Source: Methylomarinum sp. Ch1-1 (GTDB taxonomy: Bacteria; Pseudomonadota; Gammaproteobacteria; Methylococcales; Methylomonadaceae). From it: a DNA stretch of 64,000 nucleotides. Location: assembly GCF_030717995.2 (NCBI RefSeq), contig NZ_CP157743.1, positions 1,054,001-1,118,000 on the forward strand, given 5' to 3'. Both the position numbers and the translations under genes were made by a program. Below the pieces are notes generated by a model. The model saw only the letters and a program-made list of their open reading frames with translations, was not told the DNA's origin and did not search any database. Within the stretch, counting starts at the first letter, position 1. The number at the start of each line of letters is the position of its first letter. Below, one piece after another: positions 1 to 64,000 of the stretch.

Positions 1-235
1 CCTGATCTCCGACCGTTTCGATGCGGCCGACCACTTGATGTCCGGGAATGACCGGCAGATGGGGCGGAGGCGTGCGCCCTTCGATTTCATCGAGCTCGGT
101 ATGGCAGACGCCGCAGGCCGAGACCCGAATCAATATTTCGTGTGCCGCCGGCGTCGGAACAGGCGCTTGCACCCATTCCAGCGGCGTTTGGTTCTCATTC
201 AGATTGCAGAGACTGGTTAAGCGCATCGCTTTCAT
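1..235 (-). CDS. Zinc-dependent alcohol dehydrogenase, N-terminal part (runs off the left edge)
   Basis: The complement strand reads from an ATG at 235 to the window edge with no stop. The peptide holds the MDR/zinc-ADH N-terminal signature: an 'RVSACGVCHTEL' segment, where the Cys is the first catalytic zinc ligand, then 'PVIPGHQVVGRIETVG', which contains the second-ligand GH(x) motif. The family oxidises or reduces alcohols/aldehydes with NAD(P). The start is supported by a GGTGG box about 6 nt upstream. About 78 of the usual 330-350 residues are visible. Substrate cannot be told. The gene is transcribed away from the pcm operon. Confidence 0.88.
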   Translation of the reverse strand, partial: MKAMRLTSLCNLNENQTPLEWVQAPVPTPAAHEILIRVSACGVCHTELDEIEGRTPPPHLPVIPGHQVVGRIETVGDQ

Positions 236-359
236 CGCATCCACCGTTTTTTTGTTGCCGGATGTTATTAATGATTCTACGCTTTCTGCCAGGAGTAAAG
301 CGATGATTGCATTTTGGCCGAAAAAGGCGGCAAGCGCAGGTGATCGTCGTTCAAGGGAA

Positions 360-790
360 AGGAGTGTTTTGATGCGCTTCCTATCGTCAGCACACCCTAC
401 CCGCACCGGTAGGGCGGATCAAGCGCAGCGGATCCGCCAACGTAGGGCGGCTTCGCGAAGTAAGCCGCCAAAAACCGCCGCCGGAGGCAAAATTGGTCAG
501 GTATCCAGGCGCATTGCCTGGCGGCGAATCACCCTACGGTTGCATGCCAATGTAGCCTTGCCTTCGGATGTGTCGAACAGCGTGAAGCGCATCGAAACAA
601 GGTGCGCTTGCTCCGCCAAAGTCTGCCCGTAGGAGGCCCGCCCTCGGGCCGAATGGCTCTTTTCGCGCCGAGGGCGGCGCTCCTACGCAAAGCACCGTCT
701 TGTCTTCGGATGTGCCGAACAGCGTGAAGCGCATCAAAAACCGGTGCGCTTCCTATCGTCAGCACACCCACATCCGTGAGATGGATCACG
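360..790. repeat. Dispersed GC-rich intergenic repeat, composite
   Basis: No credible gene lies in 236-1125. This stretch carries GTAGGGCGGATCAAGCGCAG-type sequence, a 'GGCGGCTTCGCGAAG' hairpin-like core and two direct copies of a GATGCGCTTCACGCTGTTC-like unit read on the minus strand (around 565-600 and 710-740). A shorter inverted copy of the same material lies at 15930-16135, so this is a genome-dispersed repeat, not coding sequence. ORFs across it encode low-complexity Arg-rich peptides and are shadows. Confidence 0.75.
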
Positions 791-821
791 CACAGCGGAT
801 CCCCCTGGCGTATTTGTTGTT

Positions 822-1060
822 AAATTCTGTTTTGCCACTCATTCATTTAATGAGGTAGCTCTGCTGGGCTAAAGCAGCAATTCCCACTTTGGCATTCAAA
901 AAGGGCATGGGGTGTGTTTGGCGAGGATGTCGGCAGCAAGGATGCTGCCGTCAAGCCCCCAGGGATGGGTTTACGGCGCTCCTCGACAGACACACCTCAT
1001 GCCCTAAACCCTGCAAAAATACTCAAACTGAATTACTGGGGCTAAAGACTTTAATTGAAA
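822..1060. repeat. Second dispersed repeat, with relatives at 9985-10080 and 15841-15880
   Basis: The segment at 826-858 is present in inverted form at 15841-15880. The segment from about 880 contains an imperfect palindrome built on AGGGCATGGGGTGTG and its complement near 1000. A related palindromic block sits at 9985-10080. It is intergenic and I see no gene in it. The promoter of the pcm operon probably lies between this repeat and 1126, but I cannot place it. Confidence 0.6.
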
Positions 1061-1125
1061 ATCGGCCGCTATTGTGTTGGAATTCAAAATGACTCAGTAG
1101 TTTATGCCCCTGTGGAGGTCGATGC

Positions 1126-1809
1126 ATGAACGATGTACAACGCATGTTGAAGGACATCGAAAGGGAAGTCAGGCTAACCCGAACAGAGATCGGCAAAGAC
1201 GCCTTGGACGCCCGCGTCATGGCGGCGATGAGGGAGGTGCCGAGACATGAATTCATTCCCCAGGAGCTGCATGAGCACGCCTATGACGATGGCCCGGTGC
1301 CGATCGGCATGGGGCAGACCATTTCCCAGCCTTATATCGTCGCGTTGATGAGCGATTTGCTCAACAGCAAAGCCAGCGACCGCATTTTGGAGATCGGCAC
1401 CGGTTCCGGCTATCAGGCGGCCGTGTTATCACGGCTAGTGCGCAAAGTTTACAGTATCGAGATCATCGAACGATTGTCGCAGCAGGCGCAGGCATGCTTC
1501 GACAAATTGGGGTATGACAATATCGAACTCAAAACCGACGACGGCTATTATGGCTGGCCGGAACAGGCGCCTTATGACGGCATCATCGTGACGGCCGCCG
1601 CGTCGGAAATTCCCCAACCGCTGATCGAACAACTGAAACCCGGCGCGAGGCTGGTCATTCCGGTCGGCTTGCCTTACAGTTATCAGGAATTGATCGTCGT
1701 CGAACACAAGTTAAGCGGGGAAATAGCGGCCCAGGCGATACTAGGCGTCAGTTTCGTTCCGCTCACCGGCCGCCATCAGACCGATGGCGCGGCTAAGCCT
1801 TTGCCTTAA
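1126..1809 (+). CDS. pcm: Protein-L-isoaspartate O-methyltransferase
   Basis: 227 aa, the usual length for bacterial PCMT. The enzyme uses S-adenosylmethionine to methylate isoaspartyl residues and so starts repair of aged proteins in the cytosol. The N-terminal family motif 'GQTISQPYIVA' is present, and the SAM-binding motif I 'EIGTGSGYQA' lies at about residues 88-97. A GTGGAGG-type ribosome site precedes the ATG. The next gene, ahcY, begins 29 nt downstream. Its product removes the S-adenosylhomocysteine that this enzyme makes, so the pair is functionally coherent. Confidence 0.95.
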   Translation: MNDVQRMLKDIEREVRLTRTEIGKDALDARVMAAMREVPRHEFIPQELHEHAYDDGPVPIGMGQTISQPYIVALMSDLLNSKASDRILEIGTGSGYQAAVLSRLVRKVYSIEIIERLSQQAQACFDKLGYDNIELKTDDGYYGWPEQAPYDGIIVTAAASEIPQPLIEQLKPGARLVIPVGLPYSYQELIVVEHKLSGEIAAQAILGVSFVPLTGRHQTDGAAKPLP

Positions 1810-1838
1810 TCTCGAATAACTGAGATGGAGTAGCGTTC

Positions 1839-4899
<3,061 letters not shown>

Positions 4900-4923
4900 C
4901 GATCTATAACATAATGATTAACT

Positions 4924-5223
4924 ATGAATAAAAAACCGGAGCCGCCCAAGGCGGAACTGACAAAATCGGTGGAGGAACAGGCCGAGCGCAAGCTCAAGGC
5001 CCGACAAAACCGGCGGCATGGTGTCTGGTTCGGTTTGGGCATGTTCGGCCTGGTCGGCTGGTCGGTCGCGATTCCGACGCTGGCCGGCATTGCGTTGGGT
5101 GTGTGGATAGACAAGCGTTGGCCCGGACAGATTTCCTGGACGCTGACGCTGATGTTCGTCGGCGTCGTGCTGGGTTGCCTGAATGCCTGGCGCTGGATCG
5201 GCGAGGAAAGCCGCGATGACTGA
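4924..5223 (+). CDS. atpQ: N-ATPase accessory membrane protein AtpQ (AtpI-like)
   Basis: 99 aa. A charged Lys/Glu-rich N-terminal 35 residues is followed by two predicted membrane helices ('WFGLGMFGLVGWSVAIPTLAG' region and 'WTLTLMFVGVVLGCLNAWRW' region) joined by 'GVWIDKRWPG', the AtpI-like turn. It is typical of the small membrane proteins encoded between epsilon and subunit a in N-ATPase operons, thought to help rotor assembly. It overlaps atpR by 8 nt. Confidence 0.82.
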   Translation: MNKKPEPPKAELTKSVEEQAERKLKARQNRRHGVWFGLGMFGLVGWSVAIPTLAGIALGVWIDKRWPGQISWTLTLMFVGVVLGCLNAWRWIGEESRDD

Positions 5224-5497
5224 ATCGTTCTATCTATACGGCGCGGCCCTGCTTTGGGGCCTGTTGCTGGGTGTGTTTTATTTCGGAGGATTGTGGCTGA
5301 CGGTGCGCCGGCTGGTCGAAGTCAAACACCAGGCGTTATGGATGCTGGGCAGCTTCTTGAGCCGCAATCTATTGGCGGCGGCGGCTTTTTATCCGGTGGC
5401 GCTGCAAGGCTGGCAGGCGATGCTGTTTTGTCTGGCCGGTTTCATCGTGGTCCGTATGCTACTGAGCCGACGGATCAGGGTGCAAGACAGCCATTGA
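5216..5497 (+). CDS. atpR: N-ATPase accessory membrane protein AtpR
   Basis: 93 aa from the ATG at 5216, overlapping the atpQ stop. It has three hydrophobic segments with 'GGLWLTVRRL' and 'FLSRNLLAAAAFYPVA', and a basic tail. AtpR is specific to N-ATPase operons and has no counterpart in ordinary atp operons. Its conserved membrane arginines are proposed to interact with the c-subunit carboxylates during ring assembly. Position and topology support the call more than any single motif. Confidence 0.8.
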   Translation: MTESFYLYGAALLWGLLLGVFYFGGLWLTVRRLVEVKHQALWMLGSFLSRNLLAAAAFYPVALQGWQAMLFCLAGFIVVRMLLSRRIRVQDSH

Positions 5498-5510
5498 TGG
5501 GGGAAAAACC

Positions 5511-6221
5511 ATGATGACCAATCCCGATCAGATTATTTTGTGGCAATACGGTCTCATCAAGATCAATGCGACCCTGGCCTTTACCTGGGGCGTGATGGCT
5601 TTGCTGGCGCTGGTCAGTTATGCGGTGACCCGACGCATGGTGGTCGACCCGCCGATGAGCAAAGGGCAGAATCTGTTGGAGGTGATCGTGTTTCACGTCA
5701 ATCTGCAAATCCGCGAAATCAGCCGCCAGCGGCCGCTGCGTTATCTGCCGCTGATCGGCACTCTGTTCCTGTTCATCCTGATTTCCAATTTGTTGGCGAT
5801 CGTGCCAGGTTACATACCGCCGACCAGCTCCTTGTCGACCACGACCGCATTGGCGTTGTGCGTGTTTGTCGCGGTGCCGGTTTACGGCATCAGACAGATC
5901 GGCTTATGGCGCTATTTGAAACAATATTGCCGGCCTACACTGTTCATGCTGCCGTTCAACATCATCGGCGAACTTTCTCGCACACTGGCGCTGGCAGTCA
6001 GGCTGTATGGCAATATCATGAGCGGCGTCGTGATCGGCGCGATCTTTCTCAGCTTCGTGCCGTTTTTCTTTCCGATACTGATGCAGGTGCTGGGCTTGTT
6101 GACCGGCACGATCCAAGCCTATATTTTTTCGGTCTTGACGATGGTTTATATCGCCTCGGCCGTTCCGTCCAGTGACGATAAGGACAGCAAACACCCCGAA
6201 ACAGGAGACACACATGAGTGA
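5511..6221 (+). CDS. atpB: N-ATPase F0 subunit a
   Basis: 236 aa multi-helix membrane protein. The conserved stator arginine lies in 'LALAVRLYGNIMSG', matching the 'LGLRLFGN' motif of E. coli subunit a. 'ISNLLAIVPGYIPPTSSL' is the upstream conserved helix pair. It forms the ion half-channels against the c-ring. The C-terminal tail is hydrophilic. It overlaps atpE by 8 nt. Confidence 0.94.
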   Translation: MMTNPDQIILWQYGLIKINATLAFTWGVMALLALVSYAVTRRMVVDPPMSKGQNLLEVIVFHVNLQIREISRQRPLRYLPLIGTLFLFILISNLLAIVPGYIPPTSSLSTTTALALCVFVAVPVYGIRQIGLWRYLKQYCRPTLFMLPFNIIGELSRTLALAVRLYGNIMSGVVIGAIFLSFVPFFFPILMQVLGLLTGTIQAYIFSVLTMVYIASAVPSSDDKDSKHPETGDTHE

Positions 6222-6492
6222 CATCAGCTTGATCGGTATGATCTCGATCTTTACCGCCGGCATCACCATCGCCATCGGCTCAGTAGGCCCCGCTTTAGGT
6301 GAGGCGAGAGCGCTGGCTCAGGCCTTAAGCGCGATCGCCCAACAACCGGACGAAGCCAACACGATTAGCCGGACGCTGTTCGTCGGCTTGGCGATGGTCG
6401 AGTCGACCGCGATCTATTGTCTGGTAATTTCGATGATACTGATTTTCGCCAATCCATTCTGGGAATACGCGATCGCCCAAAGCGGAGGTTGA
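6214..6492 (+). CDS. atpE: N-ATPase F0 subunit c
   Basis: 92 aa from the ATG at 6214, behind an ACAGGAGA ribosome site. It is a two-helix hairpin: helix 1 with 'GSVGPALGEARALAQ', loop 'AQQPDEA' and helix 2 with 'LAMVESTAIYCLVISMI'. Helix 2 carries Glu-Ser-Thr and Tyr, the set used for Na+ coordination in the Ilyobacter tartaricus ring. At the position of I. tartaricus Gln32 there is a Glu ('LGEA'), giving a double-carboxylate site. Ion specificity (Na+ or H+) is therefore open. Confidence 0.94.
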   Translation: MSDISLIGMISIFTAGITIAIGSVGPALGEARALAQALSAIAQQPDEANTISRTLFVGLAMVESTAIYCLVISMILIFANPFWEYAIAQSGG

Positions 6493-6495
6493 TCC

Positions 6496-7251
6496 ATGTC
6501 GATAGACTGGTTTACCGTCGCCGCCCAGATCGTCAATTTTCTGATTCTGGTTTGGCTGCTGAAAAAACTGCTGTTTCGGCCCCTCATGAATGTGATGGAA
6601 CGTCGTGAGCTGGGCATCAACGGCCGCTTGCAGCAGGCGCATCGGCAAATGGACGAAGCGCAGGCGTTGAAACAGCAGTACCAGCAGCATCTGCAGCAAT
6701 TGCAAGAGGAGCGGGACGCGAAGATGGCGGAGGCCAGGCAGCAGGCGGAAGATGAAAAGACGGAGTTGTTGCGACGCCTCGGCGATGACATGCAACGCAA
6801 GAAAATGCAGTTCGAGGCAGAGATGCAGCGTCAGCAACAGGAGCTGGGCGAATCTATCCGGCAGATGCTTAGCGAAAAAGCGCTAGCGCTCAGCGACAAG
6901 ATATTGACTGAATTGGCCAGCGAGTCGCTGGAGCAGCGCATCATCGAGCGTTTTCTAGAGCATTTGTCCTCCTTGCCGCAGGATGAACGGGACGCGTTCA
7001 CTCAGGCGCTGCGCCAACAGCATCAGGCGACGATTATCACGGGGTTTCCGGCGAACGAGGCCAATCGCCGGCGGATACAACGATGGTTGGATGAGTTTGC
7101 GCCCGATTGCCGTTTGCTCTTCGAACAGCGTGACGCGATCGTTTGCGGCATCGCGCTGGAAGTGGGCGGGCGCAGTTGGGAGTGGAATGTGGATCGCTAT
7201 CTGAGCGAATTGGAAAGCGAGCTGTTAACTAGCCCCGGCAAATCATCATGA
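6496..7251 (+). CDS. atpF: N-ATPase F0 subunit b with fused delta-like C-terminus
   Basis: 251 aa, far longer than the usual 156-residue b subunit. It has one N-terminal membrane helix ('[20 protein letters not shown]'), then a long Gln/Glu/Arg-rich coiled coil (about residues 40-140). The C-terminal ~100 residues end with '[19 protein letters not shown]', resembling the delta-subunit C-terminus ('L(I/V)GG...i(G)...D.Sv'). The operon has no atpH, so the fused domain likely supplies the peripheral-stalk contact with F1. It overlaps atpA by 4 nt. Confidence 0.9.
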
Positions 7252-8786
7252 GCGAGTTTTTTCGCCGTCATCTGCAGCAAGCTTCGCAGCATATCGACCG
7301 GGTGTTGACGAGCGAGCATTTCGCCTTGAAACAGCGGGAAGTCGGCCGCTTGATCGAACTCAGTTCCGGCGTCGCTCGGGTGCAGGGCCTGCCGAATACT
7401 CGGGCGATGGAATTGTTGCGCTTCGAAAATGGTGTCATGGGCATCGCCTTCAACCTGGACCCGGACGAAATCGGCGTGGTGTTGTTGGGCGAAGAGACGG
7501 AGTTGTCGGCCGGCAGTAGGGTCGAGCGCAGCGGCCGAGTCATCGACGTCCCGGTTGGCGAAGCTCTGCTGGGGCGGGTGATCGACGCGCTGGGGCGGCC
7601 GCAGGATAATGCTGGCCCGCTAAGGTCCGGCTCGCGCTGGCCGATCGAGCGGGAGGCGCGGCCGATCATCGAACGGGCGCCGGTTTCGGCGCCGTTGCAG
7701 ACAGGCATCAAGGTCATCGACGCGCTGATCCCAATCGGCCGCGGTCAGCGCCAGTTGCTGCTGGGCGATCGTCAGACCGGTAAGACCGCGATCGCGATCG
7801 ATACGATCCTGAATCAGCACGACAAGGACATGGTCTGCATCTACTGTGCGATCGGCCAGCGCGGCGCCGCGGTGGCCAAGGCGATACAGCGCTTGCGCGA
7901 ACATGGCGCGTTGAAATACACGGTGGTGGTGGTCGCCGCCGGCGAAACCACGCCCGGCCAGCTTTATATCGCCCCATATGCGGCAGCCAGCATCGGCGAA
8001 TGGTTCATGCAGCAGGGCCGAGATGCGCTGGTGATCTACGATGATCTGACCCACCATGCCCACGCCTACCGCGAACTGTCGCTGCTGCTGAGACGTCCGC
8101 CGGGCCGCGAGGCTTATCCGGGCGACATCTTTTATCTGCATTCGCGCCTTTTGGAGCGGGCAACGCATCTGAAAAACGAATACGGCGGCGGCAGTTTGAC
8201 GGCACTGCCGATTATCGAAACCCAGGCGCAGAATCTGTCCGCCTATATCCCCACCAATCTGATTTCGATTACCGACGGACAGGTTTATCTGTCGCCGGTG
8301 TTGTTTCAGAAGGGCGGACTGCCGGCCGTCGATGTTGGCAAATCGGTGTCTCGGGTAGGCGGCAAGGCGCAGCTGCCGGGATATCTGGATATTTCCGGGC
8401 CGCTGCGCTTGGCGTATTCGCAATTCGAGGAATTGGAAACCTTCGCCCGCTTCGGCACCCGGCTCGATGACGCCACCCGTCACAGCATCGAAAGAGGGCG
8501 GCGGGTCAGGGAGATTTTAAAGCAGGATGAAGGTCGGCCGCTCGGCGTGTTCGATCAAATCGTGGTTTTGCAGGCGGTCAATGCCGGTTTGTTCGATCCG
8601 TTGCCGCTGGATGCGGTTAAAAAGGCCGGCTTGCGCTTATGCGACGAGTTGTCGAGACGTTTCGCCGAACAGCGCCGGAAAATTAGAGACGGCGAGCGTC
8701 TGAGTGAGCGGGAAAAGAGCGCGTTAATGCATTTCGCCCGTTCCACGCTGGACGCTTTTACGGAAGAAGGCCATGAAAACGCTTGA
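7248..8786 (+). CDS. atpA: N-ATPase F1 subunit alpha
   Basis: 512 aa. P-loop '[13 protein letters not shown]' is near residue 172, and an arginine-finger region '[12 protein letters not shown]' is in the C-terminal half. It is the non-catalytic nucleotide-binding partner of beta in the F1 head. The start ATG overlaps the atpF stop (ATGA) and the 3' end overlaps atpG by 14 nt, so translation is coupled. Confidence 0.96.
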
Positions 8787-9660
8787 GGCTTTGCAACGCG
8801 ACATGGCGACGACCACCGACATGCAGGACATCGTCCGCACGATGAAGGTGCTCGCCGCGGTCAGCATACGCCAGTATGAACGGGCGCAGGAATCGCTGCA
8901 GCAATATAATCGTACGGTCGAACTGGGACTGCAGGCGGTATTGCGGCGGAAGCCGGCAAACACGATGGGCGGTGGCGAAAAGGAGCAAGGAGAGGTCGGC
9001 GCGATCGTGTTTGGTTCCGATCACGGCTTATGCGGCCGCTATAACGAAAACATGGCGGCCTTTGCCATGCGGGAATTGGATAAGATGCAGCGACAAACGA
9101 ATGGTCGCCGCATTCTAGTCGTCGGCGCCCGGATTGACGCCTCATTGCGAGCCATGGGGCAAAGCGTGGAGGAATGTTTCTGGGTTCCGGGCACGGTCGA
9201 CAATATCACCGAGACGGTGCAGAAAATTTTGTTGAAAATCGATGATTGGCAGCAACAGGATATAGCCACGATCATGTTGTTCCATCATGCCCGCCGGCAA
9301 CGGGTGACCTACCCGCCAGAGGTTAGGCAATTATTGCCGGTCGATTTGAGCCGCTTTAACCGCGACCGCAACAAACCCTGGCCGTCCCGTTCCCTGCCGC
9401 AATTTACTATGCCTGCCGAACAATTGTTGCGGTCGTTGATCCGGCAGTATTTATTCGGCCGGCTGTTCAATGCCTGCGCGGAATCGTTGGCCGGCGAACA
9501 CGCGAGTCGACTGATGTCGATGCAGGTGGCGGAAAAAAACATACAACAACGCCTGGAGTCGTTAACGGCGGTTTATCGACAGCAGCGCCAGAATCAGATT
9601 ACCGAGGAGTTGTTGGATGTGGTGTCCGGATTCGAGGCCTTGCAGGAACGGAAGCGCTGA
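8773..9660 (+). CDS. atpG: N-ATPase F1 subunit gamma
   Basis: 295 aa central-stalk subunit and last gene of the operon. The N-terminal helix has the family pattern of small residues and Met ('[20 protein letters not shown]'). '[13 protein letters not shown]' corresponds to the conserved 'tSDrGLCGgyN' strand. The C-terminal helix ends in '[18 protein letters not shown]', matching the 'NkaRQ..IT.El.EIV.Ga' signature. Together with epsilon it rotates inside the alpha-beta head. Confidence 0.94.
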
Positions 9661-10255
9661 ATAAGATTAAATGGCTATTAACTGACCGCGAGTTTAAAAA
9701 GGGGCAAAAAAGGGGACAGCGAAAAAGGGGACAGGCTACTTTTACTCAGGAGCACCTAAATAAACAAAGGGACAAAAAGGGGACAGGCTACTTTTACTAA
9801 AGTTTCTCCGTTTGAGCATTTTTGCTGTGTTTAACCTGAGTTTGGGTTAAGAAATCAGCCGGTATCAGGTAGCGCTTCCAGAAGACGCCGTTCACCCAGC
9901 ACCTAAATAAAAATCGGCCATGCCGCGCACACTTCTTCCAGAGCTACCTGATGCCTTCTTAACTCTTATCCCAAGCTGAGGTTGTGTTTAGGGCATGGGG
10001 TGTGACTGTCGAGGACACCCGCGCCAAACACACCCGGTGCCCTTTTTGAACGCCAAACTGATGGGAATTGCCGCGGTAGGTGTGAATTTATTCGCAGTGC
10101 GCGGATAAAACTTCACCTATGTTCACAATTGCCGACAGAATAATATTGACTATGTGCTAGGAAAAGAATTAAAAAGTTTTGTCATTGAGTGTCGAAGAGA
10201 GTATTTTTAAACTAAGGTAAGAGGATTTAAACGACCAGGACATAAGGAGACAATA
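9661..10255. repeat. Intergenic region with repeated GGGGACAGGCTACTTTTACT units
   Basis: No gene is seen in this 595-bp gap. Two identical 25-bp direct copies (9722-9746 and 9774-9798) of a REP-type sequence lie 52 bp apart. They are of the kind associated with RAYT transposases. A palindromic repeat related to 880-1010 occupies about 9985-10080. The promoter for the small gene at 10256 should be in the AT-rich 10130-10250 segment. Confidence 0.6.
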
Positions 10256-10498
10256 ATGAATCGCATCAATGTGCCGCATGTCGGCGCTCCGGATCCGGAA
10301 CGGGAAACCTCTCCGATCATCGATGAATTCGATGAAAGCGCGGATGTCATCAAACAGCAGCAACCGGGCGAACCGGTCTGTCTTTTCAACGGCAAAAGCT
10401 ATCAACATGGAAGCCAAGTCTGCAGCGGCGATGTGCTATTGCGTTGTGATTACGGCGCCTGGGTGAAAATGGGCTCTTGCGATCCGGATAACCCCTAG
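10256..10498 (+). CDS. Small cysteine-containing protein, DUF1496-like
   Basis: 80 aa with a good AAGGAGA ribosome site 7 nt before the ATG. The N-terminal half is acidic and disordered-looking. The C-terminal 45 residues ('CLFNGKSYQHGSQVCSGDV' then 'CDYGAWVKMGSCD') have four cysteines spaced as in the short DUF1496 domain, a small beta-hairpin fold of unknown role. No signal peptide. It is flanked by a hairpin and a convergent gene, so it is monocistronic. Family assignment is from recall of pattern and is moderate. Confidence 0.6.
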   Translation: MNRINVPHVGAPDPERETSPIIDEFDESADVIKQQQPGEPVCLFNGKSYQHGSQVCSGDVLLRCDYGAWVKMGSCDPDNP

Positions 10499-10509
10499 CC
10501 CGGTCAGTC

Positions 10510-10543
10510 GGGGCTGTCGCCAATGGCTGTATCAGACAGCCCC
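10510..10543. terminator. Hairpin between convergent genes, possible bidirectional terminator
   Basis: GGGGCTGTC (10510-10518) and its exact complement GACAGCCCC (10535-10543) can form a 9-bp stem with a 16-nt loop, between the stop of the small gene (10498) and the stop of the DUF72 gene (10532). No clear U-tract follows on either side. Confidence 0.45.
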
Positions 10544-11266
10544 ATTCAACAACCGCTGCAATTCCCTGGCATTAAGCGGGGCTGCGCACTCCGCGTCATT
10601 ATCGAAATAGACATGCACCTGTTTCTGTTGGTCCATGCATTGAGCGATGCGTTCTGCCCAGTGCCGCATTTGCTGCGGGCTATAGCGGGATGCATAGGTT
10701 TGCGGCTTGCCGTGCAGACGAATATAAACCAGATTTGAGCTGGCCCTGTCCCAACGCGGCCAGTCGCCGGCATCGGAAATGCATGAGGCGATGTCGGCAT
10801 CTGTCAGGATTGCCCCCGTTTCATCGTCAAACCAGGAAGGGTGCCTTAATTCGATTGCATGGCGCACTTCCGGCCATTGCCGTAAGGCCTGACAAAACAT
10901 CTTCAGCCTGGCGGCGTCTTTAGACAGGCTCATAGGCAATTGCCAAAGCACCACGGCCAGTTTTTGCTGCAATGCCGAGGCATGGTCTTTCTCGATCAGC
11001 ACCGATTGCTGCGGTTCGAGTAATTTTTTGTTGTGGGTCAGGTAACGATTGGCCTTGATTGCGAACTTGAAGTCAACCGGCGTCTGCTCGAACCATTTAC
11101 GTAGGGTCTGGGCATTCTGTAGGCGATAAAACGTGCCGTTGACCTCCACGCTGGAAAATTGTTCGGCATAGTAGCTTAACCAGTTTTTCCGGGCGATACC
11201 CGAGTAGAAACAGTCTTTCCAATGACGGTAGCTCCAGCCGCTGGTGCCGATATAAAGTCGAGACAA
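10532..11266 (-). CDS. DUF72 family protein (YecE-like)
   Basis: 244 aa. It starts 'LYIGTSGWSYRHWKDCFY', the DUF72 signature, and continues with 'YAEQFSSVEVNGTFYRL' and 'FAIKANRYLTH', all conserved in YecE proteins (TIM-barrel-like, function unknown). C-terminal 'VYIRLHGKPQTYASRYS' and 'VHVYFDNDAECAAPLNA' complete the family pattern. It is the last gene of a leftward operon, 3 nt after rtcB. The association with RNA-repair genes is worth noting but does not define its activity. Confidence 0.9.
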   Translation of the reverse strand: MSRLYIGTSGWSYRHWKDCFYSGIARKNWLSYYAEQFSSVEVNGTFYRLQNAQTLRKWFEQTPVDFKFAIKANRYLTHNKKLLEPQQSVLIEKDHASALQQKLAVVLWQLPMSLSKDAARLKMFCQALRQWPEVRHAIELRHPSWFDDETGAILTDADIASCISDAGDWPRWDRASSNLVYIRLHGKPQTYASRYSPQQMRHWAERIAQCMDQQKQVHVYFDNDAECAAPLNARELQRLLNGAV

Positions 11267-11269
11267 GGC

Positions 11270-12700
11270 TCAACCCTTAATGCAGATCATCGGCTCCAGG
11301 CGGGCCACTTTACGGGCCAATCCTGCCAGCTCGGCGATATCGACGACGCTGTCGACATCTTTATAAGCCGGTGGCGCTTCTTCGGCGACCCCCCGCATGG
11401 ACTGGCTGCGGATAATGATGCCCTGAGCCGCCAGCGTTTCGATCAGCGTTTTACCCCGCCATTGTTTGCTGGCCTGGCGCCGGCTCATCGCCCTCCCGGC
11501 GCCATGACAGGCCGAACCGAACGCCCGTTTCTCGCTGTCTTTGCAGCCGCACAAGATATAAGAGCTAGTGCCCATCGAGCCGCCTATCAACACGGGTTGA
11601 CCGACGGCTTGGAACACCGGCGGCAAATCGGGATGGCCGGGGCCGAACGCGCGGGTCGCGCCTTTGCGGTGGATGAACAGGCCCTTTTTTTTGCCGCCGA
11701 TTTCATGTTGTTCCAGCTTGCAGGTATTATGCGAGACATCATAAAGCAGGCTTAGATGGGCATCGGGAAAAATGCCGGCGACAGCCTGGCGGGTCAAATG
11801 GGTAATGATCTGACGATTGGCCAAGGCGCAGTTGATGCCGGCCCGCATCGCGCCAAGATACTGGTTACCCAACGACGAATCCAGCGGCGCACAGGCCAGT
11901 TCCCGGTCGGGCAGCGCGATGCCGTGCTGCGGAGCGGAGACCGCCATCTGTTTCAAGAACTCCGTGCCGATCTGGTGGCCTAGCCCCCTGGAGCCGCAAT
12001 GTATGCTGATGACGACGGCATCGGTTTGCAAACCGAATACCTGGGCGGCGTCCTGATCGAAGATTTCGGCAACCCGTTGTACTTCCAGATAATGATTGCC
12101 GGAGCCGAGGGTGCCCATCTCATCTTTTTGCCGTTCTTTGGCTCTGGCGGACACATAGTTCGGTTCGGCGCCGGCCATCTTGCCATGCTCTTCGATGCGT
12201 TCCAAGTCCTGGGGTTCGCCGTAACCTTGCGCCAGCGCCCATTGTGCGCCGCCTTTCAGCATGCCTTGCATGGTCTGATGATTAAGGTGAATGCGCCCTC
12301 TGCTGCCGACCCCGGCCGGAATCATCCGATACAAGGCGTCCGCCAGCGCCTGTTTATGGGCTTGCAGGTCGTCGGTGTTGAGACCGGTATGCAAGGTGCG
12401 CACGCCGCAGGATATGTCGAAGCCTACGCCGCCGGCCGAGACTACGCCGCCCAGCTCCGGATCGAAGGCGGCGACCCCGCCGATCGGAAAGCCGTAACCC
12501 CAATGCGCATCGGGCATCGCATAGGCGGCCTCGACGATGCCCGGCAACATTGCGACATTGCTGAGTTGTTCGTAGACCTTTTGATCCATCTGCTGCAGCA
12601 AGTGGGCGTCGGCATAAATGACGGCCGGCACCCGCATCCTGCCATGAGGCGGAATTTCCCAACAGGTTTCATCGCGTTGTATAAATTGACTGGTATCCAT
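11270..12700 (-). CDS. rtcB: RNA ligase RtcB (3'-phosphate splicing ligase)
   Basis: 476 aa. It joins RNA 2',3'-cyclic phosphate or 3'-phosphate ends to 5'-OH ends using GTP and Mn2+. Visible motifs are 'MPDAHWGYGFPIGGVAAF', 'GGVGFDISCGVR' (metal-binding Cys), 'LGSGNHYLEVQ' (metal His), 'IHCGSRGLGHQ' and 'CHGAGRAMSRRQA', whose His is the guanylated residue. A GGGGGAAA ribosome site precedes the ATG. Its activator, archease, is encoded just upstream in the same direction. Confidence 0.96.
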   Translation of the reverse strand: MDTSQFIQRDETCWEIPPHGRMRVPAVIYADAHLLQQMDQKVYEQLSNVAMLPGIVEAAYAMPDAHWGYGFPIGGVAAFDPELGGVVSAGGVGFDISCGVRTLHTGLNTDDLQAHKQALADALYRMIPAGVGSRGRIHLNHQTMQGMLKGGAQWALAQGYGEPQDLERIEEHGKMAGAEPNYVSARAKERQKDEMGTLGSGNHYLEVQRVAEIFDQDAAQVFGLQTDAVVISIHCGSRGLGHQIGTEFLKQMAVSAPQHGIALPDRELACAPLDSSLGNQYLGAMRAGINCALANRQIITHLTRQAVAGIFPDAHLSLLYDVSHNTCKLEQHEIGGKKKGLFIHRKGATRAFGPGHPDLPPVFQAVGQPVLIGGSMGTSSYILCGCKDSEKRAFGSACHGAGRAMSRRQASKQWRGKTLIETLAAQGIIIRSQSMRGVAEEAPPAYKDVDSVVDIAELAGLARKVARLEPMICIKG

Positions 12701-12741
12701 CGCTTTCCCCCGTTAACTCGAATCATTGCTGCCTTATCGGA

Positions 12742-13176
12742 TTAGACATCGACGATGCATTGCGCCACCCACAAGCCATCGGCTTGTCGATAGACGCGCA
12801 GCTCGGTAAAGGTTGCGCCTTTGATTTCCACGGCTGGCTGGTGTCTTTCTCGATCAATGGCTTCGCCGTAGGCCGTTGCCGATAATTTGCCGTCTTTGAT
12901 GTTGACCCGGTATTGTTTGAACAATAACCGATGGATCGCCATTTGGTAAACCAATTCATTTATCCAGTCGAGAAACAACAGTTCAACATCGTCTGCCGCG
13001 CATGCGATGGCGATCGCTTGATCCGCCGCAATCAGCTTGGGTTCGGCGATCACGGCGGTCATCGCCACGGCGGCCTGTTCAAAGGCCTGGTCAAGTTCCC
13101 GCGCTACGCCGCGTATGCCGATGTCGGCGTCATGTTCGAAATGTTCCCAATAAGGCGAGGCGGCAGACTTGTTCAT
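12742..13176 (-). CDS. Archease (RtcB cofactor)
   Basis: 144 aa from the ATG at 13176. A TTG 45 nt further upstream is possible but adds a non-family leader. It has the archease pattern: N-terminal 'EHFEHDADIGIRG' with the metal-binding His-Asp, then 'ELLFLDWINELVYQ' and C-terminal acidic end 'VAQCIVDV', which ends the protein in the conserved Asp-Val. Archease speeds RtcB guanylation and turnover. It is the first gene of the archease-rtcB-DUF72 operon. Confidence 0.92.
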   Translation of the reverse strand: MNKSAASPYWEHFEHDADIGIRGVARELDQAFEQAAVAMTAVIAEPKLIAADQAIAIACAADDVELLFLDWINELVYQMAIHRLLFKQYRVNIKDGKLSATAYGEAIDRERHQPAVEIKGATFTELRVYRQADGLWVAQCIVDV

Positions 13177-13447
13177 TGCTGGCGGTTGCAGTGGATGATG
13201 ACTGGAAACATAATAAACCAATGCGTTGACCGTTGAATAATATTGTTAGAGGGGGCAAGCAGAACCTTTACCTCAATCGATTAAATTTCGGCTGCGCTGG
13301 ATGAACTTTTATCGCCTTTGTAACATATTACGGTTAAACTGAATGCACATGATATGGTCATAGTCTATTCACTATCCAGCCATTCCCTTAAAACGCTCAA
13401 ATGGGAATTGCTGTTCGCTATCGATGTATTAAATAGGAGACAGGACG

Positions 13448-13963
13448 ATGAACGAACATTTACAGTTGGTCAGAGAGTTTCATTCCGCTTATTCAATACC
13501 GCAGGCCGAATTCGGCCAACCCGAACCGTTGGCGGATATGCGCATCATTGCCCGTGAGGCTTTGTTGATGGAAGAGGGGAGCGAACTGTTCAACGCTTTC
13601 AAACGAGGCGAGATGGCCGATATCTTGGCCGGTCTGGTGAACCTGGGCTATGCCGCATTGACCGGTGTCGCACTGCAGGGCGCCGATGTCGAAGAGGCTG
13701 ACGCTTCTAGAAAACATGATCGCTTGGTGATCGCGATCGTACGCAGCCTGTCCGATAAGATTAACCAATGTTCATCGGGGAAAAGCACGGATTATTCAGC
13801 GCTTTACCGTATGTGTGAACAGTTGGCGAGGGATTTTCTCAATGCCGATTTCGACAAGGGCTTTCGAGTCGTTCATGACAGTCGCATGGCGGCGCTGGAA
13901 GAACATCCGCATCCTTCCCGACATTTTAAAACGCCGGACTTGAGTGATTGTCTGTTTGAATAA
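13448..13963 (+). CDS. Phosphoribosyl-ATP pyrophosphohydrolase-like (MazG superfamily) protein
   Basis: 171 aa with a TAGGAGA ribosome site. The all-alpha NTP pyrophosphatase pattern is visible: 'LLMEEGSELFNAFKRGEM' (ExxE helix) and 'DILAGLVNLGYAAL' (second metal helix, D/N). Such proteins hydrolyse nucleoside triphosphates or phosphoribosyl-ATP. This one is standalone, away from his genes, so a nucleotide-pool role is as likely as histidine synthesis. The C-terminal 50 residues are less typical. It ends 3 nt from the convergent CBS gene. Confidence 0.75.
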   Translation: MNEHLQLVREFHSAYSIPQAEFGQPEPLADMRIIAREALLMEEGSELFNAFKRGEMADILAGLVNLGYAALTGVALQGADVEEADASRKHDRLVIAIVRSLSDKINQCSSGKSTDYSALYRMCEQLARDFLNADFDKGFRVVHDSRMAALEEHPHPSRHFKTPDLSDCLFE

Positions 13964-13966
13964 TCG

Positions 13967-14689
13967 TTACTGTTTTTCCGCGACCAGGTCGAGTACGATG
14001 CTGCTGGTCAGTTTGTCGCGATCGATGATGCCGATGAAGTAACCGTCTTCATCGATGACCGGCAGTTCCGACAAGTTTTTATGGGCCATTTTTTCCAGTA
14101 CTTCACGTTTATTGCTGTCGCTGGAAATTGCGCTGCTGATCAGGCCCTTAATCGGCTCGAGGTCGTTGGTTTCGATCAAGTTGACGATGTCGACCTTGTT
14201 TGCGCGCAATTGCTCGTAAAAGGGTCTGGCCGAAACCAGCGCGCTGAATTTGCCGGCATCGTCGATGAAGACGACATAGCGGAAAAAGTCGTGTTGCGTG
14301 AGTTGCTTAAGGTATTCCATGATGACGGGGCCGTAGTAATAGCCCTTGCGGCCCAGTTGCAGAGTCATCGCCGGAATCCGGTTCCTGATGAAATTCTGAA
14401 TGGCGTCGTAGCTGCCTTTCTCATCGCTGGACAAAACCTCCGGCGTGATTTTGCTGCCGTGAATTTTCAGCGAAAACGGACGGGCAACCGCTTCTCGTAG
14501 CTTGAAGGCCACGCCGAAGCCGCTGAGTTCGGCCAGTTGCCCGGAAGACAGCAGCCAGATGATAGTCGGCGCCAAGGCGATGGCAATCCATGAACTTTCA
14601 ATTTTGAAACCGCCGTTGATGCGGGCGTTAAGCAGGGTAATCAGCAACAGGATGCCGAAAAAGGAAAGAAGCAGTAACCAAAGCCGCAT
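13967..14689 (-). CDS. Membrane-anchored CBS domain protein
   Basis: 240 aa. Two N-terminal membrane helices (about residues 1-20 and 35-52) are followed by a linker and a tandem CBS region: a first motif around 'FFRYVVFIDDAGKFSALVSA' and a clear C-terminal one, 'LSELPVIDEDGYFIGIIDRD'. CBS pairs bind adenine nucleotides and regulate attached domains. No catalytic domain is visible, so it is probably a sensor or adaptor at the inner membrane. Confidence 0.8.
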   Translation of the reverse strand: MRLWLLLLSFFGILLLITLLNARINGGFKIESSWIAIALAPTIIWLLSSGQLAELSGFGVAFKLREAVARPFSLKIHGSKITPEVLSSDEKGSYDAIQNFIRNRIPAMTLQLGRKGYYYGPVIMEYLKQLTQHDFFRYVVFIDDAGKFSALVSARPFYEQLRANKVDIVNLIETNDLEPIKGLISSAISSDSNKREVLEKMAHKNLSELPVIDEDGYFIGIIDRDKLTSSIVLDLVAEKQ

Positions 14690-14778
14690 GATGAATTCCT
14701 CCGCTTTTTGAAAAAAGTATACAGCACTGCCAGAATAGTCACCATGACCTTGATCGGAAATAGATATTAGGAGACGCC

Positions 14779-15366
14779 ATGTCGGGTTTTTTCGCGACCA
14801 TCAATCGGCTTAAATACATTCAGCGCTGGGGGTTGAAGCGCAATTCGGTCGATGAAAATGTCAAAGAGCATTCTTTCGATGTCTGCGTCATAGCCCATCT
14901 GTTATGCGCGATCAAAAATGAATATTACGGCGGCGCCATCGATCCCGGCGAAGTGGTGCTGGCGGCGCTTTATCATGACGCTCATGAAAGCATCACCGGC
15001 GATTTGCCGACGCCGATCAAAAGATTCAACCGAGAAATTTTCGCCGGCTACAAGGATATTGAAGCGGTCGCCGCACAAGCGTTGATCGATACGCTGCCGG
15101 ACCAGCTGAAAGACGATCTGTTCAATTATGTGACCGAGTCTTGCGATCTGGAGGTCATGGAACTGGTCAAGGCGGCCGACACCATCAGCGCCTATGTTAA
15201 ATGCGTCGAGGAAATCCAGGCCGGCAATCAGGAGTTCAAGGATGCGATGGATGAAATTGAAAAACGCCTGAACGCCATCGACTTAGCGGAAGTGGACTAT
15301 TTCAGAAAATATTTTCTGCCCGAGGTGCATTTGACGGTCGACCAACTTTACGAGGCTGGTCAATGA
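14779..15366 (+). CDS. yfbR: 5'-deoxynucleotidase, YfbR-like HD-domain phosphohydrolase
   Basis: 195 aa, usual length for YfbR. The protein starts 'MSGFFATINRLKYIQRWGLKR', followed by 'ENVKEHSFDVCVIAH' and the HD motif 'ALYHDAHESITGDLPTPIK', with the later metal Asp in 'VKAADTISAYVKC'. It dephosphorylates deoxyribonucleoside 5'-monophosphates and helps tune dNTP pools. A TTAGGAGA ribosome site precedes the ATG. It follows a MazG-like gene on the same strand two genes upstream. Confidence 0.92.
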   Translation: MSGFFATINRLKYIQRWGLKRNSVDENVKEHSFDVCVIAHLLCAIKNEYYGGAIDPGEVVLAALYHDAHESITGDLPTPIKRFNREIFAGYKDIEAVAAQALIDTLPDQLKDDLFNYVTESCDLEVMELVKAADTISAYVKCVEEIQAGNQEFKDAMDEIEKRLNAIDLAEVDYFRKYFLPEVHLTVDQLYEAGQ

Positions 15367-16367
15367 CGGGGCACCCAGGCAAATGTTGTCGGCGGGAAAA
15401 AGCGGTCTGGAATTGTCGGCGCCGATTGGCCGTCTATCGGCATAGGCCAATGAAGATAAAATGCCTAAACCGGCAGCGTTGTTGGTTTAAATAACGTAAC
15501 TATTCAGTATCTTTCAGTGTTTAGGCAGTAGGTCATTGATTTCTCAAGCCGGACGGAGTTTGCAACTCCGTCCACAACCTTTCTCAGCCCTATCGATCCC
15601 GCGCTCTGCGGTACGGTACGCTGGAGCATCCCTGGCTGGGTTTCCACGCAGAGCATGTGAACCATATCGGGAAGCACCAAGGTCGCATTGTCCATGCCCT
15701 TGCGCCTTGGCGCATAGCGACCAAACCGAACGCAAGGGAGCGGGTTATGTGACAATCACCGGCAACATAGCACGATTGTCCTGCCGAGATCACAAACATA
15801 CGTATTGAATCAAGGCGCTGGTGAGTCGACCTTGGGTCAGGGCTACCTCATTAAATGAATGAGTGGCAAAACAGAAAATTAGCTACAAATACGCCTAAAG
15901 TAAGTTAAACGTTTAGGGTGTGTTAAATAACCCGCCCCAATTTTGCCCTGGTGGCGGTTTTTGGCGGCTTGCTTCGCGAAGCCGCCCTACGTTGGCGGAT
16001 CCGCTGCGCTTGATCCGCCCTGCCCGCATCGGTTTTGATGCGCTTCACGGTGTTCGACATATCCGAAGGCAAGACGGTGCTTTGCGTAGGAGCGCCGCCC
16101 TCGGCGCGAAAAGCCGCTATGCGAAATGCAGGTCAGCGAGGTCCTGAACGATTCAACCGTGACTAGAGTAAGTTAAACGTTCGGGGCGGGTTAAATAACC
16201 CGCCCCGCCCTGAGGGATGACGCGATATTAACCAATCTGTTGATTCAGGTATTTTTTAATGAGGGAGCCCTGGTCCTTGTTTGTCGTCATTTTAATCTCT
16301 GCGACTATTGCGATTGCCTTGATAAATTCGCTTATAATCTCTGCATAAATAAAAAGGGGGGAAGGGG
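15367..16367. repeat. One-kilobase gene-free region with dispersed repeats
   Basis: No convincing coding sequence. 15545-15760 is GC-rich and repeat-like, with several restarted open frames on both strands, none with a family pattern. 15841-15880 is the inverted copy of 826-858. 15930-16135 is the inverted copy of the GTAGGGCGG repeat at 360-790. Two near-identical 'GTAAGTTAAACGTT(T/C)(A/G)GGG' copies flank the latter (about 15900 and 16170), which suggests a mobile or amplified unit. The A+T-rich 16300-16350 segment probably contains the promoter of the next gene. Confidence 0.6.
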
Positions 16368-17090
16368 ATGCCGGTCGATATTCTGCTGACTGTCCTGGCG
16401 ACATCGGTGATACAGTCAATTTTCGGGGTGGGGGTGCTGCTGTTTGGCACGCCTTTGTTATTGTTGTTGGGCTATGATTTTGTCAATGCGCTCAGCATTC
16501 TGTTGCCGATTTCGATCGCGATCAATTCCCTGCAGATTCTCAAACATTACCGCTATATCGATGGCGACTTTTTCAGGCATGTATTGATATATACGATTCC
16601 TTTTGTGGTTTTGTTTCTATTTATCGCCACCTCCAGCAGCATCAACATCGGCTTGTTAATCGGCGCATTTTTGATTTTTGTCGCGTTGAAAAGCTTTTTC
16701 CCGGCGGTGGAAACGATGCTGCAAACCTTGGTGAGATATGAGAAGGCCTATCTGGCGGCAATGGGGATTGTCCATGGCCTGACTAATCTGGGCGGCGCCT
16801 TGCTGACGGCAATCGTGCATGGCAAGCAATATGACAAGAATACCACTCGCGTCACCGTTGCGGTCTGTTACGCTACCTTCGCGTTATTCCAGCTGGCCAC
16901 GTTGCTGGCCTTAGGGAGTGAGTTCGAACTGAGCTATGCGCAAAATGCGACTTTTTTACAAGTTGGCGTTATTGTATTTTTGCTGACTGAAGAAATAGTC
17001 TACAGTGGTATCGATAATAATAAATACAGTAAATTTTTCGCGGCCTTTTTGCTGGCCTCGGGGCTTTTACTGATAACAAAATCTATATGA
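16368..17090 (+). CDS. TSUP family (TauE/SafE-like) membrane transporter
   Basis: 240 aa, about eight hydrophobic segments, with the TSUP half-repeats ('SVIQSIFGVGVLLFGTPLLL' and 'GIVHGLTNLGGALLTAIV'). Family members export sulfite, sulfoacetate or other organosulfur anions. Substrate cannot be inferred here because no sulfur genes are adjacent. A strong purine-rich ribosome site (GGGGGGAAGGGG) precedes the ATG. It lies 7 nt before the DUF502 gene. Confidence 0.83.
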   Translation: MPVDILLTVLATSVIQSIFGVGVLLFGTPLLLLLGYDFVNALSILLPISIAINSLQILKHYRYIDGDFFRHVLIYTIPFVVLFLFIATSSSINIGLLIGAFLIFVALKSFFPAVETMLQTLVRYEKAYLAAMGIVHGLTNLGGALLTAIVHGKQYDKNTTRVTVAVCYATFALFQLATLLALGSEFELSYAQNATFLQVGVIVFLLTEEIVYSGIDNNKYSKFFAAFLLASGLLLITKSI

Positions 17091-17097
17091 GGAATGC

Positions 17098-17679
17098 ATG
17101 ATGAGACAAATATTCAATTATTTTTTAATCGGCGTGTTGGCGTTTATTCCGATCGTCGTGATTTTACAGATTGTCTGGTTTGTCAAAGACCGGTTCGCCG
17201 ACCTGTTCAGGATGGTATACGGTTATTATGAAAATTATGGCGTGACTTTTAGTCTGTTTGTCGTCAGTTTCGCGTTATTTGCCTATGTCGGTTACCGGGT
17301 CAGTCTGGGACGATTCTCGATTATTGCGGGCATAGATGCGGTGATCCATCGTATTCCATTATTGAACACCATTTACCGGGTGACTAAGAAGCTGGTCAAC
17401 ATGCTGTCCGGCCATGAAAAGCACAAAGCCCGTGAAGTGGTCTATATCGAATATCCTAAAGAAGGTTTATGGGTGCCGGCCTACGTGACCAATCGGGAAA
17501 ACGACCGCTACATCTTGTTTGTGCCGACCTCGCCCAATCCGACCTCGGGTTTCACCTTGATCGCGCATGAATCTAGGGTGCACAAATCGCAAATGAATAT
17601 CGAGCAGGCGACCAGTTTCATCATTAGCATCGGCTCGGATTACGATAAGGCGATAGAGGCCAACGACCTGCCTAAATGA
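17098..17679 (+). CDS. DUF502 family membrane protein
   Basis: 193 aa. Two N-terminal membrane helices (about 5-27 and 48-68) are followed by the conserved DUF502 soluble part: 'RIPLLNTIYRVTKKLVNML' and 'FVPTSPNPTSGFTLI'. The role of DUF502 is not settled. It sits between two transporters with a 4-nt overlap to the symporter downstream. An alternative ATG lies one codon further in. Confidence 0.88.
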   Translation: MMRQIFNYFLIGVLAFIPIVVILQIVWFVKDRFADLFRMVYGYYENYGVTFSLFVVSFALFAYVGYRVSLGRFSIIAGIDAVIHRIPLLNTIYRVTKKLVNMLSGHEKHKAREVVYIEYPKEGLWVPAYVTNRENDRYILFVPTSPNPTSGFTLIAHESRVHKSQMNIEQATSFIISIGSDYDKAIEANDLPK

Positions 17680-19013
17680 AGCTGTTGGAAGCCTGGTTAA
17701 GCCAGCTCAGCGCGATCGTATGGGGGCCAGTGATGCTGGCCCTTTTGTTAGGGATAGGCTTTTTTCTGACCCTAGGGCTAAGAGCCTTTCCGTGGCTGTT
17801 CGCGCCCAGGGCGGTGCTGTTTTTGTGGCGCAGCCGAAAAGACAGCCAGAATGGCGACATCACGCCATTTCAGGCGCTGATGACGGCATTGTCGGCCACC
17901 ATCGGCACCGGCAACATCGCCGGCGTGGCCACCGCGATCGTCATGGGCGGGCCGGGCGCGGTGTTTTGGATGTGGTTGACGGCCTTGTTCGGCATGGCCA
18001 CGAAATACGGCGAAGCAGTGCTGGCGGTCAAATACCGCGAGGTCGATGAGCTGGGTCAGCATGTCGGCGGCCCGATGTACTATATCAAAAACGGCCTGGG
18101 CAAAAATTGGCTGTGGCTGGCCTGGCTGTTTGCGCTGTTCGGGATGCTTGCCTCCTTCGGGATCGGCAACATGGTGCAGGCCAACTCGGTGGCCGATGCG
18201 ATTGAAACCCAGTTCGCCATTCCCGATTGGGTCAGCGCGGTGGTGATGACGGTGCTGAGCGCCGGGGTCATCATCGGCGGAATCAAGCGCATTGCCGAAG
18301 TGGCGGCGATGCTGGTGCCGTTGATGGCGCTGAGCTATGTAATCGCGGCGGTGGTCGTGCTCGCGCTGCACTATCAACAGGTGCCGGAGGCGTTATCGTT
18401 GATTGTCGACAGCGCCTTCAACGGCACGGCGGCGATGGGTGGCTTCGCCGGCGCCAGTGTCTGGGCGGCGATACGCTTCGGAGTGGCGCGGGGGATTTTT
18501 TCCAATGAAGCGGGCCTGGGCAGCGCGCCGATCGCTCATGCGGCGGCGCAAAACAAGGACCCGGTTCAGCAGGGCATGGTGGCGATGCTCGGCACCTTGA
18601 TCGACACGCTGGTCGTGTGCAGCATGACGGCGCTGGTGATCATCATCAGTGGTGTCTGGCAGGACGGCGAAAATGGAGCCTCATTATCGACCCTGGCATT
18701 TGCAAGCAGTTTGCCCGGCTGGGGCGGTTATATTGTCGTTTGCGGTTTGTCGGTATTCGCCTTCACGACGATATTAGGCTGGAGTTATTATGGCGAGCGT
18801 TGCGCCGAATTTCTGTTCGGAGTCAAGGTTATCGGTTTTTATCGTCTGCTCTGGCTGATCGCGATACCCGTCGGCGCGCTGGGCAAGCTGACTCTGGTCT
18901 GGCAACTGGCCGATGTCATGAACGGCTTGATGGCGATTCCCAATTTAATGGCGCTGGCCTTGTTGAGTCCGGTCTTGTTCAGGTTGACCAGAGCTTACTG
19001 GAAAACCGCGTAA
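17676..19013 (+). CDS. Alanine/glycine:cation symporter (AGCS family)
   Basis: 445 aa with about ten membrane helices. Family signatures are 'LSATIGTGNIAGVATAI', 'GPGAVFWMWLTALFGMATKY' and 'ARGIFSNEAGLGSAPIAHA'. AGCS proteins import small neutral amino acids with Na+ (sometimes H+). In a cell with a possible sodium-coupled ATPase this is compatible with Na+ cycling, but that link is inference. It overlaps the DUF502 gene by 4 nt. Confidence 0.93.
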   Translation: MKLLEAWLSQLSAIVWGPVMLALLLGIGFFLTLGLRAFPWLFAPRAVLFLWRSRKDSQNGDITPFQALMTALSATIGTGNIAGVATAIVMGGPGAVFWMWLTALFGMATKYGEAVLAVKYREVDELGQHVGGPMYYIKNGLGKNWLWLAWLFALFGMLASFGIGNMVQANSVADAIETQFAIPDWVSAVVMTVLSAGVIIGGIKRIAEVAAMLVPLMALSYVIAAVVVLALHYQQVPEALSLIVDSAFNGTAAMGGFAGASVWAAIRFGVARGIFSNEAGLGSAPIAHAAAQNKDPVQQGMVAMLGTLIDTLVVCSMTALVIIISGVWQDGENGASLSTLAFASSLPGWGGYIVVCGLSVFAFTTILGWSYYGERCAEFLFGVKVIGFYRLLWLIAIPVGALGKLTLVWQLADVMNGLMAIPNLMALALLSPVLFRLTRAYWKTA

Positions 19014-19038
19014 AGCTTTCGTAAATTTTATCAGCGAC

Positions 19039-19749
19039 ATGCAACAGCATTTCATATTACAAAACTGGGCGGTCTGGCCGCCCTTGCTGCCGAATCCGGA
19101 ACAGGATGCGCTTAGGGAAAAGGCGTTGTTGGCAACCGTGCCGAAGATGTTGAAACGGCGCTTGAGTCCGTTGGCTAAAACGGTGTTTTGCGCCGCCAAT
19201 CAGTGTATCGATGAAGCCTGGATGGCGCCGACGGTATTCAGCTCCAGTCATGGCGAACTGGCCAAGTCTTTCGCGATGCTGGAAACGCTGCAAGCCGGCG
19301 AGGAAATTTCCCCGACCGCCTTCAGCCTGTCGGTGCACAACGCCATTGCCGGGCTGTTTTCGATGGCCTGGCGGAATAAACTGCAAAGCACCGTCGTCGC
19401 CCCCGGCGAGGAGGGCATGGCGCCGGGATTCATCGAAGCCTTAGGGCTGTTGCAGGAGGGCGCTGAGCAGGTTTTGCTGGTGTTTTATGATGAGCCGCTG
19501 GTCGATTTTTATCCTTCCGCGCCGTTCAAGGTCTCGATGGATCAAAGCTGCGCGCTGGCTTTGCGTATCGCCGGTCAGGGGGAAGGACAGCGGATGACGA
19601 TGTATTCATCGCCGGCGAGCGGGAACGATGGCGAGCAAGCCTTACAGTTACCGGCTTTCATTCGTTTTTTGGCCGACTCGCAAACCGAACTGATCGTAAA
19701 AACGTCGCGCCACAGTTGGTGTTGGGAGAAAGATGGGCAAACAGATTGA
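19039..19749 (+). CDS. Beta-ketoacyl synthase chain-length-factor-like protein (ApeC-like)
   Basis: 236 aa, matching the short ketosynthase-like protein (Ketoacyl-synt_2 type) that opens many aryl polyene clusters. It shows 'FSSSHGELAKSFAMLETL' and 'PTAFSLSVHNAIAGLFSMAW', where a ketosynthase would have its Cys and His motifs, but no catalytic Cys, so it is probably a non-catalytic partner. It is the first gene of a string of eleven same-strand genes with overlaps. A promoter probably lies just upstream or within the symporter gene, since the gap is only 25 nt. Confidence 0.78.
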   Translation: MQQHFILQNWAVWPPLLPNPEQDALREKALLATVPKMLKRRLSPLAKTVFCAANQCIDEAWMAPTVFSSSHGELAKSFAMLETLQAGEEISPTAFSLSVHNAIAGLFSMAWRNKLQSTVVAPGEEGMAPGFIEALGLLQEGAEQVLLVFYDEPLVDFYPSAPFKVSMDQSCALALRIAGQGEGQRMTMYSSPASGNDGEQALQLPAFIRFLADSQTELIVKTSRHSWCWEKDGQTD

Positions 19750-20515
19750 TTATGGCTGGCGGTTGTTTGCGACCGGTCTTAGCTTCGCCGTGTTCGGCAT
19801 CGGCGGTTTTTTGCTATGGGTTCTGGTTTTTCCGCTGTTGAATAGCCTTCCCGTCCATCGGGAACGAAAGATTCGGCGAGCGCAAAAGTGCGTGCAGCTC
19901 AGTTTTTATTTTTTTATCGGCTTCATGCACCGAATCGGCGTCATGACCTACCAAATTACCGGCCTGGAAAAGCTTAATCGGCCCGGCCAACTGATCGTCG
20001 CCAATCACCCGACCTTGGTCGATATCGTCTTTTTGATCAGCAGGATTCCGGCGGCAAACTGCATCGTTAAGGAAAAGTTATGGCATAATCCCTTTACCAA
20101 GGGCCCCATCATCAACGCCGGATATATCAGCAATGGCGATCCGGAAAAAATGATCAACGACTGCGTCGACTGTCTGCGTAGGGGCGGCACGATGATTATT
20201 TTTCCCGAAGGCACCCGCTCGGTTCCGGGCAAAGCTTACAAATTTCAGCGCGGCGCGGCGGCTATCGCCTTAAAGGCCAATGCCATCGTGACGCCCGTTA
20301 CCTTGAGTTGTGTTCCCAGCACACTGACCAAAGCCGAGAAATGGTATCAGATTCCGGAGCGCCGTTTTCATTTGGCAATGCGGGTCGGAGATGATATGGT
20401 GCTGGACGATTTTCAGGCGATGGAGCCCAAAACACTGGCCGTCCGTCGTTTTAACCGCTATTTACAGGACTATTTTAGCCAACAAAGAGAACGCTATGAG
20501 CAGTTTGGAGAATGA
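19733..20515 (+). CDS. 1-acylglycerol-3-phosphate acyltransferase-like protein (ApeD-like)
   Basis: 260 aa. One N-terminal membrane helix, then the PlsC fold with the catalytic 'NHPTLVD' (HX4D) and the 'FPEGTRSVPGK' substrate motif. It transfers an acyl chain, probably from one of the ACPs encoded next, to a glycerol- or sugar-like acceptor. It overlaps the preceding gene by 17 nt and the first ACP gene by 20 nt. Confidence 0.87.
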   Translation: MGKQIDYGWRLFATGLSFAVFGIGGFLLWVLVFPLLNSLPVHRERKIRRAQKCVQLSFYFFIGFMHRIGVMTYQITGLEKLNRPGQLIVANHPTLVDIVFLISRIPAANCIVKEKLWHNPFTKGPIINAGYISNGDPEKMINDCVDCLRRGGTMIIFPEGTRSVPGKAYKFQRGAAAIALKANAIVTPVTLSCVPSTLTKAEKWYQIPERRFHLAMRVGDDMVLDDFQAMEPKTLAVRRFNRYLQDYFSQQRERYEQFGE

Positions 20516-20753
20516 ATTAAAACACCTCATTATTGAATCGCTGGACTTGGAGGATATCGGCGTAGACGACATAGACAGTCAGGAAGCCCTTTTTAATGAA
20601 GGGCTGGGATTGGATTCGATCGATGCGCTGGAATTGGGGTTGGCTATCAGAAAAAAATATAATGTCCGGATCGATGCGGAAAAAGACGATGTGGTGAAAA
20701 TATTCGCCTCGGTCGCCGCGCTGGCTGAATTTATAGAATCTGAACGGAACTGA
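20496..20753 (+). CDS. Acyl carrier protein 1 (ApeE-like)
   Basis: 85 aa from the ATG at 20496. The phosphopantetheine attachment serine is in 'LGLDSIDALELGLAI', the standard ACP motif. It is acidic and helical as expected. It carries the growing acyl or polyene chain. The longer open frame to the left lies inside the acyltransferase gene and is not used. Confidence 0.92.
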   Translation: MSSLENELKHLIIESLDLEDIGVDDIDSQEALFNEGLGLDSIDALELGLAIRKKYNVRIDAEKDDVVKIFASVAALAEFIESERN

Positions 20754-20760
20754 GGATAGT

Positions 20761-21009
20761 ATGTGCAATCGCGATGACATTCTGCGGATGATTAGGGACA
20801 TCATGCAGGATATGTTTGAAATTGAAGCGGACGAGGTGACTTTGGACGCGCGTCTTTACGAAGACCTGGATTTTGACAGTATCGATGCGGTCGATATGAT
20901 CGTCAAGCTGAAAGAGATGACAGGCCGGGCGGTCAAGCCGGAAGACTTTAAAAACGCGCGCACAATCAACGACGTGGTGGAAGCGGTCTATAAACTGATT
21001 AATGAGTGA
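20761..21009 (+). CDS. Acyl carrier protein 2 (ApeF-like)
   Basis: 82 aa, with attachment serine in 'DLDFDSIDAVDMIVKL'. It is a second, divergent ACP directly after the first; paired ACPs are typical of aryl polyene loci. A GAGGATAG ribosome site precedes the ATG. The stop codon shares one base with the next start (TGATG). Confidence 0.92.
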   Translation: MCNRDDILRMIRDIMQDMFEIEADEVTLDARLYEDLDFDSIDAVDMIVKLKEMTGRAVKPEDFKNARTINDVVEAVYKLINE

Positions 21010-21560
21010 TGCGCAGACTGACTAATGGCGTGATCGCTGCGTTGACGCTGTTATACCCCTTGGCCGTTTATTTCGGCATCCGTTATATCGAACCCTGGCA
21101 AATCGCCGCGGCCCTGGCGTCGCTGCTGTTGCTTCGGCTGCTGAGTGGCGGGACGGCCGGCACAGGCGACCGCTGGTTGGCCATCGTCGCGGTGCTCTAT
21201 TGCGGTTTTGCCGTCTGGCACAACAACCTGATGACGTTGCGCTTCTATCCGGCTCTGATCAATCTCGGCTTGTTGCTTATTTTTACCGCCAGTCTGTATT
21301 TTCCGCCTCCGGTGATCGAACGGTTGGCGCGTCTTCAACATCCCGACTTGCCTCCCAAGGGAGTGCTTTATACCCGCAAGGTGACCCAGGTTTGGTGTGC
21401 GTTTTTCCTGTTGAACGGTCTCGCGGCGGCTGCGACGGCGCTGTGGAGCAGCTTCGCCTGGTGGAGTCTGTACAATGGCCTGCTGGCTTATGTGCTGATG
21501 GGCTTATTAATGACAATCGAGTATTGGGTGAGAATACGGACTCAGGAACATGTGCGCTGA
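21009..21560 (+). CDS. COG4648-type membrane protein (ApeG-like)
   Basis: 183 aa, about five to six hydrophobic helices. It contains 'LRFYPALINLGLLLIFTASL', 'PPVIERLARLQ' and 'LPPKGVLYTRKVTQVWCAFF', the recognisable pattern of the membrane protein placed between ACPs and the AMP-ligase in aryl polyene clusters. Function unknown, possibly a membrane scaffold for the acyl-ACP machinery. The start at ATG 21009 is preferred over GTG 21006. Confidence 0.82.
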   Translation: MRRLTNGVIAALTLLYPLAVYFGIRYIEPWQIAAALASLLLLRLLSGGTAGTGDRWLAIVAVLYCGFAVWHNNLMTLRFYPALINLGLLLIFTASLYFPPPVIERLARLQHPDLPPKGVLYTRKVTQVWCAFFLLNGLAAAATALWSSFAWWSLYNGLLAYVLMGLLMTIEYWVRIRTQEHVR

Positions 21561-23262
21561 ACTGACTTCTCTGCCCCGCTGTGCGCTGGCGGAAGACGGG
21601 GCGCCGATCATCGCCGTGCATCGAGGCCAGCCTATAGACCGCCGGCAATTTAGCGCAGAGGTCGGCGTTTTAGCGACGGCGCTTAAACAACAACCGCAGA
21701 AGCATTACGCCTTGTATTGCGATGCGGCTTATCCATTCGCGGTGCGCTTGTTCGCCTTGCTGCATGCCGGCAAGCAGGTCTGGATTCCCGGCAATAACCG
21801 GCCGGCGAGCGCGGACAAATTGATCGAGCGCGGTTGCCGATTGTTAGGCGATTGGCCGGGGCAAGAGAGTGACGTAGAGTGTGTCGACGAAGGACGCGCA
21901 CTTGCGCCCTTGAGATCGAACGCGACGACGCCACTGGACTTGCAACATGCGCAGCTGACCCTTTTCACCTCCGGCTCCAGCGGCGAAGCGAAGGCGATCG
22001 CTAAAAGCCTGGCTCAGCTGCAAAGCGAAGTGGAGGGCTTGGAGCGGCAGTGGGGCGATAGCTTAGGACGAGCCGCCGCCGTGGCGACGGTCAGTCATCA
22101 ACATATCTACGGGCTATTGTTCAGATTGTTGTGGCCTCTGGCTGCAGGCCGAATTTTTCACAGCGAGATGTTTCTGAGTCCCGAACCGATGCTGAGGGCC
22201 GTGGCCTCGACGCCGGCCTATTGGGTCGCCAGCCCGGCCCAGCTGAAAAGATTGGATGAGCTGAGCGATTGGGGGCAGATTGCCGAGTTGAGCGCGATAT
22301 ACAGTTCCGGCGGCCCGTTGCCTGCCGAGTCGGCCAAGTTGATTGAGCATCATAGCGGCCAGCAGGTCACCGAAATCTACGGCAGTTCCGAGACCGGCGG
22401 CATCGGCTGGCGGCGCATCGCCGAAGGCGCAAGCTGGACGCCTTTTACCGGCATTCGCCTAACGCCAGAAAAGGACGGTTGCTGCCGACTGGCATCGCCG
22501 TATTTGCCCGAACCGGGGCATTGTCGGCTCGATGATCGCATCGACGTGCATGAAGACGGCCGTTTCACCTTGTTGGGCCGGCTAGATCGCATCGTCAAGG
22601 TCGAGGAAAAACGCCTGTCGCTGGACGAATTGGAGCGAGCCCTGGCTGACTCGGATTGGGTCGTTCAGGCGCACTGCCTGCTGTTGAGCAATCACAGGGA
22701 CCGTATCGGCGTCGTCGTGGTCTTGAGCGCAAGCGGTCAAGACCGTCTGCAGCAGGGCCGGAACACGATGATCAGGCAACTGAGAAAAGAGCTGATGCAG
22801 ACCTTCGAGACCGTGGTGCTGCCGCGCAAATGGCTGTTTATCGATGCGCTGCCGCTTACGCCGCAAGGAAAAATCGATAACGCCTTGCTGATGCCTTTGT
22901 TGCAACAAGAGCATAGCAAGTTTCCCCAACTGCTTCATTGTCGGCGTCAAGACAATATAGTCACGCTGAGTCTGCGTATTCAGCCGGAGCTGGCCTATTT
23001 CGACGGCCATTTTCCCGAGCAGCCGATTCTGCCGGGCGTCGCACAACTGGCCTTTTGTGAACACTACGGCAAGCTTTTTTTTGCGATTGAGCAACCGTTT
23101 TTAACGATGGAAGTGATCAAATTCAAAAAAATCATTCAGCCGTCCGCGTTGATCACGATGACGCTGGAGTGGCGGGCGGATAAAGGCAAGCTGTATTTCG
23201 AATTGGGTTCAGAAGCCGGTTCGCACAGTTCCGGGCGTATGGTTTATGGGGAGCGCGCATGA
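21550..23262 (+). CDS. Acyl/aryl-ACP ligase fused to hot-dog dehydratase (ApeH-ApeI fusion)
   Basis: 570 aa, two domains. Residues 1 to about 450 form an adenylate-forming ligase: 'LTLFTSGSSGEAKAIAKS' P-loop, 'EIYGSSETGGIG' and 'GRLDRIVKVEEKRLSLDELE', with catalytic Lys in 'TPQGKIDNALL'. Residues from about 450 form a FabZ/ApeI-like hot-dog domain with 'YFDGHFPEQPILPGVAQLAF' (catalytic His). It would load an aromatic acid, plausibly the cinnamate/coumarate made by the ammonia-lyase encoded downstream, onto ACP and dehydrate the extended chain. The two activities are separate genes in E. coli. Confidence 0.87.
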   Translation: MCAELTSLPRCALAEDGAPIIAVHRGQPIDRRQFSAEVGVLATALKQQPQKHYALYCDAAYPFAVRLFALLHAGKQVWIPGNNRPASADKLIERGCRLLGDWPGQESDVECVDEGRALAPLRSNATTPLDLQHAQLTLFTSGSSGEAKAIAKSLAQLQSEVEGLERQWGDSLGRAAAVATVSHQHIYGLLFRLLWPLAAGRIFHSEMFLSPEPMLRAVASTPAYWVASPAQLKRLDELSDWGQIAELSAIYSSGGPLPAESAKLIEHHSGQQVTEIYGSSETGGIGWRRIAEGASWTPFTGIRLTPEKDGCCRLASPYLPEPGHCRLDDRIDVHEDGRFTLLGRLDRIVKVEEKRLSLDELERALADSDWVVQAHCLLLSNHRDRIGVVVVLSASGQDRLQQGRNTMIRQLRKELMQTFETVVLPRKWLFIDALPLTPQGKIDNALLMPLLQQEHSKFPQLLHCRRQDNIVTLSLRIQPELAYFDGHFPEQPILPGVAQLAFCEHYGKLFFAIEQPFLTMEVIKFKKIIQPSALITMTLEWRADKGKLYFELGSEAGSHSSGRMVYGERA

Positions 23263-23993
23263 AAACCTGCATCGTCATCCCGGTTTACAATCATCCGCAA
23301 GCGATCGTTCAGGTTGTCGAACGCCTGAAAGCCTACGATCTGCCTTGTTATTTGGTCAACGACGGCAGTTCGGAGGCTTGTTCGGCGATCTTGAGAGGGA
23401 TCGCCGAACAGGAAAAAGGTTGGATCACGCTGTTGGAAAGACCAAGCAACGGCGGCAAGGGGGCGGCGGTCAGCGATGGTCTGCGGCGGGCGATCGCAGA
23501 CGGCTACAGTCATGCCGTTCAGATCGATGCCGACGGCCAGCACAAGCTGGAGGATCTGGGGCGCTTTTTGGCGTCCAGTGAGCAACATCCCGACAGCTTG
23601 ATTTTGGGCAAACCCCGCTTCGATGCCACGGTGCCGAAAGGCCGGCTCTACGGGCGCCAGTTCACCAACCTGTGGATTTGGATCAACACGCTGTCATTCG
23701 CGATCGCCGACGGCATGTGCGGCTTCCGTTGTTATCCGCTGGCGGCGGTCGAGAAGTTGCTGAATTCGGCGCGCTTGGGCCGGCGCATGGATTTCGATAT
23801 CGAAATCGCCGTGCGCCTTTACTGGCAGGGCGTCGACGTGGTCAATCTGGAAACGGAGGTGCAGTATCCGCTGGACGGCGTGTCCCACTTTCAGATACTC
23901 AAGGACAACCTGTTGATTTCCGGTAAACACGCGCAATTGTTTTTCGGCATGTTGTGGCGTCTGCCGCGTCTGCTGTGGAGGCGCTTTCGATGA
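23259..23993 (+). CDS. Family 2 glycosyltransferase (ApeJ N-terminal-like)
   Basis: 244 aa. GT-A fold: 'CIVIPVYNHPQAIVQVVERL', 'LVNDGSS', 'NGGKGAAVSDGLRRA' and the metal-binding 'HAVQIDADGQHK'. It resembles dolichol-phosphate mannosyltransferase-like enzymes. It overlaps its neighbours by 4 nt on both sides. In several aryl polyene loci this domain is fused with the following acyltransferase; here they are split. It may add sugar to the lipid head group. Confidence 0.88.
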   Translation: MKTCIVIPVYNHPQAIVQVVERLKAYDLPCYLVNDGSSEACSAILRGIAEQEKGWITLLERPSNGGKGAAVSDGLRRAIADGYSHAVQIDADGQHKLEDLGRFLASSEQHPDSLILGKPRFDATVPKGRLYGRQFTNLWIWINTLSFAIADGMCGFRCYPLAAVEKLLNSARLGRRMDFDIEIAVRLYWQGVDVVNLETEVQYPLDGVSHFQILKDNLLISGKHAQLFFGMLWRLPRLLWRRFR

Positions 23994-24913
23994 GTCATTG
24001 GGCGCAAATGGAGGAGCGGGGCATCATCTGGGGCATGCAGGCCTTGTTGAAGGTGTACCTGCTGTTCGGCCGCAAGGTGTTGCAGTTTTTTCTCTATCCG
24101 GTGGTCAGTTATTATTGGTTGGTCAACGGCAAGGGCCGCAGGGCCAGCAGGCAGTATCTGCGCCGGGTATCGACCTTTATGCCGGAGTCAAAGATAGACA
24201 CCGGTTTGCTGGGCAGCTACCGGCATTTCATCGGCTTCGCCAATGCCATCATCGACAAGCTGGCGGCCTGGAGCGGCGCGATCTCGTTGCAGGATGTCGA
24301 CTATCATGGCCGCGAGGCGATACAGCGCCATATTCAACAAGGCGAGGGGGTGCTGATTCTGGGCTCGCATCTGGGCAACCTGGAAGTCGGCAGGGTGATC
24401 GCCTATCTGGGCAACAAGGTCACCGTCAACGTGCTGGTGCATACCAAGCATGCGGAGAAGTTCAATAAGCTGTTGAACCGTTACGCCGAAGCCGGCAGCA
24501 TGAATCTGATTCAGGTCACCGAGATCAATGCGGCGACGGCGATGCTGCTGCAGGATAAGATCGAGGCCGGCGAACTGGTCGTGATCGCCGCCGACCGCAC
24601 GCCGATCAATGCCGGGAGCCGGGTGGCGCCGGCCCGGTTTTTGGGCAAGACCGCGTTGTTCCCTCAGGGCCCGTTCATCCTGGCCGCGCTGCTGAAGTGT
24701 CCGGTCTACACGCTGTTTTGTCTGAAGCGGGGCGGTAGATATGGTATTTATTTCGATCCTTTCAGCGACGGCCTGTCGTTTCCGAGAAAACAACGCGAGA
24801 CGATGATACGACGCTGTGTGCAGGATTATGCCGAACGTTTGCAACACTATTGTCTGAAAGAACCGCTGCAATGGTTCAATTTTTATGATTTCTGGACCGA
24901 TGAAAATGACTAA
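23990..24913 (+). CDS. LpxL/LPLAT-family acyltransferase (ApeJ C-terminal-like)
   Basis: 307 aa from the ATG at 23990 (ATGA overlap). The catalytic HX4E motif is in 'LGSHLGNLEVGRVIAYLG', with 'VIAADRTPINAGSR' and 'FLGKTALFPQGPFILAALL' further on, as in LpxL-type lauroyltransferases. One N-terminal membrane-associated helix. It probably acylates the glycolipid that anchors the product in the outer membrane. Confidence 0.87.
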   Translation: MSHWAQMEERGIIWGMQALLKVYLLFGRKVLQFFLYPVVSYYWLVNGKGRRASRQYLRRVSTFMPESKIDTGLLGSYRHFIGFANAIIDKLAAWSGAISLQDVDYHGREAIQRHIQQGEGVLILGSHLGNLEVGRVIAYLGNKVTVNVLVHTKHAEKFNKLLNRYAEAGSMNLIQVTEINAATAMLLQDKIEAGELVVIAADRTPINAGSRVAPARFLGKTALFPQGPFILAALLKCPVYTLFCLKRGGRYGIYFDPFSDGLSFPRKQRETMIRRCVQDYAERLQHYCLKEPLQWFNFYDFWTDEND

Positions 24914-26435
24914 GCAGATCATCATGGTCGATGGAAAAGGAATGACGATCGAGGATATATGCCGGGTCGCCGAAGCCGGAGCCCGGCTCGAATTAAGCGA
25001 TGCGCCTGCCTTTGTCGAACGCATCGACAAGGGGGCGCGCTTCATCGAAACCCTGTTGCGCGAGGAAGGCTTCGTCTACGGCGTCACGACCGGCTATGGC
25101 GATTCCTGCACCGTGTCGATTCCATTGGAAAACGTCGCCGAACTGTCCAAGCATCTGTATACCTTTCACGGATGCGGCATGGGCGCGCATTTCGACCCAC
25201 AGCAGACCCGGGCGATCCTCGCGGTGCGTTTGAACAGCCTGGCTCAGGGCTATTCCGGCGTGCGCTATACCTTGCTGCAACGGATCGCCGAATTGCTGAA
25301 GCACGACGTGTTGCCGTTGATTCCGCAGGAAGGGTCGGTGGGCGCCAGCGGCGATCTGACTCCGCTGTCCTATTTGGCCGCGGTGCTGGCCGGCGAGCGC
25401 GAGGTATTGTATCAGGGCGAAAAGCAGCCGACCGCGAAGGTGTTTAGTCGGCTCAATATCGAGCCGTTGACGCTGAAACCGAAAGAAGGGCTGGCGATCA
25501 TGAACGGCACCGCAGTTATGACCGCGGTGGCCAGTCTGGCCTATAGGCGCGCAGAATATCTGGCGCGCTTGTGCACCCGCATCACCAGCCTGGCATCGGT
25601 TGCCTTGAACGGCAACGCCTATCATTTCGACGCCAAGCTGTTTTCGGTCAAACCGCATGCCGGGCAGATCAGGGCCGCGGCGCGCATTCGCGACGATCTG
25701 CATGTCACCGAACAGACGCCGCGCAACGACACCCGGCTACAGGATCGCTATTCGCTGCGCTGCGCGCCGCATGTGATCGGCGTGCTGGAAGACGCGCTGC
25801 CGTGGCTGCGGCAGTTCATCGAAAACGAATTGAACAGCGCCAACGACAATCCGATCATCGACGCCGAGGGCGAGCATGTGCTGCATGGCGGCCATTTCTA
25901 CGGCGGTCATATCGCTTTCGCGATGGACAGCCTGAAGACGGCGGTGGCCAATCTGGCCGATCTGCTGGACCGGCAGATGGCGCAGTTGATGGACCCGAAA
26001 TTCAATCACGGCCTGCCGGCCAACCTGTCCGGCGCCAAGGGCAAGCAGGCGGTGCTGAACCACGGTTTCAAGGCGGTGCAGATCGCCGTCTCGGCCTGGA
26101 CCGCCGAGGCCTTGAAGTTGACGATGCCGGCCAGCGTGTTTTCGCGTTCCACCGAATGCCACAATCAGGACAAGGTCAGCATGGGCACGATCGCGGCGCG
26201 TGACTGCGTGCGCGTGCTGGAATTGACCGAACAGGCGGCCGCGGCGATGTTGATCGCGGTGGTGCAGGGCGCAGAGCTTCGAGGCAATACAGCAAGTTTG
26301 AGCGAAGGCTTGCGCGAAACGATGGCGCAGGTCAGAGGCCGCATTCCGTTGCTCGACGGTGATCGGGCCTTGGAGCAGGAATTGCGCCTAGGCGTGCAAC
26401 TGATCCGCGAGCGGCATTGGAGGCTTTATGACTAA
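24906..26435 (+). CDS. Aromatic amino acid ammonia-lyase (HAL/PAL/TAL family)
   Basis: 509 aa from the ATG at 24906 (ATGs at 24900 and 24885 are alternatives). The MIO-forming Ala-Ser-Gly is present in 'GSVGASGDLTPLSYLAAVL' (about residues 146-148), with the lid Tyr in 'YGVTTGYGDS' and 'LNSANDNPI'. Such enzymes release ammonia from His, Phe or Tyr. No hut genes are nearby. Position inside a ligase/ACP cluster argues for a Tyr or Phe lyase that supplies the aryl starter acid, as in flexirubin-type loci. Substrate is inferred. Confidence 0.9.
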   Translation: MTKQIIMVDGKGMTIEDICRVAEAGARLELSDAPAFVERIDKGARFIETLLREEGFVYGVTTGYGDSCTVSIPLENVAELSKHLYTFHGCGMGAHFDPQQTRAILAVRLNSLAQGYSGVRYTLLQRIAELLKHDVLPLIPQEGSVGASGDLTPLSYLAAVLAGEREVLYQGEKQPTAKVFSRLNIEPLTLKPKEGLAIMNGTAVMTAVASLAYRRAEYLARLCTRITSLASVALNGNAYHFDAKLFSVKPHAGQIRAAARIRDDLHVTEQTPRNDTRLQDRYSLRCAPHVIGVLEDALPWLRQFIENELNSANDNPIIDAEGEHVLHGGHFYGGHIAFAMDSLKTAVANLADLLDRQMAQLMDPKFNHGLPANLSGAKGKQAVLNHGFKAVQIAVSAWTAEALKLTMPASVFSRSTECHNQDKVSMGTIAARDCVRVLELTEQAAAAMLIAVVQGAELRGNTASLSEGLRETMAQVRGRIPLLDGDRALEQELRLGVQLIRERHWRLYD

Positions 26436-26850
26436 GGGCATCGTCAGCTGCGAAGTCGAAATCGACGTGCCGTTCTTCGATGTCGACCTGATGGAGATCG
26501 TCTGGCACGGCCACTATGTCAAATATTTCGAGGTGGCGCGCTGCGCGCTGCTCGACAAGATCGGCTATAACTACATGCAAATGCGCGAGTCCGGTTACGC
26601 CTGGCCGGTCATCGATCTGCGCGTGCGCTACGCCAAACCGGCCAAGTTCGGCCAGAAGCTGACCGTCCATGCCGAGTTGTGCGAATGGGAAAACCGCCTG
26701 AAGATCAACTATAAGGTCTGCGACAAGCTGAGCGGCGCACGCCTGATTCGAGGACATAGCTGTCAGGTCGCGGTGGACATCGCCAGCGGCGACATGTGTT
26801 ATGAATCTCCTGCGATCTTATGGGAAAAACTGGGACTGACGAAACCGTGA
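26428..26850 (+). CDS. 4HBT-type thioesterase (ApeK-like)
   Basis: 140 aa hot-dog protein. 'VPFFDVDLMEIVWHGHYVKY' matches the YbgC/4HBT active-site strand-helix, where the Asp is catalytic and 'HGHY' follows. It hydrolyses acyl- or aryl-thioesters, either to release the product or to proofread ACPs. It overlaps the lyase gene by 8 nt and the next gene by up to 31 nt. Confidence 0.87.
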   Translation: MTKGIVSCEVEIDVPFFDVDLMEIVWHGHYVKYFEVARCALLDKIGYNYMQMRESGYAWPVIDLRVRYAKPAKFGQKLTVHAELCEWENRLKINYKVCDKLSGARLIRGHSCQVAVDIASGDMCYESPAILWEKLGLTKP

Positions 26851-28379
26851 CCGATTACGACGTCATCGTCATCGGCAGCGGCATCGGCGGTCTGACCGCC
26901 GCCGGCCTGCTGGCCAAGGCCGGCAAGTCGGTGCTGGTGCTGGAAAGCCACGACCGGCCCGGCGGTTACGCCCACGGCTTTAAGCGCAAGCGCTATCATT
27001 TCGATGCCGGCGTGCACCTGATCAGCGGTTGCGGGCCCCGGGGTTACCGCGGCGGCCAGGTCATCCACAAGGTGTTGCGGGCGTTGGCGGTTGAGGATGA
27101 GATTCAGTTCATCGGCATCGACCCGTTCAGCCACGCTTATTATCCGGGCTTCAATGCCGGCCTGCCGCAATCGATCGAAAACTTTATCGCCGAGTTTGGT
27201 CGACGGTTTCCCGAGCAACGACAGGGGCTAAACGACTTGACCCAATTGTGTCTGCAGGTGGCTGAGGAAATTACCGTTGCCGACGAGATGATGGCCGAGG
27301 TCGATCACGAACAGGCGCAATGCTTGCTGCCGGCTTTGTTCAAATACCGCAAGTCGACGCTGGCCGAGGTCGCAGAGCGGTTCATCACCGATCCGGAGCT
27401 GCTGGGGGTGTTCGCCAGCAACTGGCCTTATCTGGGCCTGCCGCCGTCGGAGGTATCCTTCGTCTACTGGTCGACAATGTTGATCGGCTACATGGTCGAC
27501 GGCGCCTATTACTGCAAGGGCGGTTTCCAGCGATTGGCCGATACGCTGGTCAACGGTCTCAAATGCCATGGTGGCGAAATCCGTTTCAAGGCCAAGGCGG
27601 AGAAAATTCTGATCGAAGACGGCGCCGTCGCCGGCGTCGTCGTCAAAGACCAACGTTTTTCAGCGCCAATGGTCATTTCCAATGCCGATATCCGCCATAC
27701 CGTATGCGAGATGGTCGGCGAGCAATACTTTCCGCCGCGCTATATCCAACGCATCAAGAAAATGCGCCATTCGCTGTCTATCTTCGTCGTCTATCTCGCT
27801 ACCGATCTCGATTTAACGGCGATGAACCTCGCCCACGAGTCGTTTTGTTACTCCGATGTCGACCATGACCGCAATTTCGCCCGCACCGTCGATGGCGAGA
27901 TCTCCTGGCTCAGCATCACCGCGCCGACCCTGGTCGACCCGGAACTGGCCCCCCCCGGCCAGCATCTGCTGATGTTGACGACGCTGTTGCCGTATCAGGC
28001 GACCGAATCCTGGAAGCAAGCCAAGCCCGGTTATATGGACGCGTTGATCGAGCTCGCCGGACACTATATCCCCGGCCTGCGACAACATATCCTGTTCAGC
28101 GAAGGCGGCTCGCCGGCGACAATGCGGCGTTACACACAAAACTATCAGGGCGCCGCTTATGGCTGGGACGTGTCGCCATCCCAGGTCGGCCCGGCCCGCA
28201 TTCCCAATCAGTCACCGCTCAAGGGACTCTGTTTCGCCGGCCACTGGACCTCGCCCGGCGGCGGCGTCTACGGCGTCAGCGTCTCCGGCGTGCAGGCCGC
28301 ACAAAAGGTCTTGGGAATCAGCAAGCAGGCCGAGTTTTGGCGGCAGCTGAATGAGGTGAATGAAGGTCGGCCATCGTAG
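26820..28379 (+). CDS. FAD-dependent NAD(P)-like oxidoreductase, CrtISO/phytoene-desaturase type
   Basis: 519 aa from ATG 26820. GTG 26847 overlaps the previous stop (GTGA) and is a good alternative start. N-terminal FAD-binding 'DYDVIVIGSGIGGLTAAGLL', then 'VLESHDRPGGYAHGF', and a C-terminal FAD motif 'PLKGLCFAGHWTSPGGGVYG'. Similar enzymes desaturate or isomerise conjugated polyenes. At the end of this cluster it could modify the polyene chain. It is the last recognisable cluster gene before the integron. Confidence 0.87.
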   Translation: MGKTGTDETVTDYDVIVIGSGIGGLTAAGLLAKAGKSVLVLESHDRPGGYAHGFKRKRYHFDAGVHLISGCGPRGYRGGQVIHKVLRALAVEDEIQFIGIDPFSHAYYPGFNAGLPQSIENFIAEFGRRFPEQRQGLNDLTQLCLQVAEEITVADEMMAEVDHEQAQCLLPALFKYRKSTLAEVAERFITDPELLGVFASNWPYLGLPPSEVSFVYWSTMLIGYMVDGAYYCKGGFQRLADTLVNGLKCHGGEIRFKAKAEKILIEDGAVAGVVVKDQRFSAPMVISNADIRHTVCEMVGEQYFPPRYIQRIKKMRHSLSIFVVYLATDLDLTAMNLAHESFCYSDVDHDRNFARTVDGEISWLSITAPTLVDPELAPPGQHLLMLTTLLPYQATESWKQAKPGYMDALIELAGHYIPGLRQHILFSEGGSPATMRRYTQNYQGAAYGWDVSPSQVGPARIPNQSPLKGLCFAGHWTSPGGGVYGVSVSGVQAAQKVLGISKQAEFWRQLNEVNEGRPS

Positions 28380-28401
28380 CGTGCATTCCCTGCACCAGAG
28401 T

Positions 28402-28438
28402 CGGCCATTGGGCCTCGCCCGGCGTTCTACGGCGTCAG
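28402..28438 (+). repeat. Imperfect duplicate of the oxidoreductase 3' coding region
   Basis: CGGCCATTGGGCCTCGCCC and the following bases closely match 28238-28279 inside the FAD oxidoreductase gene (same order, a short deletion and a few mismatches). The copy starts about 20 nt after that gene's stop codon and cannot be coding. It looks like a recombination scar at the edge of the integron. Confidence 0.6.
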
Positions 28439-28464
28439 TTTTGGATGCGCATTGCGCACCATGT

Positions 28465-29448
28465 TCACAGAGCCAAATCGTCCAATGGACTGACCGTACC
28501 ATGCCCACCCAGATTCAACACATGGGTGTAAATCATCGTCGTTTCCACATCGTTATGGCCTAAAAGAGCTTGTATCGTGCGGATGTCGGTGCCGCGTTGC
28601 AATAAATGGGTGGCGAAGCTGTGACGGAATGTGTGGGCGCTGATTTTTTTACTGATGCCCAATTGCCGCACCGCTTTTTTGATTGCTTTGTTGACGGCCG
28701 ATTGATCGATATGATGGCGTCGTGTCATCGAACTGCGCGGATCTAGCGATAGCGTTTTTGCAGGAAACATGTATTGCCAACCCCATTCCTTGTCGGCGTT
28801 GGGGTATTTCTTTGCCAGGGCGAATGGGAGATAAACCGAGCCATATCCTCTCTCCAGGTCTTGCTCATGAATCAATTTGACTTTGGCCATATGCGCGCTC
28901 AATTGAGTCGTCAACGAAACCGGGAACGTTGACACTCTGTCTTTCTCGCCTTTGCCCGACCGGACCGTAACTTGCCTATAATCGAAATCGATATCCTGAA
29001 CTCTCATCCTAACTGCTTCAGTAATTCGCAAGCCGCTGCCGTAAAGCAGTTTGACGATTAATTGAGGAACGCCGTCCAACAAGGCGATAATGTTTTTGAC
29101 CTCGTCCTGCGTCAAAACGACCGGAATTCGGCGGTTTTTTCTTGACCGTACCGCATCGATCGGATTGTCCAGAGCTTGATCGAGGACTTTTCGGTATAGA
29201 AATACCAATGCATTCATAGCCTGGTTCTGAGTCGCCACCGAAACTTGGCGTTCAACAGCCAGATGAGTCAGGAAATCTTCGATTTTCTTTTCGCTGTCGA
29301 TAAACAACTCAGATCTGTCCGTCAGTCGGTGATATCTGACATACTGTTTAATCCAGTCGCAATAACTGCGTTCGGTATGGATCGAGTAATGCCGAAGACG
29401 CATGACGCGTCTTACTTCGTCCAATAGGGTGGGTTTCTGGCTTGACAT
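28465..29448 (-). CDS. intI: Integron integrase IntI (tyrosine recombinase)
   Basis: 327 aa from the ATG at 29448. All tyrosine-recombinase catalytic residues are visible: Arg in 'GSGLRITEAV' (about 141), His and Arg in 'HTFRHSFATHLL' (about 272/275), His in 'LGHNDVETT' (298) and Tyr in 'MIYTHV' (307). The IntI-specific extra domain is present as 'YPNADKEWGWQYMFPA' (about 215-230), which separates IntI from XerC/D. It recombines attI with attC sites to capture cassettes. It is transcribed away from the array, the usual arrangement. It appears intact. Confidence 0.95.
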   Translation of the reverse strand: MSSQKPTLLDEVRRVMRLRHYSIHTERSYCDWIKQYVRYHRLTDRSELFIDSEKKIEDFLTHLAVERQVSVATQNQAMNALVFLYRKVLDQALDNPIDAVRSRKNRRIPVVLTQDEVKNIIALLDGVPQLIVKLLYGSGLRITEAVRMRVQDIDFDYRQVTVRSGKGEKDRVSTFPVSLTTQLSAHMAKVKLIHEQDLERGYGSVYLPFALAKKYPNADKEWGWQYMFPAKTLSLDPRSSMTRRHHIDQSAVNKAIKKAVRQLGISKKISAHTFRHSFATHLLQRGTDIRTIQALLGHNDVETTMIYTHVLNLGGHGTVSPLDDLAL

Positions 29449-29645
29449 AAAGTGGCTTAGCAACTAGAGTCATTCGCAATAATACGCAGGCCAATATGCC
29501 TGATTTATCGGTTAATATCAACTTATCAAGGTAAAAATGCCTGTTTTTTCGGATATGCAGGAAAAAATTCCCGAATTACCAGTAATTATCAACTTATCAG
29601 GGAAAATTGACCTGATAATCAGTGGTTATGAACCAAGGAGGAGCT
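29449..29645 (+). promoter_or_regulatory. Candidate attI region and integrase/array promoter segment
   Basis: This A+T-rich gap lies between intI and the first cassette gene. It holds two 16-bp direct repeats differing at one base, TATCAACTTATCAAGG (29516-29531) and TATCAACTTATCAGGG (29587-29602), probably integrase-binding sites. The putative recombination point is G29625|TTATG, matching the G|TTATG right ends of attC sites further along. The intI promoter and the array promoter should be here, but no unambiguous -35/-10 pair can be chosen. Confidence 0.65.
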
Positions 29646-30212
29646 ATGGCGAAACATGAAATTTTAATAATTGAATCTCGGAGTCCACAAGATATCTTTG
29701 ATGATCGTTTTGAAGCTGGCACTTTAAAGCAGATTTTAAAGTTGCAAGAAGTGCATGCGAAACACATAGAAGTTGTAGATCGTGAATATTTGGCTAAAGC
29801 TATAAAGTACGCCGAAAAAGAACATATTCGCTACGTACATTTTAGTGCTCATGGTAATTCCAATGGTTTTGCGTTAACTGACGGTGATTTTATAACTTGG
29901 AGCGAGTTTGATGAAATAGCTTGGCCTCGGCTTAAAAATATCTGTTTATGTTTCTCAAGCTGTAGTGTTGGACAAGGTGCTGATGAGTTGTTTAACTATC
30001 ATAAATCTTTTTGCAACGCTATAGTTGCCCCGACTAGAAACGTTGGCTGGGGAGAAGCATTGGTTGCATTTTCTGCTTTATATCATCGAGCATTATCAAC
30101 AGATACCTCAACTGCACAGGACGTAAAAGTATTAAATCATATTGTTGGAGCCGGTACTTTTCGTTTGATTGAGTCACCCTATCGGACTACAACTTACGCT
30201 ATCGGCTCATAA
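29646..30212 (+). CDS. Cassette 1: standalone CHAT-like (caspase-fold) peptidase domain protein
   Basis: 188 aa from the ATG at 29646, which has an AAGGAGGAGCT ribosome site immediately upstream; the GTG and ATG further left lie across the attI junction. The core 'YVHFSAHGNSNGFALTDGDF' followed by 'ICLCFSSCSVGQGADELF' gives the CHAT/caspase dyad: His69 in SAHG and Cys106 in SSC. There are no TPR or other partner domains, unusual for CHAT proteins. A low-GC gene typical of cassettes. It could be a toxin or defence effector, but no partner gene is seen. Its stop overlaps the start of an attC site. Confidence 0.72.
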   Translation: MAKHEILIIESRSPQDIFDDRFEAGTLKQILKLQEVHAKHIEVVDREYLAKAIKYAEKEHIRYVHFSAHGNSNGFALTDGDFITWSEFDEIAWPRLKNICLCFSSCSVGQGADELFNYHKSFCNAIVAPTRNVGWGEALVAFSALYHRALSTDTSTAQDVKVLNHIVGAGTFRLIESPYRTTTYAIGS

Positions 30213-30234
30213 CAAGTGCATGTTGTCGGACTGG
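30207..30234 (+). other. Left half of an attC site, cut by an IS3-type end
   Basis: CTCATAACAAGTGCATGTTG continuing into TCGGACTG has the attC left-arm pattern (ATAACAA, then a TCGGA box) seen in the intact sites at 31109, 33659 and 34829. The matching right arm is missing. At 30235 the sequence changes to TGTAGTTCCCCCGGTTTAG, which looks like an IS3-family terminus. Confidence 0.65.
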
Positions 30235-30481
30235 TGTAGTTCCCCCGGTTTAGTGGACCCCTCGATCTAATTCAGACGAGGTGAAAAATGCCAGCGTACA
30301 AGAACCAGGAGAAGACAAGGCAGTACACGAATGAGTTCAAGGCCAAAGCTGTTAAGCTGACCCATCTGAGTGGGGCAAGCGTGAAGGGTGTTGCGGAAGC
30401 ACTGGATATCCATCCCTTCATGCTGTCCCGCTGGCGAAAAGAGTATCGGGAAGGCAAGATCGTGGCAGATAAACGCGAAAT
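30235..30481 (+). mobile_element. IS3-family fragment with truncated OrfA
   Basis: From TGTAGTTCCCCCGG at 30235, an ATG at 30288 starts 'QYTNEFKAKAVKLTHLSGAS' and 'VAEALDIHPFMLSRWRKEY', the helix-turn-helix OrfA of IS3-type elements. The frame is interrupted at about codon 65 by a hairpin repeat (30482-30558), and OrfB is absent, so the element is dead. It was inserted into the attC of the first cassette. Confidence 0.78.
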
Positions 30482-30558
30482 CAAGGGGTCAGCCAACTTG
30501 ATTTTGTCTAACTCTACTCCTTTTTAATTTTTTTCATTTCAAGCTGGCTGACCCCTTG
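30482..30558. mobile_element. 77-bp hairpin repeat (MITE/REP type)
   Basis: CAAGGGGTCAGCCAACTTGA (30482-30501) and a near-exact inverted partner (30539-30558, one mismatch) flank a short A+T-rich loop. It lies inside the IS3 OrfA. It belongs to the same general class of GGGG(T/A)CAG inverted-repeat units found elsewhere in the window. Confidence 0.75.
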
Positions 30559-30670
30559 AGCTTTCGCTAATACGCCCTACGCGGGCTGAGGAGCGAAGAA
30601 GGGAAAACCACACGTTACGTTCTAAGAATCGGAGGCGGGTGACCGCCTTCGGTGACCGGGTGGGAGGATT
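30559..30670. other. Remnant sequence upstream of a truncated cassette gene
   Basis: 112 bp of non-coding sequence containing GGGAAAACCACACGTTACG and a GGCGGGTGACCGCC hairpin. It resembles the 3' end of a group II intron in part, but the pairing is incomplete and no maturase is present. Treat as unidentified mobile-element debris. Confidence 0.3.
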
Positions 30671-30862
30671 GTGATTCCTTTCCGCCCCCCCTTCGATCTT
30701 GACCCCTTCGATCTTCTCAATATTGATACACTTGAAATGATTGAAGGTGATTTACCCAAAAGAGCAAAGAAATTGGTTATCGAGTGGGCAAAGATGAACA
30801 AGGATGAAATGAAAAAGATGTGGGATAGTCAAGAATTTCACAAATTGCCTCCCTTGGAGTGA
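30671..30862 (+). pseudogene. DUF4160 protein, N-terminally truncated
   Basis: 63 codons from GTG 30671. 'IDTLEMIEGDLPKRAKKLV' with 'IEWAKMNKDEMKKMWD' matches the C-terminal half of DUF4160 proteins, which are usually about 80-90 aa. The conserved N-terminal part with the HxPPHFH motif is missing and is replaced by a short Pro/Phe-rich leader from foreign sequence. DUF4160 and DUF2442 normally form a two-gene unit with toxin-antitoxin-like distribution. The truncation probably inactivates it. Confidence 0.72.
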
Positions 30863-30865
30863 TAA

Positions 30866-31114
30866 ATGAGATATCCAAAAGTAAAGTCAGCATTAGCAAT
30901 TGACAATCACACATTGGTTGTTGAGTTCGACAATAATCAGAAGAAAAAATACGATGTTACTCCGCTGTTAAATAAGGACATGTTTTATCCGCTAAATAAT
31001 CCTGCTTTTTTTAAGGCCGTCAGGGTTGAGCAAGGCGGGTACGCTGTAGTTTGGAATGAGAATATAGATATTAGCGAATATGAGTTGTGGAGTCATGGTC
31101 AAGCAATGCCATAA
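30866..31114 (+). CDS. DUF2442 family protein (cassette gene)
   Basis: 82 aa. It begins 'MRYPKVKSALAIDNHTLVVEF', has 'YDVTPLLNKDMFYPLNNPAFFKAV' and ends 'IDISEYELWSHGQAMP', the DUF2442 pattern (short helix-rich proteins paired with DUF4160). It follows the truncated DUF4160 frame by 3 nt. The stop codon lies in the left end of an attC site, as in normal cassettes. Confidence 0.88.
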   Translation: MRYPKVKSALAIDNHTLVVEFDNNQKKKYDVTPLLNKDMFYPLNNPAFFKAVRVEQGGYAVVWNENIDISEYELWSHGQAMP

Positions 31115-31197
31115 CAAAGCAAATTCACTCGGACTGCCAAAAGCTGCGCCGCTTCGCTATGCAGCTGTTGGCAGCCGGTGATTTGCGGCGTTATGTT
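31109..31197 (+). other. attC recombination site 2
   Basis: Left arm CCATAACAAAGC...CACTCGGACTGCC, central palindrome 'GCTGCGCC...GCAGC', right arm GGCAGCCGGTGATTTGCGGCGTTATG. Arms are complementary in the expected L/R boxes and the recombination point would be G31190|TTATG. About 87 bp, in cassette orientation. Confidence 0.85.
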
Positions 31198-31205
31198 TTT
31201 AAAGC

Positions 31206-31394
31206 ATGAGTCCTGAAGAACTCGTAATCCAAGCTCACAAAGAGCACTTTGAAAGCAACAATCTTATAGAAGCGGAGCAGCTTTATCTGCAAGCAGCAAA
31301 TATGGGGAGCGGCCATGCTGCGCACGAATTAGGAGTTCTATACATAGTGCCTGACCGAAAATTGATTATCCCTAAAATAATCAATGGGATATAA
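31206..31394 (+). pseudogene. Sel1/TPR-like cassette gene, truncated by an ISNCY element
   Basis: It starts 8-16 nt after the attC recombination point. 'EELVIQAHKEHFESNNLIEAEQLYLQAA' and 'GSGHAAHELGVLYI' form one Sel1-like repeat. The sequence after about residue 50 ('VPDRKLIIPKIINGI') is no longer repeat-like, and the ISNCY transposase region follows. The remaining repeats of the gene are not found on the other side of the element. Confidence 0.62.
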
Positions 31395-31525
31395 TGAATT
31401 CCGGGAAATGAGTTTGCAGCCCAAAATCACGATTGTTGCGTTGCTCAATCCGTAAGGTACTGATTTTGGGTGAGCGCCGCCATAAAAATTTACGAAAACC
31501 AGAAATCTTCGTCCGTTGAAATCCT

Positions 31526-33139
31526 ATGCGCACCGTCAAGAATCCGCAAATGAGCCTCGGTCAGGTCGATATTGCCGACATCGAGATTAACCTCAAATCC
31601 AGAGACGACATCCCGCAACTGCTGCTAGGGTTGCAGTACATCTATACCACGCCCGAACTGCGCGACCGTGTGTTCGCCATCCTCGAGCAGGTTATTCCCT
31701 ACCGAAGCGGTCAGGGCCTTAGCGAAGCAGAGCGTCAGCAACCCGCTGACCCAAGGCGCGGTCGGCCCGGCCTGGAACAATGGAAAATTCTAGTGCTGGG
31801 CGTTTTGCGTCTGGGCCTGAATACCGACTACGACCGCATCCATGAACTGGCCAACCACCACAATACCATTCGACAGATGCTGGGCCATAGCGACTGGTGT
31901 GACGACACGAAGTATTCTCTCCAGCGCATCAAAGACAATCTAAGGCTGTTCACCCGGAACTGTTCGATCAAATCAACCAGGAAGTGGTCAGAGCCGGCCA
32001 TGCCCTGGTAAAAAAAAAGCCAAACGCTGGGCCAACCGTCCGCAGTGACTCGACTGCCGCCGCGACGGTCGACCACAGCGATAAACTGAGAGGGCGGTGC
32101 GATTCCTTTGTGGTCGAAACCGACGTCCATTTTCCGACCGACATCAACCTGCTGTATGATGCGATCCGCAAAGCTATTGAAGAGAGTCATACGCTGGCGA
32201 AACACTATGACCTGCCGGACTGGCGTCAATACCGGCACAACATCCGGCGACTCAAACAACAGTACCGAAGAGCTCAACAGCTCAAACGCTCCACCAGCCA
32301 GGATGAAAACAAACAAGCCGTACGGGAACAAGCCATCCAACAGGCTCATCAGACCTACCTGGACCTGGCGAGCGCCTACCTGGGCAAATCCGAGCGCACC
32401 TTAAAACAAGCCCTGGACCGTGGCGCCCTGGCCGATGAAACGCAGCCGTTGCAATCCTACCAGGCCTATGCCCGCCTGCTGCTGGACCAAATTGAGCGCC
32501 GCGTCATACGCAGCGAAACCATCCCTCATGCCGAAAAGATCTTCTCCGTGTTTGAACCGCACACCGAATGGATCAGCAAAGGCAAAGCTTCCGCTCCTGC
32601 TCACGCTCCTTACCTACATCCCTGTAGGCAAAGCAGGCGTCCCGGTTGAGTTGGGTTTAAGGGTCTGCGTGATGGAGGACCACCATCGCTTCGTTCTTCA
32701 CCACCTAGTGATGGAAAAGCAAACCGATGACAAAGTCGCCGTCGACATGGTCACCGAAACGCGCCGGCGCTTCCCCGAACTGACCGTGACCAGCTTCGAC
32801 AAAGGCTTTCACAGCCCGGCTAACCAAAAGGAACTGAAAAATCATCTGGAACAGGTGATTCTGCCCAAAAAAGGCCGACTCAGCGCCGCGGATCAAGCGC
32901 GGGAAGGCAGCAATGCTTTTAAACAACTACGCCACCAACACTCCGCCGTGGAATCGGCCATCAATGCCCTGGAGCATAACGGCTTGGATATCTGCCCCGA
33001 CCACGGCCTCGATGGCTTCAAACGCTATGTCGCACTGGCGGTCGTCTCGCGCAATATCAATCGGTTGGGCGCCATCCTGCGTCAGCAGGCGCAGGCGAAA
33101 GAAAAACGCAAGCGCGGCCCCTACCAACAAGCGGCCTGA
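31526..33139 (+). pseudogene. ISNCY-type transposase, frameshifted
   Basis: Reading through three frames gives one transposase of about 530 aa: 'MRTVKNPQMSLGQVDIADIE' at the start, then 'GHALVKKKPNAGPTVRSDST' and 'VESAINALEHNGLDICPDHG' in the other frames. A one-base shift lies near 31955. A 46-bp insertion (32589-32634), bounded by direct GGCAAAGC copies at 32581 and 32627, shifts the frame again. Both make it inactive. The IS interrupts the Sel1-like cassette. Exact IS ends could not be set. Confidence 0.8.
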
Positions 33140-33188
33140 ACAATACCATCGGAGCGAGAAAAGGCTCACTACAGGATAGTTGCGCCCG

Positions 33189-33214
33189 CAGACCGGTGAA
33201 TGGCCCGCTAATGA
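33189..33214 (+). other. Possible right-arm remnant of an attC site
   Basis: CAGACCGGTGAATGGCCCGCTAATG resembles the right arm of neighbouring attC sites (CCGGTGA..., then CG(T)TATG) but with changes, and it has no left arm. It sits just before the next cassette gene, after the ISNCY element, where an attC right end would be expected. Confidence 0.35.
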
Positions 33215-33642
33215 AGAAATCAGACGAGACAGCGATGGATTTTTTCCGGAAAATGGCCTGGGTTGATCAAAATGAGTGTGGCAAAAGTTGGGTATCGGTT
33301 GAAAAAAAAGCTTTTTCTGTCAGACACTACATAGTTGGGGGAAATGGCGTCACTCCAGATAGCACTAGGAGTCAGTATTGGCTGGAAAGGTCATTGGAGT
33401 CTGGTTTTGAAGAAACAATTGCAACAGATCCCACTTGGTTCAGAAAGGATGTAAGTGAACTAAATTATCGGCTATACATTGGCAATATAACTCTTCATTT
33501 TGCAACGTTCGAAGCTGCCAAGAAAGAATCTGAAAAGCTTATGCTTGGTGAACCAGAACTCAGGATTGAAATATTAACTGAAACAGAAGGCGTAGATTTT
33601 TGGGCGTATGAATACGAAAACAAACAATGGATGCCTTCTTGA
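33211..33642 (+). CDS. Hypothetical integron cassette protein
   Basis: 143 aa from ATG 33211; ATG 33235 ('MDFFRKMAWVDQ') is an alternative. Soluble, no signal peptide, no membrane segment, rich in aromatic and acidic residues, ending 'GVDFWAYEYENKQWMPS'. I recognise no family. It is A+T-rich relative to the chromosome and is followed 17 nt later by an attC site, so it is a cassette gene. Confidence 0.7.
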   Translation: MKKSDETAMDFFRKMAWVDQNECGKSWVSVEKKAFSVRHYIVGGNGVTPDSTRSQYWLERSLESGFEETIATDPTWFRKDVSELNYRLYIGNITLHFATFEAAKKESEKLMLGEPELRIEILTETEGVDFWAYEYENKQWMPS

Positions 33643-33658
33643 TGCATAGTGAAATAAA

Positions 33659-33739
33659 ACATAACAAGCGCATAAACTCGGACCACAAAAAGCTCCGCTG
33701 TGCTCCGCTTTTTGCGCCCGGTTATGCTTGTCGTTATGC
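33659..33739 (+). other. attC recombination site 3
   Basis: Left arm CATAACAAGCGCATAAACTC then GGACCACAAAAAGC; right arm GCTTTTTGCGCCCGGTTATG followed by CTTGTCGTTATG. Inner arms pair (CAAAAAGC with GCTTTTTG). Recombination point G33733|TTATG. Same orientation as the others. Confidence 0.85.
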
Positions 33740-33806
33740 GGCCCTACGACGCAACCTGTCGCCCATACGGCGAAAGCTGAAAGAATAACGAGCCAAAGGA
33801 AACAAT

Positions 33807-34142
33807 ATGCCAAATTTTGATCAAAACTTCGAAGCTACTCGCCTTGCCATGCTTGCCAAGCAATACCCTGAGGTTGTGAAAGAAAATGGCAAAGTGGTTT
33901 TCTGTGCGGAAGATAATGAGGCTCGCTTGAGCGGCACTCGTTGGATGGTTGAAGACGAAATTTTTGAGAAGGCTACTGAGTCAGGGTTCAAAGTGCACCT
34001 AATTGAATTGCTTGATAATTTTATTCAATATCGGGATCAATGCAGTGAACTACCGAAAAAGGAAGGTGTAGTTCATTTTGGTGATGGTGGCTTAAATATC
34101 GAATGGCTGCCTCACGGGTCTACTGACTTATCCAATAGTTAA
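33807..34142 (+). CDS. Hypothetical cassette protein
   Basis: 111 aa, soluble, acidic ('FDQNFEATRLAMLAKQYPEVV', 'HFGDGGLNIEWLPHGS'). AAAGGAAAC ribosome site. No family recognised. It shares one cassette with the UDG-like gene 13 nt downstream, an uncommon two-gene cassette, so the two products may work together. Confidence 0.72.
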   Translation: MPNFDQNFEATRLAMLAKQYPEVVKENGKVVFCAEDNEARLSGTRWMVEDEIFEKATESGFKVHLIELLDNFIQYRDQCSELPKKEGVVHFGDGGLNIEWLPHGSTDLSNS

Positions 34143-34155
34143 TTTGAGTTTACTC

Positions 34156-34815
34156 ATGGATAATAAAGAAATTTCCGAAATAAGTTGTATTGATGAGTTG
34201 ATGGCTGCTTGGAAAGAGGCATTCCCGGAGGGATGGCACTTCAACCACGACGGTGTGATCTCAAAAGAGAATTGGGATATTAGTGGAAAAAGAGTTTTGT
34301 TTGTTTTAAAGGAAACAAATAAAGCCAAGCAGAATGTTGTTACTGCGATCAATAGAGCTATTGACGTTAAGAAAAGTGGATGGTGGAAAGGAAAGGTTCT
34401 TCGTCGGGTGGGACGATGGGCTTACGGGATTCAAAATTATGATGGGGTTGTGCCGCCACTCAAAGATGCAAAGCTAAATGAAAAAAACGCAATTAAGAAC
34501 ATTGCATACATAAATATAAGGAAGACTTCTGGGAGTGCTACAACCAATAAGAAGGCGTTTGATACACATGCTAGTGAGTTTGCTCCTTTTGTTAGAAGGC
34601 AAGTTGAGTTGATAAAGCCTGATGTTGTTGTGCTTTGCGGTACATATAGTCAAGTTAAACGCTATATATTCCCCGAGATTAAAAAAGTGAGTGAGCGGGT
34701 TCATGTGCATGAGGGGGTTGTCTTTATTAACGCTTTCCACCCTGCCGCAAGGAAAAAATCGGCAATTCTTTACCATCAAGTGCTCGACAATTATCACGCT
34801 TACAAAAATCTTTAA
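34156..34815 (+). CDS. Uracil-DNA-glycosylase-superfamily-like cassette protein
   Basis: 219 aa from ATG 34156. 'GKRVLFVLKETNKAKQN' in the first third, 'VELIKPDVVVLCGTYSQV' in the middle, and 'VVFINAFHPAARKK' near the C-terminus follow the order of motifs in UDG-fold proteins (core strand, 'P-D-V-V-v-l-G', late HP loop). The catalytic assignment is uncertain because the usual motif 1 is altered. It could be a nucleic-acid-binding protein with no glycosylase activity. Followed by an attC site. Confidence 0.5.
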   Translation: MDNKEISEISCIDELMAAWKEAFPEGWHFNHDGVISKENWDISGKRVLFVLKETNKAKQNVVTAINRAIDVKKSGWWKGKVLRRVGRWAYGIQNYDGVVPPLKDAKLNEKNAIKNIAYINIRKTSGSATTNKKAFDTHASEFAPFVRRQVELIKPDVVVLCGTYSQVKRYIFPEIKKVSERVHVHEGVVFINAFHPAARKKSAILYHQVLDNYHAYKNL

Positions 34816-34828
34816 AATTTGAGAACTG

Positions 34829-34901
34829 CGCATAACAAGTTGCTGCACTCGGAAAAATCACTCGCTACGCTCCTGATTTTCCGGTGAGCAAGGCGTTAAG
34901 T
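34829..34901 (+). other. attC recombination site 4
   Basis: GCATAACAAGTTGCTGCACT then CGGAAAAATCA on the left; TGATTTTCCGGTGAGCAAGG then CGTTAAG on the right. The arms GGAAAAATCA/TGATTTTCC pair, with a small terminal loop. Recombination point G34895|TTAAG. Confidence 0.85.
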
Positions 34902-34909
34902 GTAAAAAA

Positions 34910-35128
34910 ATGAAGCACGGACTAATTTGCCAGCTAGATGAAAGGAACGGAGAAACGGTTCTGGTTCTGCATGATGCGGCTAAGACTGGAGCCAGCTTTC
35001 AGGGTGCCACTCTTTTCACTGAACTGCCTGAACCTATAGAAATCGCCATTCACAATAAAGAGTTAATGGCGCAGCTCGCAGAGAACATTCTCATTCGTCT
35101 AGCTATTTTAAATGGCATTGAGATATGA
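34910..35128 (+). CDS. Hypothetical cassette protein, 72 aa
   Basis: Starts 15 nt after the attC point. 'MKHGLICQLDERNGETVLVL' then a mixed alpha/beta sequence ending 'ILIRLAILNGIEI'. No family recognised, no membrane segment. Its own attC site is not seen: an IS66 element begins 32 nt after its stop and may have displaced it. Confidence 0.6.
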   Translation: MKHGLICQLDERNGETVLVLHDAAKTGASFQGATLFTELPEPIEIAIHNKELMAQLAENILIRLAILNGIEI

Positions 35129-35159
35129 AGTTTCCAAATGGGCGAGAGGCGCAAATAGG

Positions 35160-36834
35160 GTAAGTATTCACACACCCTAGCTGAAAATACAAAATAATTG
35201 ACAAACCGACACAAGAACATTGTACAAATCCATTAAGAAGCCTTAGTATTTATCCCATGCAACTCAGTAACCAGGACCTAAGCCAAATCGATGAAGACGA
35301 GCTTCTCAATTTACCGGAAGAGGAATTACGTTACCTATCGATTAAGTTACTTAACGACCTAAAAGAAGCGCGTGAGCGCTTAAGCCAAAATTCGCGCAAC
35401 AGCTCTCGTCCACCTAGCAGCGAAGCGCCTTGGGATAAAGCAGCTACAGATAATACAAACGATCAAGAACAAACGGAGATCGATAAGTCTGCTGAAACGG
35501 AAGACACCGTCACCCCCCCCGTCGCCTTCTAAAAAAAGATCAGCAACAGTCCGCTGATCCTAACAATGAACATCAAGAACCCCGCAAACCCGGCAAACAA
35601 CCAGGCGCACAAGGCTTTGGCCGAACACAAAAGCTAGCCATTACCCACTATCAAGATCATTACCCTGAAATATGTGCCTGCTGCCATCAAACATTAGAGC
35701 CGCGTCATGCTATCGCCTATGCCGCGTATGAAACAATCAATGTCGAATGGGGCGATGTTGAGCATCCAGGCATTCTAGTCACCCATACCAAGCACACTCT
35801 CTATGAAGTAGTGTGCGCCAATGGACATATCACGCGCAAAGAAGTCAGTCGTAGCAGTCATGCTCAATTGCCGGGTATTAGCCGAACTGAATGGCGTTTA
35901 GTGGGGCCTGGACTGGCAGCAATGATTGTTTGTCTTGCCTACCGTATGCGCCTATCGCGTGAGCGTATTCAGGAATTTTTATATGACTGGTTAGGTATTA
36001 AATTAAGTGTTGGCACCATCAATAATACCCTGCATGAAGTGGCGCAGCGGCTATGCCGCTTGAAGATGAGTTTGCACAAGAAATCATTAACAGCGAATTG
36101 CTGCATGTAGACGAAACCTCCTGGATGGAGCACACGACTTTTCTTTGGTTATGGGTGTTCAGTACGAATCGCGTCACAGCCTATTGGATTGCTACGCGTA
36201 GCGCTGAATTATTGGAAAATCTTTTAGGCGACGACTTTAATGGTTGGTTAATGAGCGATGGCTACACGGTTTATCGCAAATATCTGAGTCGGTTACGTTG
36301 CTGGGCTCATCTTCTGCGTAAAGCGAAAGGGCTCAATGAAAGCTTAAACAGAGACGCCCAGCTTTTGGTCAACAAACGCACGATTTACTGGCTGTGTTGA
36401 TAGGTGCGGTACGCAAAGCGCGAATAACACCACCTGATACGCCACTTTCTGAAACTTATCGCCTGCAATTACTGCTCTATCAGCAGATGTGTATACAAAT
36501 GAAAACCCATGAACATAAGAAAACAGCAGCATTAGCCACGGAAATGCTAAATGACTGGACAGCTATTTTTCAAGTTCTGGATCAACCGCATCAGCCCTTA
36601 ACGAATAATGAAGCGGAGCGAGCGTTGCGCCACTGGGTTATTTTACGCGGCATTTGCTATGGCACGCGCTCGGAAAATGGGACGCGTGTGTTCGCTATTT
36701 TAATCAGCGTCATTGAAACCTGCCGCAAAAGAAATCAGTCACCGTGGATTTATTTGGCACAAGTGATCGCAAGTCAGCGGTCAGGCTTGCCGGTACCGGC
36801 CTTGCCAATTGTTAGGGTGTCTGAATAATTACTC
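35160..36834 (+). mobile_element. IS66-family insertion sequence (defective)
   Basis: Left terminus GTAAGTATTCACACACCCTA (35160) and right terminus (36812-36834) are imperfect inverted repeats with the IS66 GTAA start. Only the large transposase region is present, without TnpA/TnpB. No matching 8-bp target duplication is visible at the flanks, so one end may have been rearranged. Confidence 0.78.
35257..36828 (+). pseudogene. IS66 transposase (TnpC), multiply frameshifted
   Basis: The N-terminal piece has 'NSRNSSRPPSSEAPWDK', the IS66 'NSSkPPSSD' linker. The next pieces carry the zinc-binding 'CACCHQTLEPR' region, 'LLHVDETSWMEHTTFLWLWV' (catalytic Asp), 'WAHLLRKAKGL' and 'PLTNNEAERALRHWVILRGI' (C-terminal Glu). 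At least three frame changes (near 35520, 36060 and 36390) separate them, so no full-length protein is made. Confidence 0.85.
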
Positions 36835-37040
36835 TGTGACTGCTATTTATGTCGAGGAATTAAAAGGTTTACCTTTAGCACTTCAAATTTCGGCATTAGC
36901 GTATGAATGCGCCGGGGTAGTTTTGGTAAGCTCTATTGACAGCGTGGGTGCTGTCAATAGAGCTCACATGGACGTATTCATGGCGTCCTTTGACGGGTAC
37001 TCCGGCGCTGTATTTTGACTAACAAAGGATATAATTAACC
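36835..37040 (+). promoter_or_regulatory. Upstream region of the P450 gene with a perfect 15-bp inverted repeat
   Basis: AGCTCTATTGACAGC (36929-36943) and its exact complement (36950-36964) are separated by 6 nt. The structure lies about 75 bp before the P450 start. There is no T-tract, so it is a better candidate for an operator or a cruciform remnant than for a terminator. A short open frame through it has no family pattern. Confidence 0.5.
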
Positions 37041-38195
37041 ATGAACGATAAGAAAACGCCCGATTGGGATCCGAGATCGGAAGATGTCCTGCGTGACCAG
37101 CGTATGGCCTATGATCAAATGCGTGAACATTGCCCCGTTGCGCATAGCGAGCTCATGGGGTGGTCGCTGTTCCGGCATGAGGATATTACTCGCGCGCTGC
37201 ATGATCATGAAACATTCAGCAACGCGGTATCCGAACACCTCTCCGTACCTAACGGGATGGATCCCCCTGAACACACTATATATCGCCGTCTGATTGAGAC
37301 TTATTTTGTCCCAGAACGTATGGACGCCTTTGAACCCCTGTGTCGGGAGATTGTCCTGACTTTGGTACGAAGCGCCCTTGCCCGTGGCGAGGTAGAGCTG
37401 ATTAACGATTTTGCCCAGCCTTTCGCGGTACGTGTCCAATGCGCCTTTCTCGGTTGGCCGACTGCTTTGCACGAACCGTTGATTCGCTGGATTATTAACA
37501 AACACGAGGCAACCCTGGCACAGAATAGACAGGCACTTGCAGAACTCGCGCGCGAGTTCGAAGAGTTCATTGACGTCACGCTGGAAACCTGTCGCCACGC
37601 CGGGGCAAAGTCTGACAGCAATGTCACCTCCGCCCTGATACAGGATACAGTTGGGGGGCAGCCGTTAAGGCGCGAAGAAATTGCCAGCATTCTGCGGAAC
37701 TGGACCGTCGGAGAGATTGGTACTATTTCCGCTGCCGTTGGCCTACTTGTCCACTATCTTGCACTGCATACTGAGCTGCAGATGCAATTACGCGCTGAGC
37801 CAGATATTTTGCCCACCGCAATCGACGAAATTCTTCGAATTCACGCTCCTTTGGTAGCTAACCGGCGCATCACAACCCACCCCGTGAAAATCGGCGGTCG
37901 AGAGTTGGGAACCGGCGAGCGAATCTCTCTTAACTGGATGGCTGCAAACCGAGACGGACGTGTTTTTGAAGCGCCGGACACTTTTCGTCTGGACCGTGAC
38001 CCCAGCAAGAATCTTCTCTATGGCGCCGGGATCCACGCATGTCCCGGGGCACCGTTGGCTCGTATGGAATTACGAGTGGTAATTGAAGAGCTGCTGAAAC
38101 ATAGCACCTCGATCGAGTTGGTAGCGGATCAATCACCGACTAACAGCCGCTATCCAGCAAGCGGATTTTGCACATTGCCCTTGAAGATCCAATAA
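37041..38195 (+). CDS. Cytochrome P450 with atypical I-helix
   Basis: 384 aa, a compact bacterial class I P450. Heme-binding loop 'YGAGIHACPGAPLARMELR' with the Cys thiolate ligand; 'DEILR' is the ExxR motif. In the I helix, where most P450s have A-G-x-D/E-T, the sequence is 'VGEIGTIS': Thr is kept but the acidic residue before it is Gly, a change also known in NO-reducing P450nor and in peroxygenases. It is followed by a flavin reductase and a quinol NO reductase, suggesting nitrogen-oxide chemistry. AAAGGAT ribosome site. Substrate unknown. Confidence 0.9.
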   Translation: MNDKKTPDWDPRSEDVLRDQRMAYDQMREHCPVAHSELMGWSLFRHEDITRALHDHETFSNAVSEHLSVPNGMDPPEHTIYRRLIETYFVPERMDAFEPLCREIVLTLVRSALARGEVELINDFAQPFAVRVQCAFLGWPTALHEPLIRWIINKHEATLAQNRQALAELAREFEEFIDVTLETCRHAGAKSDSNVTSALIQDTVGGQPLRREEIASILRNWTVGEIGTISAAVGLLVHYLALHTELQMQLRAEPDILPTAIDEILRIHAPLVANRRITTHPVKIGGRELGTGERISLNWMAANRDGRVFEAPDTFRLDRDPSKNLLYGAGIHACPGAPLARMELRVVIEELLKHSTSIELVADQSPTNSRYPASGFCTLPLKIQ

Positions 38196-38326
38196 CCGCT
38201 ATGCTTGAAGCGATTGCGCGAGGTTAAACTGAATACGTCATTGAGCAGTGCCGTGGCGGTAAAGGTAGGCTTTCGATTACTGCGTTGCGTGTACCTATTT
38301 TCAACAAGAATGCATGGAAATTAGTC

Positions 38327-39049
38327 ATGTCCAACTACACCGTCAAACTGAAGTTCAACCGCGAAATTGCTGAAGGAACCATGGCGTTTCATTTTGAAAA
38401 GCCTGCCGGTTTAAGCTTCAAAGCAGGTCAATTCGGCAATCTGACGCTGATAAACCCCACTGAAACCGATGCCGAAGGCAACACACGAGCATTTTCATTT
38501 GCCAGCGCCCCTTACGAAGACGAGCTTATTTTTGCGACCCGCATGCGCGACACGGCGTTCAAGCGGGTATTAAAAACCATGCAGCCCGGCGCCGAGGTGA
38601 TGCTGGATGGGCCTTATGGTTCGTTTACCTTACATAATAAAGCCAGTGCCCCGGCTGTTTTTCTGACCGGCGGTATAGGCGTCACACCGGTCAGAAGCAT
38701 TGTGCTGCAAGCCATTCATGATGGGGTACCGCACCGAATCCTGGTTTTTTATGCTAATCGAAGACCGGAAGATGCGGCCTTTCTGGACGATTTGTCCGTG
38801 GTACACGCTGCCAACCCAAACTATACCTTTATCGGCACCATGGCCGAGATGGAAAAATCCAGTCGCGAGTGGGATGGTGAAACAGGCTTTATCAATAAAG
38901 CCATGCTGCTGAAGTTCATCGACGATCTGGCCCTACCCATTTTTTACCTAGACGGCCCTGCGCCGATGGTAAAGGCGATGCGTGACATGTTGAGCGAAGC
39001 GGGTGTCGATGAAGACAACATCCGCACGGAAGAGTTTTCAGGTTACTGA
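38327..39049 (+). CDS. FAD/NAD(P)-dependent ferredoxin-reductase-like flavoprotein
   Basis: 240 aa from the ATG at 38327; the TTG at 38285 is less likely. FAD-binding 'RAFSFASAP' (RxYS-like), then 'GPYGSFTL' and the NAD(P) motif 'LTGGIGVTPVRSIV', ending 'RTEEFSGY', as in ferredoxin reductases. No iron-sulfur domain is attached. It could feed electrons to the P450, or to a rubredoxin encoded downstream. It lies between the P450 and norZ on the same strand. Confidence 0.88.
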   Translation: MSNYTVKLKFNREIAEGTMAFHFEKPAGLSFKAGQFGNLTLINPTETDAEGNTRAFSFASAPYEDELIFATRMRDTAFKRVLKTMQPGAEVMLDGPYGSFTLHNKASAPAVFLTGGIGVTPVRSIVLQAIHDGVPHRILVFYANRRPEDAAFLDDLSVVHAANPNYTFIGTMAEMEKSSREWDGETGFINKAMLLKFIDDLALPIFYLDGPAPMVKAMRDMLSEAGVDEDNIRTEEFSGY

Positions 39050-39065
39050 TGAAGGTTGAAACACC

Positions 39066-41363
39066 ATGAATGTTGCCGCACATCCCCTAACTGCAGTGGA
39101 TTCCGCGCTTTCTCCCTGGTGGCTACGCACGGTGTTGATCGTGATGGCGCTGGGCTTTGTGGGACTAATCGCCATCACATCGTTGGCCTATCGCAATGCC
39201 CCGCCGATCCCCAAACAGGTACTTGATGCACAAGGGCTACTGTTGTTTAGCGGTGACGAAATAAGTGAGGGCCAGGCAATCTTCCTCAAATACGGATTGA
39301 TGAACAACGGCAGTATCTGGGGCCATGGTGCTTACCTGGGACCGGATTATTCGGCCGAGGCACTGCACCGTATCGGCGAAGATACCGCCACGACCATTGC
39401 GCAGCAGCAATACCAACAGCCACTTTCCGCACTGACGCCCGGCCAATTGGCGGCTGTGTATGCGCAAACAGCAGTCGAGCTAAAAGCCAATCATTATGAT
39501 GCCACCAGCGCAACGCTGCGTTTGACTCAAGCGGAGACAGCCGCCTACCATAAGCAGATTGCTTACTGGACGGAATATTTTCTGAACCCCGAACGTAACG
39601 GCGGGCTCCAGCGCGGCCTGATCAGCGATCCCACTGAATTACAGCGGTTTTCCGCCTTCGTTACCTGGACGGCCTGGGCCTCGGTGACCAACCGCCCCGA
39701 CAAGAACTACTCCTACACCAACAATTTTCCGTATGACCCTAGCGTCGGTAATACAGCCGTTCCCGGCGCACTGTTGTGGAGTGCATTGAGTCTTATCGTA
39801 TTGCTGGCCGGCATTGGCATCGTACTGTTGATGTTCGGCAAATTCGATTATCTGGGTTGGATTAGCACCGGACAGCATGTACACCCCCATCTGCTACCGG
39901 GTCAAGCCAGCACCGGCCAGCTGGCACTGGTGAAATTTTTTGTGGTGGTCGCTTTGCTCTTTCTTGCCCAGACTTTGGTGGGCGGTGCAACGGCGCACTA
40001 TCGCGTCGATCCCGGCAGTTTTTACGGCCTTGAACTGGAGGCCATATTTCCCAGCAATCTGATGCGTACCTGGCATCTGCAATTAGCCGTTTTCTGGATC
40101 GCTACCGCCTTTGTCGCCGCGGCCTTGTTTCTCGGCCGATCGCTACGCAACGATGAACCACGCTGGTTTGCCGGCTGGGTTCATCTGCTATTCGGTGCTT
40201 TCGTCGTGGTCATAGGCGGCAGTCTGTTAGGCGAGTGGGCGGGTATTTCACAAATGCTGGGTCAATGGTGGTTCTGGCTTGGCAACCAGGGTTGGGAATA
40301 CCTGGAACTCGGCCGTCTGTGGCAGTACCTGCTTATCGTCGGTCTGCTGGTTTGGTTTACGCTTTTATTAAAACTAGTGCAGCCGGAATCCTTGTGTGAG
40401 CCAGTCGCAAAACCTTTGATAAGGCTGTTTCTGCTGGCTTCCCTGGCAATTCCGCTGTTCTACATACCGGCACTATTTTATGGCGCCAAGACTAACTTCA
40501 CCGTGGTCGATACCTGGCGTTTTTGGATCATTCATCTATGGGTCGAAGGTTTCTTTGAATTCTTCGCCACCACATTGGTGGCATTGATATTTTATCAACT
40601 GGGACTTACCCGGCTTAATGTTGCGCTGCGAGTGATTTACCTCGATGCCATTTTATATTTCGCTGGCGGCCTGATCGGCACCGGCCATCACTGGTATTTT
40701 TCTGGCCAGAGCAGCATCAACATGGCAATGTCGGCCATGGTCTCGGTACTGGAAGTGGTGCCGCTGACACTGCTAACCCTGGACGCCTGGGATTTTGTCC
40801 GCACTACACGTGCTGACTGCGATGTTTGCGGCAAATCAGTCGCCATACCGCATAAATGGACATTCTACTTTTTGATGGCTGTCGGCTTCTGGAACTTCGT
40901 CGGCGCAGGCATTTTCGGCTTTCTAATCAACCTGCCTATCGTCAGCTACTATGAGGTGGGCACCCAACTGACGCCCAACCATGGTCATGCCGCGATGATG
41001 GGCGTATTTGGCATGTTGGCATTGGCGCTGATGGTCTTCGTGTTGCGCCAGACCAGCAGTGATACGCGCTGGGTCGGCATTGAGAAATACGTTAAGCTCG
41101 GATTTTGGGGCAGCAATGTCGGTCTGGCTCTGATGTTAATCTTGAGCTTGTTCCCCGGCGGCGTGCTACAGGTCTGGGATGTTGTTCAGCATGGTTATTG
41201 GCACGCGCGCAGCCTTGACTACATTGGCAGCGAGCGGTCGCGCCTGATTGAATGGCTACGACTGCCCGGTGACTTGGTGTTTATTCTATTGGGTGCCGTA
41301 CCGTTGCTTACAGCGTCCATCAAAGGATGGTTGGGGGTGCATCGACAGCTTGAGCAGGTTTGA
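39066..41363 (+). CDS. norZ: Quinol-dependent nitric oxide reductase (qNor)
   Basis: 765 aa: an N-terminal helix and periplasmic domain fused to the 12-helix NorB core, as in qNor. Metal-ligand motifs are 'MRTWHLQLAVFW', 'HLWVEGFFEFFATT' (FeB His and the catalytic Glu), 'GTGHHWYFSG' (two FeB His) and 'PNHGHAAMMGVFGM' (heme His pair). It reduces 2 NO to N2O at the cytoplasmic membrane with electrons from quinol. With no nirS/K or nosZ nearby, detoxification is more likely than full denitrification. Confidence 0.95.
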   Translation: MNVAAHPLTAVDSALSPWWLRTVLIVMALGFVGLIAITSLAYRNAPPIPKQVLDAQGLLLFSGDEISEGQAIFLKYGLMNNGSIWGHGAYLGPDYSAEALHRIGEDTATTIAQQQYQQPLSALTPGQLAAVYAQTAVELKANHYDATSATLRLTQAETAAYHKQIAYWTEYFLNPERNGGLQRGLISDPTELQRFSAFVTWTAWASVTNRPDKNYSYTNNFPYDPSVGNTAVPGALLWSALSLIVLLAGIGIVLLMFGKFDYLGWISTGQHVHPHLLPGQASTGQLALVKFFVVVALLFLAQTLVGGATAHYRVDPGSFYGLELEAIFPSNLMRTWHLQLAVFWIATAFVAAALFLGRSLRNDEPRWFAGWVHLLFGAFVVVIGGSLLGEWAGISQMLGQWWFWLGNQGWEYLELGRLWQYLLIVGLLVWFTLLLKLVQPESLCEPVAKPLIRLFLLASLAIPLFYIPALFYGAKTNFTVVDTWRFWIIHLWVEGFFEFFATTLVALIFYQLGLTRLNVALRVIYLDAILYFAGGLIGTGHHWYFSGQSSINMAMSAMVSVLEVVPLTLLTLDAWDFVRTTRADCDVCGKSVAIPHKWTFYFLMAVGFWNFVGAGIFGFLINLPIVSYYEVGTQLTPNHGHAAMMGVFGMLALALMVFVLRQTSSDTRWVGIEKYVKLGFWGSNVGLALMLILSLFPGGVLQVWDVVQHGYWHARSLDYIGSERSRLIEWLRLPGDLVFILLGAVPLLTASIKGWLGVHRQLEQV

Positions 41364-41458
41364 AATTGGTAATGATTAGTTTGAGAAAGTAGCGACTTTT
41401 TTTCGTCGCCGGATTGTTACCTTGTGTTTGATAAATTTAAACGTATGAGGAAAGATTT

Positions 41459-41788
41459 ATGGCTACACATCACGCATCATCCAATGAAGTTGTTGACTTG
41501 GCAACTTGGGCACAAGACGTCCCGAATGAAAAATCAAAAGTCATTATGAAAACAGACGACATGGAACTTGTCCGCCTGGCTCTTCCGGCGGGTAAAGAAT
41601 TTGCAGATCACAAAGTTTCAGGACCTATCGTGGTTCATTGCATAAGCGGAAAAATTGAGTTTGTAGCCATGCAGACAACACAAGCATTAACATCCGGCCA
41701 GCTAGTTTATTTAATGCCGGACGAACCGCACGCCGTGAAAGCCGTGCTGGATTCAGTGGTGCTACTCACAATCATCTTTAAAGCCTAA
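41459..41788 (+). CDS. Cupin-domain protein
   Basis: 109 aa. Single cupin barrel: 'LVRLALPAGKEFADHKVSGP', 'HCISGKIEFVA', 'SGQLVYLMPDEPHAVKAV'. Metal-ligand His in 'EPHAVKA' is present, while motif 1 has only one clear His. Its function is unknown; small cupins of this kind often sit beside NO reductase genes. GAGGAAAG ribosome site. Confidence 0.82.
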   Translation: MATHHASSNEVVDLATWAQDVPNEKSKVIMKTDDMELVRLALPAGKEFADHKVSGPIVVHCISGKIEFVAMQTTQALTSGQLVYLMPDEPHAVKAVLDSVVLLTIIFKA

Positions 41789-41838
41789 ACCGTTAGCGCC
41801 ATGCCGGATAAATTATTCAAGTAACGCTGCTCTATACC

Positions 41839-42213
41839 ATGATGCAACAGCCAAAACAACATTATCGGTTCAGGATTAAAAGGGTATACGAACTGCCGGA
41901 CAAGCATGACGGCCGACGCATCCTCGTGGACAGGCTCTGGCCGCGCGGTTTGACAAAGGAAAAAGCAAGCATTGATCTGTGGCTCAAAGATATCGCTCCC
42001 AGTACGGAGCTGCGGAAATGGTTTGACCACGACCCGGGCAGGTGGGAAGCATTCAAGGAACGGTATCTAGATGAACTCAAGGGTAATCACGAGCAAATCC
42101 AGCGCTTAAAGCAGGAACTGGACAAGGGTATCGTGACGCTCGTCTATGCAGCAAAGGACGAAGAGCATAACCAGGCAATTGTGATCCAGGAAAACGATTG
42201 GCTTTTCCTTTAA
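41839..42213 (+). CDS. DUF488 family protein
   Basis: 124 aa. '[20 protein letters not shown]', '[20 protein letters not shown]' and '[13 protein letters not shown]' are the DUF488 signature. The function is unknown; these proteins are common next to heme or nitrogen-oxide stress genes. No membrane segment. Confidence 0.92.
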
Positions 42214-42229
42214 TTGGAGAGGACGATTA

Positions 42230-42856
42230 ATGTACCACTACAGTTTGTTCGCCTGTCATGAGGAACGTCACTCCATGAGTTCATTTGAATCTTTGCTAAC
42301 CGAAGTGCAAGACTGCCGTATTTGCGCAGCACATCTGCCGCATGGACCCCGGCCCATTCTACAGATGCACCCGCAAGCTCGTATATTGATTGCCAGCCAA
42401 GCACCAGGAACAAAAGTTCATGAATCCGGAATACCTTTCGATGATGCCAGCGGTGATCGTTTGCGTGAGTGGATGGGGGTGACGCGCGAAGTCTTTTACG
42501 ACTCGAAACAGATCGCAATTCTGCCAATGGGTCTTTGTTTTCCCGGCACGGGTAAATACGGTGACCTTCCGCCACGGCCCGAATGCGCGGAGACATGGCG
42601 CGATCAACTTCTCGGTCACCTGCACCATCTTGAAGTGACGTTGATTGTTGGACAGTATGCACAGGCGTATCACATCAACGAAGTACGAGCCTCACTTACC
42701 GAGACGGTTCGTGGCTGGCAATCCCATTGGCCCAAGATAGTCCCCCTTCCGCATCCAAGTCCGCGAAATAATATTTGGCTTAGCCAAAATCCGTGGTTCG
42801 AGAAGGAGTTGCTCCCTATGCTTAAGCAGCGAATAACCGAGGCGCTCGAAAGATAA
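42230..42856 (+). CDS. Uracil-DNA glycosylase family protein
   Basis: 208 aa; the ATG at 42275 is an alternative that gives the more typical N-terminus 'MSSFESLLTEVQDCRICAAH'. Motif 1 'ILIASQAPGTKVHESGIPF' and the late 'LPHPSPRNNIWLSQNPWF' (HPS loop) place it in the UDG superfamily. Only two of the cysteines expected for an iron-sulfur family 4/5 UDG are seen. NO deaminates DNA bases, so a base-repair enzyme beside qNor makes sense, as inference. Confidence 0.82.
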   Translation: MYHYSLFACHEERHSMSSFESLLTEVQDCRICAAHLPHGPRPILQMHPQARILIASQAPGTKVHESGIPFDDASGDRLREWMGVTREVFYDSKQIAILPMGLCFPGTGKYGDLPPRPECAETWRDQLLGHLHHLEVTLIVGQYAQAYHINEVRASLTETVRGWQSHWPKIVPLPHPSPRNNIWLSQNPWFEKELLPMLKQRITEALER

Positions 42857-42928
42857 AAGCAATGCACCCCTTTTTTTGTTTTCGGTATCGAAATCATTGC
42901 ATTAACTCTAGCTCACAGGAGAAACAGC

Positions 42929-43100
42929 ATGTCTGATATTTAAAAAATATCAATGCAGGGAATGCGAACATATCTACGATGAAGCAAAAGGTGATCCTGA
43001 TAGTGGCCTTGCTCCCGGAACCCGTTGGGCCGACATACCGGATGACTGGTCTTGTCCGATCTGTGGAGCACCTAAAGATTTTTTTAAACTGATGGAATAA
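42929..43100 (+). pseudogene. Rubredoxin, frameshifted at the start
   Basis: After an AGGAGA ribosome site an ATG at 42929 begins 'MSDI' and meets TAA at once. In the +1 frame from 42939 the sequence reads '[19 protein letters not shown]' and then '[17 protein letters not shown]' with all four iron-binding Cys (two CxxC). A two-base loss in the T run, or one extra base, explains the shift. The rest is perfect rubredoxin, so this is a recent mutation, a sequencing error or a translational frameshift. Confidence 0.82.
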
Positions 43101-43181
43101 GCCATCACGTCAGCCGTGACAATAGGTCTCGAAAACATCGGGCTTCTGCCTCTTTGGTACAACATATTGGAAAGGTAAATT

Positions 43182-43529
43182 ATGCAAGCAGAAAACACAC
43201 CCAAACCCAAAGGACTCGACGGCGCCGAAATCGCCAGGGCCAGCGAGTTGGTGGACTACCAGGATGGCTCCATTGTTAGCCGCGAAATTGTCAAAAAGCC
43301 AACGGGTAACGTGACAATCTTCGCGTTCGATGAAGGACAAGGCCTGAGCGAACATACGGCGCCCTTCGATGCCCTTGTGCATGTGTTCGAAGGTGAAGCG
43401 GAAGTCAGTATTGCAGGCAAACCAAATCACTTGCAAGGAGGCGATATGATTCTCATACCCGCGCAGCAACCGCACAGTCTTAAGGCGCTGAAGCAATTCA
43501 AGATGATTCTTACGATGATTCGATCCTGA
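43182..43529 (+). CDS. Cupin-domain protein
   Basis: 115 aa. 'VTIFAFDEGQGLSEHTAPFD' then 'VFEGEAEVSIAGKPNHLQGG' and 'PAQQPHSLKALKQFKM' give a complete single-cupin fold with metal-binding His/Glu. The pattern resembles the small cupins annotated near NorR-type or redox-stress genes. AAAGGTAA ribosome site. It is the last gene of the NO-linked block. Confidence 0.88.
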   Translation: MQAENTPKPKGLDGAEIARASELVDYQDGSIVSREIVKKPTGNVTIFAFDEGQGLSEHTAPFDALVHVFEGEAEVSIAGKPNHLQGGDMILIPAQQPHSLKALKQFKMILTMIRS

Positions 43530-43730
43530 ATCTGGATTATCAGAAGTCTCGACACGATGTAATTCAGTTCAGCTAAGCAACCGGGATCACCACGCGAAGA
43601 AACGATGTTAAAAGGCGATCCATAAAGGTGTTTTCTCATTGAGAGTATTTGGCTTTAAAATCGGAGGGGTGCGATTCAAACTGATGTGGAGTAAATTAGA
43701 TCCGAAACCCCATTTATGAGAGAGGCGACC

Positions 43731-44219
43731 ATGACGACACGTACCTTGAGCGACCAAGAGATACTGGAAAAGCTGAACAGCCATCCGGCGCTCAGAGAGC
43801 GGATTAGCCACTTGTTGCTGGCCGTTGAAGACGAGACGGGGGATTTAAAGGAAGCCGACGCCGCCGAGATGCGCATCATCGACGAGATGAGGCAACTGGG
43901 CCATGAATCGCTGACAGTCTGGGCGCAGCGGCAAGTGATCAAAACGACATAGGAACTCAGCCAAGCGAATTCGGTATGGCGTGAGGGTAAAAAACTCTGC
44001 TGGCACACGACCTTCGGCGTCGTAAGCCTGGAAGAGCCACAATTGCGCGCAGGCAACCAACGGATACGGCCGTTCGTCCGAAGCGCCAACATCCGCCATC
44101 GAGGCACATCGCGGCCCTTGCAGCGGGTGGTCACGGATTTTGCAGCGGATGTATCTTTTGCCCAGGCGATGGATAAATTAGGGGTAGAACAAGCAGTCGT
44201 GTCACCAGCCGCCATTTGA
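43731..44219 (+). pseudogene. ISKra4-family transposase, N-terminal fragment with nonsense codon
   Basis: 'MTTRTLSDQEILEKLNSHPA' then 'AAEMRIIDEMRQLGHESL' and, past an in-frame TAG at 43950-43952, 'WREGKKLCWHTTFGVVSLEE' and 'RPLQRVVTDFAADVSFAQAM', all ISKra4 landmarks. The frame loses similarity after 'AMDKL', and the catalytic core is absent. Dead element fragment marking the right boundary of the NO-linked block. Confidence 0.8.
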
Positions 44220-44811
44220 ATCTGTCGAAAACATCCGGCGGCAGGGCTGAACTGCTTTATATGAACCGGAAATGCGATGCCCCATCGGCTTTTGCTGACA
44301 CTTAGCTCCTCTGAAAGCCCACGTACCGGATGACCGTTTGTTTGTAGCACGAATCACAGTAACTGTCTATCGCAGTGGATTCTTAAATGGCCGGTTACGT
44401 TGGAAATCTTGTGTTAAGGTTGCGCCCCGCCAGGGCCGTCAGCCTGGAACAAATGGTTGGAGGTTCTACTCATAGAAATACGTAAACATTGCAGCCTCTA
44501 CGTCGGCCTCAAGCCAATATCTATCTGGACTGCGTATTCCGACAAAACCGCCACTGATTCCAACTTCAAAAGCACCGGACATTCCTATACCAAAACAGCT
44601 GCTTAGAAACCGTGAGCTCCTATGGTGCGCATTGGTTTTGTAAAGACTTGGAGAAAGAAATTTAGAGTGTGCAACAACAGACTAACGGTAAAAGCGAGTC
44701 CGCGACAATGTGACTCACCTTGAGAGTTAGATATCAAGCTATACTAATTCGGGGCAGGGTATTGCCCACACTGCAGTATATTTTTGAACTATTTTTTAGG
44801 AGTGTAATTGT
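44220..44811. other. Gene-free stretch between element fragments
   Basis: 592 bp with no open frame of family character on either strand and no repeat I can match elsewhere in the window. The last 60 bp before 44812 are A+T-rich and contain a TTAGGAG ribosome site for the small secreted protein. Confidence 0.5.
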
Positions 44812-45006
44812 ATGATTACAAAATCAATCTTCGTGAAGATTCTTTTCAGCATAAGCTTGATGGCACTAATGCAGTCTGCGATTGCGCAGACTGGGTCTGT
44901 AGCAGCCACGGTTCAGCTTATACCGGCATCAGAAACTATGTCGGCTCCAATGGGGTTGCCATCTGACCCTAATACTGCTTACTTAATAAAAACTCCTATA
45001 AATTAA
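44812..45006 (+). CDS. Small secreted protein, possibly truncated
   Basis: 64 aa with a clear Sec signal peptide: basic start 'MITKSIFVKILFSISLMALM' and cleavage expected after 'SAIAQ'. The mature part is about 38 residues with no family pattern. Its 3' end overlaps the outer end of an IS4-type transposase fragment, so the original protein may have been longer. TTAGGAGTG ribosome site 7 nt upstream. Confidence 0.5.
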   Translation: MITKSIFVKILFSISLMALMQSAIAQTGSVAATVQLIPASETMSAPMGLPSDPNTAYLIKTPIN

Positions 45007-45217
45007 TAGCTTCACAAGCCTCTCTTCTAGGCACAGTAAGTAAAGGATAAGCTTTAGGCCGTCGTTTTATCGCCCGCGGCTGTGTCTTCCTTTGCTGTTG
45101 TCCGATAGATATTGAAGCAATGGCATTTAGCAATCCATCAATAGCATAGTTTAAAACCTTACCTGAAAGTAACAGCAAATTAAGTATTCCTTCATTAAAA
45201 AGCTGCACGGTGGTCAT
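44996..45217 (-). pseudogene. IS4-type transposase, C-terminal fragment
   Basis: The minus-strand peptide ends 'RKTQPRAIKRRPKAYPLLTV' and 'PRREACEAINL', the typical C-terminus of IS4-like transposases ('.pRa.KRRPKpyplLtkPR.EA'). Catalytic regions are missing. It is unrelated in sequence to the intact transposase at 48190. Confidence 0.65.
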
Positions 45218-45257
45218 ATAACTGAGTTGTCGAGGATCTTTATTTTTTACCTTAAAG

Positions 45258-45664
45258 AAAAGGGGACAGATTTATTTTTGGCACCTCAATGATAAGGGAA
45301 TATTCCTTTCTGAAACTCACTCCCGGATAATCGATGATCCGGCGACTTACCCGTAGTCAAGTTTTCAGCGCCATTGCAGGATGAAACAGCGAATTTGATT
45401 GGTTAGACATCGAGCCTTGTTACAAAGCGTTGGGAAACATTGAAACTGAGCGAGCTTCACTTTATACACTGAGTTTGTTTATGGCGCGATACCGGAAGGG
45501 TGAATGGGTACGCATCCATGAGGCGGTTCAACGAAAGTTGCTTACCGGCACCAGTCGTTTTACCGACCAGATAGAAAAAATTATTGGAATGGGGGCGAGA
45601 GCAGGGGGAAGGGAAGGCCGCAAAAAGAAACTGAAGACATGAAAAATAAATCTGTCCCCTTTTT
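45258..45664 (+). mobile_element. RAYT-derived non-autonomous element, copy 1 (407 bp)
   Basis: Bounded by AAAGGGGACAGATTTATTTT and the inverted AAAATAAATCTGTCCCCTTT. Inside, 45390-45642 still encodes the C-terminal tail of a REP-associated tyrosine transposase: 'KALGNIETERASLYTLSLF', 'RIHEAVQRKLLTGTSRF' and 'IEKIIGM'. The catalytic HUH domain is deleted. A second, near-identical copy is at 50152-50534. Confidence 0.8.
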
Positions 45665-45678
45665 ACTATGGCTAATCA

Positions 45679-46083
45679 ATGGTTAGGTTTTATATGTGGA
45701 GCGGAATATACAAACGGTGGAACCCAATACCTTCCCTGGAAGGTGAGCGCCTATATCTCGAAGCTGTCCACGACGATTGGGAAGGCATAAGAGTATGGCT
45801 GCGACCTGAAGATAGAACAAAGCCTATGGCTATATTTAAGTTCAAAACCGTAGAAGCGTACTATGCGTCGAATGAAAGTAACCGGATATGCCAAATATCG
45901 CCAAAGCAGACGTTGGATTTTCCGCATGCGTTTTGGCTAGTGGATAATTCTGAGTTTCTTGCTATCGTCAGCAAGCAATCTTGTGGAACAATGCGGGAAG
46001 GGCTTTCTCATTTCTCCTTCTTGTCTTGTGAAGATTGCATTGATGTATTGGCTTGGGAACCGGAGGTTGTATTTGAAACCTAA
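45679..46083 (+). CDS. Hypothetical integron cassette protein
   Basis: 134 aa from ATG 45679; the ATG at 45694 is an alternative. Trp- and acid-rich soluble protein ('IYKRWNPIPSLEGERLYLEA', 'WLRPEDRTKPMAIFKFKTVE'), with no family I recognise. It resembles immunity-type cassette proteins in composition only. Its stop codon falls in the left arm of an attC site, confirming cassette status. The start of the cassette has been replaced by the RAYT-derived element. Confidence 0.7.
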   Translation: MVRFYMWSGIYKRWNPIPSLEGERLYLEAVHDDWEGIRVWLRPEDRTKPMAIFKFKTVEAYYASNESNRICQISPKQTLDFPHAFWLVDNSEFLAIVSKQSCGTMREGLSHFSFLSCEDCIDVLAWEPEVVFET

Positions 46084-46164
46084 CCAGCGGGTCAACTTGA
46101 CCGGCCAAAGCTGCGCTCCTATCGTCGCGATGCTTTCGCCGTCAAGTTACTTTTATCGTTAGCT
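46078..46164 (+). other. attC recombination site 5
   Basis: ACCTAACCAGCGGGTCAACT then TGACCGGCCAAAGC on the left; GCTTTCGCCGTCAAGTTAC then TTTTATCGTTAGC on the right. L boxes TCAACTTGAC/GTCAAGTTA pair. Recombination point G46158|TTAGC. Confidence 0.8.
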
Positions 46165-46186
46165 GATCAAACACAGGAGACTAGCA

Positions 46187-46819
46187 ATGGCTAAAAGAAA
46201 CTATTTGAATCGTATCATAGTGACATTTTTTGGGATCGTAATTTTATTCACAGTATTGAGTGAAAACGCCTTTGCACATTGCGACACGCTTGATGGCCCA
46301 GTGGTACAAACAGCAAGGATAGCGCTTGAAAAAGGCGATGTAACACCACTGTTTAAATGGGTGCAGGCCGATGATGAAAAAGAGATTCGAACCGCTTTCC
46401 AAAAGACCATCGCAGTTCGTGCCAAGGGCGCCGAGGCCAAAGAATTAGCTGATATGTACTTCTTCGAAACTCTGGTTCGCATTCATCGTGCTGGTGAAGG
46501 AGCGCCATATACCGGTTTGAAACCGGGTGAAGCTGTGGATCCAGCCGTCGCCTTAGCCGACAGTGCTTTGGAAACAGGGTCGGTTGACAAGCTCGTCGAT
46601 GTCTTAACAGAAGCCATGGCCAATGGCATTCGCGAGCGTTTTCAGCACACTAAGGAAACTCAGAAGCACGCCGATGACTCCGTGGCGGCCGGTCGTGAAT
46701 TTGTCAAAGCCTATGTCATCTTCACGCATTATGCGGAAGGCTTGCACGCTACGATAAAAGCAAATGCCGACCACCATTTTGGGGAAGCTAACAGCCAAAG
46801 TGGGCATGATCACAAGTAA
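46187..46819 (+). CDS. DUF6448 family secreted protein (cassette gene)
   Basis: 210 aa. Signal peptide about residues 1-30 ('IIVTFFGIVILFTVLSENAFA'-type core ending before His-Cys). The mature protein begins 'HCDTLDGPVVQTARIALEKG' and contains 'ELADMYFFETLVRIHRAGEG' and 'APYTGLKPGE', hallmarks of DUF6448. It has a His-rich tail ('ADHHFGEANSQSGHDHK'), possibly metal-binding. Function unknown, periplasmic. It fills one cassette between attC sites at 46158 and 46885. Confidence 0.85.
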   Translation: MAKRNYLNRIIVTFFGIVILFTVLSENAFAHCDTLDGPVVQTARIALEKGDVTPLFKWVQADDEKEIRTAFQKTIAVRAKGAEAKELADMYFFETLVRIHRAGEGAPYTGLKPGEAVDPAVALADSALETGSVDKLVDVLTEAMANGIRERFQHTKETQKHADDSVAAGREFVKAYVIFTHYAEGLHATIKANADHHFGEANSQSGHDHK

Positions 46820-46820
46820 T

Positions 46821-46891
46821 CATCTAACCAGGCGCTCCACCCGACCAAAAACCGCGATGCGGTTTTCGTCGGGTGAGCTTGGTCGTTAACA
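46821..46891 (+). other. attC recombination site 6
   Basis: ATCTAACCAGGCGCTCCACC then CGACCAAAAACCGC on the left; GCGGTTTTCGTCGGGTGAGC then TTGGTCGTTAAC on the right. CACCCGAC/GTCGGGTG and AAAACCGC/GCGGTTTT pair exactly around a 4-nt loop. Recombination point G46885|TTAAC. Confidence 0.88.
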
Positions 46892-46942
46892 GTATCTGGC
46901 TCGGAGCCTTGACAATAATTATAACGTAACTACAATGTAATT

Positions 46943-47236
46943 ATGAGCCATTATTCCTTTGACTGGGATCCTCGCAAGGATGCCGCTAATCGCAAGAAGC
47001 ATGACGTCTCGTTCCAGGAGGCCAAAACTGCCTTTACGGATGAGTTCGCACGTCTTATAGCTGACCCAGACCATTCTGAAGAGGAGGACCGGTTCATTCT
47101 CCTCGGCACAAGCATTCATTCTCGCTTACTGGTGGTGTGCCACTGCGTTAGGGACGGTGAAATCATTCGAATTATCTCCGCCCGCAAGGCAAATAGGCGA
47201 GAACGAAATACTTATGAAGGGTACAGACATGCGTGA
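46943..47236 (+). CDS. brnT: BrnT-family toxin (type II toxin-antitoxin)
   Basis: 97 aa. 'FDWDPRKDAANRKKHDVSFQ' at the start and 'IIRIISARKANRRERNTYE' at the end are the BrnT signature (RelE-like ribonuclease fold that blocks translation). The conserved basic/His residues of the active site are retained. The antitoxin gene overlaps its 3' end. The pair makes up one integron cassette, where toxin-antitoxin units are thought to stabilise arrays. Confidence 0.92.
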   Translation: MSHYSFDWDPRKDAANRKKHDVSFQEAKTAFTDEFARLIADPDHSEEEDRFILLGTSIHSRLLVVCHCVRDGEIIRIISARKANRRERNTYEGYRHA

Positions 47237-47438
47237 TCATTACGATTTTTCCGATTCCGTTAAGAATCCATACGCTAAGAAGCTCAAGAAGCAGGTTACG
47301 ATCCGGCTGGATGAAGATACCGTTGCGTACTTCAAAAATCTTGCTGAGAAAAAGGACCTTCCGTATCAAAGCCTTATCAACCTATACCTGCGTGATTGCG
47401 CTCAGTCACACAAGGATCTGAAAATTGAGTGGCAGTGA
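47229..47438 (+). CDS. brnA: BrnA-family antitoxin
   Basis: 69 aa from ATG 47229, chosen for its GAAGGG ribosome site; ATG 47214 is the alternative. 'MRDHYDFSDSVKNPYAKKLK' then the ribbon-helix-helix core 'KQVTIRLDEDTVAYFKNLA' and 'SLINLYLRDCA'. It binds and neutralises BrnT and represses the pair. Overlaps brnT by 8 nt. Confidence 0.9.
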   Translation: MRDHYDFSDSVKNPYAKKLKKQVTIRLDEDTVAYFKNLAEKKDLPYQSLINLYLRDCAQSHKDLKIEWQ

Positions 47439-47528
47439 ACTGTTAACAAGCGGCTTCTGTCGGACAGGCCCAAAGCTCCAGCCAAAAAACGGCCTCCACT
47501 TTGGCCTGCCGCAGAGCCGGGCGTTAGC
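47439..47528 (+). other. attC recombination site 7
   Basis: ACTGTTAACAAGCGGCTTCT then GTCGGACAGGCCCAAAGC on the left; CTTTGGCCTGCCGCAGAGC then CGGGCGTTAGC on the right. CAGGCCCAAAG/CTTTGGCCTG pair with one bulged base. Recombination point G47523|TTAGC. Confidence 0.85.
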
Positions 47529-47536
47529 CATCAAAT

Positions 47537-48031
47537 ATGACAGACAAAACGACAACAAAAGAAATTACACCGGAAGAGTACGCATCTGCCTTTGAAGGAA
47601 AAGAAGCAGAAGCACTAAAACAGGCCCTAGACATTAGAAAGTTTGAGATAGAGTTGTATTGGAAACGTGCCACATATTTCTGGACATTCATCGGCGCAAC
47701 AATGGCGGGTTTTCTTGCAGTTCAAGCATCGTCCGCCCAAAACAAACAAGATCTTGCTGTAATCCTGTCATGCCTTGGCATGGTATTTTCTTTTGCATGG
47801 GTATGCGTGAACAGAGGTAGCAAATTCTGGCAGGAGAACTGGGAAAAGCATGTTGATGTTTTAGAAGACAAAGTCACCGGGCCACTTTACAAAATTGTAA
47901 TGTCCCGAAACACAATGAATAAATTCGGAGAAAAGGCCGCTCATTTAATTACGGGGCCATCATCAATTTCTGTATCCAAGGTTAATCAACTGAAGTTTCC
48001 CAATTTTTTGAGGGCAAGGAATATCAGATAA
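47537..48031 (+). pseudogene. RipA-like membrane protein of a cassette, 3' end replaced by an IS
   Basis: The N-terminal 150 codons (to 47988) carry an acidic start, 'DIRKFEIELYWKRATYFWTF' and two membrane helices around 'IGATMAGFLAVQA' and 'AVILSCLGMVFSFAWVCV', as in proteins annotated RipA-family octameric membrane proteins (family name from recall). Codons after 47988 are IS sequence. The missing end continues in frame at 49562 across the element. In its present form the protein lacks its last membrane segment. Confidence 0.65.
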
Positions 48032-49555
48032 TGCTAATATTCAGCTTAAACATTAGCCGGCTCTAATATTGATTGTTAGGCTATGCCGAATCTCATTAAA
48101 AACAATAGCTTATGGGTGAATGAGGTCGCCTTTTGTAGTATAATATTGGTTTCTAAATCATTGATTACACAAACAAAAGGGCCTCATTCATGTTCATTTT
48201 ACGCGATCTTCTCCGCCCTCTCCAAGCCCATTTTTCCGAGACTGATCTGGGACGGGAGCGAGCTTCTTTGTTTGTCTACACGCTGCTCGCCGTGATTGTT
48301 CCGTTTACCTCATCGATGTCGTCTAATTTATGGCGGGCCTTGGAGACTTTGTTCGGGATCGAGATTAAGCAAAAGCGGTTCTATACCTTCATGGCTTCGT
48401 CGACACTGCCCTGGGAAAGGCTTTGGACGACGCTGTGGGGATTGATTCCGTCCCCCACGACCGATGGCCGCTTATTGATTGGCTTGGACGATTTTATCAA
48501 CCTCAAAGTGGGTCAACACATTTTCGGCTGCGCGTCGATTTTCGATCATGCCGCCAAAGCGAATCAAAGCCGTTACCCCTGGGCGCAAAATGTGGTGTCG
48601 ATCGGCTTACTGAAGCAGGTCAAAGGTCGTTGGGCCTGTTTGTTTTTGGGCTTTCGTTTTTACTTACCCCGTCACATGATCGCCGAACAAAAGGAAACCG
48701 CCAAAATCAAAGGCCAAGTCGCGCCGTTTCAAAGCAAACTCACGCAAGCGGCGGAATTGCTAATCGCCGTCGCCGGTCACTTTGCTTCGACACCAATGCT
48801 GGCGGTCACCGACAGCTGGTTTGGGAATCAGGGGTTATGGAAGCCGGTGCGCCAAACGGTAGGCGAACGTTTTCACCTGTTATCCCGATTGCGCAGCAAC
48901 CAGGTGCTCTATGCGCTCCCCGACGCCCGGTCCGCCGATGCCAAGACACGCGGACGCCCCCGTAAATACGGCCAGCGTCTGGGGACCGTGACCGACCGAG
49001 CGCACGCGCTCCGGCAGCAAACTGCTGCCTATCAGGTTAACCTGTATGGCAAAGTACGCGAAGTACTGGCGGTTGAGAAAACCGTCATGCTGAAGACCTT
49101 AAAATGCCCCATCAAGGTCGTGTGGGTGTTTCGTAAAACCCAGTGGGTCGCCTTGTTTACGACCGATCTCGACTTGTCGGTCACCCAGGTCATCGAATAT
49201 TATGGCGCTCGCTGGAAGATCGAGTCCGGCTTTAAAGAACTCAAGCAAGACATTGGCAGTCAAAAATGCCAGAGCCGGAATGCCCAGGCCGTGATAAACC
49301 ACCTGCATTTCTGTATGATGGCCACCACGGTCACCTGGATGTACGCCGATCGCATCAAAGCGGATCCGCAACGTCGGCACAAGGTCAAGGGGCGGACGAG
49401 TTTCGCCTTTTCCGATGTCCGGCGCCTCATCGCCGAAGCCTCACTGAGTGAAGATTTTGATAGGCTTTGCCATAAACCCACCAATCCCATGAAAAATTCG
49501 CTGGTCGCGGTGTTGTTACGCATGGTGGCTTGAGGCGTTTTTAGGAAACTTCAGT
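47989..49555 (+). mobile_element. Complete insertion sequence, IS4-like, 1567 bp, with 6-bp target duplication
   Basis: Inverted ends ACTGAAGTTTCC (47989-48000, left) and its complement (49544-49555, right). Direct duplication TAATCA at 47983-47988 and 49556-49561. It contains one intact transposase gene. The clean ends and duplication indicate a recent, possibly active insertion, into the RipA-like cassette gene. Confidence 0.85.
48190..49533 (+). CDS. IS4-like DDE transposase
   Basis: 447 aa, intact. DDE regions: 'RLLIGLDDFINLKVGQHIFG' (first Asp), 'MLAVTDSWFGNQGLW' (second Asp), and 'YYGARWKIESGFKELKQDIG' (Glu of the Y-x2-R-x3-E-x6-K signature). An alternative frame through the middle is a shadow. 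Subfamily cannot be fixed by eye: the 6-bp duplication is unusual for classical IS4 and IS701. Confidence 0.88.
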   Translation: MFILRDLLRPLQAHFSETDLGRERASLFVYTLLAVIVPFTSSMSSNLWRALETLFGIEIKQKRFYTFMASSTLPWERLWTTLWGLIPSPTTDGRLLIGLDDFINLKVGQHIFGCASIFDHAAKANQSRYPWAQNVVSIGLLKQVKGRWACLFLGFRFYLPRHMIAEQKETAKIKGQVAPFQSKLTQAAELLIAVAGHFASTPMLAVTDSWFGNQGLWKPVRQTVGERFHLLSRLRSNQVLYALPDARSADAKTRGRPRKYGQRLGTVTDRAHALRQQTAAYQVNLYGKVREVLAVEKTVMLKTLKCPIKVVWVFRKTQWVALFTTDLDLSVTQVIEYYGARWKIESGFKELKQDIGSQKCQSRNAQAVINHLHFCMMATTVTWMYADRIKADPQRRHKVKGRTSFAFSDVRRLIAEASLSEDFDRLCHKPTNPMKNSLVAVLLRMVA

Positions 49556-49561
49556 TAATCA

Positions 49562-49727
49562 AATCATCAGCCTTTATGTTTTTATTCTCTGGGTATGTTT
49601 ATTAGTTTATTCTCTACCAGAGTTTGGCTGCGGAAAACCTTTAAATTGGTGTAACTACTCACCCCTAAAAAAAGTCAAAAAAAGACTTGACAGGTTTTTC
49701 GGTGCAAAAAAGACGTTTTCCGACTGA
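49562..49727 (+). pseudogene. 3' part of the interrupted RipA-like gene
   Basis: Removing 47989-49561 (the IS plus one TAATCA copy) joins ...'SKVNQ' to 'IISLYVFILWVCLLVYSLPE' and runs open to TGA at 49725-49727, giving 205 codons. The added piece is a third membrane helix. The last 25 codons overlap the left end of an IS66 element (GTAACTACTCACCCC at 49651), so the natural C-terminus may have differed. Confidence 0.6.
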
Positions 49728-50151
49728 AGGTCGAAACAAGGCCATGCGATAATAGCGTCATGAAAACAGACGTAGTCATAGCGAATGGCAAACCTTGATA
49801 AAACCTCAGTGCGACAGGAACTCGATCGGGTAAAAGCCGATTTTGAAGCGCTCCGGAAGGCCGGTAAAGTCACGCCGGAAAGTCTGGCGGTGATGAACAG
49901 TCTGTTTATGATTGTCGAGCTAATTTTAGCGATTTTCCTGGAAAGGACAACCCGGAAGGATAATCGGAACTCCAGCCTGCCTTCGTCACAAACGGGCCCG
50001 GATGATTCGGCGCTCGTGTCGGGAAGCCAAGGCAAAGGAAAGCGACTGGATAAACGGAATGCGGTCAATTCGCGCACCGTCGAAACGGTCAGCGTGTCGA
50101 CGGTGTCGACCTGCGAGGTGTGCGGTGAGTCCTTAATGGAGAAAAGTGGAG
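49651..50151 (+). mobile_element. IS66-family element, left fragment
   Basis: Starts with GTAACTACTCACCCC, an IS66-type terminus. The gene from ATG 49785 encodes 'LDRVKADFEALRKAGKVTPE' and 'NRNSSLPSSQTGPDDSA' (IS66 Ser/Pro linker) and 'CEVCGESL' (zinc-binding start), then is cut at 50152 by RAYT-derived element copy 2. The catalytic part is not found downstream. Confidence 0.75.
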
Positions 50152-50534
50152 AAAAGGGGACAGATTTATTTTTTGGCACCTCAATGATAAGGGAATATTC
50201 CTTTCCAAAACTCACTCCCGGATAACAGATGATCCGGCGACTTACCCGTAGTCAAGTTTTCAGCGCTATTGCAGGATGAAACAGCGAATTTGATTAGCGT
50301 TGGGAAACATTGAAACTGAACGAGCTTCACTTTATACACTGAGTTTGTTTATGGCGCGATACCGGAAGGGGAATGGGTACGCATCCATGAGGCGGTTCAA
50401 CGAAAGCTGCCTATCGGCACCAATCGTTTTACCGACCAGATAGAAAAAATTATTGGAATGGGGGGCGAGAGCAGGGGGAAGGGAAGGCCGCAAAAAGAAA
50501 CTGAAGACATGAAAAATAAATCTGTCCCCTTTTT
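50152..50534 (+). mobile_element. RAYT-derived non-autonomous element, copy 2 (383 bp)
   Basis: Same ends as copy 1 (AAAAGGGGACAGATTTATTT and inverted partner) and about 93-95% identical by eye. It lacks a 24-bp piece present in copy 1 (about 45399-45424) and has small indels that break the residual transposase frame. It is inserted in the IS66 fragment, so it is younger than that element. Confidence 0.8.
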
Positions 50535-50620
50535 ACTCCTTTTTACTACGCAATTCTGTCCAGCCACTGCGTTAACGCCTGTTCGGCCAGCGAGCGAAAG
50601 GGTCAGACACCTTAGCCCTG
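50535..50620. other. Junction sequence between mobile DNA and the RHH gene
   Basis: 86 bp of mixed origin. Read on the minus strand it ends 'RSLAEQALTQWLDRIA', like the C-terminus of an unrelated protein; 'AAAGGGTCAGACACC' near 50598 is another GGGTCAG-type repeat end. No independent gene. Confidence 0.35.
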
Positions 50621-50749
50621 TTGAGGATTCCTAGCTTTATAGAAGAAAAGGCAAAAGCAATAGCTAAAAACAAAAATCTTTCATTCAATGCTTGGCTAAA
50701 TATTGTCATTAAAAATGCTATTGATGAGGAGATTTTAGATGAAGATTAG
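50621..50749 (+). pseudogene. Ribbon-helix-helix protein, 5' truncated
   Basis: Open from TTG 50621 for 42 codons: 'LRIPSFIEEKAKAIAKNKNL' then 'SFNAWLNIVIKNAIDEE', an Arc/CopG-like strand-helix-helix. The first residues before the strand are missing, where a GGGTCAG-type repeat abuts, and there is no ATG. It overlaps the next gene by 11 nt, as antitoxin or small regulator genes often do. It may still be expressed from TTG. Confidence 0.55.
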
Positions 50750-51170
50750 TCGAACTGATGCTATTAAAAGAGGGGTTCATGCGGAAGTAATAACTAGCTT
50801 AGCATTCAAATGTAAGATTGAACGCTCAACTGGGTATGATTTGCGCACTAAAAATGGTGCTAAAGTTGAAGTGAGGTCAAGGGTTAAGTTTTCAGACGGC
50901 AAGAATCCAAGACTTACGGTTAATAAGTCAAAAATGGAAGAAAGTGATGTTATTGTTGCTGTTCAGTATGAGAGGAATCTTGATATATCCAAAGCAATTG
51001 CAATCAAGACAAAATATTTGACACCACTTTACGCCAAACATTTACAAAAAGATGGATCAAAAGCTCATTTAAATTGGAAAAAAGTTAGTAGTCACCCAAA
51101 AACACATGATGTAACGATTAAATTAATGGCTGCAGACAATGCGTTAAAATTAAAAGGTTTTTTCTTATAG
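50739..51170 (+). CDS. Unknown protein with restriction-endonuclease-like core
   Basis: 143 aa, Lys-rich, low GC. 'GVHAEVITSLAFKCKIERST' then 'GYDLRTKNGAKVEVRSRV' fits the Glu-helix plus D-x(n)-E-x-R/K pattern of PD-(D/E)XK nucleases (Asp in YDL, Glu in VEVRS). No full family is recognised. It is translationally coupled to the RHH gene. It could be a nuclease toxin, a methyl-directed restriction protein, or a solitary nuclease domain. Confidence 0.55.
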   Translation: MKISRTDAIKRGVHAEVITSLAFKCKIERSTGYDLRTKNGAKVEVRSRVKFSDGKNPRLTVNKSKMEESDVIVAVQYERNLDISKAIAIKTKYLTPLYAKHLQKDGSKAHLNWKKVSSHPKTHDVTIKLMAADNALKLKGFFL

Positions 51171-51175
51171 TATTA

Positions 51176-51403
51176 ATGATCAGCCGGATCGAAACCTACC
51201 ATCCGGTGATCTGGAACGGCGGTAAGGTGAGGCTGCATTACGCCAAGGCCGAGGATCTGGCCGATTACCTGAACTTAGTGGCGATCAGGGGCGAGGTGGT
51301 GGTGCAGTTCTGGCTTAGGCCCGGGGATGCGCCGGTGGAACTCAACTTTATAGGCTACAATACGTCAGGTTCTGTGCCAGCTACACTAAGAGATTTGTTA
51401 TGA
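51176..51403 (+). CDS. Hypothetical protein, probably interrupted
   Basis: 75 codons: 'YHPVIWNGGKVRLHYAKAED' then 'FWLRPGDAPVELNF'. GC rises sharply relative to the upstream gene. The sequence at 51324-51339 (GGGATGCGCCGGTGGA) recurs exactly at 52293-52308. Joining the two copies keeps frame and would end the protein 'GDAPVDLRFSGGGGKVSTPG'. So the present C-terminus may come from inserted DNA. Confidence 0.45.
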   Translation: MISRIETYHPVIWNGGKVRLHYAKAEDLADYLNLVAIRGEVVVQFWLRPGDAPVELNFIGYNTSGSVPATLRDLL

Positions 51404-51547
51404 AATGCCCCGATTGTGAAAACATTATTGAAATCGAAGACTGGATGGATAATGAACCGTTCGGTTGCCCTCATTGTGGAATTATCCTTCAGATGGTAAC
51501 AGATGAAGGCGGTTATTGCGGGGCGAATGATAAGCGGTTGGTGCTTT

Positions 51548-51555
<8 letters not shown>
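51400..51555 (+). CDS. Small zinc-ribbon protein, 51 aa
   Basis: From ATG 51400: '[15 protein letters not shown]' and '[18 protein letters not shown]' give two CxxC knuckles of a zinc ribbon. The 3' end overlaps the start of the UPF0149 gene by 8 nt, so the two are probably translated together. Function unknown. Confidence 0.6.
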
Positions 51556-52276
<721 letters not shown>

Positions 52277-52498
52277 TTTTTAACTCATGCCAGGGATGCG
52301 CCGGTGGATCTGAGGTTTTCCGGCGGGGGTGGGAAGGTCTCAACTCCTGGGGTGTTGGAGGGGATGTTTTGACTGGTGGGTTTCGACCCATAGCTGTCTG
52401 TGGTGATACTAAACACCGCTTGGCTGAATTAAGCCATATAGCTGACATCGAATATGATCACTATCTGGTTTTATGCCAAATATCTTCGGATTTTTGGA
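52277..52498. other. Short intergenic stretch with second copy of a 16-bp direct repeat
   Basis: GGGATGCGCCGGTGGA at 52293-52308 duplicates 51324-51339. After it the frame 'DLRFSGGGGKVSTPGVLEGMF' is open to TGA at 52370. The remainder to the LysR stop has no gene. Confidence 0.5.
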
Positions 52499-53404
52499 TC
52501 AATCTTCCTCGAAGGACCGATAGCGATCAGCCATATAGTCTACCAATGCTCGAACTGATGGCAACAGACCGCGCCGTGACGGGAACACTGCGTGGATAAT
52601 TTCCCGGCATGGTGCCCATTCGGGAAGCAGCGTTAACAAAACCCCTTCAGCCAACTGCTCCCGCACCATTAGTACCGGTAGTTGCACAACGCCAACACCA
52701 GTCACGGCCGCATTCCTCAATGCGATCATGTCTGTTGTTACAAAGCGTGGATTATGATGTAAAACAGCTTCGGCACCATTTGCTCCATGCAATTGCCAAC
52801 TATGGCTTTGCTGTGGTGTACCTAGTCCCAAGCTTGGCCAGACATTCAAATCGGCAGGCACGACCGGCAAACCAAACTGCTGAACCAGTGTGGGACTGGC
52901 CACCAGACATTGGCCTCGATCAGACAATACCCGCATAATCAGATCACTGTCTTCTAGCGGTGGTGGCCGCACACGAATCGCCACATCGACCCCTTCGCTT
53001 AGCAAATCGACCCTACGGTTGGTGGCTTCCAGATAGATTGTGATCTGTGGGTAACGCATCATGAAATCGGCCAGCATTGCGCCGACATGGGCATGCAAAA
53101 GCGCCACCGGGCAAGTTAGGCGGATCACGCCGCAAGGCTCGGCATGCACGGTATCGATGGCCGCTTGCGCCGCGTCAGCCTCCACCAACATCGCCTTGCA
53201 ATGTTCGTAGTAGGTTTGCCCGACTTCCGTGACGATGAAATGACGTGTCGAGCGTTGAATCAAACGCACGCCCAAACGGTCTTCCAGTTGGGCTATGCGA
53301 CGACTGAGTTTGGATTTGGGCATGCCCAATGCGCGGCCTGCCGGGGCAAAGCCGCCATGGTCAACCGTTTGCACATAGTAGTAAAGGTCGTTCAAATCCT
53401 GCAT
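52499..53404 (-). CDS. LysR-family transcriptional regulator
   Basis: 301 aa from ATG 53404. N-terminal winged helix 'FAPAGRALGMPKSKLSRRIA' and 'LEDRLGVRLIQRSTR', then a two-lobed effector domain ('EGVDVAIRVRPPPLEDSDLI'). It belongs to the PA-type LysR group common beside pirin genes. It is divergent from the pirin and YcaC-like genes with a 126-nt shared gap, so it probably controls them from that gap. Confidence 0.93.
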   Translation of the reverse strand: MQDLNDLYYYVQTVDHGGFAPAGRALGMPKSKLSRRIAQLEDRLGVRLIQRSTRHFIVTEVGQTYYEHCKAMLVEADAAQAAIDTVHAEPCGVIRLTCPVALLHAHVGAMLADFMMRYPQITIYLEATNRRVDLLSEGVDVAIRVRPPPLEDSDLIMRVLSDRGQCLVASPTLVQQFGLPVVPADLNVWPSLGLGTPQQSHSWQLHGANGAEAVLHHNPRFVTTDMIALRNAAVTGVGVVQLPVLMVREQLAEGVLLTLLPEWAPCREIIHAVFPSRRGLLPSVRALVDYMADRYRSFEED

Positions 53405-53530
53405 CACTGTCTACGCTTCATCGTTCATAAAATAGGACTCTAAGACCTAGTTTAGCAGTCTACCGCAGCCATCGTATCGATATTATCCTTTATCCAACGC
53501 TATACACCTCTTCACCATCAGGAGATCGAC

Positions 53531-54391
53531 ATGAAAAACATCCTAGGCATCTACAGTCCACCACGTTCTCACTGGGTAGGTGATGGCTTTCCAGTGCGAT
53601 CCCTGTTTAGCTATGAAACCCACGGTAAACAGCTCAGCCCCTTCCTGTTGCTGGACTACGCCGGGCCGGCCAACTTCACACCCACTGATAAACCAAGAGG
53701 CGTCGGCCAACACCCGCATCGCGGTTTCGAAACCGTTACTATCGTTTACCAGGGCGAAGTTGCACATCGTGACTCAACCGGCCAAGGCGGCGTCATCGGT
53801 CCTGGTGATGTGCAATGGATGACGGCAGGCTCAGGGATTCTGCATGAAGAGTTCCATTCTCCAGCATTTACCCAGTCCGGCGGGGTGTTGGAAATGGCGC
53901 AACTCTGGGTCAATTTGCCGGCCAAGGATAAGATGATTCAGCCAAGTTATCAAGCCATAGTCGACCAAGATATTCCAGTCATATCCCTTGCAGATAATGC
54001 TGGAACGTTACGAGTTATTGCAGGTGAATTCGAAGGTCACGCCGGTCCAGCACATACCTTCACGCGGATTCACGTCTGGGACATTCGACTGGCGCAAGGC
54101 GGCACAACTGAACTCGCGTTGCCCGAAGGATGGAGTGTGGCGTTAGCAGTTCTGCACGGCAGTGTGCGGGTAAACCGTACCGCTACCGCTCGCGAGGCGC
54201 AGTTGATCGTATTGGGCCAGTCCGGACAAAAGGTCGCCATCGAAGCCGGTACCGATGCCGTCGTGTTACTGTTGAGCGGCGAAGCGATAGCCGAGCCCAT
54301 CGTCGGTCGCGGTCCGTTCGTGATGAATAGTCAACAGGAAATCATTCAAGCCATAGACGATTTCAACAGCGGCCAGTTTGGCCAAATGTGA
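53531..54391 (+). CDS. Pirin family protein
   Basis: 286 aa bicupin. The N-terminal domain holds the metal site: 'GVGQHPHRGFETVTIVYQGE' (two His), 'HRDSTGQGGVIGPGDVQWMT' and 'GSGILHEEFHS' (His, Glu). C-terminal 'RGPFVMNSQQEIIQAIDDF' is the pirin tail. Pirins are iron proteins, some acting as quercetin 2,3-dioxygenases. TCAGGAGAT ribosome site. It is co-directional with the cysteine hydrolase gene 77 nt downstream. Confidence 0.94.
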   Translation: MKNILGIYSPPRSHWVGDGFPVRSLFSYETHGKQLSPFLLLDYAGPANFTPTDKPRGVGQHPHRGFETVTIVYQGEVAHRDSTGQGGVIGPGDVQWMTAGSGILHEEFHSPAFTQSGGVLEMAQLWVNLPAKDKMIQPSYQAIVDQDIPVISLADNAGTLRVIAGEFEGHAGPAHTFTRIHVWDIRLAQGGTTELALPEGWSVALAVLHGSVRVNRTATAREAQLIVLGQSGQKVAIEAGTDAVVLLLSGEAIAEPIVGRGPFVMNSQQEIIQAIDDFNSGQFGQM

Positions 54392-54468
54392 AGAAATAGC
54401 TCAATCGCCATTAGGCGGTTGAGCATTATCAATTGGTGTCCATGCACCACATCAACCGGAGAAATACC

Positions 54469-55095
54469 ATGACTACACCTTATGTCCGTCTCGACAAAAA
54501 TAATGCCGCTGTTCTGCTGGTCGATCATCAGGCGGGATTGCTATCCCTGGTTCGGGATATCGATCCCGACAAATTCAAGAACAACGTCCTTGCGCTGGCT
54601 AATTCGGCCAAGTATTTCAATCTACCCACCATCCTGACCACCAGTTTTGAGACTGGACCCAATGGGCCACTGGTGCCAGAGTTAAAGGAAATATTCCCCG
54701 GTGCACCGTATATCGCGCGCCCCGGCCAGATCAATGCCTGGGACAACGAAGATTTCGTCAAAGCGGTCAAGGCCACGGGCAAGAAACAACTAATCATTGC
54801 CGGTGTGGTGACAGAAGTTTGTGTGGCTTTCCCGGTTCTGTCGGCGCTGGAAGAAGGGTTCGATGTTTTCGTGGTAACCGATGCTTCCGGCACTTTCAAC
54901 GAACTCACCCGGCAGGCCGCCTGGGATCGGATGTCTGCGGCGGGCGCCCAGTTGATGACCTGGTTCGGTGCTGCTTGCGAACTGCATCGCGACTGGCGTA
55001 ACGATATCGAAGGTTTGGGGGCGTTGTTCTCCAATCACATTCCTGACTATCGTAATCTGATCTCGAGTTACACCACGCTGACGAGCGCGACGTAG
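54469..55095 (+). CDS. Isochorismatase-like cysteine hydrolase (YcaC type)
   Basis: 208 aa from ATG 54469, with a CGGAGA ribosome site; upstream in-frame starts lack one. 'NAAVLLVDHQAGLLSLV' (catalytic Asp), 'TGKKQLIIAGVVTEVCVAF' (Lys and nucleophile Cys with the preceding cis-peptide VV), and 'TDASGTFNE' match YcaC-like enzymes of unknown physiological substrate. It often neighbours pirin under LysR control, as here. Confidence 0.92.
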   Translation: MTTPYVRLDKNNAAVLLVDHQAGLLSLVRDIDPDKFKNNVLALANSAKYFNLPTILTTSFETGPNGPLVPELKEIFPGAPYIARPGQINAWDNEDFVKAVKATGKKQLIIAGVVTEVCVAFPVLSALEEGFDVFVVTDASGTFNELTRQAAWDRMSAAGAQLMTWFGAACELHRDWRNDIEGLGALFSNHIPDYRNLISSYTTLTSAT

Positions 55096-55427
55096 TCTTT
55101 ACTGCTCTAATACAAAATGCCGGACAAAGCGACATCAGTGTTCGGCAAAATGGAAGAGATGGGGATACAACACAAACGTTTTAAAAAGTATCCCCATCCC
55201 TTTTCGACCTGATCGGGTTTGAGCAGGTATATGGCTGGACACTTCCGCTGCTATATCCATATTGATAAGCATCGTCACAGCTAAGCTGGTGCGCTCAAAC
55301 TGGCAACGCGAACGACCCGTGACCAACCAAAAACGGTCCTTCAGGAAATTATTTTTCAGCTTGGCGAGAGACTGAGATTGGCCGCCAACAGTCTTCCCAA
55401 TACCGAAAACAACTCACTTCATCATAT
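55096..55427. other. Gene-free stretch
   Basis: 332 bp without a credible gene. Minus-strand frames are open for up to 63 codons but show no family pattern. A GGGGATAC...GTATCCCC inverted repeat (about 55160/55187) lies in it and may serve as a terminator for the YcaC-like gene. Confidence 0.45.
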
Positions 55428-55585
55428 CGTCGTTCGCCGCATCCGGCAGAACATAAACAGCCGACCCGTTTTGGAGATTGCCGTCGCCAAACCCCCGCAC
55501 CGGAACCGATGGCCAGCGGTTGAATTCCGGCTCATGGAGGATTTGTTCGGCGGCGTCCAGACAGGCCGCGAGCAGATCGGCGGAA
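55428..55585 (-). pseudogene. Partial duplicate of the 3' end of the gene at 58405
   Basis: About 158 bp with roughly 85-90% identity to 58418-58570, covering the C-terminal third of that minus-strand protein. It carries substitutions ('AACAGCCGACCCGTT' for 'AACAACCGGCCCGTC') and lacks the remainder of the gene. It ends abruptly 13 bp before the next gene's stop. Confidence 0.75.
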
Positions 55586-55597
55586 TACTAGTGTTCT

Positions 55598-56596
55598 TCA
55601 AACTGCCGGACTTCTCAAGACAGACCCTTTCTGAGTCACCGGGTCAAAACTGAATATGTGCTCCCTTGGGCTGTCAGAGCAACGCCCTACCAATCGCCTG
55701 GAGTAATCCGGCTCGCCTTTATCAAGATGCACCGTTGCGCCGCAGATCGGGCAGGGGGCGGTATAGCTCACCAGGCGGATCATCCTCAAGTCGCCGTCTC
55801 GGAATAGCTCCAATTGCGCCGATTTCTCTTCCAACGCTACCAATAGATCGGGAGCCACCACTATCCGATCATCAAACAATCGTACCCAAGGCTTGATAAA
55901 AATAATCCAGACGATATAAGGGAAGGCAAAAATGCTTATAAATGCCGTCAGTTCGCGGGTTGTAATCGGTCTAGGCGCCATAAGCCCAAGCCAGCCGAAG
56001 TAAGACAGTGCGACAGCGCCGGCGCCCAGTATGGATAACCAACCGATGATCACCCAGATATGCCAACGCGATAGACGTATCTGACCATCACGGAATAACC
56101 ATTTAGCGCACCAGGTAGGCTTTACCTCCCCGTTTTCCGCTAGATCATATTTGAAGCTAATACGGCTTCTATCGAGCGTCTTTTCCGGCTCAAATTCCGG
56201 GTTTTGTTCTTCTTCATTATCGCTGGTTTCCGGTAACGGTTCCGCTTTTAGCTGGTAGGTGGTGGGATCAGGACCGCCGGATGTGCTTATGCGATGCGGT
56301 TTTGGATAAGATTTTAAATTCCGCTTTCTGGCTAAATCAATAATTTGCTCTTCCCTGGTTGCCCAGTATCTCTGAACAGTCCTTGTCCAGTCTATCCAGT
56401 TATTAGCTTCGGTAATATTTTCCTTGGTTACCTGGGCAGCCTCAGTAATATCCAGAGAGTCGAAACGCCGCTTCTCTTTCGTATCGTCAGCTTTGTTTAG
56501 CGATTCATTTGCCAATGCGCGCAGGATGCGATGAGCCTTTGCTTCACTTGGATTCTCGTCCAGCCAATCTATAAGGCATTGAATTATTTCGCGCAT
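55598..56596 (-). CDS. Hypothetical membrane protein with C-terminal zinc ribbon
   Basis: 332 aa from ATG 56596, with a TGGGGGAT ribosome site. The N-terminal half is soluble and charged. Two membrane helices follow around 'HIWVIIGWLSILGAGAVALS' and 'LTAFISIFAFPYIVWIIFIK'. The C-terminal domain has 'TAPCPICGATVHLDKGEPDY' and 'RLVGRCSDSPREH', a CxxC...C/H zinc-ribbon-like pattern. No family recognised. It is divergent from the CoiA-like gene. Confidence 0.75.
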   Translation of the reverse strand: MREIIQCLIDWLDENPSEAKAHRILRALANESLNKADDTKEKRRFDSLDITEAAQVTKENITEANNWIDWTRTVQRYWATREEQIIDLARKRNLKSYPKPHRISTSGGPDPTTYQLKAEPLPETSDNEEEQNPEFEPEKTLDRSRISFKYDLAENGEVKPTWCAKWLFRDGQIRLSRWHIWVIIGWLSILGAGAVALSYFGWLGLMAPRPITTRELTAFISIFAFPYIVWIIFIKPWVRLFDDRIVVAPDLLVALEEKSAQLELFRDGDLRMIRLVSYTAPCPICGATVHLDKGEPDYSRRLVGRCSDSPREHIFSFDPVTQKGSVLRSPAV

Positions 56597-56696
56597 AATC
56601 CCCCACAAACCCGGTTAGCGGGGGTATGACCCTGTTGCTCTGAGAAAAAATACATAAAACTAAGTTCTCCTTCTTTTAACTTTGAGGTAAATAACT

Positions 56697-57530
56697 ATGA
56701 GCACTTAGTTCGCAATAGATCATAAAAATCGTCTTATCCATATTTCCGAAGCCGAACGCGGTTTAATTTGTAATTGCTATTGTGTCGTATGCAACGAACG
56801 GATGGTAGCGAAAAAAGGTACAGAAAGGGAGCATCACTTCGCTCATGAATCCAATAAAGCCGATTGTGTCATCAACCATGAAACGCTATTGCACATGTTC
56901 GCAAAGCGAGTTATCCAGGATGCCGGGGGGCTTGTTGTTCCACCGGATATTGAACGCAAACTCACCGGTTCGCCCCAGATCAGCCAAAGCAACCCGACCT
57001 GGTTAATGCTTAATCGGGTCGAGGAAGAGAAAAAACTGGATGACATTCGGCCTGACTTGATTGGTTATACTTGGGATACTCAGGTTTTAATTGAAGTCGC
57101 CTATAGTTCTTTTGTGGGCGATGAAAAGCTGGCGAAGCTGGAAGCGCACAAGCTCCTGGCGTTGGAAATTGACCTGAGCGAATTCGATCCGGAAAATTTC
57201 GACTTGGAGACGACGAAAGAAGCCATTCTTAACGGCGTGGAATTGAAAAGGTGGCTGTTCTTTCCGGAACCAGCCGTTGCCGACAACAATCGGGCTTTTA
57301 CCGAGGAAATCGTAACGATTAAGGGGATATGGGTTTCCCTTAAAACGCTGCAGTATGGAGATTTGGCGGTTAAAGTTGTAGCGTTCAATCCGGAAGTCAA
57401 CGCCATCGTAAAGGCGATAGCCAAACGCTATTACGGCAGATGGCGGCAAGACTATAAAAATTGGATCGTGCCGAGTCACTGGCTGCAACATGCCATAAAT
57501 GATCTGCGTGCCGAAGCCGATAAGGTTTGA
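56697..57530 (+). pseudogene. CoiA-like nuclease-domain protein with amber codon 4
   Basis: From ATG 56697 (TTGAGG ribosome site) the frame reads Met-Ser-Thr, then TAG, then is open for 273 codons. The part after the stop keeps the family zinc ribbon 'GLICNCYCVVCNERMVAKKG', 'EREHHFAHE' and a nuclease-like 'DDIRPDLIGYTWDTQVLIEV'. The next ATG (56802) would delete the zinc ribbon. So the gene is either recently inactivated, read through, or started at a non-standard codon. The C-terminal 100 residues look like an additional small domain. Confidence 0.62.
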
Positions 57531-57572
57531 CACGACATTACAACTTTTATAGCCAAATAAAAGGAAATAGCA

Positions 57573-58112
57573 ATGGAAAAACGTACCGCTAACAAAGCCA
57601 AAAAATGGAATAATGAACTAGCAGTACAAAGAAGCCGAAGAGCCGAGAAAGAAAAGCAGAACAATCAAGAACCAGCTTCGGGCGAGTATATCCCGCGGCG
57701 GTACGTCGAACCGACGTATAGCGAAACGGAAACCACGGCCAGAAACAACGAAAGATTGCTGCTTTATTTTTTTATCGGCGTCATTGTCTGCATGATTGTT
57801 TGGAAGGGCTTTGACGTTATCAAGGAGCGATACTGGATGAACGAATTAGAGACAAGTAGTAAGGCATTGTTGTCTTCGCTCGAAAAGGAAAACCGGAAAG
57901 TCACCGGCGAAGTACGGCGGATAACCCCGAGTTACAAACCAAAAAGCGCCAATAACTATCGGATCAAAACTCAGGACTCCTTCAAAGGCAGCATCTGTAA
58001 AGACCATGTAAAAACGGAGTTGTATGAGAGAAAAACATTACGCTGCAATAAAATTACTCATCGCTGTACGACCATCGGTACGACGAGTTATGGTAAAGAG
58101 GGCATTTGTTAA
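57573..58112 (+). CDS. Hypothetical single-pass membrane protein
   Basis: 179 aa. The first 60 residues are highly charged (Lys/Arg/Glu). One membrane helix, 'LLLYFFIGVIVCMIVWKGF', at about residues 66-86 is followed by a short coiled coil and a Cys-containing C-terminal domain ('SICKDHVKTELYERKTLRCN') that would be periplasmic with four cysteines. AAAGGAAAT ribosome site. No family recognised. Confidence 0.7.
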   Translation: MEKRTANKAKKWNNELAVQRSRRAEKEKQNNQEPASGEYIPRRYVEPTYSETETTARNNERLLLYFFIGVIVCMIVWKGFDVIKERYWMNELETSSKALLSSLEKENRKVTGEVRRITPSYKPKSANNYRIKTQDSFKGSICKDHVKTELYERKTLRCNKITHRCTTIGTTSYGKEGIC

Positions 58113-58175
58113 ATTTCCCCCGACTATTTCAAACGGCTGTCGACCAGTAATCTGTTTGATTGAATAGGATTAAGT

Positions 58176-58388
58176 ATGAAAATAGGATTCCGCAGACCCT
58201 CATTAAAAAGGCGTTTCGCCGCGCGAACATCGGTGAAACGCATGGTCCGTCATTCCCTCGGTATTAAGGCGCCGCGTGGTTTCGGATGGCTGACCAATCT
58301 CAAGAAGGCGGCTTATAATCGTGTCTATTCGAGGACGACATTTGGTTTGGGCGATCTTTTAAAATGGCTTTTTGGCGGAAAACGCTGA
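58176..58388 (+). CDS. Small basic conserved protein, 70 aa
   Basis: Strongly basic: 'RRPSLKRRFAARTSVKRMVR' then 'GIKAPRGFGWLTNLKKAAYN'. Similar short proteins occur on plasmids and integrative elements (recall, not searched). It may bind nucleic acid. It is a coherent start with a moderate ribosome site (TAGGATTAAGT). Confidence 0.6.
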   Translation: MKIGFRRPSLKRRFAARTSVKRMVRHSLGIKAPRGFGWLTNLKKAAYNRVYSRTTFGLGDLLKWLFGGKR

Positions 58389-58404
58389 TCGCTAGGCCGG
58401 CTAT

Positions 58405-58755
58405 TTAACCGTCATCATTCGCCGCATCCGGCAGAACATAAACAACCGGCCCGTCATGGAGATTGCCATCGCCAAAGCCCCGCACCGGCACCGAGGGCCA
58501 GCGGTTGAATTCCGGCTCCTGGGTGATTCGTTCGGCGGCGTCCAGACAGGCCGCGAGCAGGTCGGCGTCAATGCCGTAATCCATTAGCGCCGCTTGAATA
58601 CTCGGATATTCGCCCTCCAGGTCGTAATCGGCCATTGCGGCGCAAAAGCCTTTCATCCATTCGCTTAATTCCGGAGAATCTTCGTCCGGCACGTTGCCGC
58701 GTCCGGTTTGATAAAAGGCCCAGCCTTGCGCCCACTCGTTCGATCTATCGGTCAT
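58405..58755 (-). CDS. Hypothetical acidic protein with RMF-like N-terminus
   Basis: 116 aa. 'EWAQGWAFYQTGRGNVPDED' and 'LSEWMKGFCAAMADYD' recall the short 'A...G.......P.....W..G...A' motif of ribosome-modulation-factor-like domains, but this is weak. The C-terminal part ('RWPSVPVRGFGDGNLHDGPV') is duplicated as a fragment at 55428-55585. No other family pattern. Confidence 0.6.
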   Translation of the reverse strand: MTDRSNEWAQGWAFYQTGRGNVPDEDSPELSEWMKGFCAAMADYDLEGEYPSIQAALMDYGIDADLLAACLDAAERITQEPEFNRWPSVPVRGFGDGNLHDGPVVYVLPDAANDDG

Positions 58756-58885
58756 TGTTCGCCTATCTTGTTGATGTAGTAATCGTAAAGCTTGTTCGCG
58801 GCAATGCTGTCGCCGCCGTGAGGCCTTTGCTGATCAATTCGGCACCGGTGCAATTGAATACTTCGCCTACGCATCTTTCAAAAGC

Positions 58886-59590
58886 TCAAGCCTCGAAACG
58901 ATAGGTCGAGGTGGGCGGAGACGGTGTGTCGTCGACCGATCGGGCGTTTCGCCGCCGTAACCAAAGAATGAGCCGCATGCGTAAACCCGGCTTCAGAAAC
59001 GAGCGGGCGTAGGCTACCATGGGCGACTGCGGGGCAATTTCCAGGAGGTTGTCATAGAGTTTCTTGGCGATGTCCTGTCGGCCAACGTAACAGTAATAGG
59101 CGCACAGGACGCCGACAAAACCGGTATGTTCGGATACATGAAATACCCGCCGCTTAGGATAGAGCAGCTTCAGGTCGAATTTATGATCGAATAAATCGGG
59201 GACGGCATCGAATTTCCCCCGGTTCAATAGCACTTGCGCATAGTTAATTTTGGCAAATAAATAATTCGGAAATTTTCGGTAGGCTGTTTCCGCTAATTCA
59301 CTGACCTTATCGCGGTTACCAAGTAAGCTATGCGCGGTAGCCAAGAAATTGTATATCTTGGGCACATCGGGGTGCTTGACCTGCAGCGCTTCCAGTTCGG
59401 CAATGGCGGGTTTCGGCCTGTTGTTGGCGATTTCGTGATAAATTCTATCTAAGGCGAGCATAATTTCGGGGTTCAAGTTGTCACTTTTGTCGATCACAGG
59501 TTCATTGGTGACAAGATAGAAATTGCGCAGGTCTGCTTTGTTGCGTTGGCGGGGGAGGCGCGAGGATTTTTTTGATTTTTTATGTGTCAT
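58886..59590 (-). CDS. TPR-like protein, copy A
   Basis: 234 aa. A basic Ser/Lys-rich N-terminus is followed by helical repeats: 'KPAIAELEALQVKHPDVPKI', 'YNFLATAHSLLGNRDKVSEL' and 'YRKFPNYLFAKINYAQVLLN', a TPR-type array. The C-terminal segment has 'CAYYCYVGRQDIAKKLYDNL'. A paralogue at 63147 shares about 65-70% of residues by eye. Both are preceded on the minus strand by a ParC-like gene. Role unknown. Confidence 0.78.
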   Translation of the reverse strand: MTHKKSKKSSRLPRQRNKADLRNFYLVTNEPVIDKSDNLNPEIMLALDRIYHEIANNRPKPAIAELEALQVKHPDVPKIYNFLATAHSLLGNRDKVSELAETAYRKFPNYLFAKINYAQVLLNRGKFDAVPDLFDHKFDLKLLYPKRRVFHVSEHTGFVGVLCAYYCYVGRQDIAKKLYDNLLEIAPQSPMVAYARSFLKPGLRMRLILWLRRRNARSVDDTPSPPTSTYRFEA

Positions 59591-59632
59591 GGCGGATTAC
59601 CAAGGGCAGAATGAAAGGTTAAGCAACATGAT

Positions 59633-59860
59633 TCATCGATTCACATGAATTTCCCCAAACCCAATCCCAAACAACACACCCACCGCAGCATCCAGGCGCT
59701 TAAAAACCCGAACCTGGCCGCGCGCGGTTTCCAGCAGCGGATTGAGCTGGTGTTTGCCGGCCAGCGTCACCGTCCAGCCGGCGCCGGATTCGTGTCGTTT
59801 GACGATCGGGGTGTTCAGGGCGCCGGCCTGGCATAAGATTTCGGCTTCTTTGATATTCAC
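59633..59860 (-). CDS. ParC-family partition-associated-like protein, copy A
   Basis: 75 aa: 'MNIKEAEILCQAGALNTPIV' and 'LETARGQVRVFKRLDAAVGV' then 'LFGIGFGEIHV', the pattern of short proteins annotated ParC-family partition-associated, found on integrative elements and plasmids. It is 42 nt upstream of TPR copy A on the same strand. Function unproven. Confidence 0.68.
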   Translation of the reverse strand: MNIKEAEILCQAGALNTPIVKRHESGAGWTVTLAGKHQLNPLLETARGQVRVFKRLDAAVGVLFGIGFGEIHVNR

Positions 59861-59906
59861 TTTTGCGCGTACAAACGCTAAACTGGGTTAAAACAAAACT
59901 GCACTT

Positions 59907-60263
59907 TTGTTAATCAAAAATGCGCTTATGCGTATGCGAAAAGCCTTTATTGTAGCCTTATTCCTGCCGCTACGGGTAGCCGCCTGGGAAGACGACGCCG
60001 TTCTGTCGTTCATCAGCCGGGTGAACCCGATCCTCCTGGCCCAGCGCCACGTCAGCGAGGCTTACGCGCGTCCGGACGCGGTGACCTGGGCATTGCGCAA
60101 CACGTCGTTGAGCGGCCGGCTCGGCTTCGGCGGCACCGACTTCCGCGACGATCCCTACACGGTGTTCGGCGGCCTGCAGATCAACATTCCGCTGTCGTCG
60201 ATCCAGGAGGAGCGCGAACAATCTTTGAAGTTAGTGGCGGTGAAACATTCGGGGTCAGAGTAA
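59907..60263 (+). pseudogene. Secreted protein, 3' truncated by short repeats
   Basis: Likely start is ATG 59928 or 59934 ('MRMRKAFIVALFLPLRVAA'), a short signal peptide. The mature part 'FISRVNPILLAQRHVSEAYA' then 'GRLGFGGTDFRDDPYTVFGG' looks like the start of an envelope protein. From about codon 110 the frame reads into GAAACATTCGGGGTCA repeats and stops, so the C-terminus is lost. Confidence 0.55.
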
Positions 60264-60384
60264 GAAACATTCGGGGTCAAAGAAACATTCGGGGTCAGAG
60301 TAATATTTATGTTTCAATATTACGATTTCGTGCGCAAGAATGTTACTCTGACCCCGAATATTTGTTACTCTGACCCCGAATATT
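60242..60384. repeat. Cluster of GGGGTCAGAGTAA hairpin repeats
   Basis: Three direct GAAACATTCGGGGTCA copies (60242, 60263, 60282) are followed by an approximately 80-bp hairpin unit: ACATTCGGGGTCAGAGTAAT ... TTACTCTGACCCCGAATAT. A second hairpin copy is at 61606-61690. These are REP/MITE-type units and mark the joints of the tandem duplication. Confidence 0.78.
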
Positions 60385-61605
60385 TGACCCCGAATATTTG
60401 CTCCGCCTGCATGCCCAGGTGAAACTGAAGTGCGTCGACGTCAAAACCGCGAACGGTCGCAAAGCTACCTTTGCGGCCGAAAGGGCGCACGACAAGATCG
60501 TCGTCGATACCCTCGATGCCGGAGAGGTCGAAGCCGGTCGCCGTGCGGTAAGTAATCGTGCCGAAATCCACGCCCTTGGTGACCAGGGCCACGGGCGTAT
60601 CGGGATTGGCCTGCGCAAGAGCCTTGAGGCCCTGCAATTCCAGGGTCATCTCCTTGCCAACCAGCTCGATCCCGCCGGCGCCGAACAGGAACGGGGGATT
60701 GATCAATCGCCCGTTGACCTCGGCAATGCCGGTCGCATCCAAGTCTTCAATGTCGATCTGTGTCACGCCCGGAAATGCCGTGTTGGCGATTCCCGCCACG
60801 CCACCGATACCCAGTGTCGGCGGGATCGTTGCCATGCTGGCGAATGCATGACACTCTTGACAGGTTTGGCTGTCAAGACCGTTGATACGCAGCCAAGTCC
60901 CGTTCGTTGTCGGGCGCTGACCGAATACCGTGGGATCCGCTCCGGAAGGCCCGTCCCCGTGACCGTCATGCTTGTTGAACGGCGTGGTGAACATCTCCAG
61001 ACCCCGGCGCCGCAACTCATTTAGAGAATATCGGCCCGCGACAATATCGGCCTGGTCGAGACGAGGGCGCGGAATGGCAGGACCGTTCCGCGCAACCCCG
61101 ACGGCATTGGAGCTTCCGGGGGTGGAAACCCTAGTCTGGCTGAAAGATTCGAGTGGCAGGGAGGCGAAAATTACAGCGGTTGCAATAGTCAGATAGCGAT
61201 TCATCGGCATTTTCCCCTGAGTCAGATTGATTGTCGCGACCCGCGAACCAGGGAAAGGGAAAGGGAAAGGGAAAGGATTCCGAGCGATATTTTGAGCAAA
61301 ACCTTCCCCGAATTGATACCCCCGTCCATTCCTCGAATGCCGCATATGATCGGACAGCGAGCTTTCGGAATCAACGAGGGATTGAGCGGCGGAAATTATT
61401 GCAATATCGGTTTTCCCGATTTCGTCGGCCAATCACCGGATTACCGGCAAATATCGTGCCGCGAGCGCGAGGTGTTGAGACAAGTCCTTGTAATATCGCA
61501 CTATTCAAGCCCGACTCATCCTTTCTGATGGTATTCGAAACCGATGGCTGTAAAATTTGCTGACACTTTCCGACGCTCTCGGCAGTCCACGTTCAAAACC
61601 TGCCT
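60282..61605. repeat. Tandem duplication, unit 1 (about 1.32 kb)
   Basis: Almost identical to 61606-62922 (unit 2). Visible differences are one substitution in the cytochrome gene (Thr/Ala codon, about 60765 versus 62082), loss of two single bases in unit 2 (about 62439 and 62448), and a few bases of repeat number at the left hairpin. Confidence 0.88.
60365..61210 (-). pseudogene. Di-heme oxidoreductase-like cytochrome, 3' truncated, unit 1
   Basis: Start ATG 61210 or 61204, with an AGGGGAAA ribosome site. Signal peptide 'MNRYLTIATAVIFASLPLES'. One heme-c site 'SQTCQECHAFASM'. Further 'RLINPPFLFGAGGIELVGKE' and 'RPFGRKGSFATVRGFDVDAL' follow the order of di-heme oxidoreductase (DUF1111-like) proteins, which are about 500 aa with a second CxxCH. 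Here coding sequence is lost at about residue 275, where a GGGGTCA hairpin repeat begins. Periplasmic if made, probably inactive. Confidence 0.75.
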
Positions 61606-62922
61606 GAAACATTCGGGGTCAGAGTAATATTTATGTTTCAATATTACGATTTCGTGCGCAAGAATGTTACTCTGACCCCGAATATTTGACCCCGAATATT
61701 TGTGACCCCGAATATTTGCTCCGCCTGCATGCCCAGGTGAAACTGAAGTGCGTCGACGTCAAAACCGCGAACGGTCGCAAAGCTACCTTTGCGGCCGAAA
61801 GGGCGCACGACAAGATCGTCGTCGATACCCTCGATGCCGGAGAGGTCGAAGCCGGTCGCCGTGCGGTAAGTAATCGTGCCGAAATCCACGCCCTTGGTGA
61901 CCAGGGCCACGGGCGTATCGGGATTGGCCTGCGCAAGAGCCTTGAGGCCCTGCAATTCCAGGGTCATCTCCTTGCCAACCAGCTCGATCCCGCCGGCGCC
62001 GAACAGGAACGGGGGATTGATCAATCGCCCGTTGACCTCGGCAATGCCGGTCGCATCCAAGTCTTCAATGTCGATCTGTGCCACGCCCGGAAATGCCGTG
62101 TTGGCGATTCCCGCCACGCCACCGATACCCAGTGTCGGCGGGATCGTTGCCATGCTGGCGAATGCATGACACTCTTGACAGGTTTGGCTGTCAAGACCGT
62201 TGATACGCAGCCAAGTCCCGTTCGTTGTCGGGCGCTGACCGAATACCGTGGGATCCGCTCCGGAAGGCCCGTCCCCGTGACCGTCATGCTTGTTGAACGG
62301 CGTGGTGAACATCTCCAGACCCCGGCGCCGCAACTCATTTAGAGAATATCGGCCCGCGACAATATCGGCCTGGTCGAGACGAGGGCGCGGAATGGCAGGA
62401 CCGTTCCGCGCAACCCCGACGGCATTGGAGCTTCCGGGGTGGAAACCTAGTCTGGCTGAAAGATTCGAGTGGCAGGGAGGCGAAAATTACAGCGGTTGCA
62501 ATAGTCAGATAGCGATTCATCGGCATTTTCCCCTGAGTCAGATTGATTGTCGCGACCCGCGAACCAGGGAAAGGGAAAGGGAAAGGGAAAGGATTCCGAG
62601 CGATATTTTGAGCAAAACCTTCCCCGAATTGATACCCCCGTCCATTCCTCGAATGCCGCATATGATCGGACAGCGAGCTTTCGGAATCAACGAGGGATTG
62701 AGCGGCGGAAATTATTGCAATATCGGTTTTCCCGATTTCGTCGGCCAATCACCGGATTACCGGCAAATATCGTGCCGCGAGCGCGAGGTGTTGAGACAAG
62801 TCCTTGTAATATCGCACTATTCAAGCCCGACTCATCCTTTCTGATGGTATTCGAAACCGATGGCTGTAAAATTTGCTGACACTTTCCGACGCTCTCGGCA
62901 GTCCACGTTCAAAACCTGCCTG
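61606..62922. repeat. Tandem duplication, unit 2
   Basis: Second copy of the 1.32-kb unit, starting with the same GAAACATTCGGGGTCAGAGT hairpin. It ends at ...AACCTGCCTG, after which single-copy sequence begins. Confidence 0.88.
61644..62526 (-). pseudogene. Di-heme oxidoreductase-like cytochrome, truncated and frameshifted, unit 2
   Basis: Same truncated gene as unit 1. Two one-base deletions (about 62439 in a G run and about 62448 in a C run) move it out of frame just after the signal peptide. The heme-c region 'SQTCQECHAFASM' remains open only in the shifted frame. No product expected. Confidence 0.8.
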
Positions 62923-63146
62923 ATCGAATTCGCGCTTTTCATTCATGAAAAGGCCGACTTTTTCCGCCGTCCCTCAGGATTCCGACGGAACCGACACAAG
63001 GAGAGGGAATAGCTAGAGGCGAAGGGGCTTACATTTGACATTTTTCTATCTGCTTCCGGTAAATAAACATGAGTCGTCAATGTTGATTTGAATCGAGTCT
63101 GACCCCGTGCGACCCGAGTCTGACCCCGTGCGACCCGTCAAAAAAT
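62923..63146. other. Intergenic stretch with short direct repeats
   Basis: No gene. GAGTCTGACCCCGTGCGACC occurs twice in tandem (63096-63115 and 63117-63136), another TCTGACCCC-type repeat. An inverted 'CTTTTCATTCATGAAAAG' lies at about 62936-62953. Confidence 0.55.
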
Positions 63147-63854
63147 TCAAGCCTTGAAACGATAAGGCGATTTAGGTGGAGGCGGAATGTTATCGTTGAC
63201 TGATCCGGCTTTTTTTGCCAACCATAGCTTTAAACGCATACGCAGGCTCGGTTTTAGGAACGAGCGCGCATAGGCAATCATTGGTGATTCCGGCGCTACT
63301 TCCAGTAGGTTGTCGTATAGCATTTTTGCTAGGTCTTTCTCACCGGCATAGCAGTAATAGACGCATAGGACAGCGTTAAAACTGATGAATTCCGACACAT
63401 GAAACACATCTCTATCGGGATAAAGCAATTTCAGGTCGAACTTGTGCTCGAATACATCGGGAATGGCCTTGAATTCGCCCTTATCCAATTGCACTTGAGC
63501 ATAGTTGATTTTGGAGAACAAATAATCAGGAAATCTCCGGTAGGCTTCTTCTGCCAATTCGCGAACCTTACCTCGATGGCCAACCACCCCATGTGCGGCA
63601 GCTAGAAAATTGTATAACTTTGGCACATCGGGATGCCTCGTCAACAATGCCTCCAGTTCTGCGATGGCTTGTTTCGGTTTTTTAGGGATTTCATCATGAA
63701 TCCTCTCTAAGGTGACCAGCAGCTCGGGTGTCAAATTATCGCGTTTGTCTATTATCGGTTCATTAATGATGAGATATCGACTGACGGCTGAATTATGCCG
63801 GTCCAAGGTATTTTGTCGGCGAGCGCGGCGGCGCGAGGATTTTTTTCGTGACAT
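63147..63854 (-). CDS. TPR-like protein, copy B
   Basis: 235 aa, paralogue of the protein at 58886 along its whole length: basic N-terminus, 'KQAIAELEALLTRHPDVPKL', 'YNFLAAAHGVVGHRGKVREL', 'YRRFPDYLFSKINYAQVQLD' and 'CVYYCYAGEKDLAKMLYDNL'. The two differ at many positions, so the duplication is old, unlike the 1.3-kb tandem repeat between them. Confidence 0.78.
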   Translation of the reverse strand: MSRKKSSRRRARRQNTLDRHNSAVSRYLIINEPIIDKRDNLTPELLVTLERIHDEIPKKPKQAIAELEALLTRHPDVPKLYNFLAAAHGVVGHRGKVRELAEEAYRRFPDYLFSKINYAQVQLDKGEFKAIPDVFEHKFDLKLLYPDRDVFHVSEFISFNAVLCVYYCYAGEKDLAKMLYDNLLEVAPESPMIAYARSFLKPSLRMRLKLWLAKKAGSVNDNIPPPPKSPYRFKA

Positions 63855-63896
63855 GACGGACTCCCAAGGGCAAAGGAAAAGGTTTGATTGTATGAT

Positions 63897-64000
63897 TCAA
63901 CGCACCACATGGATTTTCTCAAACCCAATCTCGAATACCCCTCAACCGCCGCATCCAGGCGCTTGAACACCCAAACCTGTCCCCGCGCGGTTTCCAGCAG
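63897..64000 (-). pseudogene. ParC-family partition-associated-like gene, copy B (3' part, frameshifted, runs off the edge)
   Basis: The complement of 64000-63897 encodes 'LLETARGQVWVFKRLDAAVE' and, after a one-base loss near 63922, 'LGFEKIHVVR' and a stop, matching copy A at 59633-59860. The 5' part is outside the window. Confidence 0.6.

Follow-up and report, generated by a model that had tools for sequence, protein, structure and literature searches.

From our analysis of a 64,000-nucleotide stretch of Methylomarinum sp. Ch1-1, a relative of Methylomonas (hereafter, the window), we found an integron integrase with the IntI-specific domain, an attI site beside its gene, and attC sites that share one orientation and fold as single strands; together these make up an integron. 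We hold it to be very probable that this is an old sedentary methanotroph integron broken by insertion sequences, and that the copies of its attI found elsewhere without intI are former platforms. Integrons in this methanotroph family are already known, and on its own the window integron is ordinary for the family, not rare; the unexpected part is the intI-less attI copies, which lie outside the window.

The integron integrase and its attI site

28465..29463, minus strand: intI (IntI-A), full-length integron integrase of 332 aa (TIGR02249, 2a3v alignment, tree)
29469..29631, plus strand: attI, with crossover core GTTATGA at 29625-29631 (copy, congener homologue, homology end)

IntI-A scored 443 bits with TIGR02249 (cut-off 265) and 146 bits with each of the XerD and XerC models, and its best match among solved structures is IntI4 (2a3v, E 3e-92). 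The IntI-type insert was aligned between the two proteins, and the original prediction of an integron integrase with the diagnostic extra domain is thereby borne out. The R, HxxR, GH, and Y stretches, which we take to be the catalytic stretches, also align with 2a3v, and the reading frame is full length. In a tree of 34 proteins, whose outgroup consisted of one XerD and one XerC of the same genome (each tested), IntI-A grouped with the IntIs and apart from both (branch 100/99); a placement with XerC/D, named beforehand as the result that would tell against an integron, was not obtained. IntIs close to IntI-A are present in other genera and phyla. The sequence CTG-N10-CAG, the LexA consensus, was looked for near the start of intI and none was found.

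The attI proposed beside intI was supported by an 86% identical copy at C2:2816313-2816472, a homologue in a congener (G099), and the end of attI homology at the GTTA core. When seven attI copies were compared both ways, identity was 53-92% over the 115 columns before the core and 9-43% over the 30 columns past it.

The cassette array and its interruptions

29646..30212, plus strand: first cassette ORF (likely ATG 29646), unknown family (sequence); the longer ORF 29622-30212 had no match in Pfam, NCBIfam, or PADLOC
30207..30238, plus strand: half attC with R'' and L'', truncated by an IS end (sequence)
30288-30527: TnpA-like ORF after the half attC (40 bits, below the cut-off of 74)
30671..31114, plus strand: cassette with DUF4160 and DUF2442 ORFs
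31109..31196, plus strand: attC 1 (R2 62.8 bits; fold z -6.5)
31526..33139, plus strand: ISNCY-family transposase in three ORF pieces, between attC 1 and attC 2 (NF033593)
33196..33642, plus strand: cassette ORF, unknown (Pfam, NCBIfam, PADLOC)
33659..33739, plus strand: attC 2 (R2 58.6 bits)
33807..34815, plus strand: two-ORF cassette, the second weakly uracil-DNA-glycosylase-like (PF03167, E 0.0016, below cut-off)
34830..34901, plus strand: attC 3 (R2 54.2 bits)
34910..35128, plus strand: 72-aa ORF 3' of attC 3, past which the array breaks off
35160..36832, plus strand: IS66 copy, 99.8% identical to the IS66 beside the second intI of the genome
37041..43529, plus strand: foreign block (family matches)
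45258..45663, no strand assigned: MITE-like element with perfect 22-bp inverted ends
45679..46083, plus strand: cassette ORF, unknown (Pfam, NCBIfam, PADLOC)
46078..46164, plus strand: attC 4 (R2 39.5 bits)
46187..46819, plus strand: cassette ORF, DUF6448
46822..46891, plus strand: attC 5 (R2 49.7 bits)
46943..47438, plus strand: BrnT/BrnA-type toxin-antitoxin cassette
47441..47529, plus strand: attC 6 (R2 50.2 bits)
47537..47989, plus strand: 8xMP-family cassette ORF (PF24838), cut by the IS701 copy
47990..49554, plus strand: IS701-family element with ends CTGAAGTTTCC and target duplication TTAATCAA (NF049999, 358 bits)

As no Rfam family reached its gathering score on the window, a covariance model of our own had to be built. 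The model R1 (ten sites) is circular for the window because six of its sites come from it, and R2 was therefore used in its place. R2 has 47 rows, picked by R1 in 40 loci, with no window row, and is thus held out by sequence and not by choice of motif; at least three rows are reverse strands of stronger matches that were left in, and one is the attC of the same genome's second integron. R2 recovered all six attC sites (39.5-62.8 bits, E 2.6e-12 to 8.9e-7), while the best match other than the opposite strand of a site had 13.2 bits. The six same-direction sites of the original prediction are thus real, with starts corrected from 34829 to 34830, 46821 to 46822, and 47439 to 47441, and the empty covariance-model search that had been named as its refutation did not materialize. 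Of 40 genomes sampled from the phylum, 30 had no R2 match at E 0.001. A motif scan for R''/R' and L''/L' complementarity, with R box letters fitted to the six window sites, gave exactly six sites on the plus strand and none on the minus strand; in 60 dinucleotide shuffles, the number of matches (both strands together) averaged 0.92 and never exceeded 5. The bottom strands, which the original prediction suggested folding, gave z values of -2.9 to -6.5 (site 5 folded as 46820-46889), and the covariation observed in a set of ten sites that includes six window sites was reached by none of 500 shuffles. The predicted half site at 30207 likewise has R'' and L'', followed by IS sequence. The six attC sites and the half site are of mixed sequence, and attC 4 and the attC of a single cassette at C2:1613693 share 93% identity over 71 bp. 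An extra attC considered near 48031-48081 was dropped for its poor fold (z -0.9) and its position inside the IS701 end, which recurs in two other loci (L109 and L110).

As predicted, the array is IS-invaded and split by about 10 kb of foreign DNA, with attC sites on either side. The foreign block carries genes for a P450, a NAD-binding oxidoreductase, a quinol-type NO reductase, a cupin-like ORF, a small ORF, UDG, and a cupin, and its part 38298-42900 aligns at 82-86% with two other genomes (G117 and G128). No target duplication was seen at the flanks of the IS66 copy, and a stretch similar to the MITE-like element lies at 50140-50535. The IS701 copy truncates the last cassette at 47990, and hence the attC array as seen stops at 47529; the predicted span of 28465..49727 does hold the integron, but the array does not extend to its end. 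Bigger arrays occur in the family, such as one with 25 R2 matches in about 46 kb (G145).

IntI-A is predicted to be active in recombination. It is expected to pair the attI core (29625) with an attC whose bottom strand has folded and to insert circular cassettes there, which would yield a same-direction array. Copies of ISNCY, IS66, and IS701 and a MITE would later have interrupted the array, and a rearrangement beside the IS66 copy may have brought in the nitric-oxide-reductase operon.

Chromosomal place and occurrence in the family

The congener has the same neighbour genes, intI, and attI together; window positions 17488-28379 match it at 78% and intI plus attI at 69%, with 73% protein identity for IntI. 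Across species, the chromosomal place is thus stable as far as this one congener. Although its intI is intact, no attC was found in the 36 kb past its attI, and the common place is therefore not proof of a common array; the proposed same-genus comparison thus found both intI and attI in the corresponding position and yielded no uninterrupted array. The right-hand edge of the array was not located via the congener genes past its attI. One of these, ubiD, sits at C2:1490445 in this genome, and within 19 kb around it the sole match to the congener stretch is the piece holding ubiD. The oxidase that neighbours intI here was not found beside intI at the other loci examined, many of which have short flanks. 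The claim that such an array is less documented in this kind of organism was not supported, as an IntI match (E 1e-60) occurs in 103 of 237 family genomes (some are fragments or have stops) and, by the accessible text of PMC8352920 and PMC9176274, a covariance model for the attC sites of Methylococcales has been published.

Two other readings of the window integron were weighed. An ordinary XerC/D-type recombinase among chance palindromes could draw on the 146 bits of the Xer models and on one reverse-strand R2 match of up to 25.6 bits, but the TIGR02249 score with the IntI insert, the separate position of the genome's own XerC and XerD, and the held-out R2 model with the shuffles speak against it; refuted by profile score, R2 matches, and tree, it has practically no chance of being right. 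Recent arrival of a mobile integron, with later invasion by IS elements, would fit the insertions and foreign operon within the array, as well as the close IntIs in other genera and phyla. We nevertheless consider it very unlikely, given the same place and neighbour genes in a congener whose intI has diverged to the extent described.

Copies of attI without intI

The genome has a second intact intI at 2.66 Mb, of another IntI lineage than IntI-A and with an attC 4 kb on, and intI-less attI copies at 2.82 and 3.02 Mb. One of these two has attC sites behind it; downstream of the 3.02 Mb copy none was found. In 16 chosen genomes we found 31 copies of the window attI, of which seven adjoin intI in the attI position and 24 have no intI match beside them. 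The extra sites are homologous to the platform attI over about 50-170 bp, and of 21 loci with a visible core, 20 read GTTA there. Among 22 fetched intI-less loci, same-strand attC sites follow attI in 12 (at least two in seven), and no good attC was found downstream in the other 10, five of which have a contig end no more than 1.4 kb away. Stubs of the intI 5' end stand beside attI in three (L191, L186, L200), and no intI remnant was found in the remaining 19, which argues against simple decay, as this would often leave one. One intI-less attI, located after an nrd-like gene, also occurs in the congener, and the DNA past it differs between the two.

Scattered attC clusters are not all alike. 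Of three attC loci without intI that we inspected in this genome, two, the single cassette at 1.61 Mb and a cluster at 1.85 Mb, had no attI in the stretch retrieved, and in the congener attI lies within 8 kb upstream of two of the four attC places found by R2. From the end of attI homology and the 12 of 22 loci with attC, some scattered clusters probably represent platforms whose intI was lost or became separated from them; at others there is no attI. The copies at 2.82 and 3.02 Mb would likewise be platforms that kept attI.

A dispersed repeat, REP-like or a promoter element, that merely resembles attI is a very improbable reading of the attI-like stretches: they do contain inverted TTATCAGG/CCTGATAA units, and loci lacking a good downstream attC would suit a repeat, but seven copies stand in the attI position beside intI, and the GTTA core is nearly constant and marks the end of homology. 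A more serious contender, in place of former platforms, is that an IntI whose gene lies elsewhere inserted cassettes off target at attG-like sites; we rate this somewhat below an even chance as the source of the scattered attC sites. It agrees with the attI-free loci at 1.61 and 1.85 Mb and the two of four places in the congener; it is one of three routes to CALINs on record (PMC8618304, text seen in part), and attG insertion has been described (Loot 2024, as cited in the available part of PMC12444791). Yet it does not predict that intI-less attI loci lead to same-strand attC, as 12 of 22 do, though these loci were picked by attI and are silent on attC loci without it.

Beyond former platforms, it is plausible that an IntI from another locus acts on other attI sites in trans, and the genome would then have more capture points than integrases. 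More tentatively, and with the odds leaning against it, one or two IntIs may serve several dispersed, mostly intI-less attI sites as a distributed integron. Cassette capture and exchange would in that case go on in trans at many points of the chromosome, and the site after the nrd-like gene, with no intI in two species and differing DNA past it, would be one served in this manner.

Comparison with known systems

Like the sedentary integrons of Methylococcales and Xanthomonas, the window integron has IntI, attI, a same-strand attC array, and a conserved chromosomal place. In Xanthomonas, according to the portion of PMC12444791 available, intI is situated downstream of ilvD, its inactivation is frequent, and CALINs occur elsewhere in about half of the genomes. 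In contrast, the neighbour here reads as a pigment-type biosynthesis cluster, and two IntI lineages and intI-less attI copies occur in one genome. CALIN/SALIN elements are likewise attC clusters or single cassettes that lie scattered and lack intI, but part of the loci here keep a recognisable attI and are attI-led, not only attC clusters. Tools that model attC and only the known attI classes are expected to miss such retained sites. The intI-less attI copies matter since three routes to scattered attC clusters are in play (PMC8618304), and a kept attI favours the route of a lost or parted integrase. CALIN/SALIN elements are many in Shewanella (from the accessible section of PMC9229058). Off-target inversions between attI and attI-like sites by IntI were observed experimentally (PMC10127599, in the part consulted); unlike the sites of that system, the extra sites here are homologues of the platform attI, known from sequence.

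Integron integrase and attC sites

From our analysis of the recombinase gene at 28465-29463 (minus strand), family score, a solved relative and a tree all identify the product as an integron integrase, as originally predicted, and XerD and XerC of the Ch1-1 genome (three contigs, 4.77 Mb in total, the window being C2:1054001-1118000) fall outside the IntI group in the tree. Its nearest relatives among named genomes are IntIs of Methylomonas and other Methylococcales (67-72% identity), followed by a Desulfobulbaceae IntI (66%). The six attC sites predicted in the window are all real, as judged by two covariance models, bottom-strand folds, covariation and a motif scan against shuffled sequences. 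R1, a model built in part from these sites, scored them at 47-82 bits; R2, built on 47 matches from other loci with zero window rows, scored them at 39.5-62.8 bits, and its top match in the window other than the opposite strand of an attC reached 13.2 bits. R2 is specific: among 40 genomes sampled across the phylum, 30 gave nothing at E 0.001. Ch1-1 is among the ten positive genomes, and one genome alone gave 100 matches.

Integrons are frequent in the family: 81 of 173 good assemblies match IntI at E 1e-60, and R1 found attC at E 0.01 in all 20 genomes tried, nearly all of which were selected for having IntI. The view that such an array is less documented in this kind of organism is contradicted by IntI matches at the same threshold in 103 of 237 family genomes (some being fragments or carrying stops) and by attC models of Methylococcales already in print, as described in the accessible parts of PMC8352920 and PMC9176274.

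Cassettes and insertions of the array

The stretch between intI and the first cassette carries, by reading, two direct repeats. The window attI aligns through GTTA with its copies in G099, a congener, and at other sites of the Ch1-1 genome, and past GTTA they diverge; the crossover is accordingly put at G29625. In the first cassette ORF (29646-30212), the likely start is ATG 29646, close behind AGGAGG; the ORF holds HFSAHG and CFSSCS stretches, which we take to be reminiscent of a caspase/CHAT-like peptidase, with no family match found. Among the proteins encoded by the cassettes are a DUF4160/DUF2442 pair, a DUF6448 protein, a toxin-antitoxin pair of BrnT/BrnA type and an 8xMP protein, and six ORFs (at 29622, 31206, 33196, 33807, 34910 and 45679) had no Pfam match.

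An IS end interrupts the first attC, a fragmented ISNCY transposase lies between attC 1 and attC 2, and the IS66 copy behind attC 3 is 99.8% identical over 1674 bp to a copy adjoining a second intI of the genome. The latter has, by reading, an 8-bp target duplication and the window copy has unlike flanks, which is indicative of some rearrangement next to it. Beyond the window IS66 copy lie P450, oxidoreductase, quinol-type NO reductase, cupin and UDG genes. Loci of another genus (G117 and G128) match the block 38298-42900 at 82-86% identity, whereas G099, of the same genus as Ch1-1, reaches 76% across the NO reductase gene and 83% across a 339-bp piece; this comparison points to horizontal gain of the NO reductase block. 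The insert ends in a 406-bp MITE-like element, beyond which the array restarts, and the last cassette is interrupted by an IS701 copy flanked by a target duplication of 8 bp. Two copies of the MITE-like element (45258-45663 and 50140-50535) stand on either side of the array's second part, one having the ends AAAAGGGGACAGATTTATTTTT, and further copies occur in L109, the locus of the 1.85-Mb attC sites. Farther along, two tandem ORFs (60365-61432 and 61644-62333) are, by reading, nearly identical over a long stretch that includes a CxxCH motif, and the ORFs at 58886-59590 and 63147-63854 are apparent paralogues.

Second integron and dispersed attC sites of the Ch1-1 genome

A second intact intI (C2:2660024-2660980; 68% identity) belongs to another lineage in the tree. 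Its integron opens, next to attI, with genes (L014:16030-17789) for a type II restriction enzyme (331 bits to REase_II of PADLOC) and a DNA methylase, followed by the IS66 copy and an attC. The other attC sites are as follows.

1.61 Mb, attC without intI, a single cassette whose ORF is by reading SEC-C-like
1.85 Mb, attC without intI
2.81 Mb, attC without intI
C2:1567129, weaker attC, R2 match only
L149:5224-5292 (contig C1, 81 kb), -, weaker attC-like site, R2 only, 41.6 bits

The 1.61-Mb attC is 93% identical to window attC 4 over 71 bp. Between the 1.85-Mb sites there is an ATPase gene (L109:6969-8627) whose PADLOC matches are NsnB, AriA and GajA. The attC-like site of C1, a small contig which is perhaps a plasmid, is near recombinase-like ORFs.

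The same platform in a congener

The genes at 17488-28379, which from reading we presume to be an aryl-polyene cluster, adjoin intI and attI in G099 too (78% DNA identity). Since intI and attI have the same neighbour genes in both, the platform is probably older than the split of the two species. Its cassette cargo is not visible in G099: attI is followed there by a RAYT-like ORF and, farther on, by genes that ORF reading names as cyo-like, ubiD-like and aroE-like, and no attC was found across the 36 kb past attI. Among the loci compared, many of them short-flanked, the oxidase gene beside intI occurs only in Ch1-1 and G099.

attI copies without an integrase gene

With the G099 attI as query, we obtained 31 matches across 11 of 16 chosen genomes (Ch1-1, congeners G095-G099 and ten family genomes with strong IntI matches). 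Seven copies adjoin an intI match, two in Ch1-1 and one each in G099, G128, G122, G095 and G193; the G193 intI carries an in-frame stop. Of the remaining 24, we analysed 23 in 22 loci (G193:C72 was left out), in all of which the sequence reaches 1.9 kb or more beyond the core on the side expected to hold intI. By tblastn at E 0.001, 5' stubs of intI adjoin attI in three loci and no adjoining remnant was found in 19; L150 has a recombinase (28-44% identical) about 8 kb away from attI. Of the 21 loci with a visible core, 20 have GTTA and one has GCTA; a second attI copy of L188 has GTTA as well. Same-strand attC sites follow attI in 12 of the 22 loci (raw count), the nearest being 185 to 3579 bp away; L110 has one further attC upstream. 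Among the ten loci without a downstream attC, the sequence stops less than 1.4 kb past the core in five, and searching the other five without filters gave one weak candidate (L190, 22.1 bits), the rest scoring at most 14.9 bits. The 22 loci are not all independent, as two of G117 (L195 and L196) are near-identical duplicates (99.8-100% identity in stretches 2482 and 1400 bp long); an attI-led, intI-less cassette cluster is present twice in that genome.

The attI at 3.02 Mb in Ch1-1 (L150) and one in G099 (L181) stand behind the same genes, nrd-like by reading, with 85% aligned identity (L150:12789-14715 against L181:2654-733) and 81% across the attI stretches, and neither has an adjoining intI. 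Beyond the core the DNA is unlike: L181 continues with an ORF of 161 aa that ends in an attC (3313-3420), and L150 with other small ORFs and no attC found. Three accounts would fit: a change of cargo once intI was gone, which would require in-trans action of an IntI; two losses of intI; or rearrangement of the DNA past the core via another route. Likeness among attI copies does not simply follow species: the window attI (A) and copy C of Ch1-1 are 91% identical (115 columns), and copy D is 85% identical to the G099 platform attI as against 65% to A.

Loci selected by attI are silent on the share of attC clusters that have one. An attI is present in the 2.81-Mb cluster of Ch1-1 and none was found at the 1.61- and 1.85-Mb loci; in G099, attI lies at most 8 kb upstream at two of the four places where R2 found attC. 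As only part of these attC loci have attI, two origins of intI-less attC sites may exist side by side. We found no report of an intI-less attI heading such clusters in the literature as far as its text was accessible, including PMC12444791, PMC9024848, PMC9176274, PMC8352920, PMC9892861, PMC9229058, PMC8618304 and PMC10127599, a scope outside which most subscription papers and all preprints fall. What is already known, from the accessible parts of PMC9229058 and PMC8618304, is that attC clusters and single cassettes without intI (CALINs and SALINs) are dispersed over genomes.
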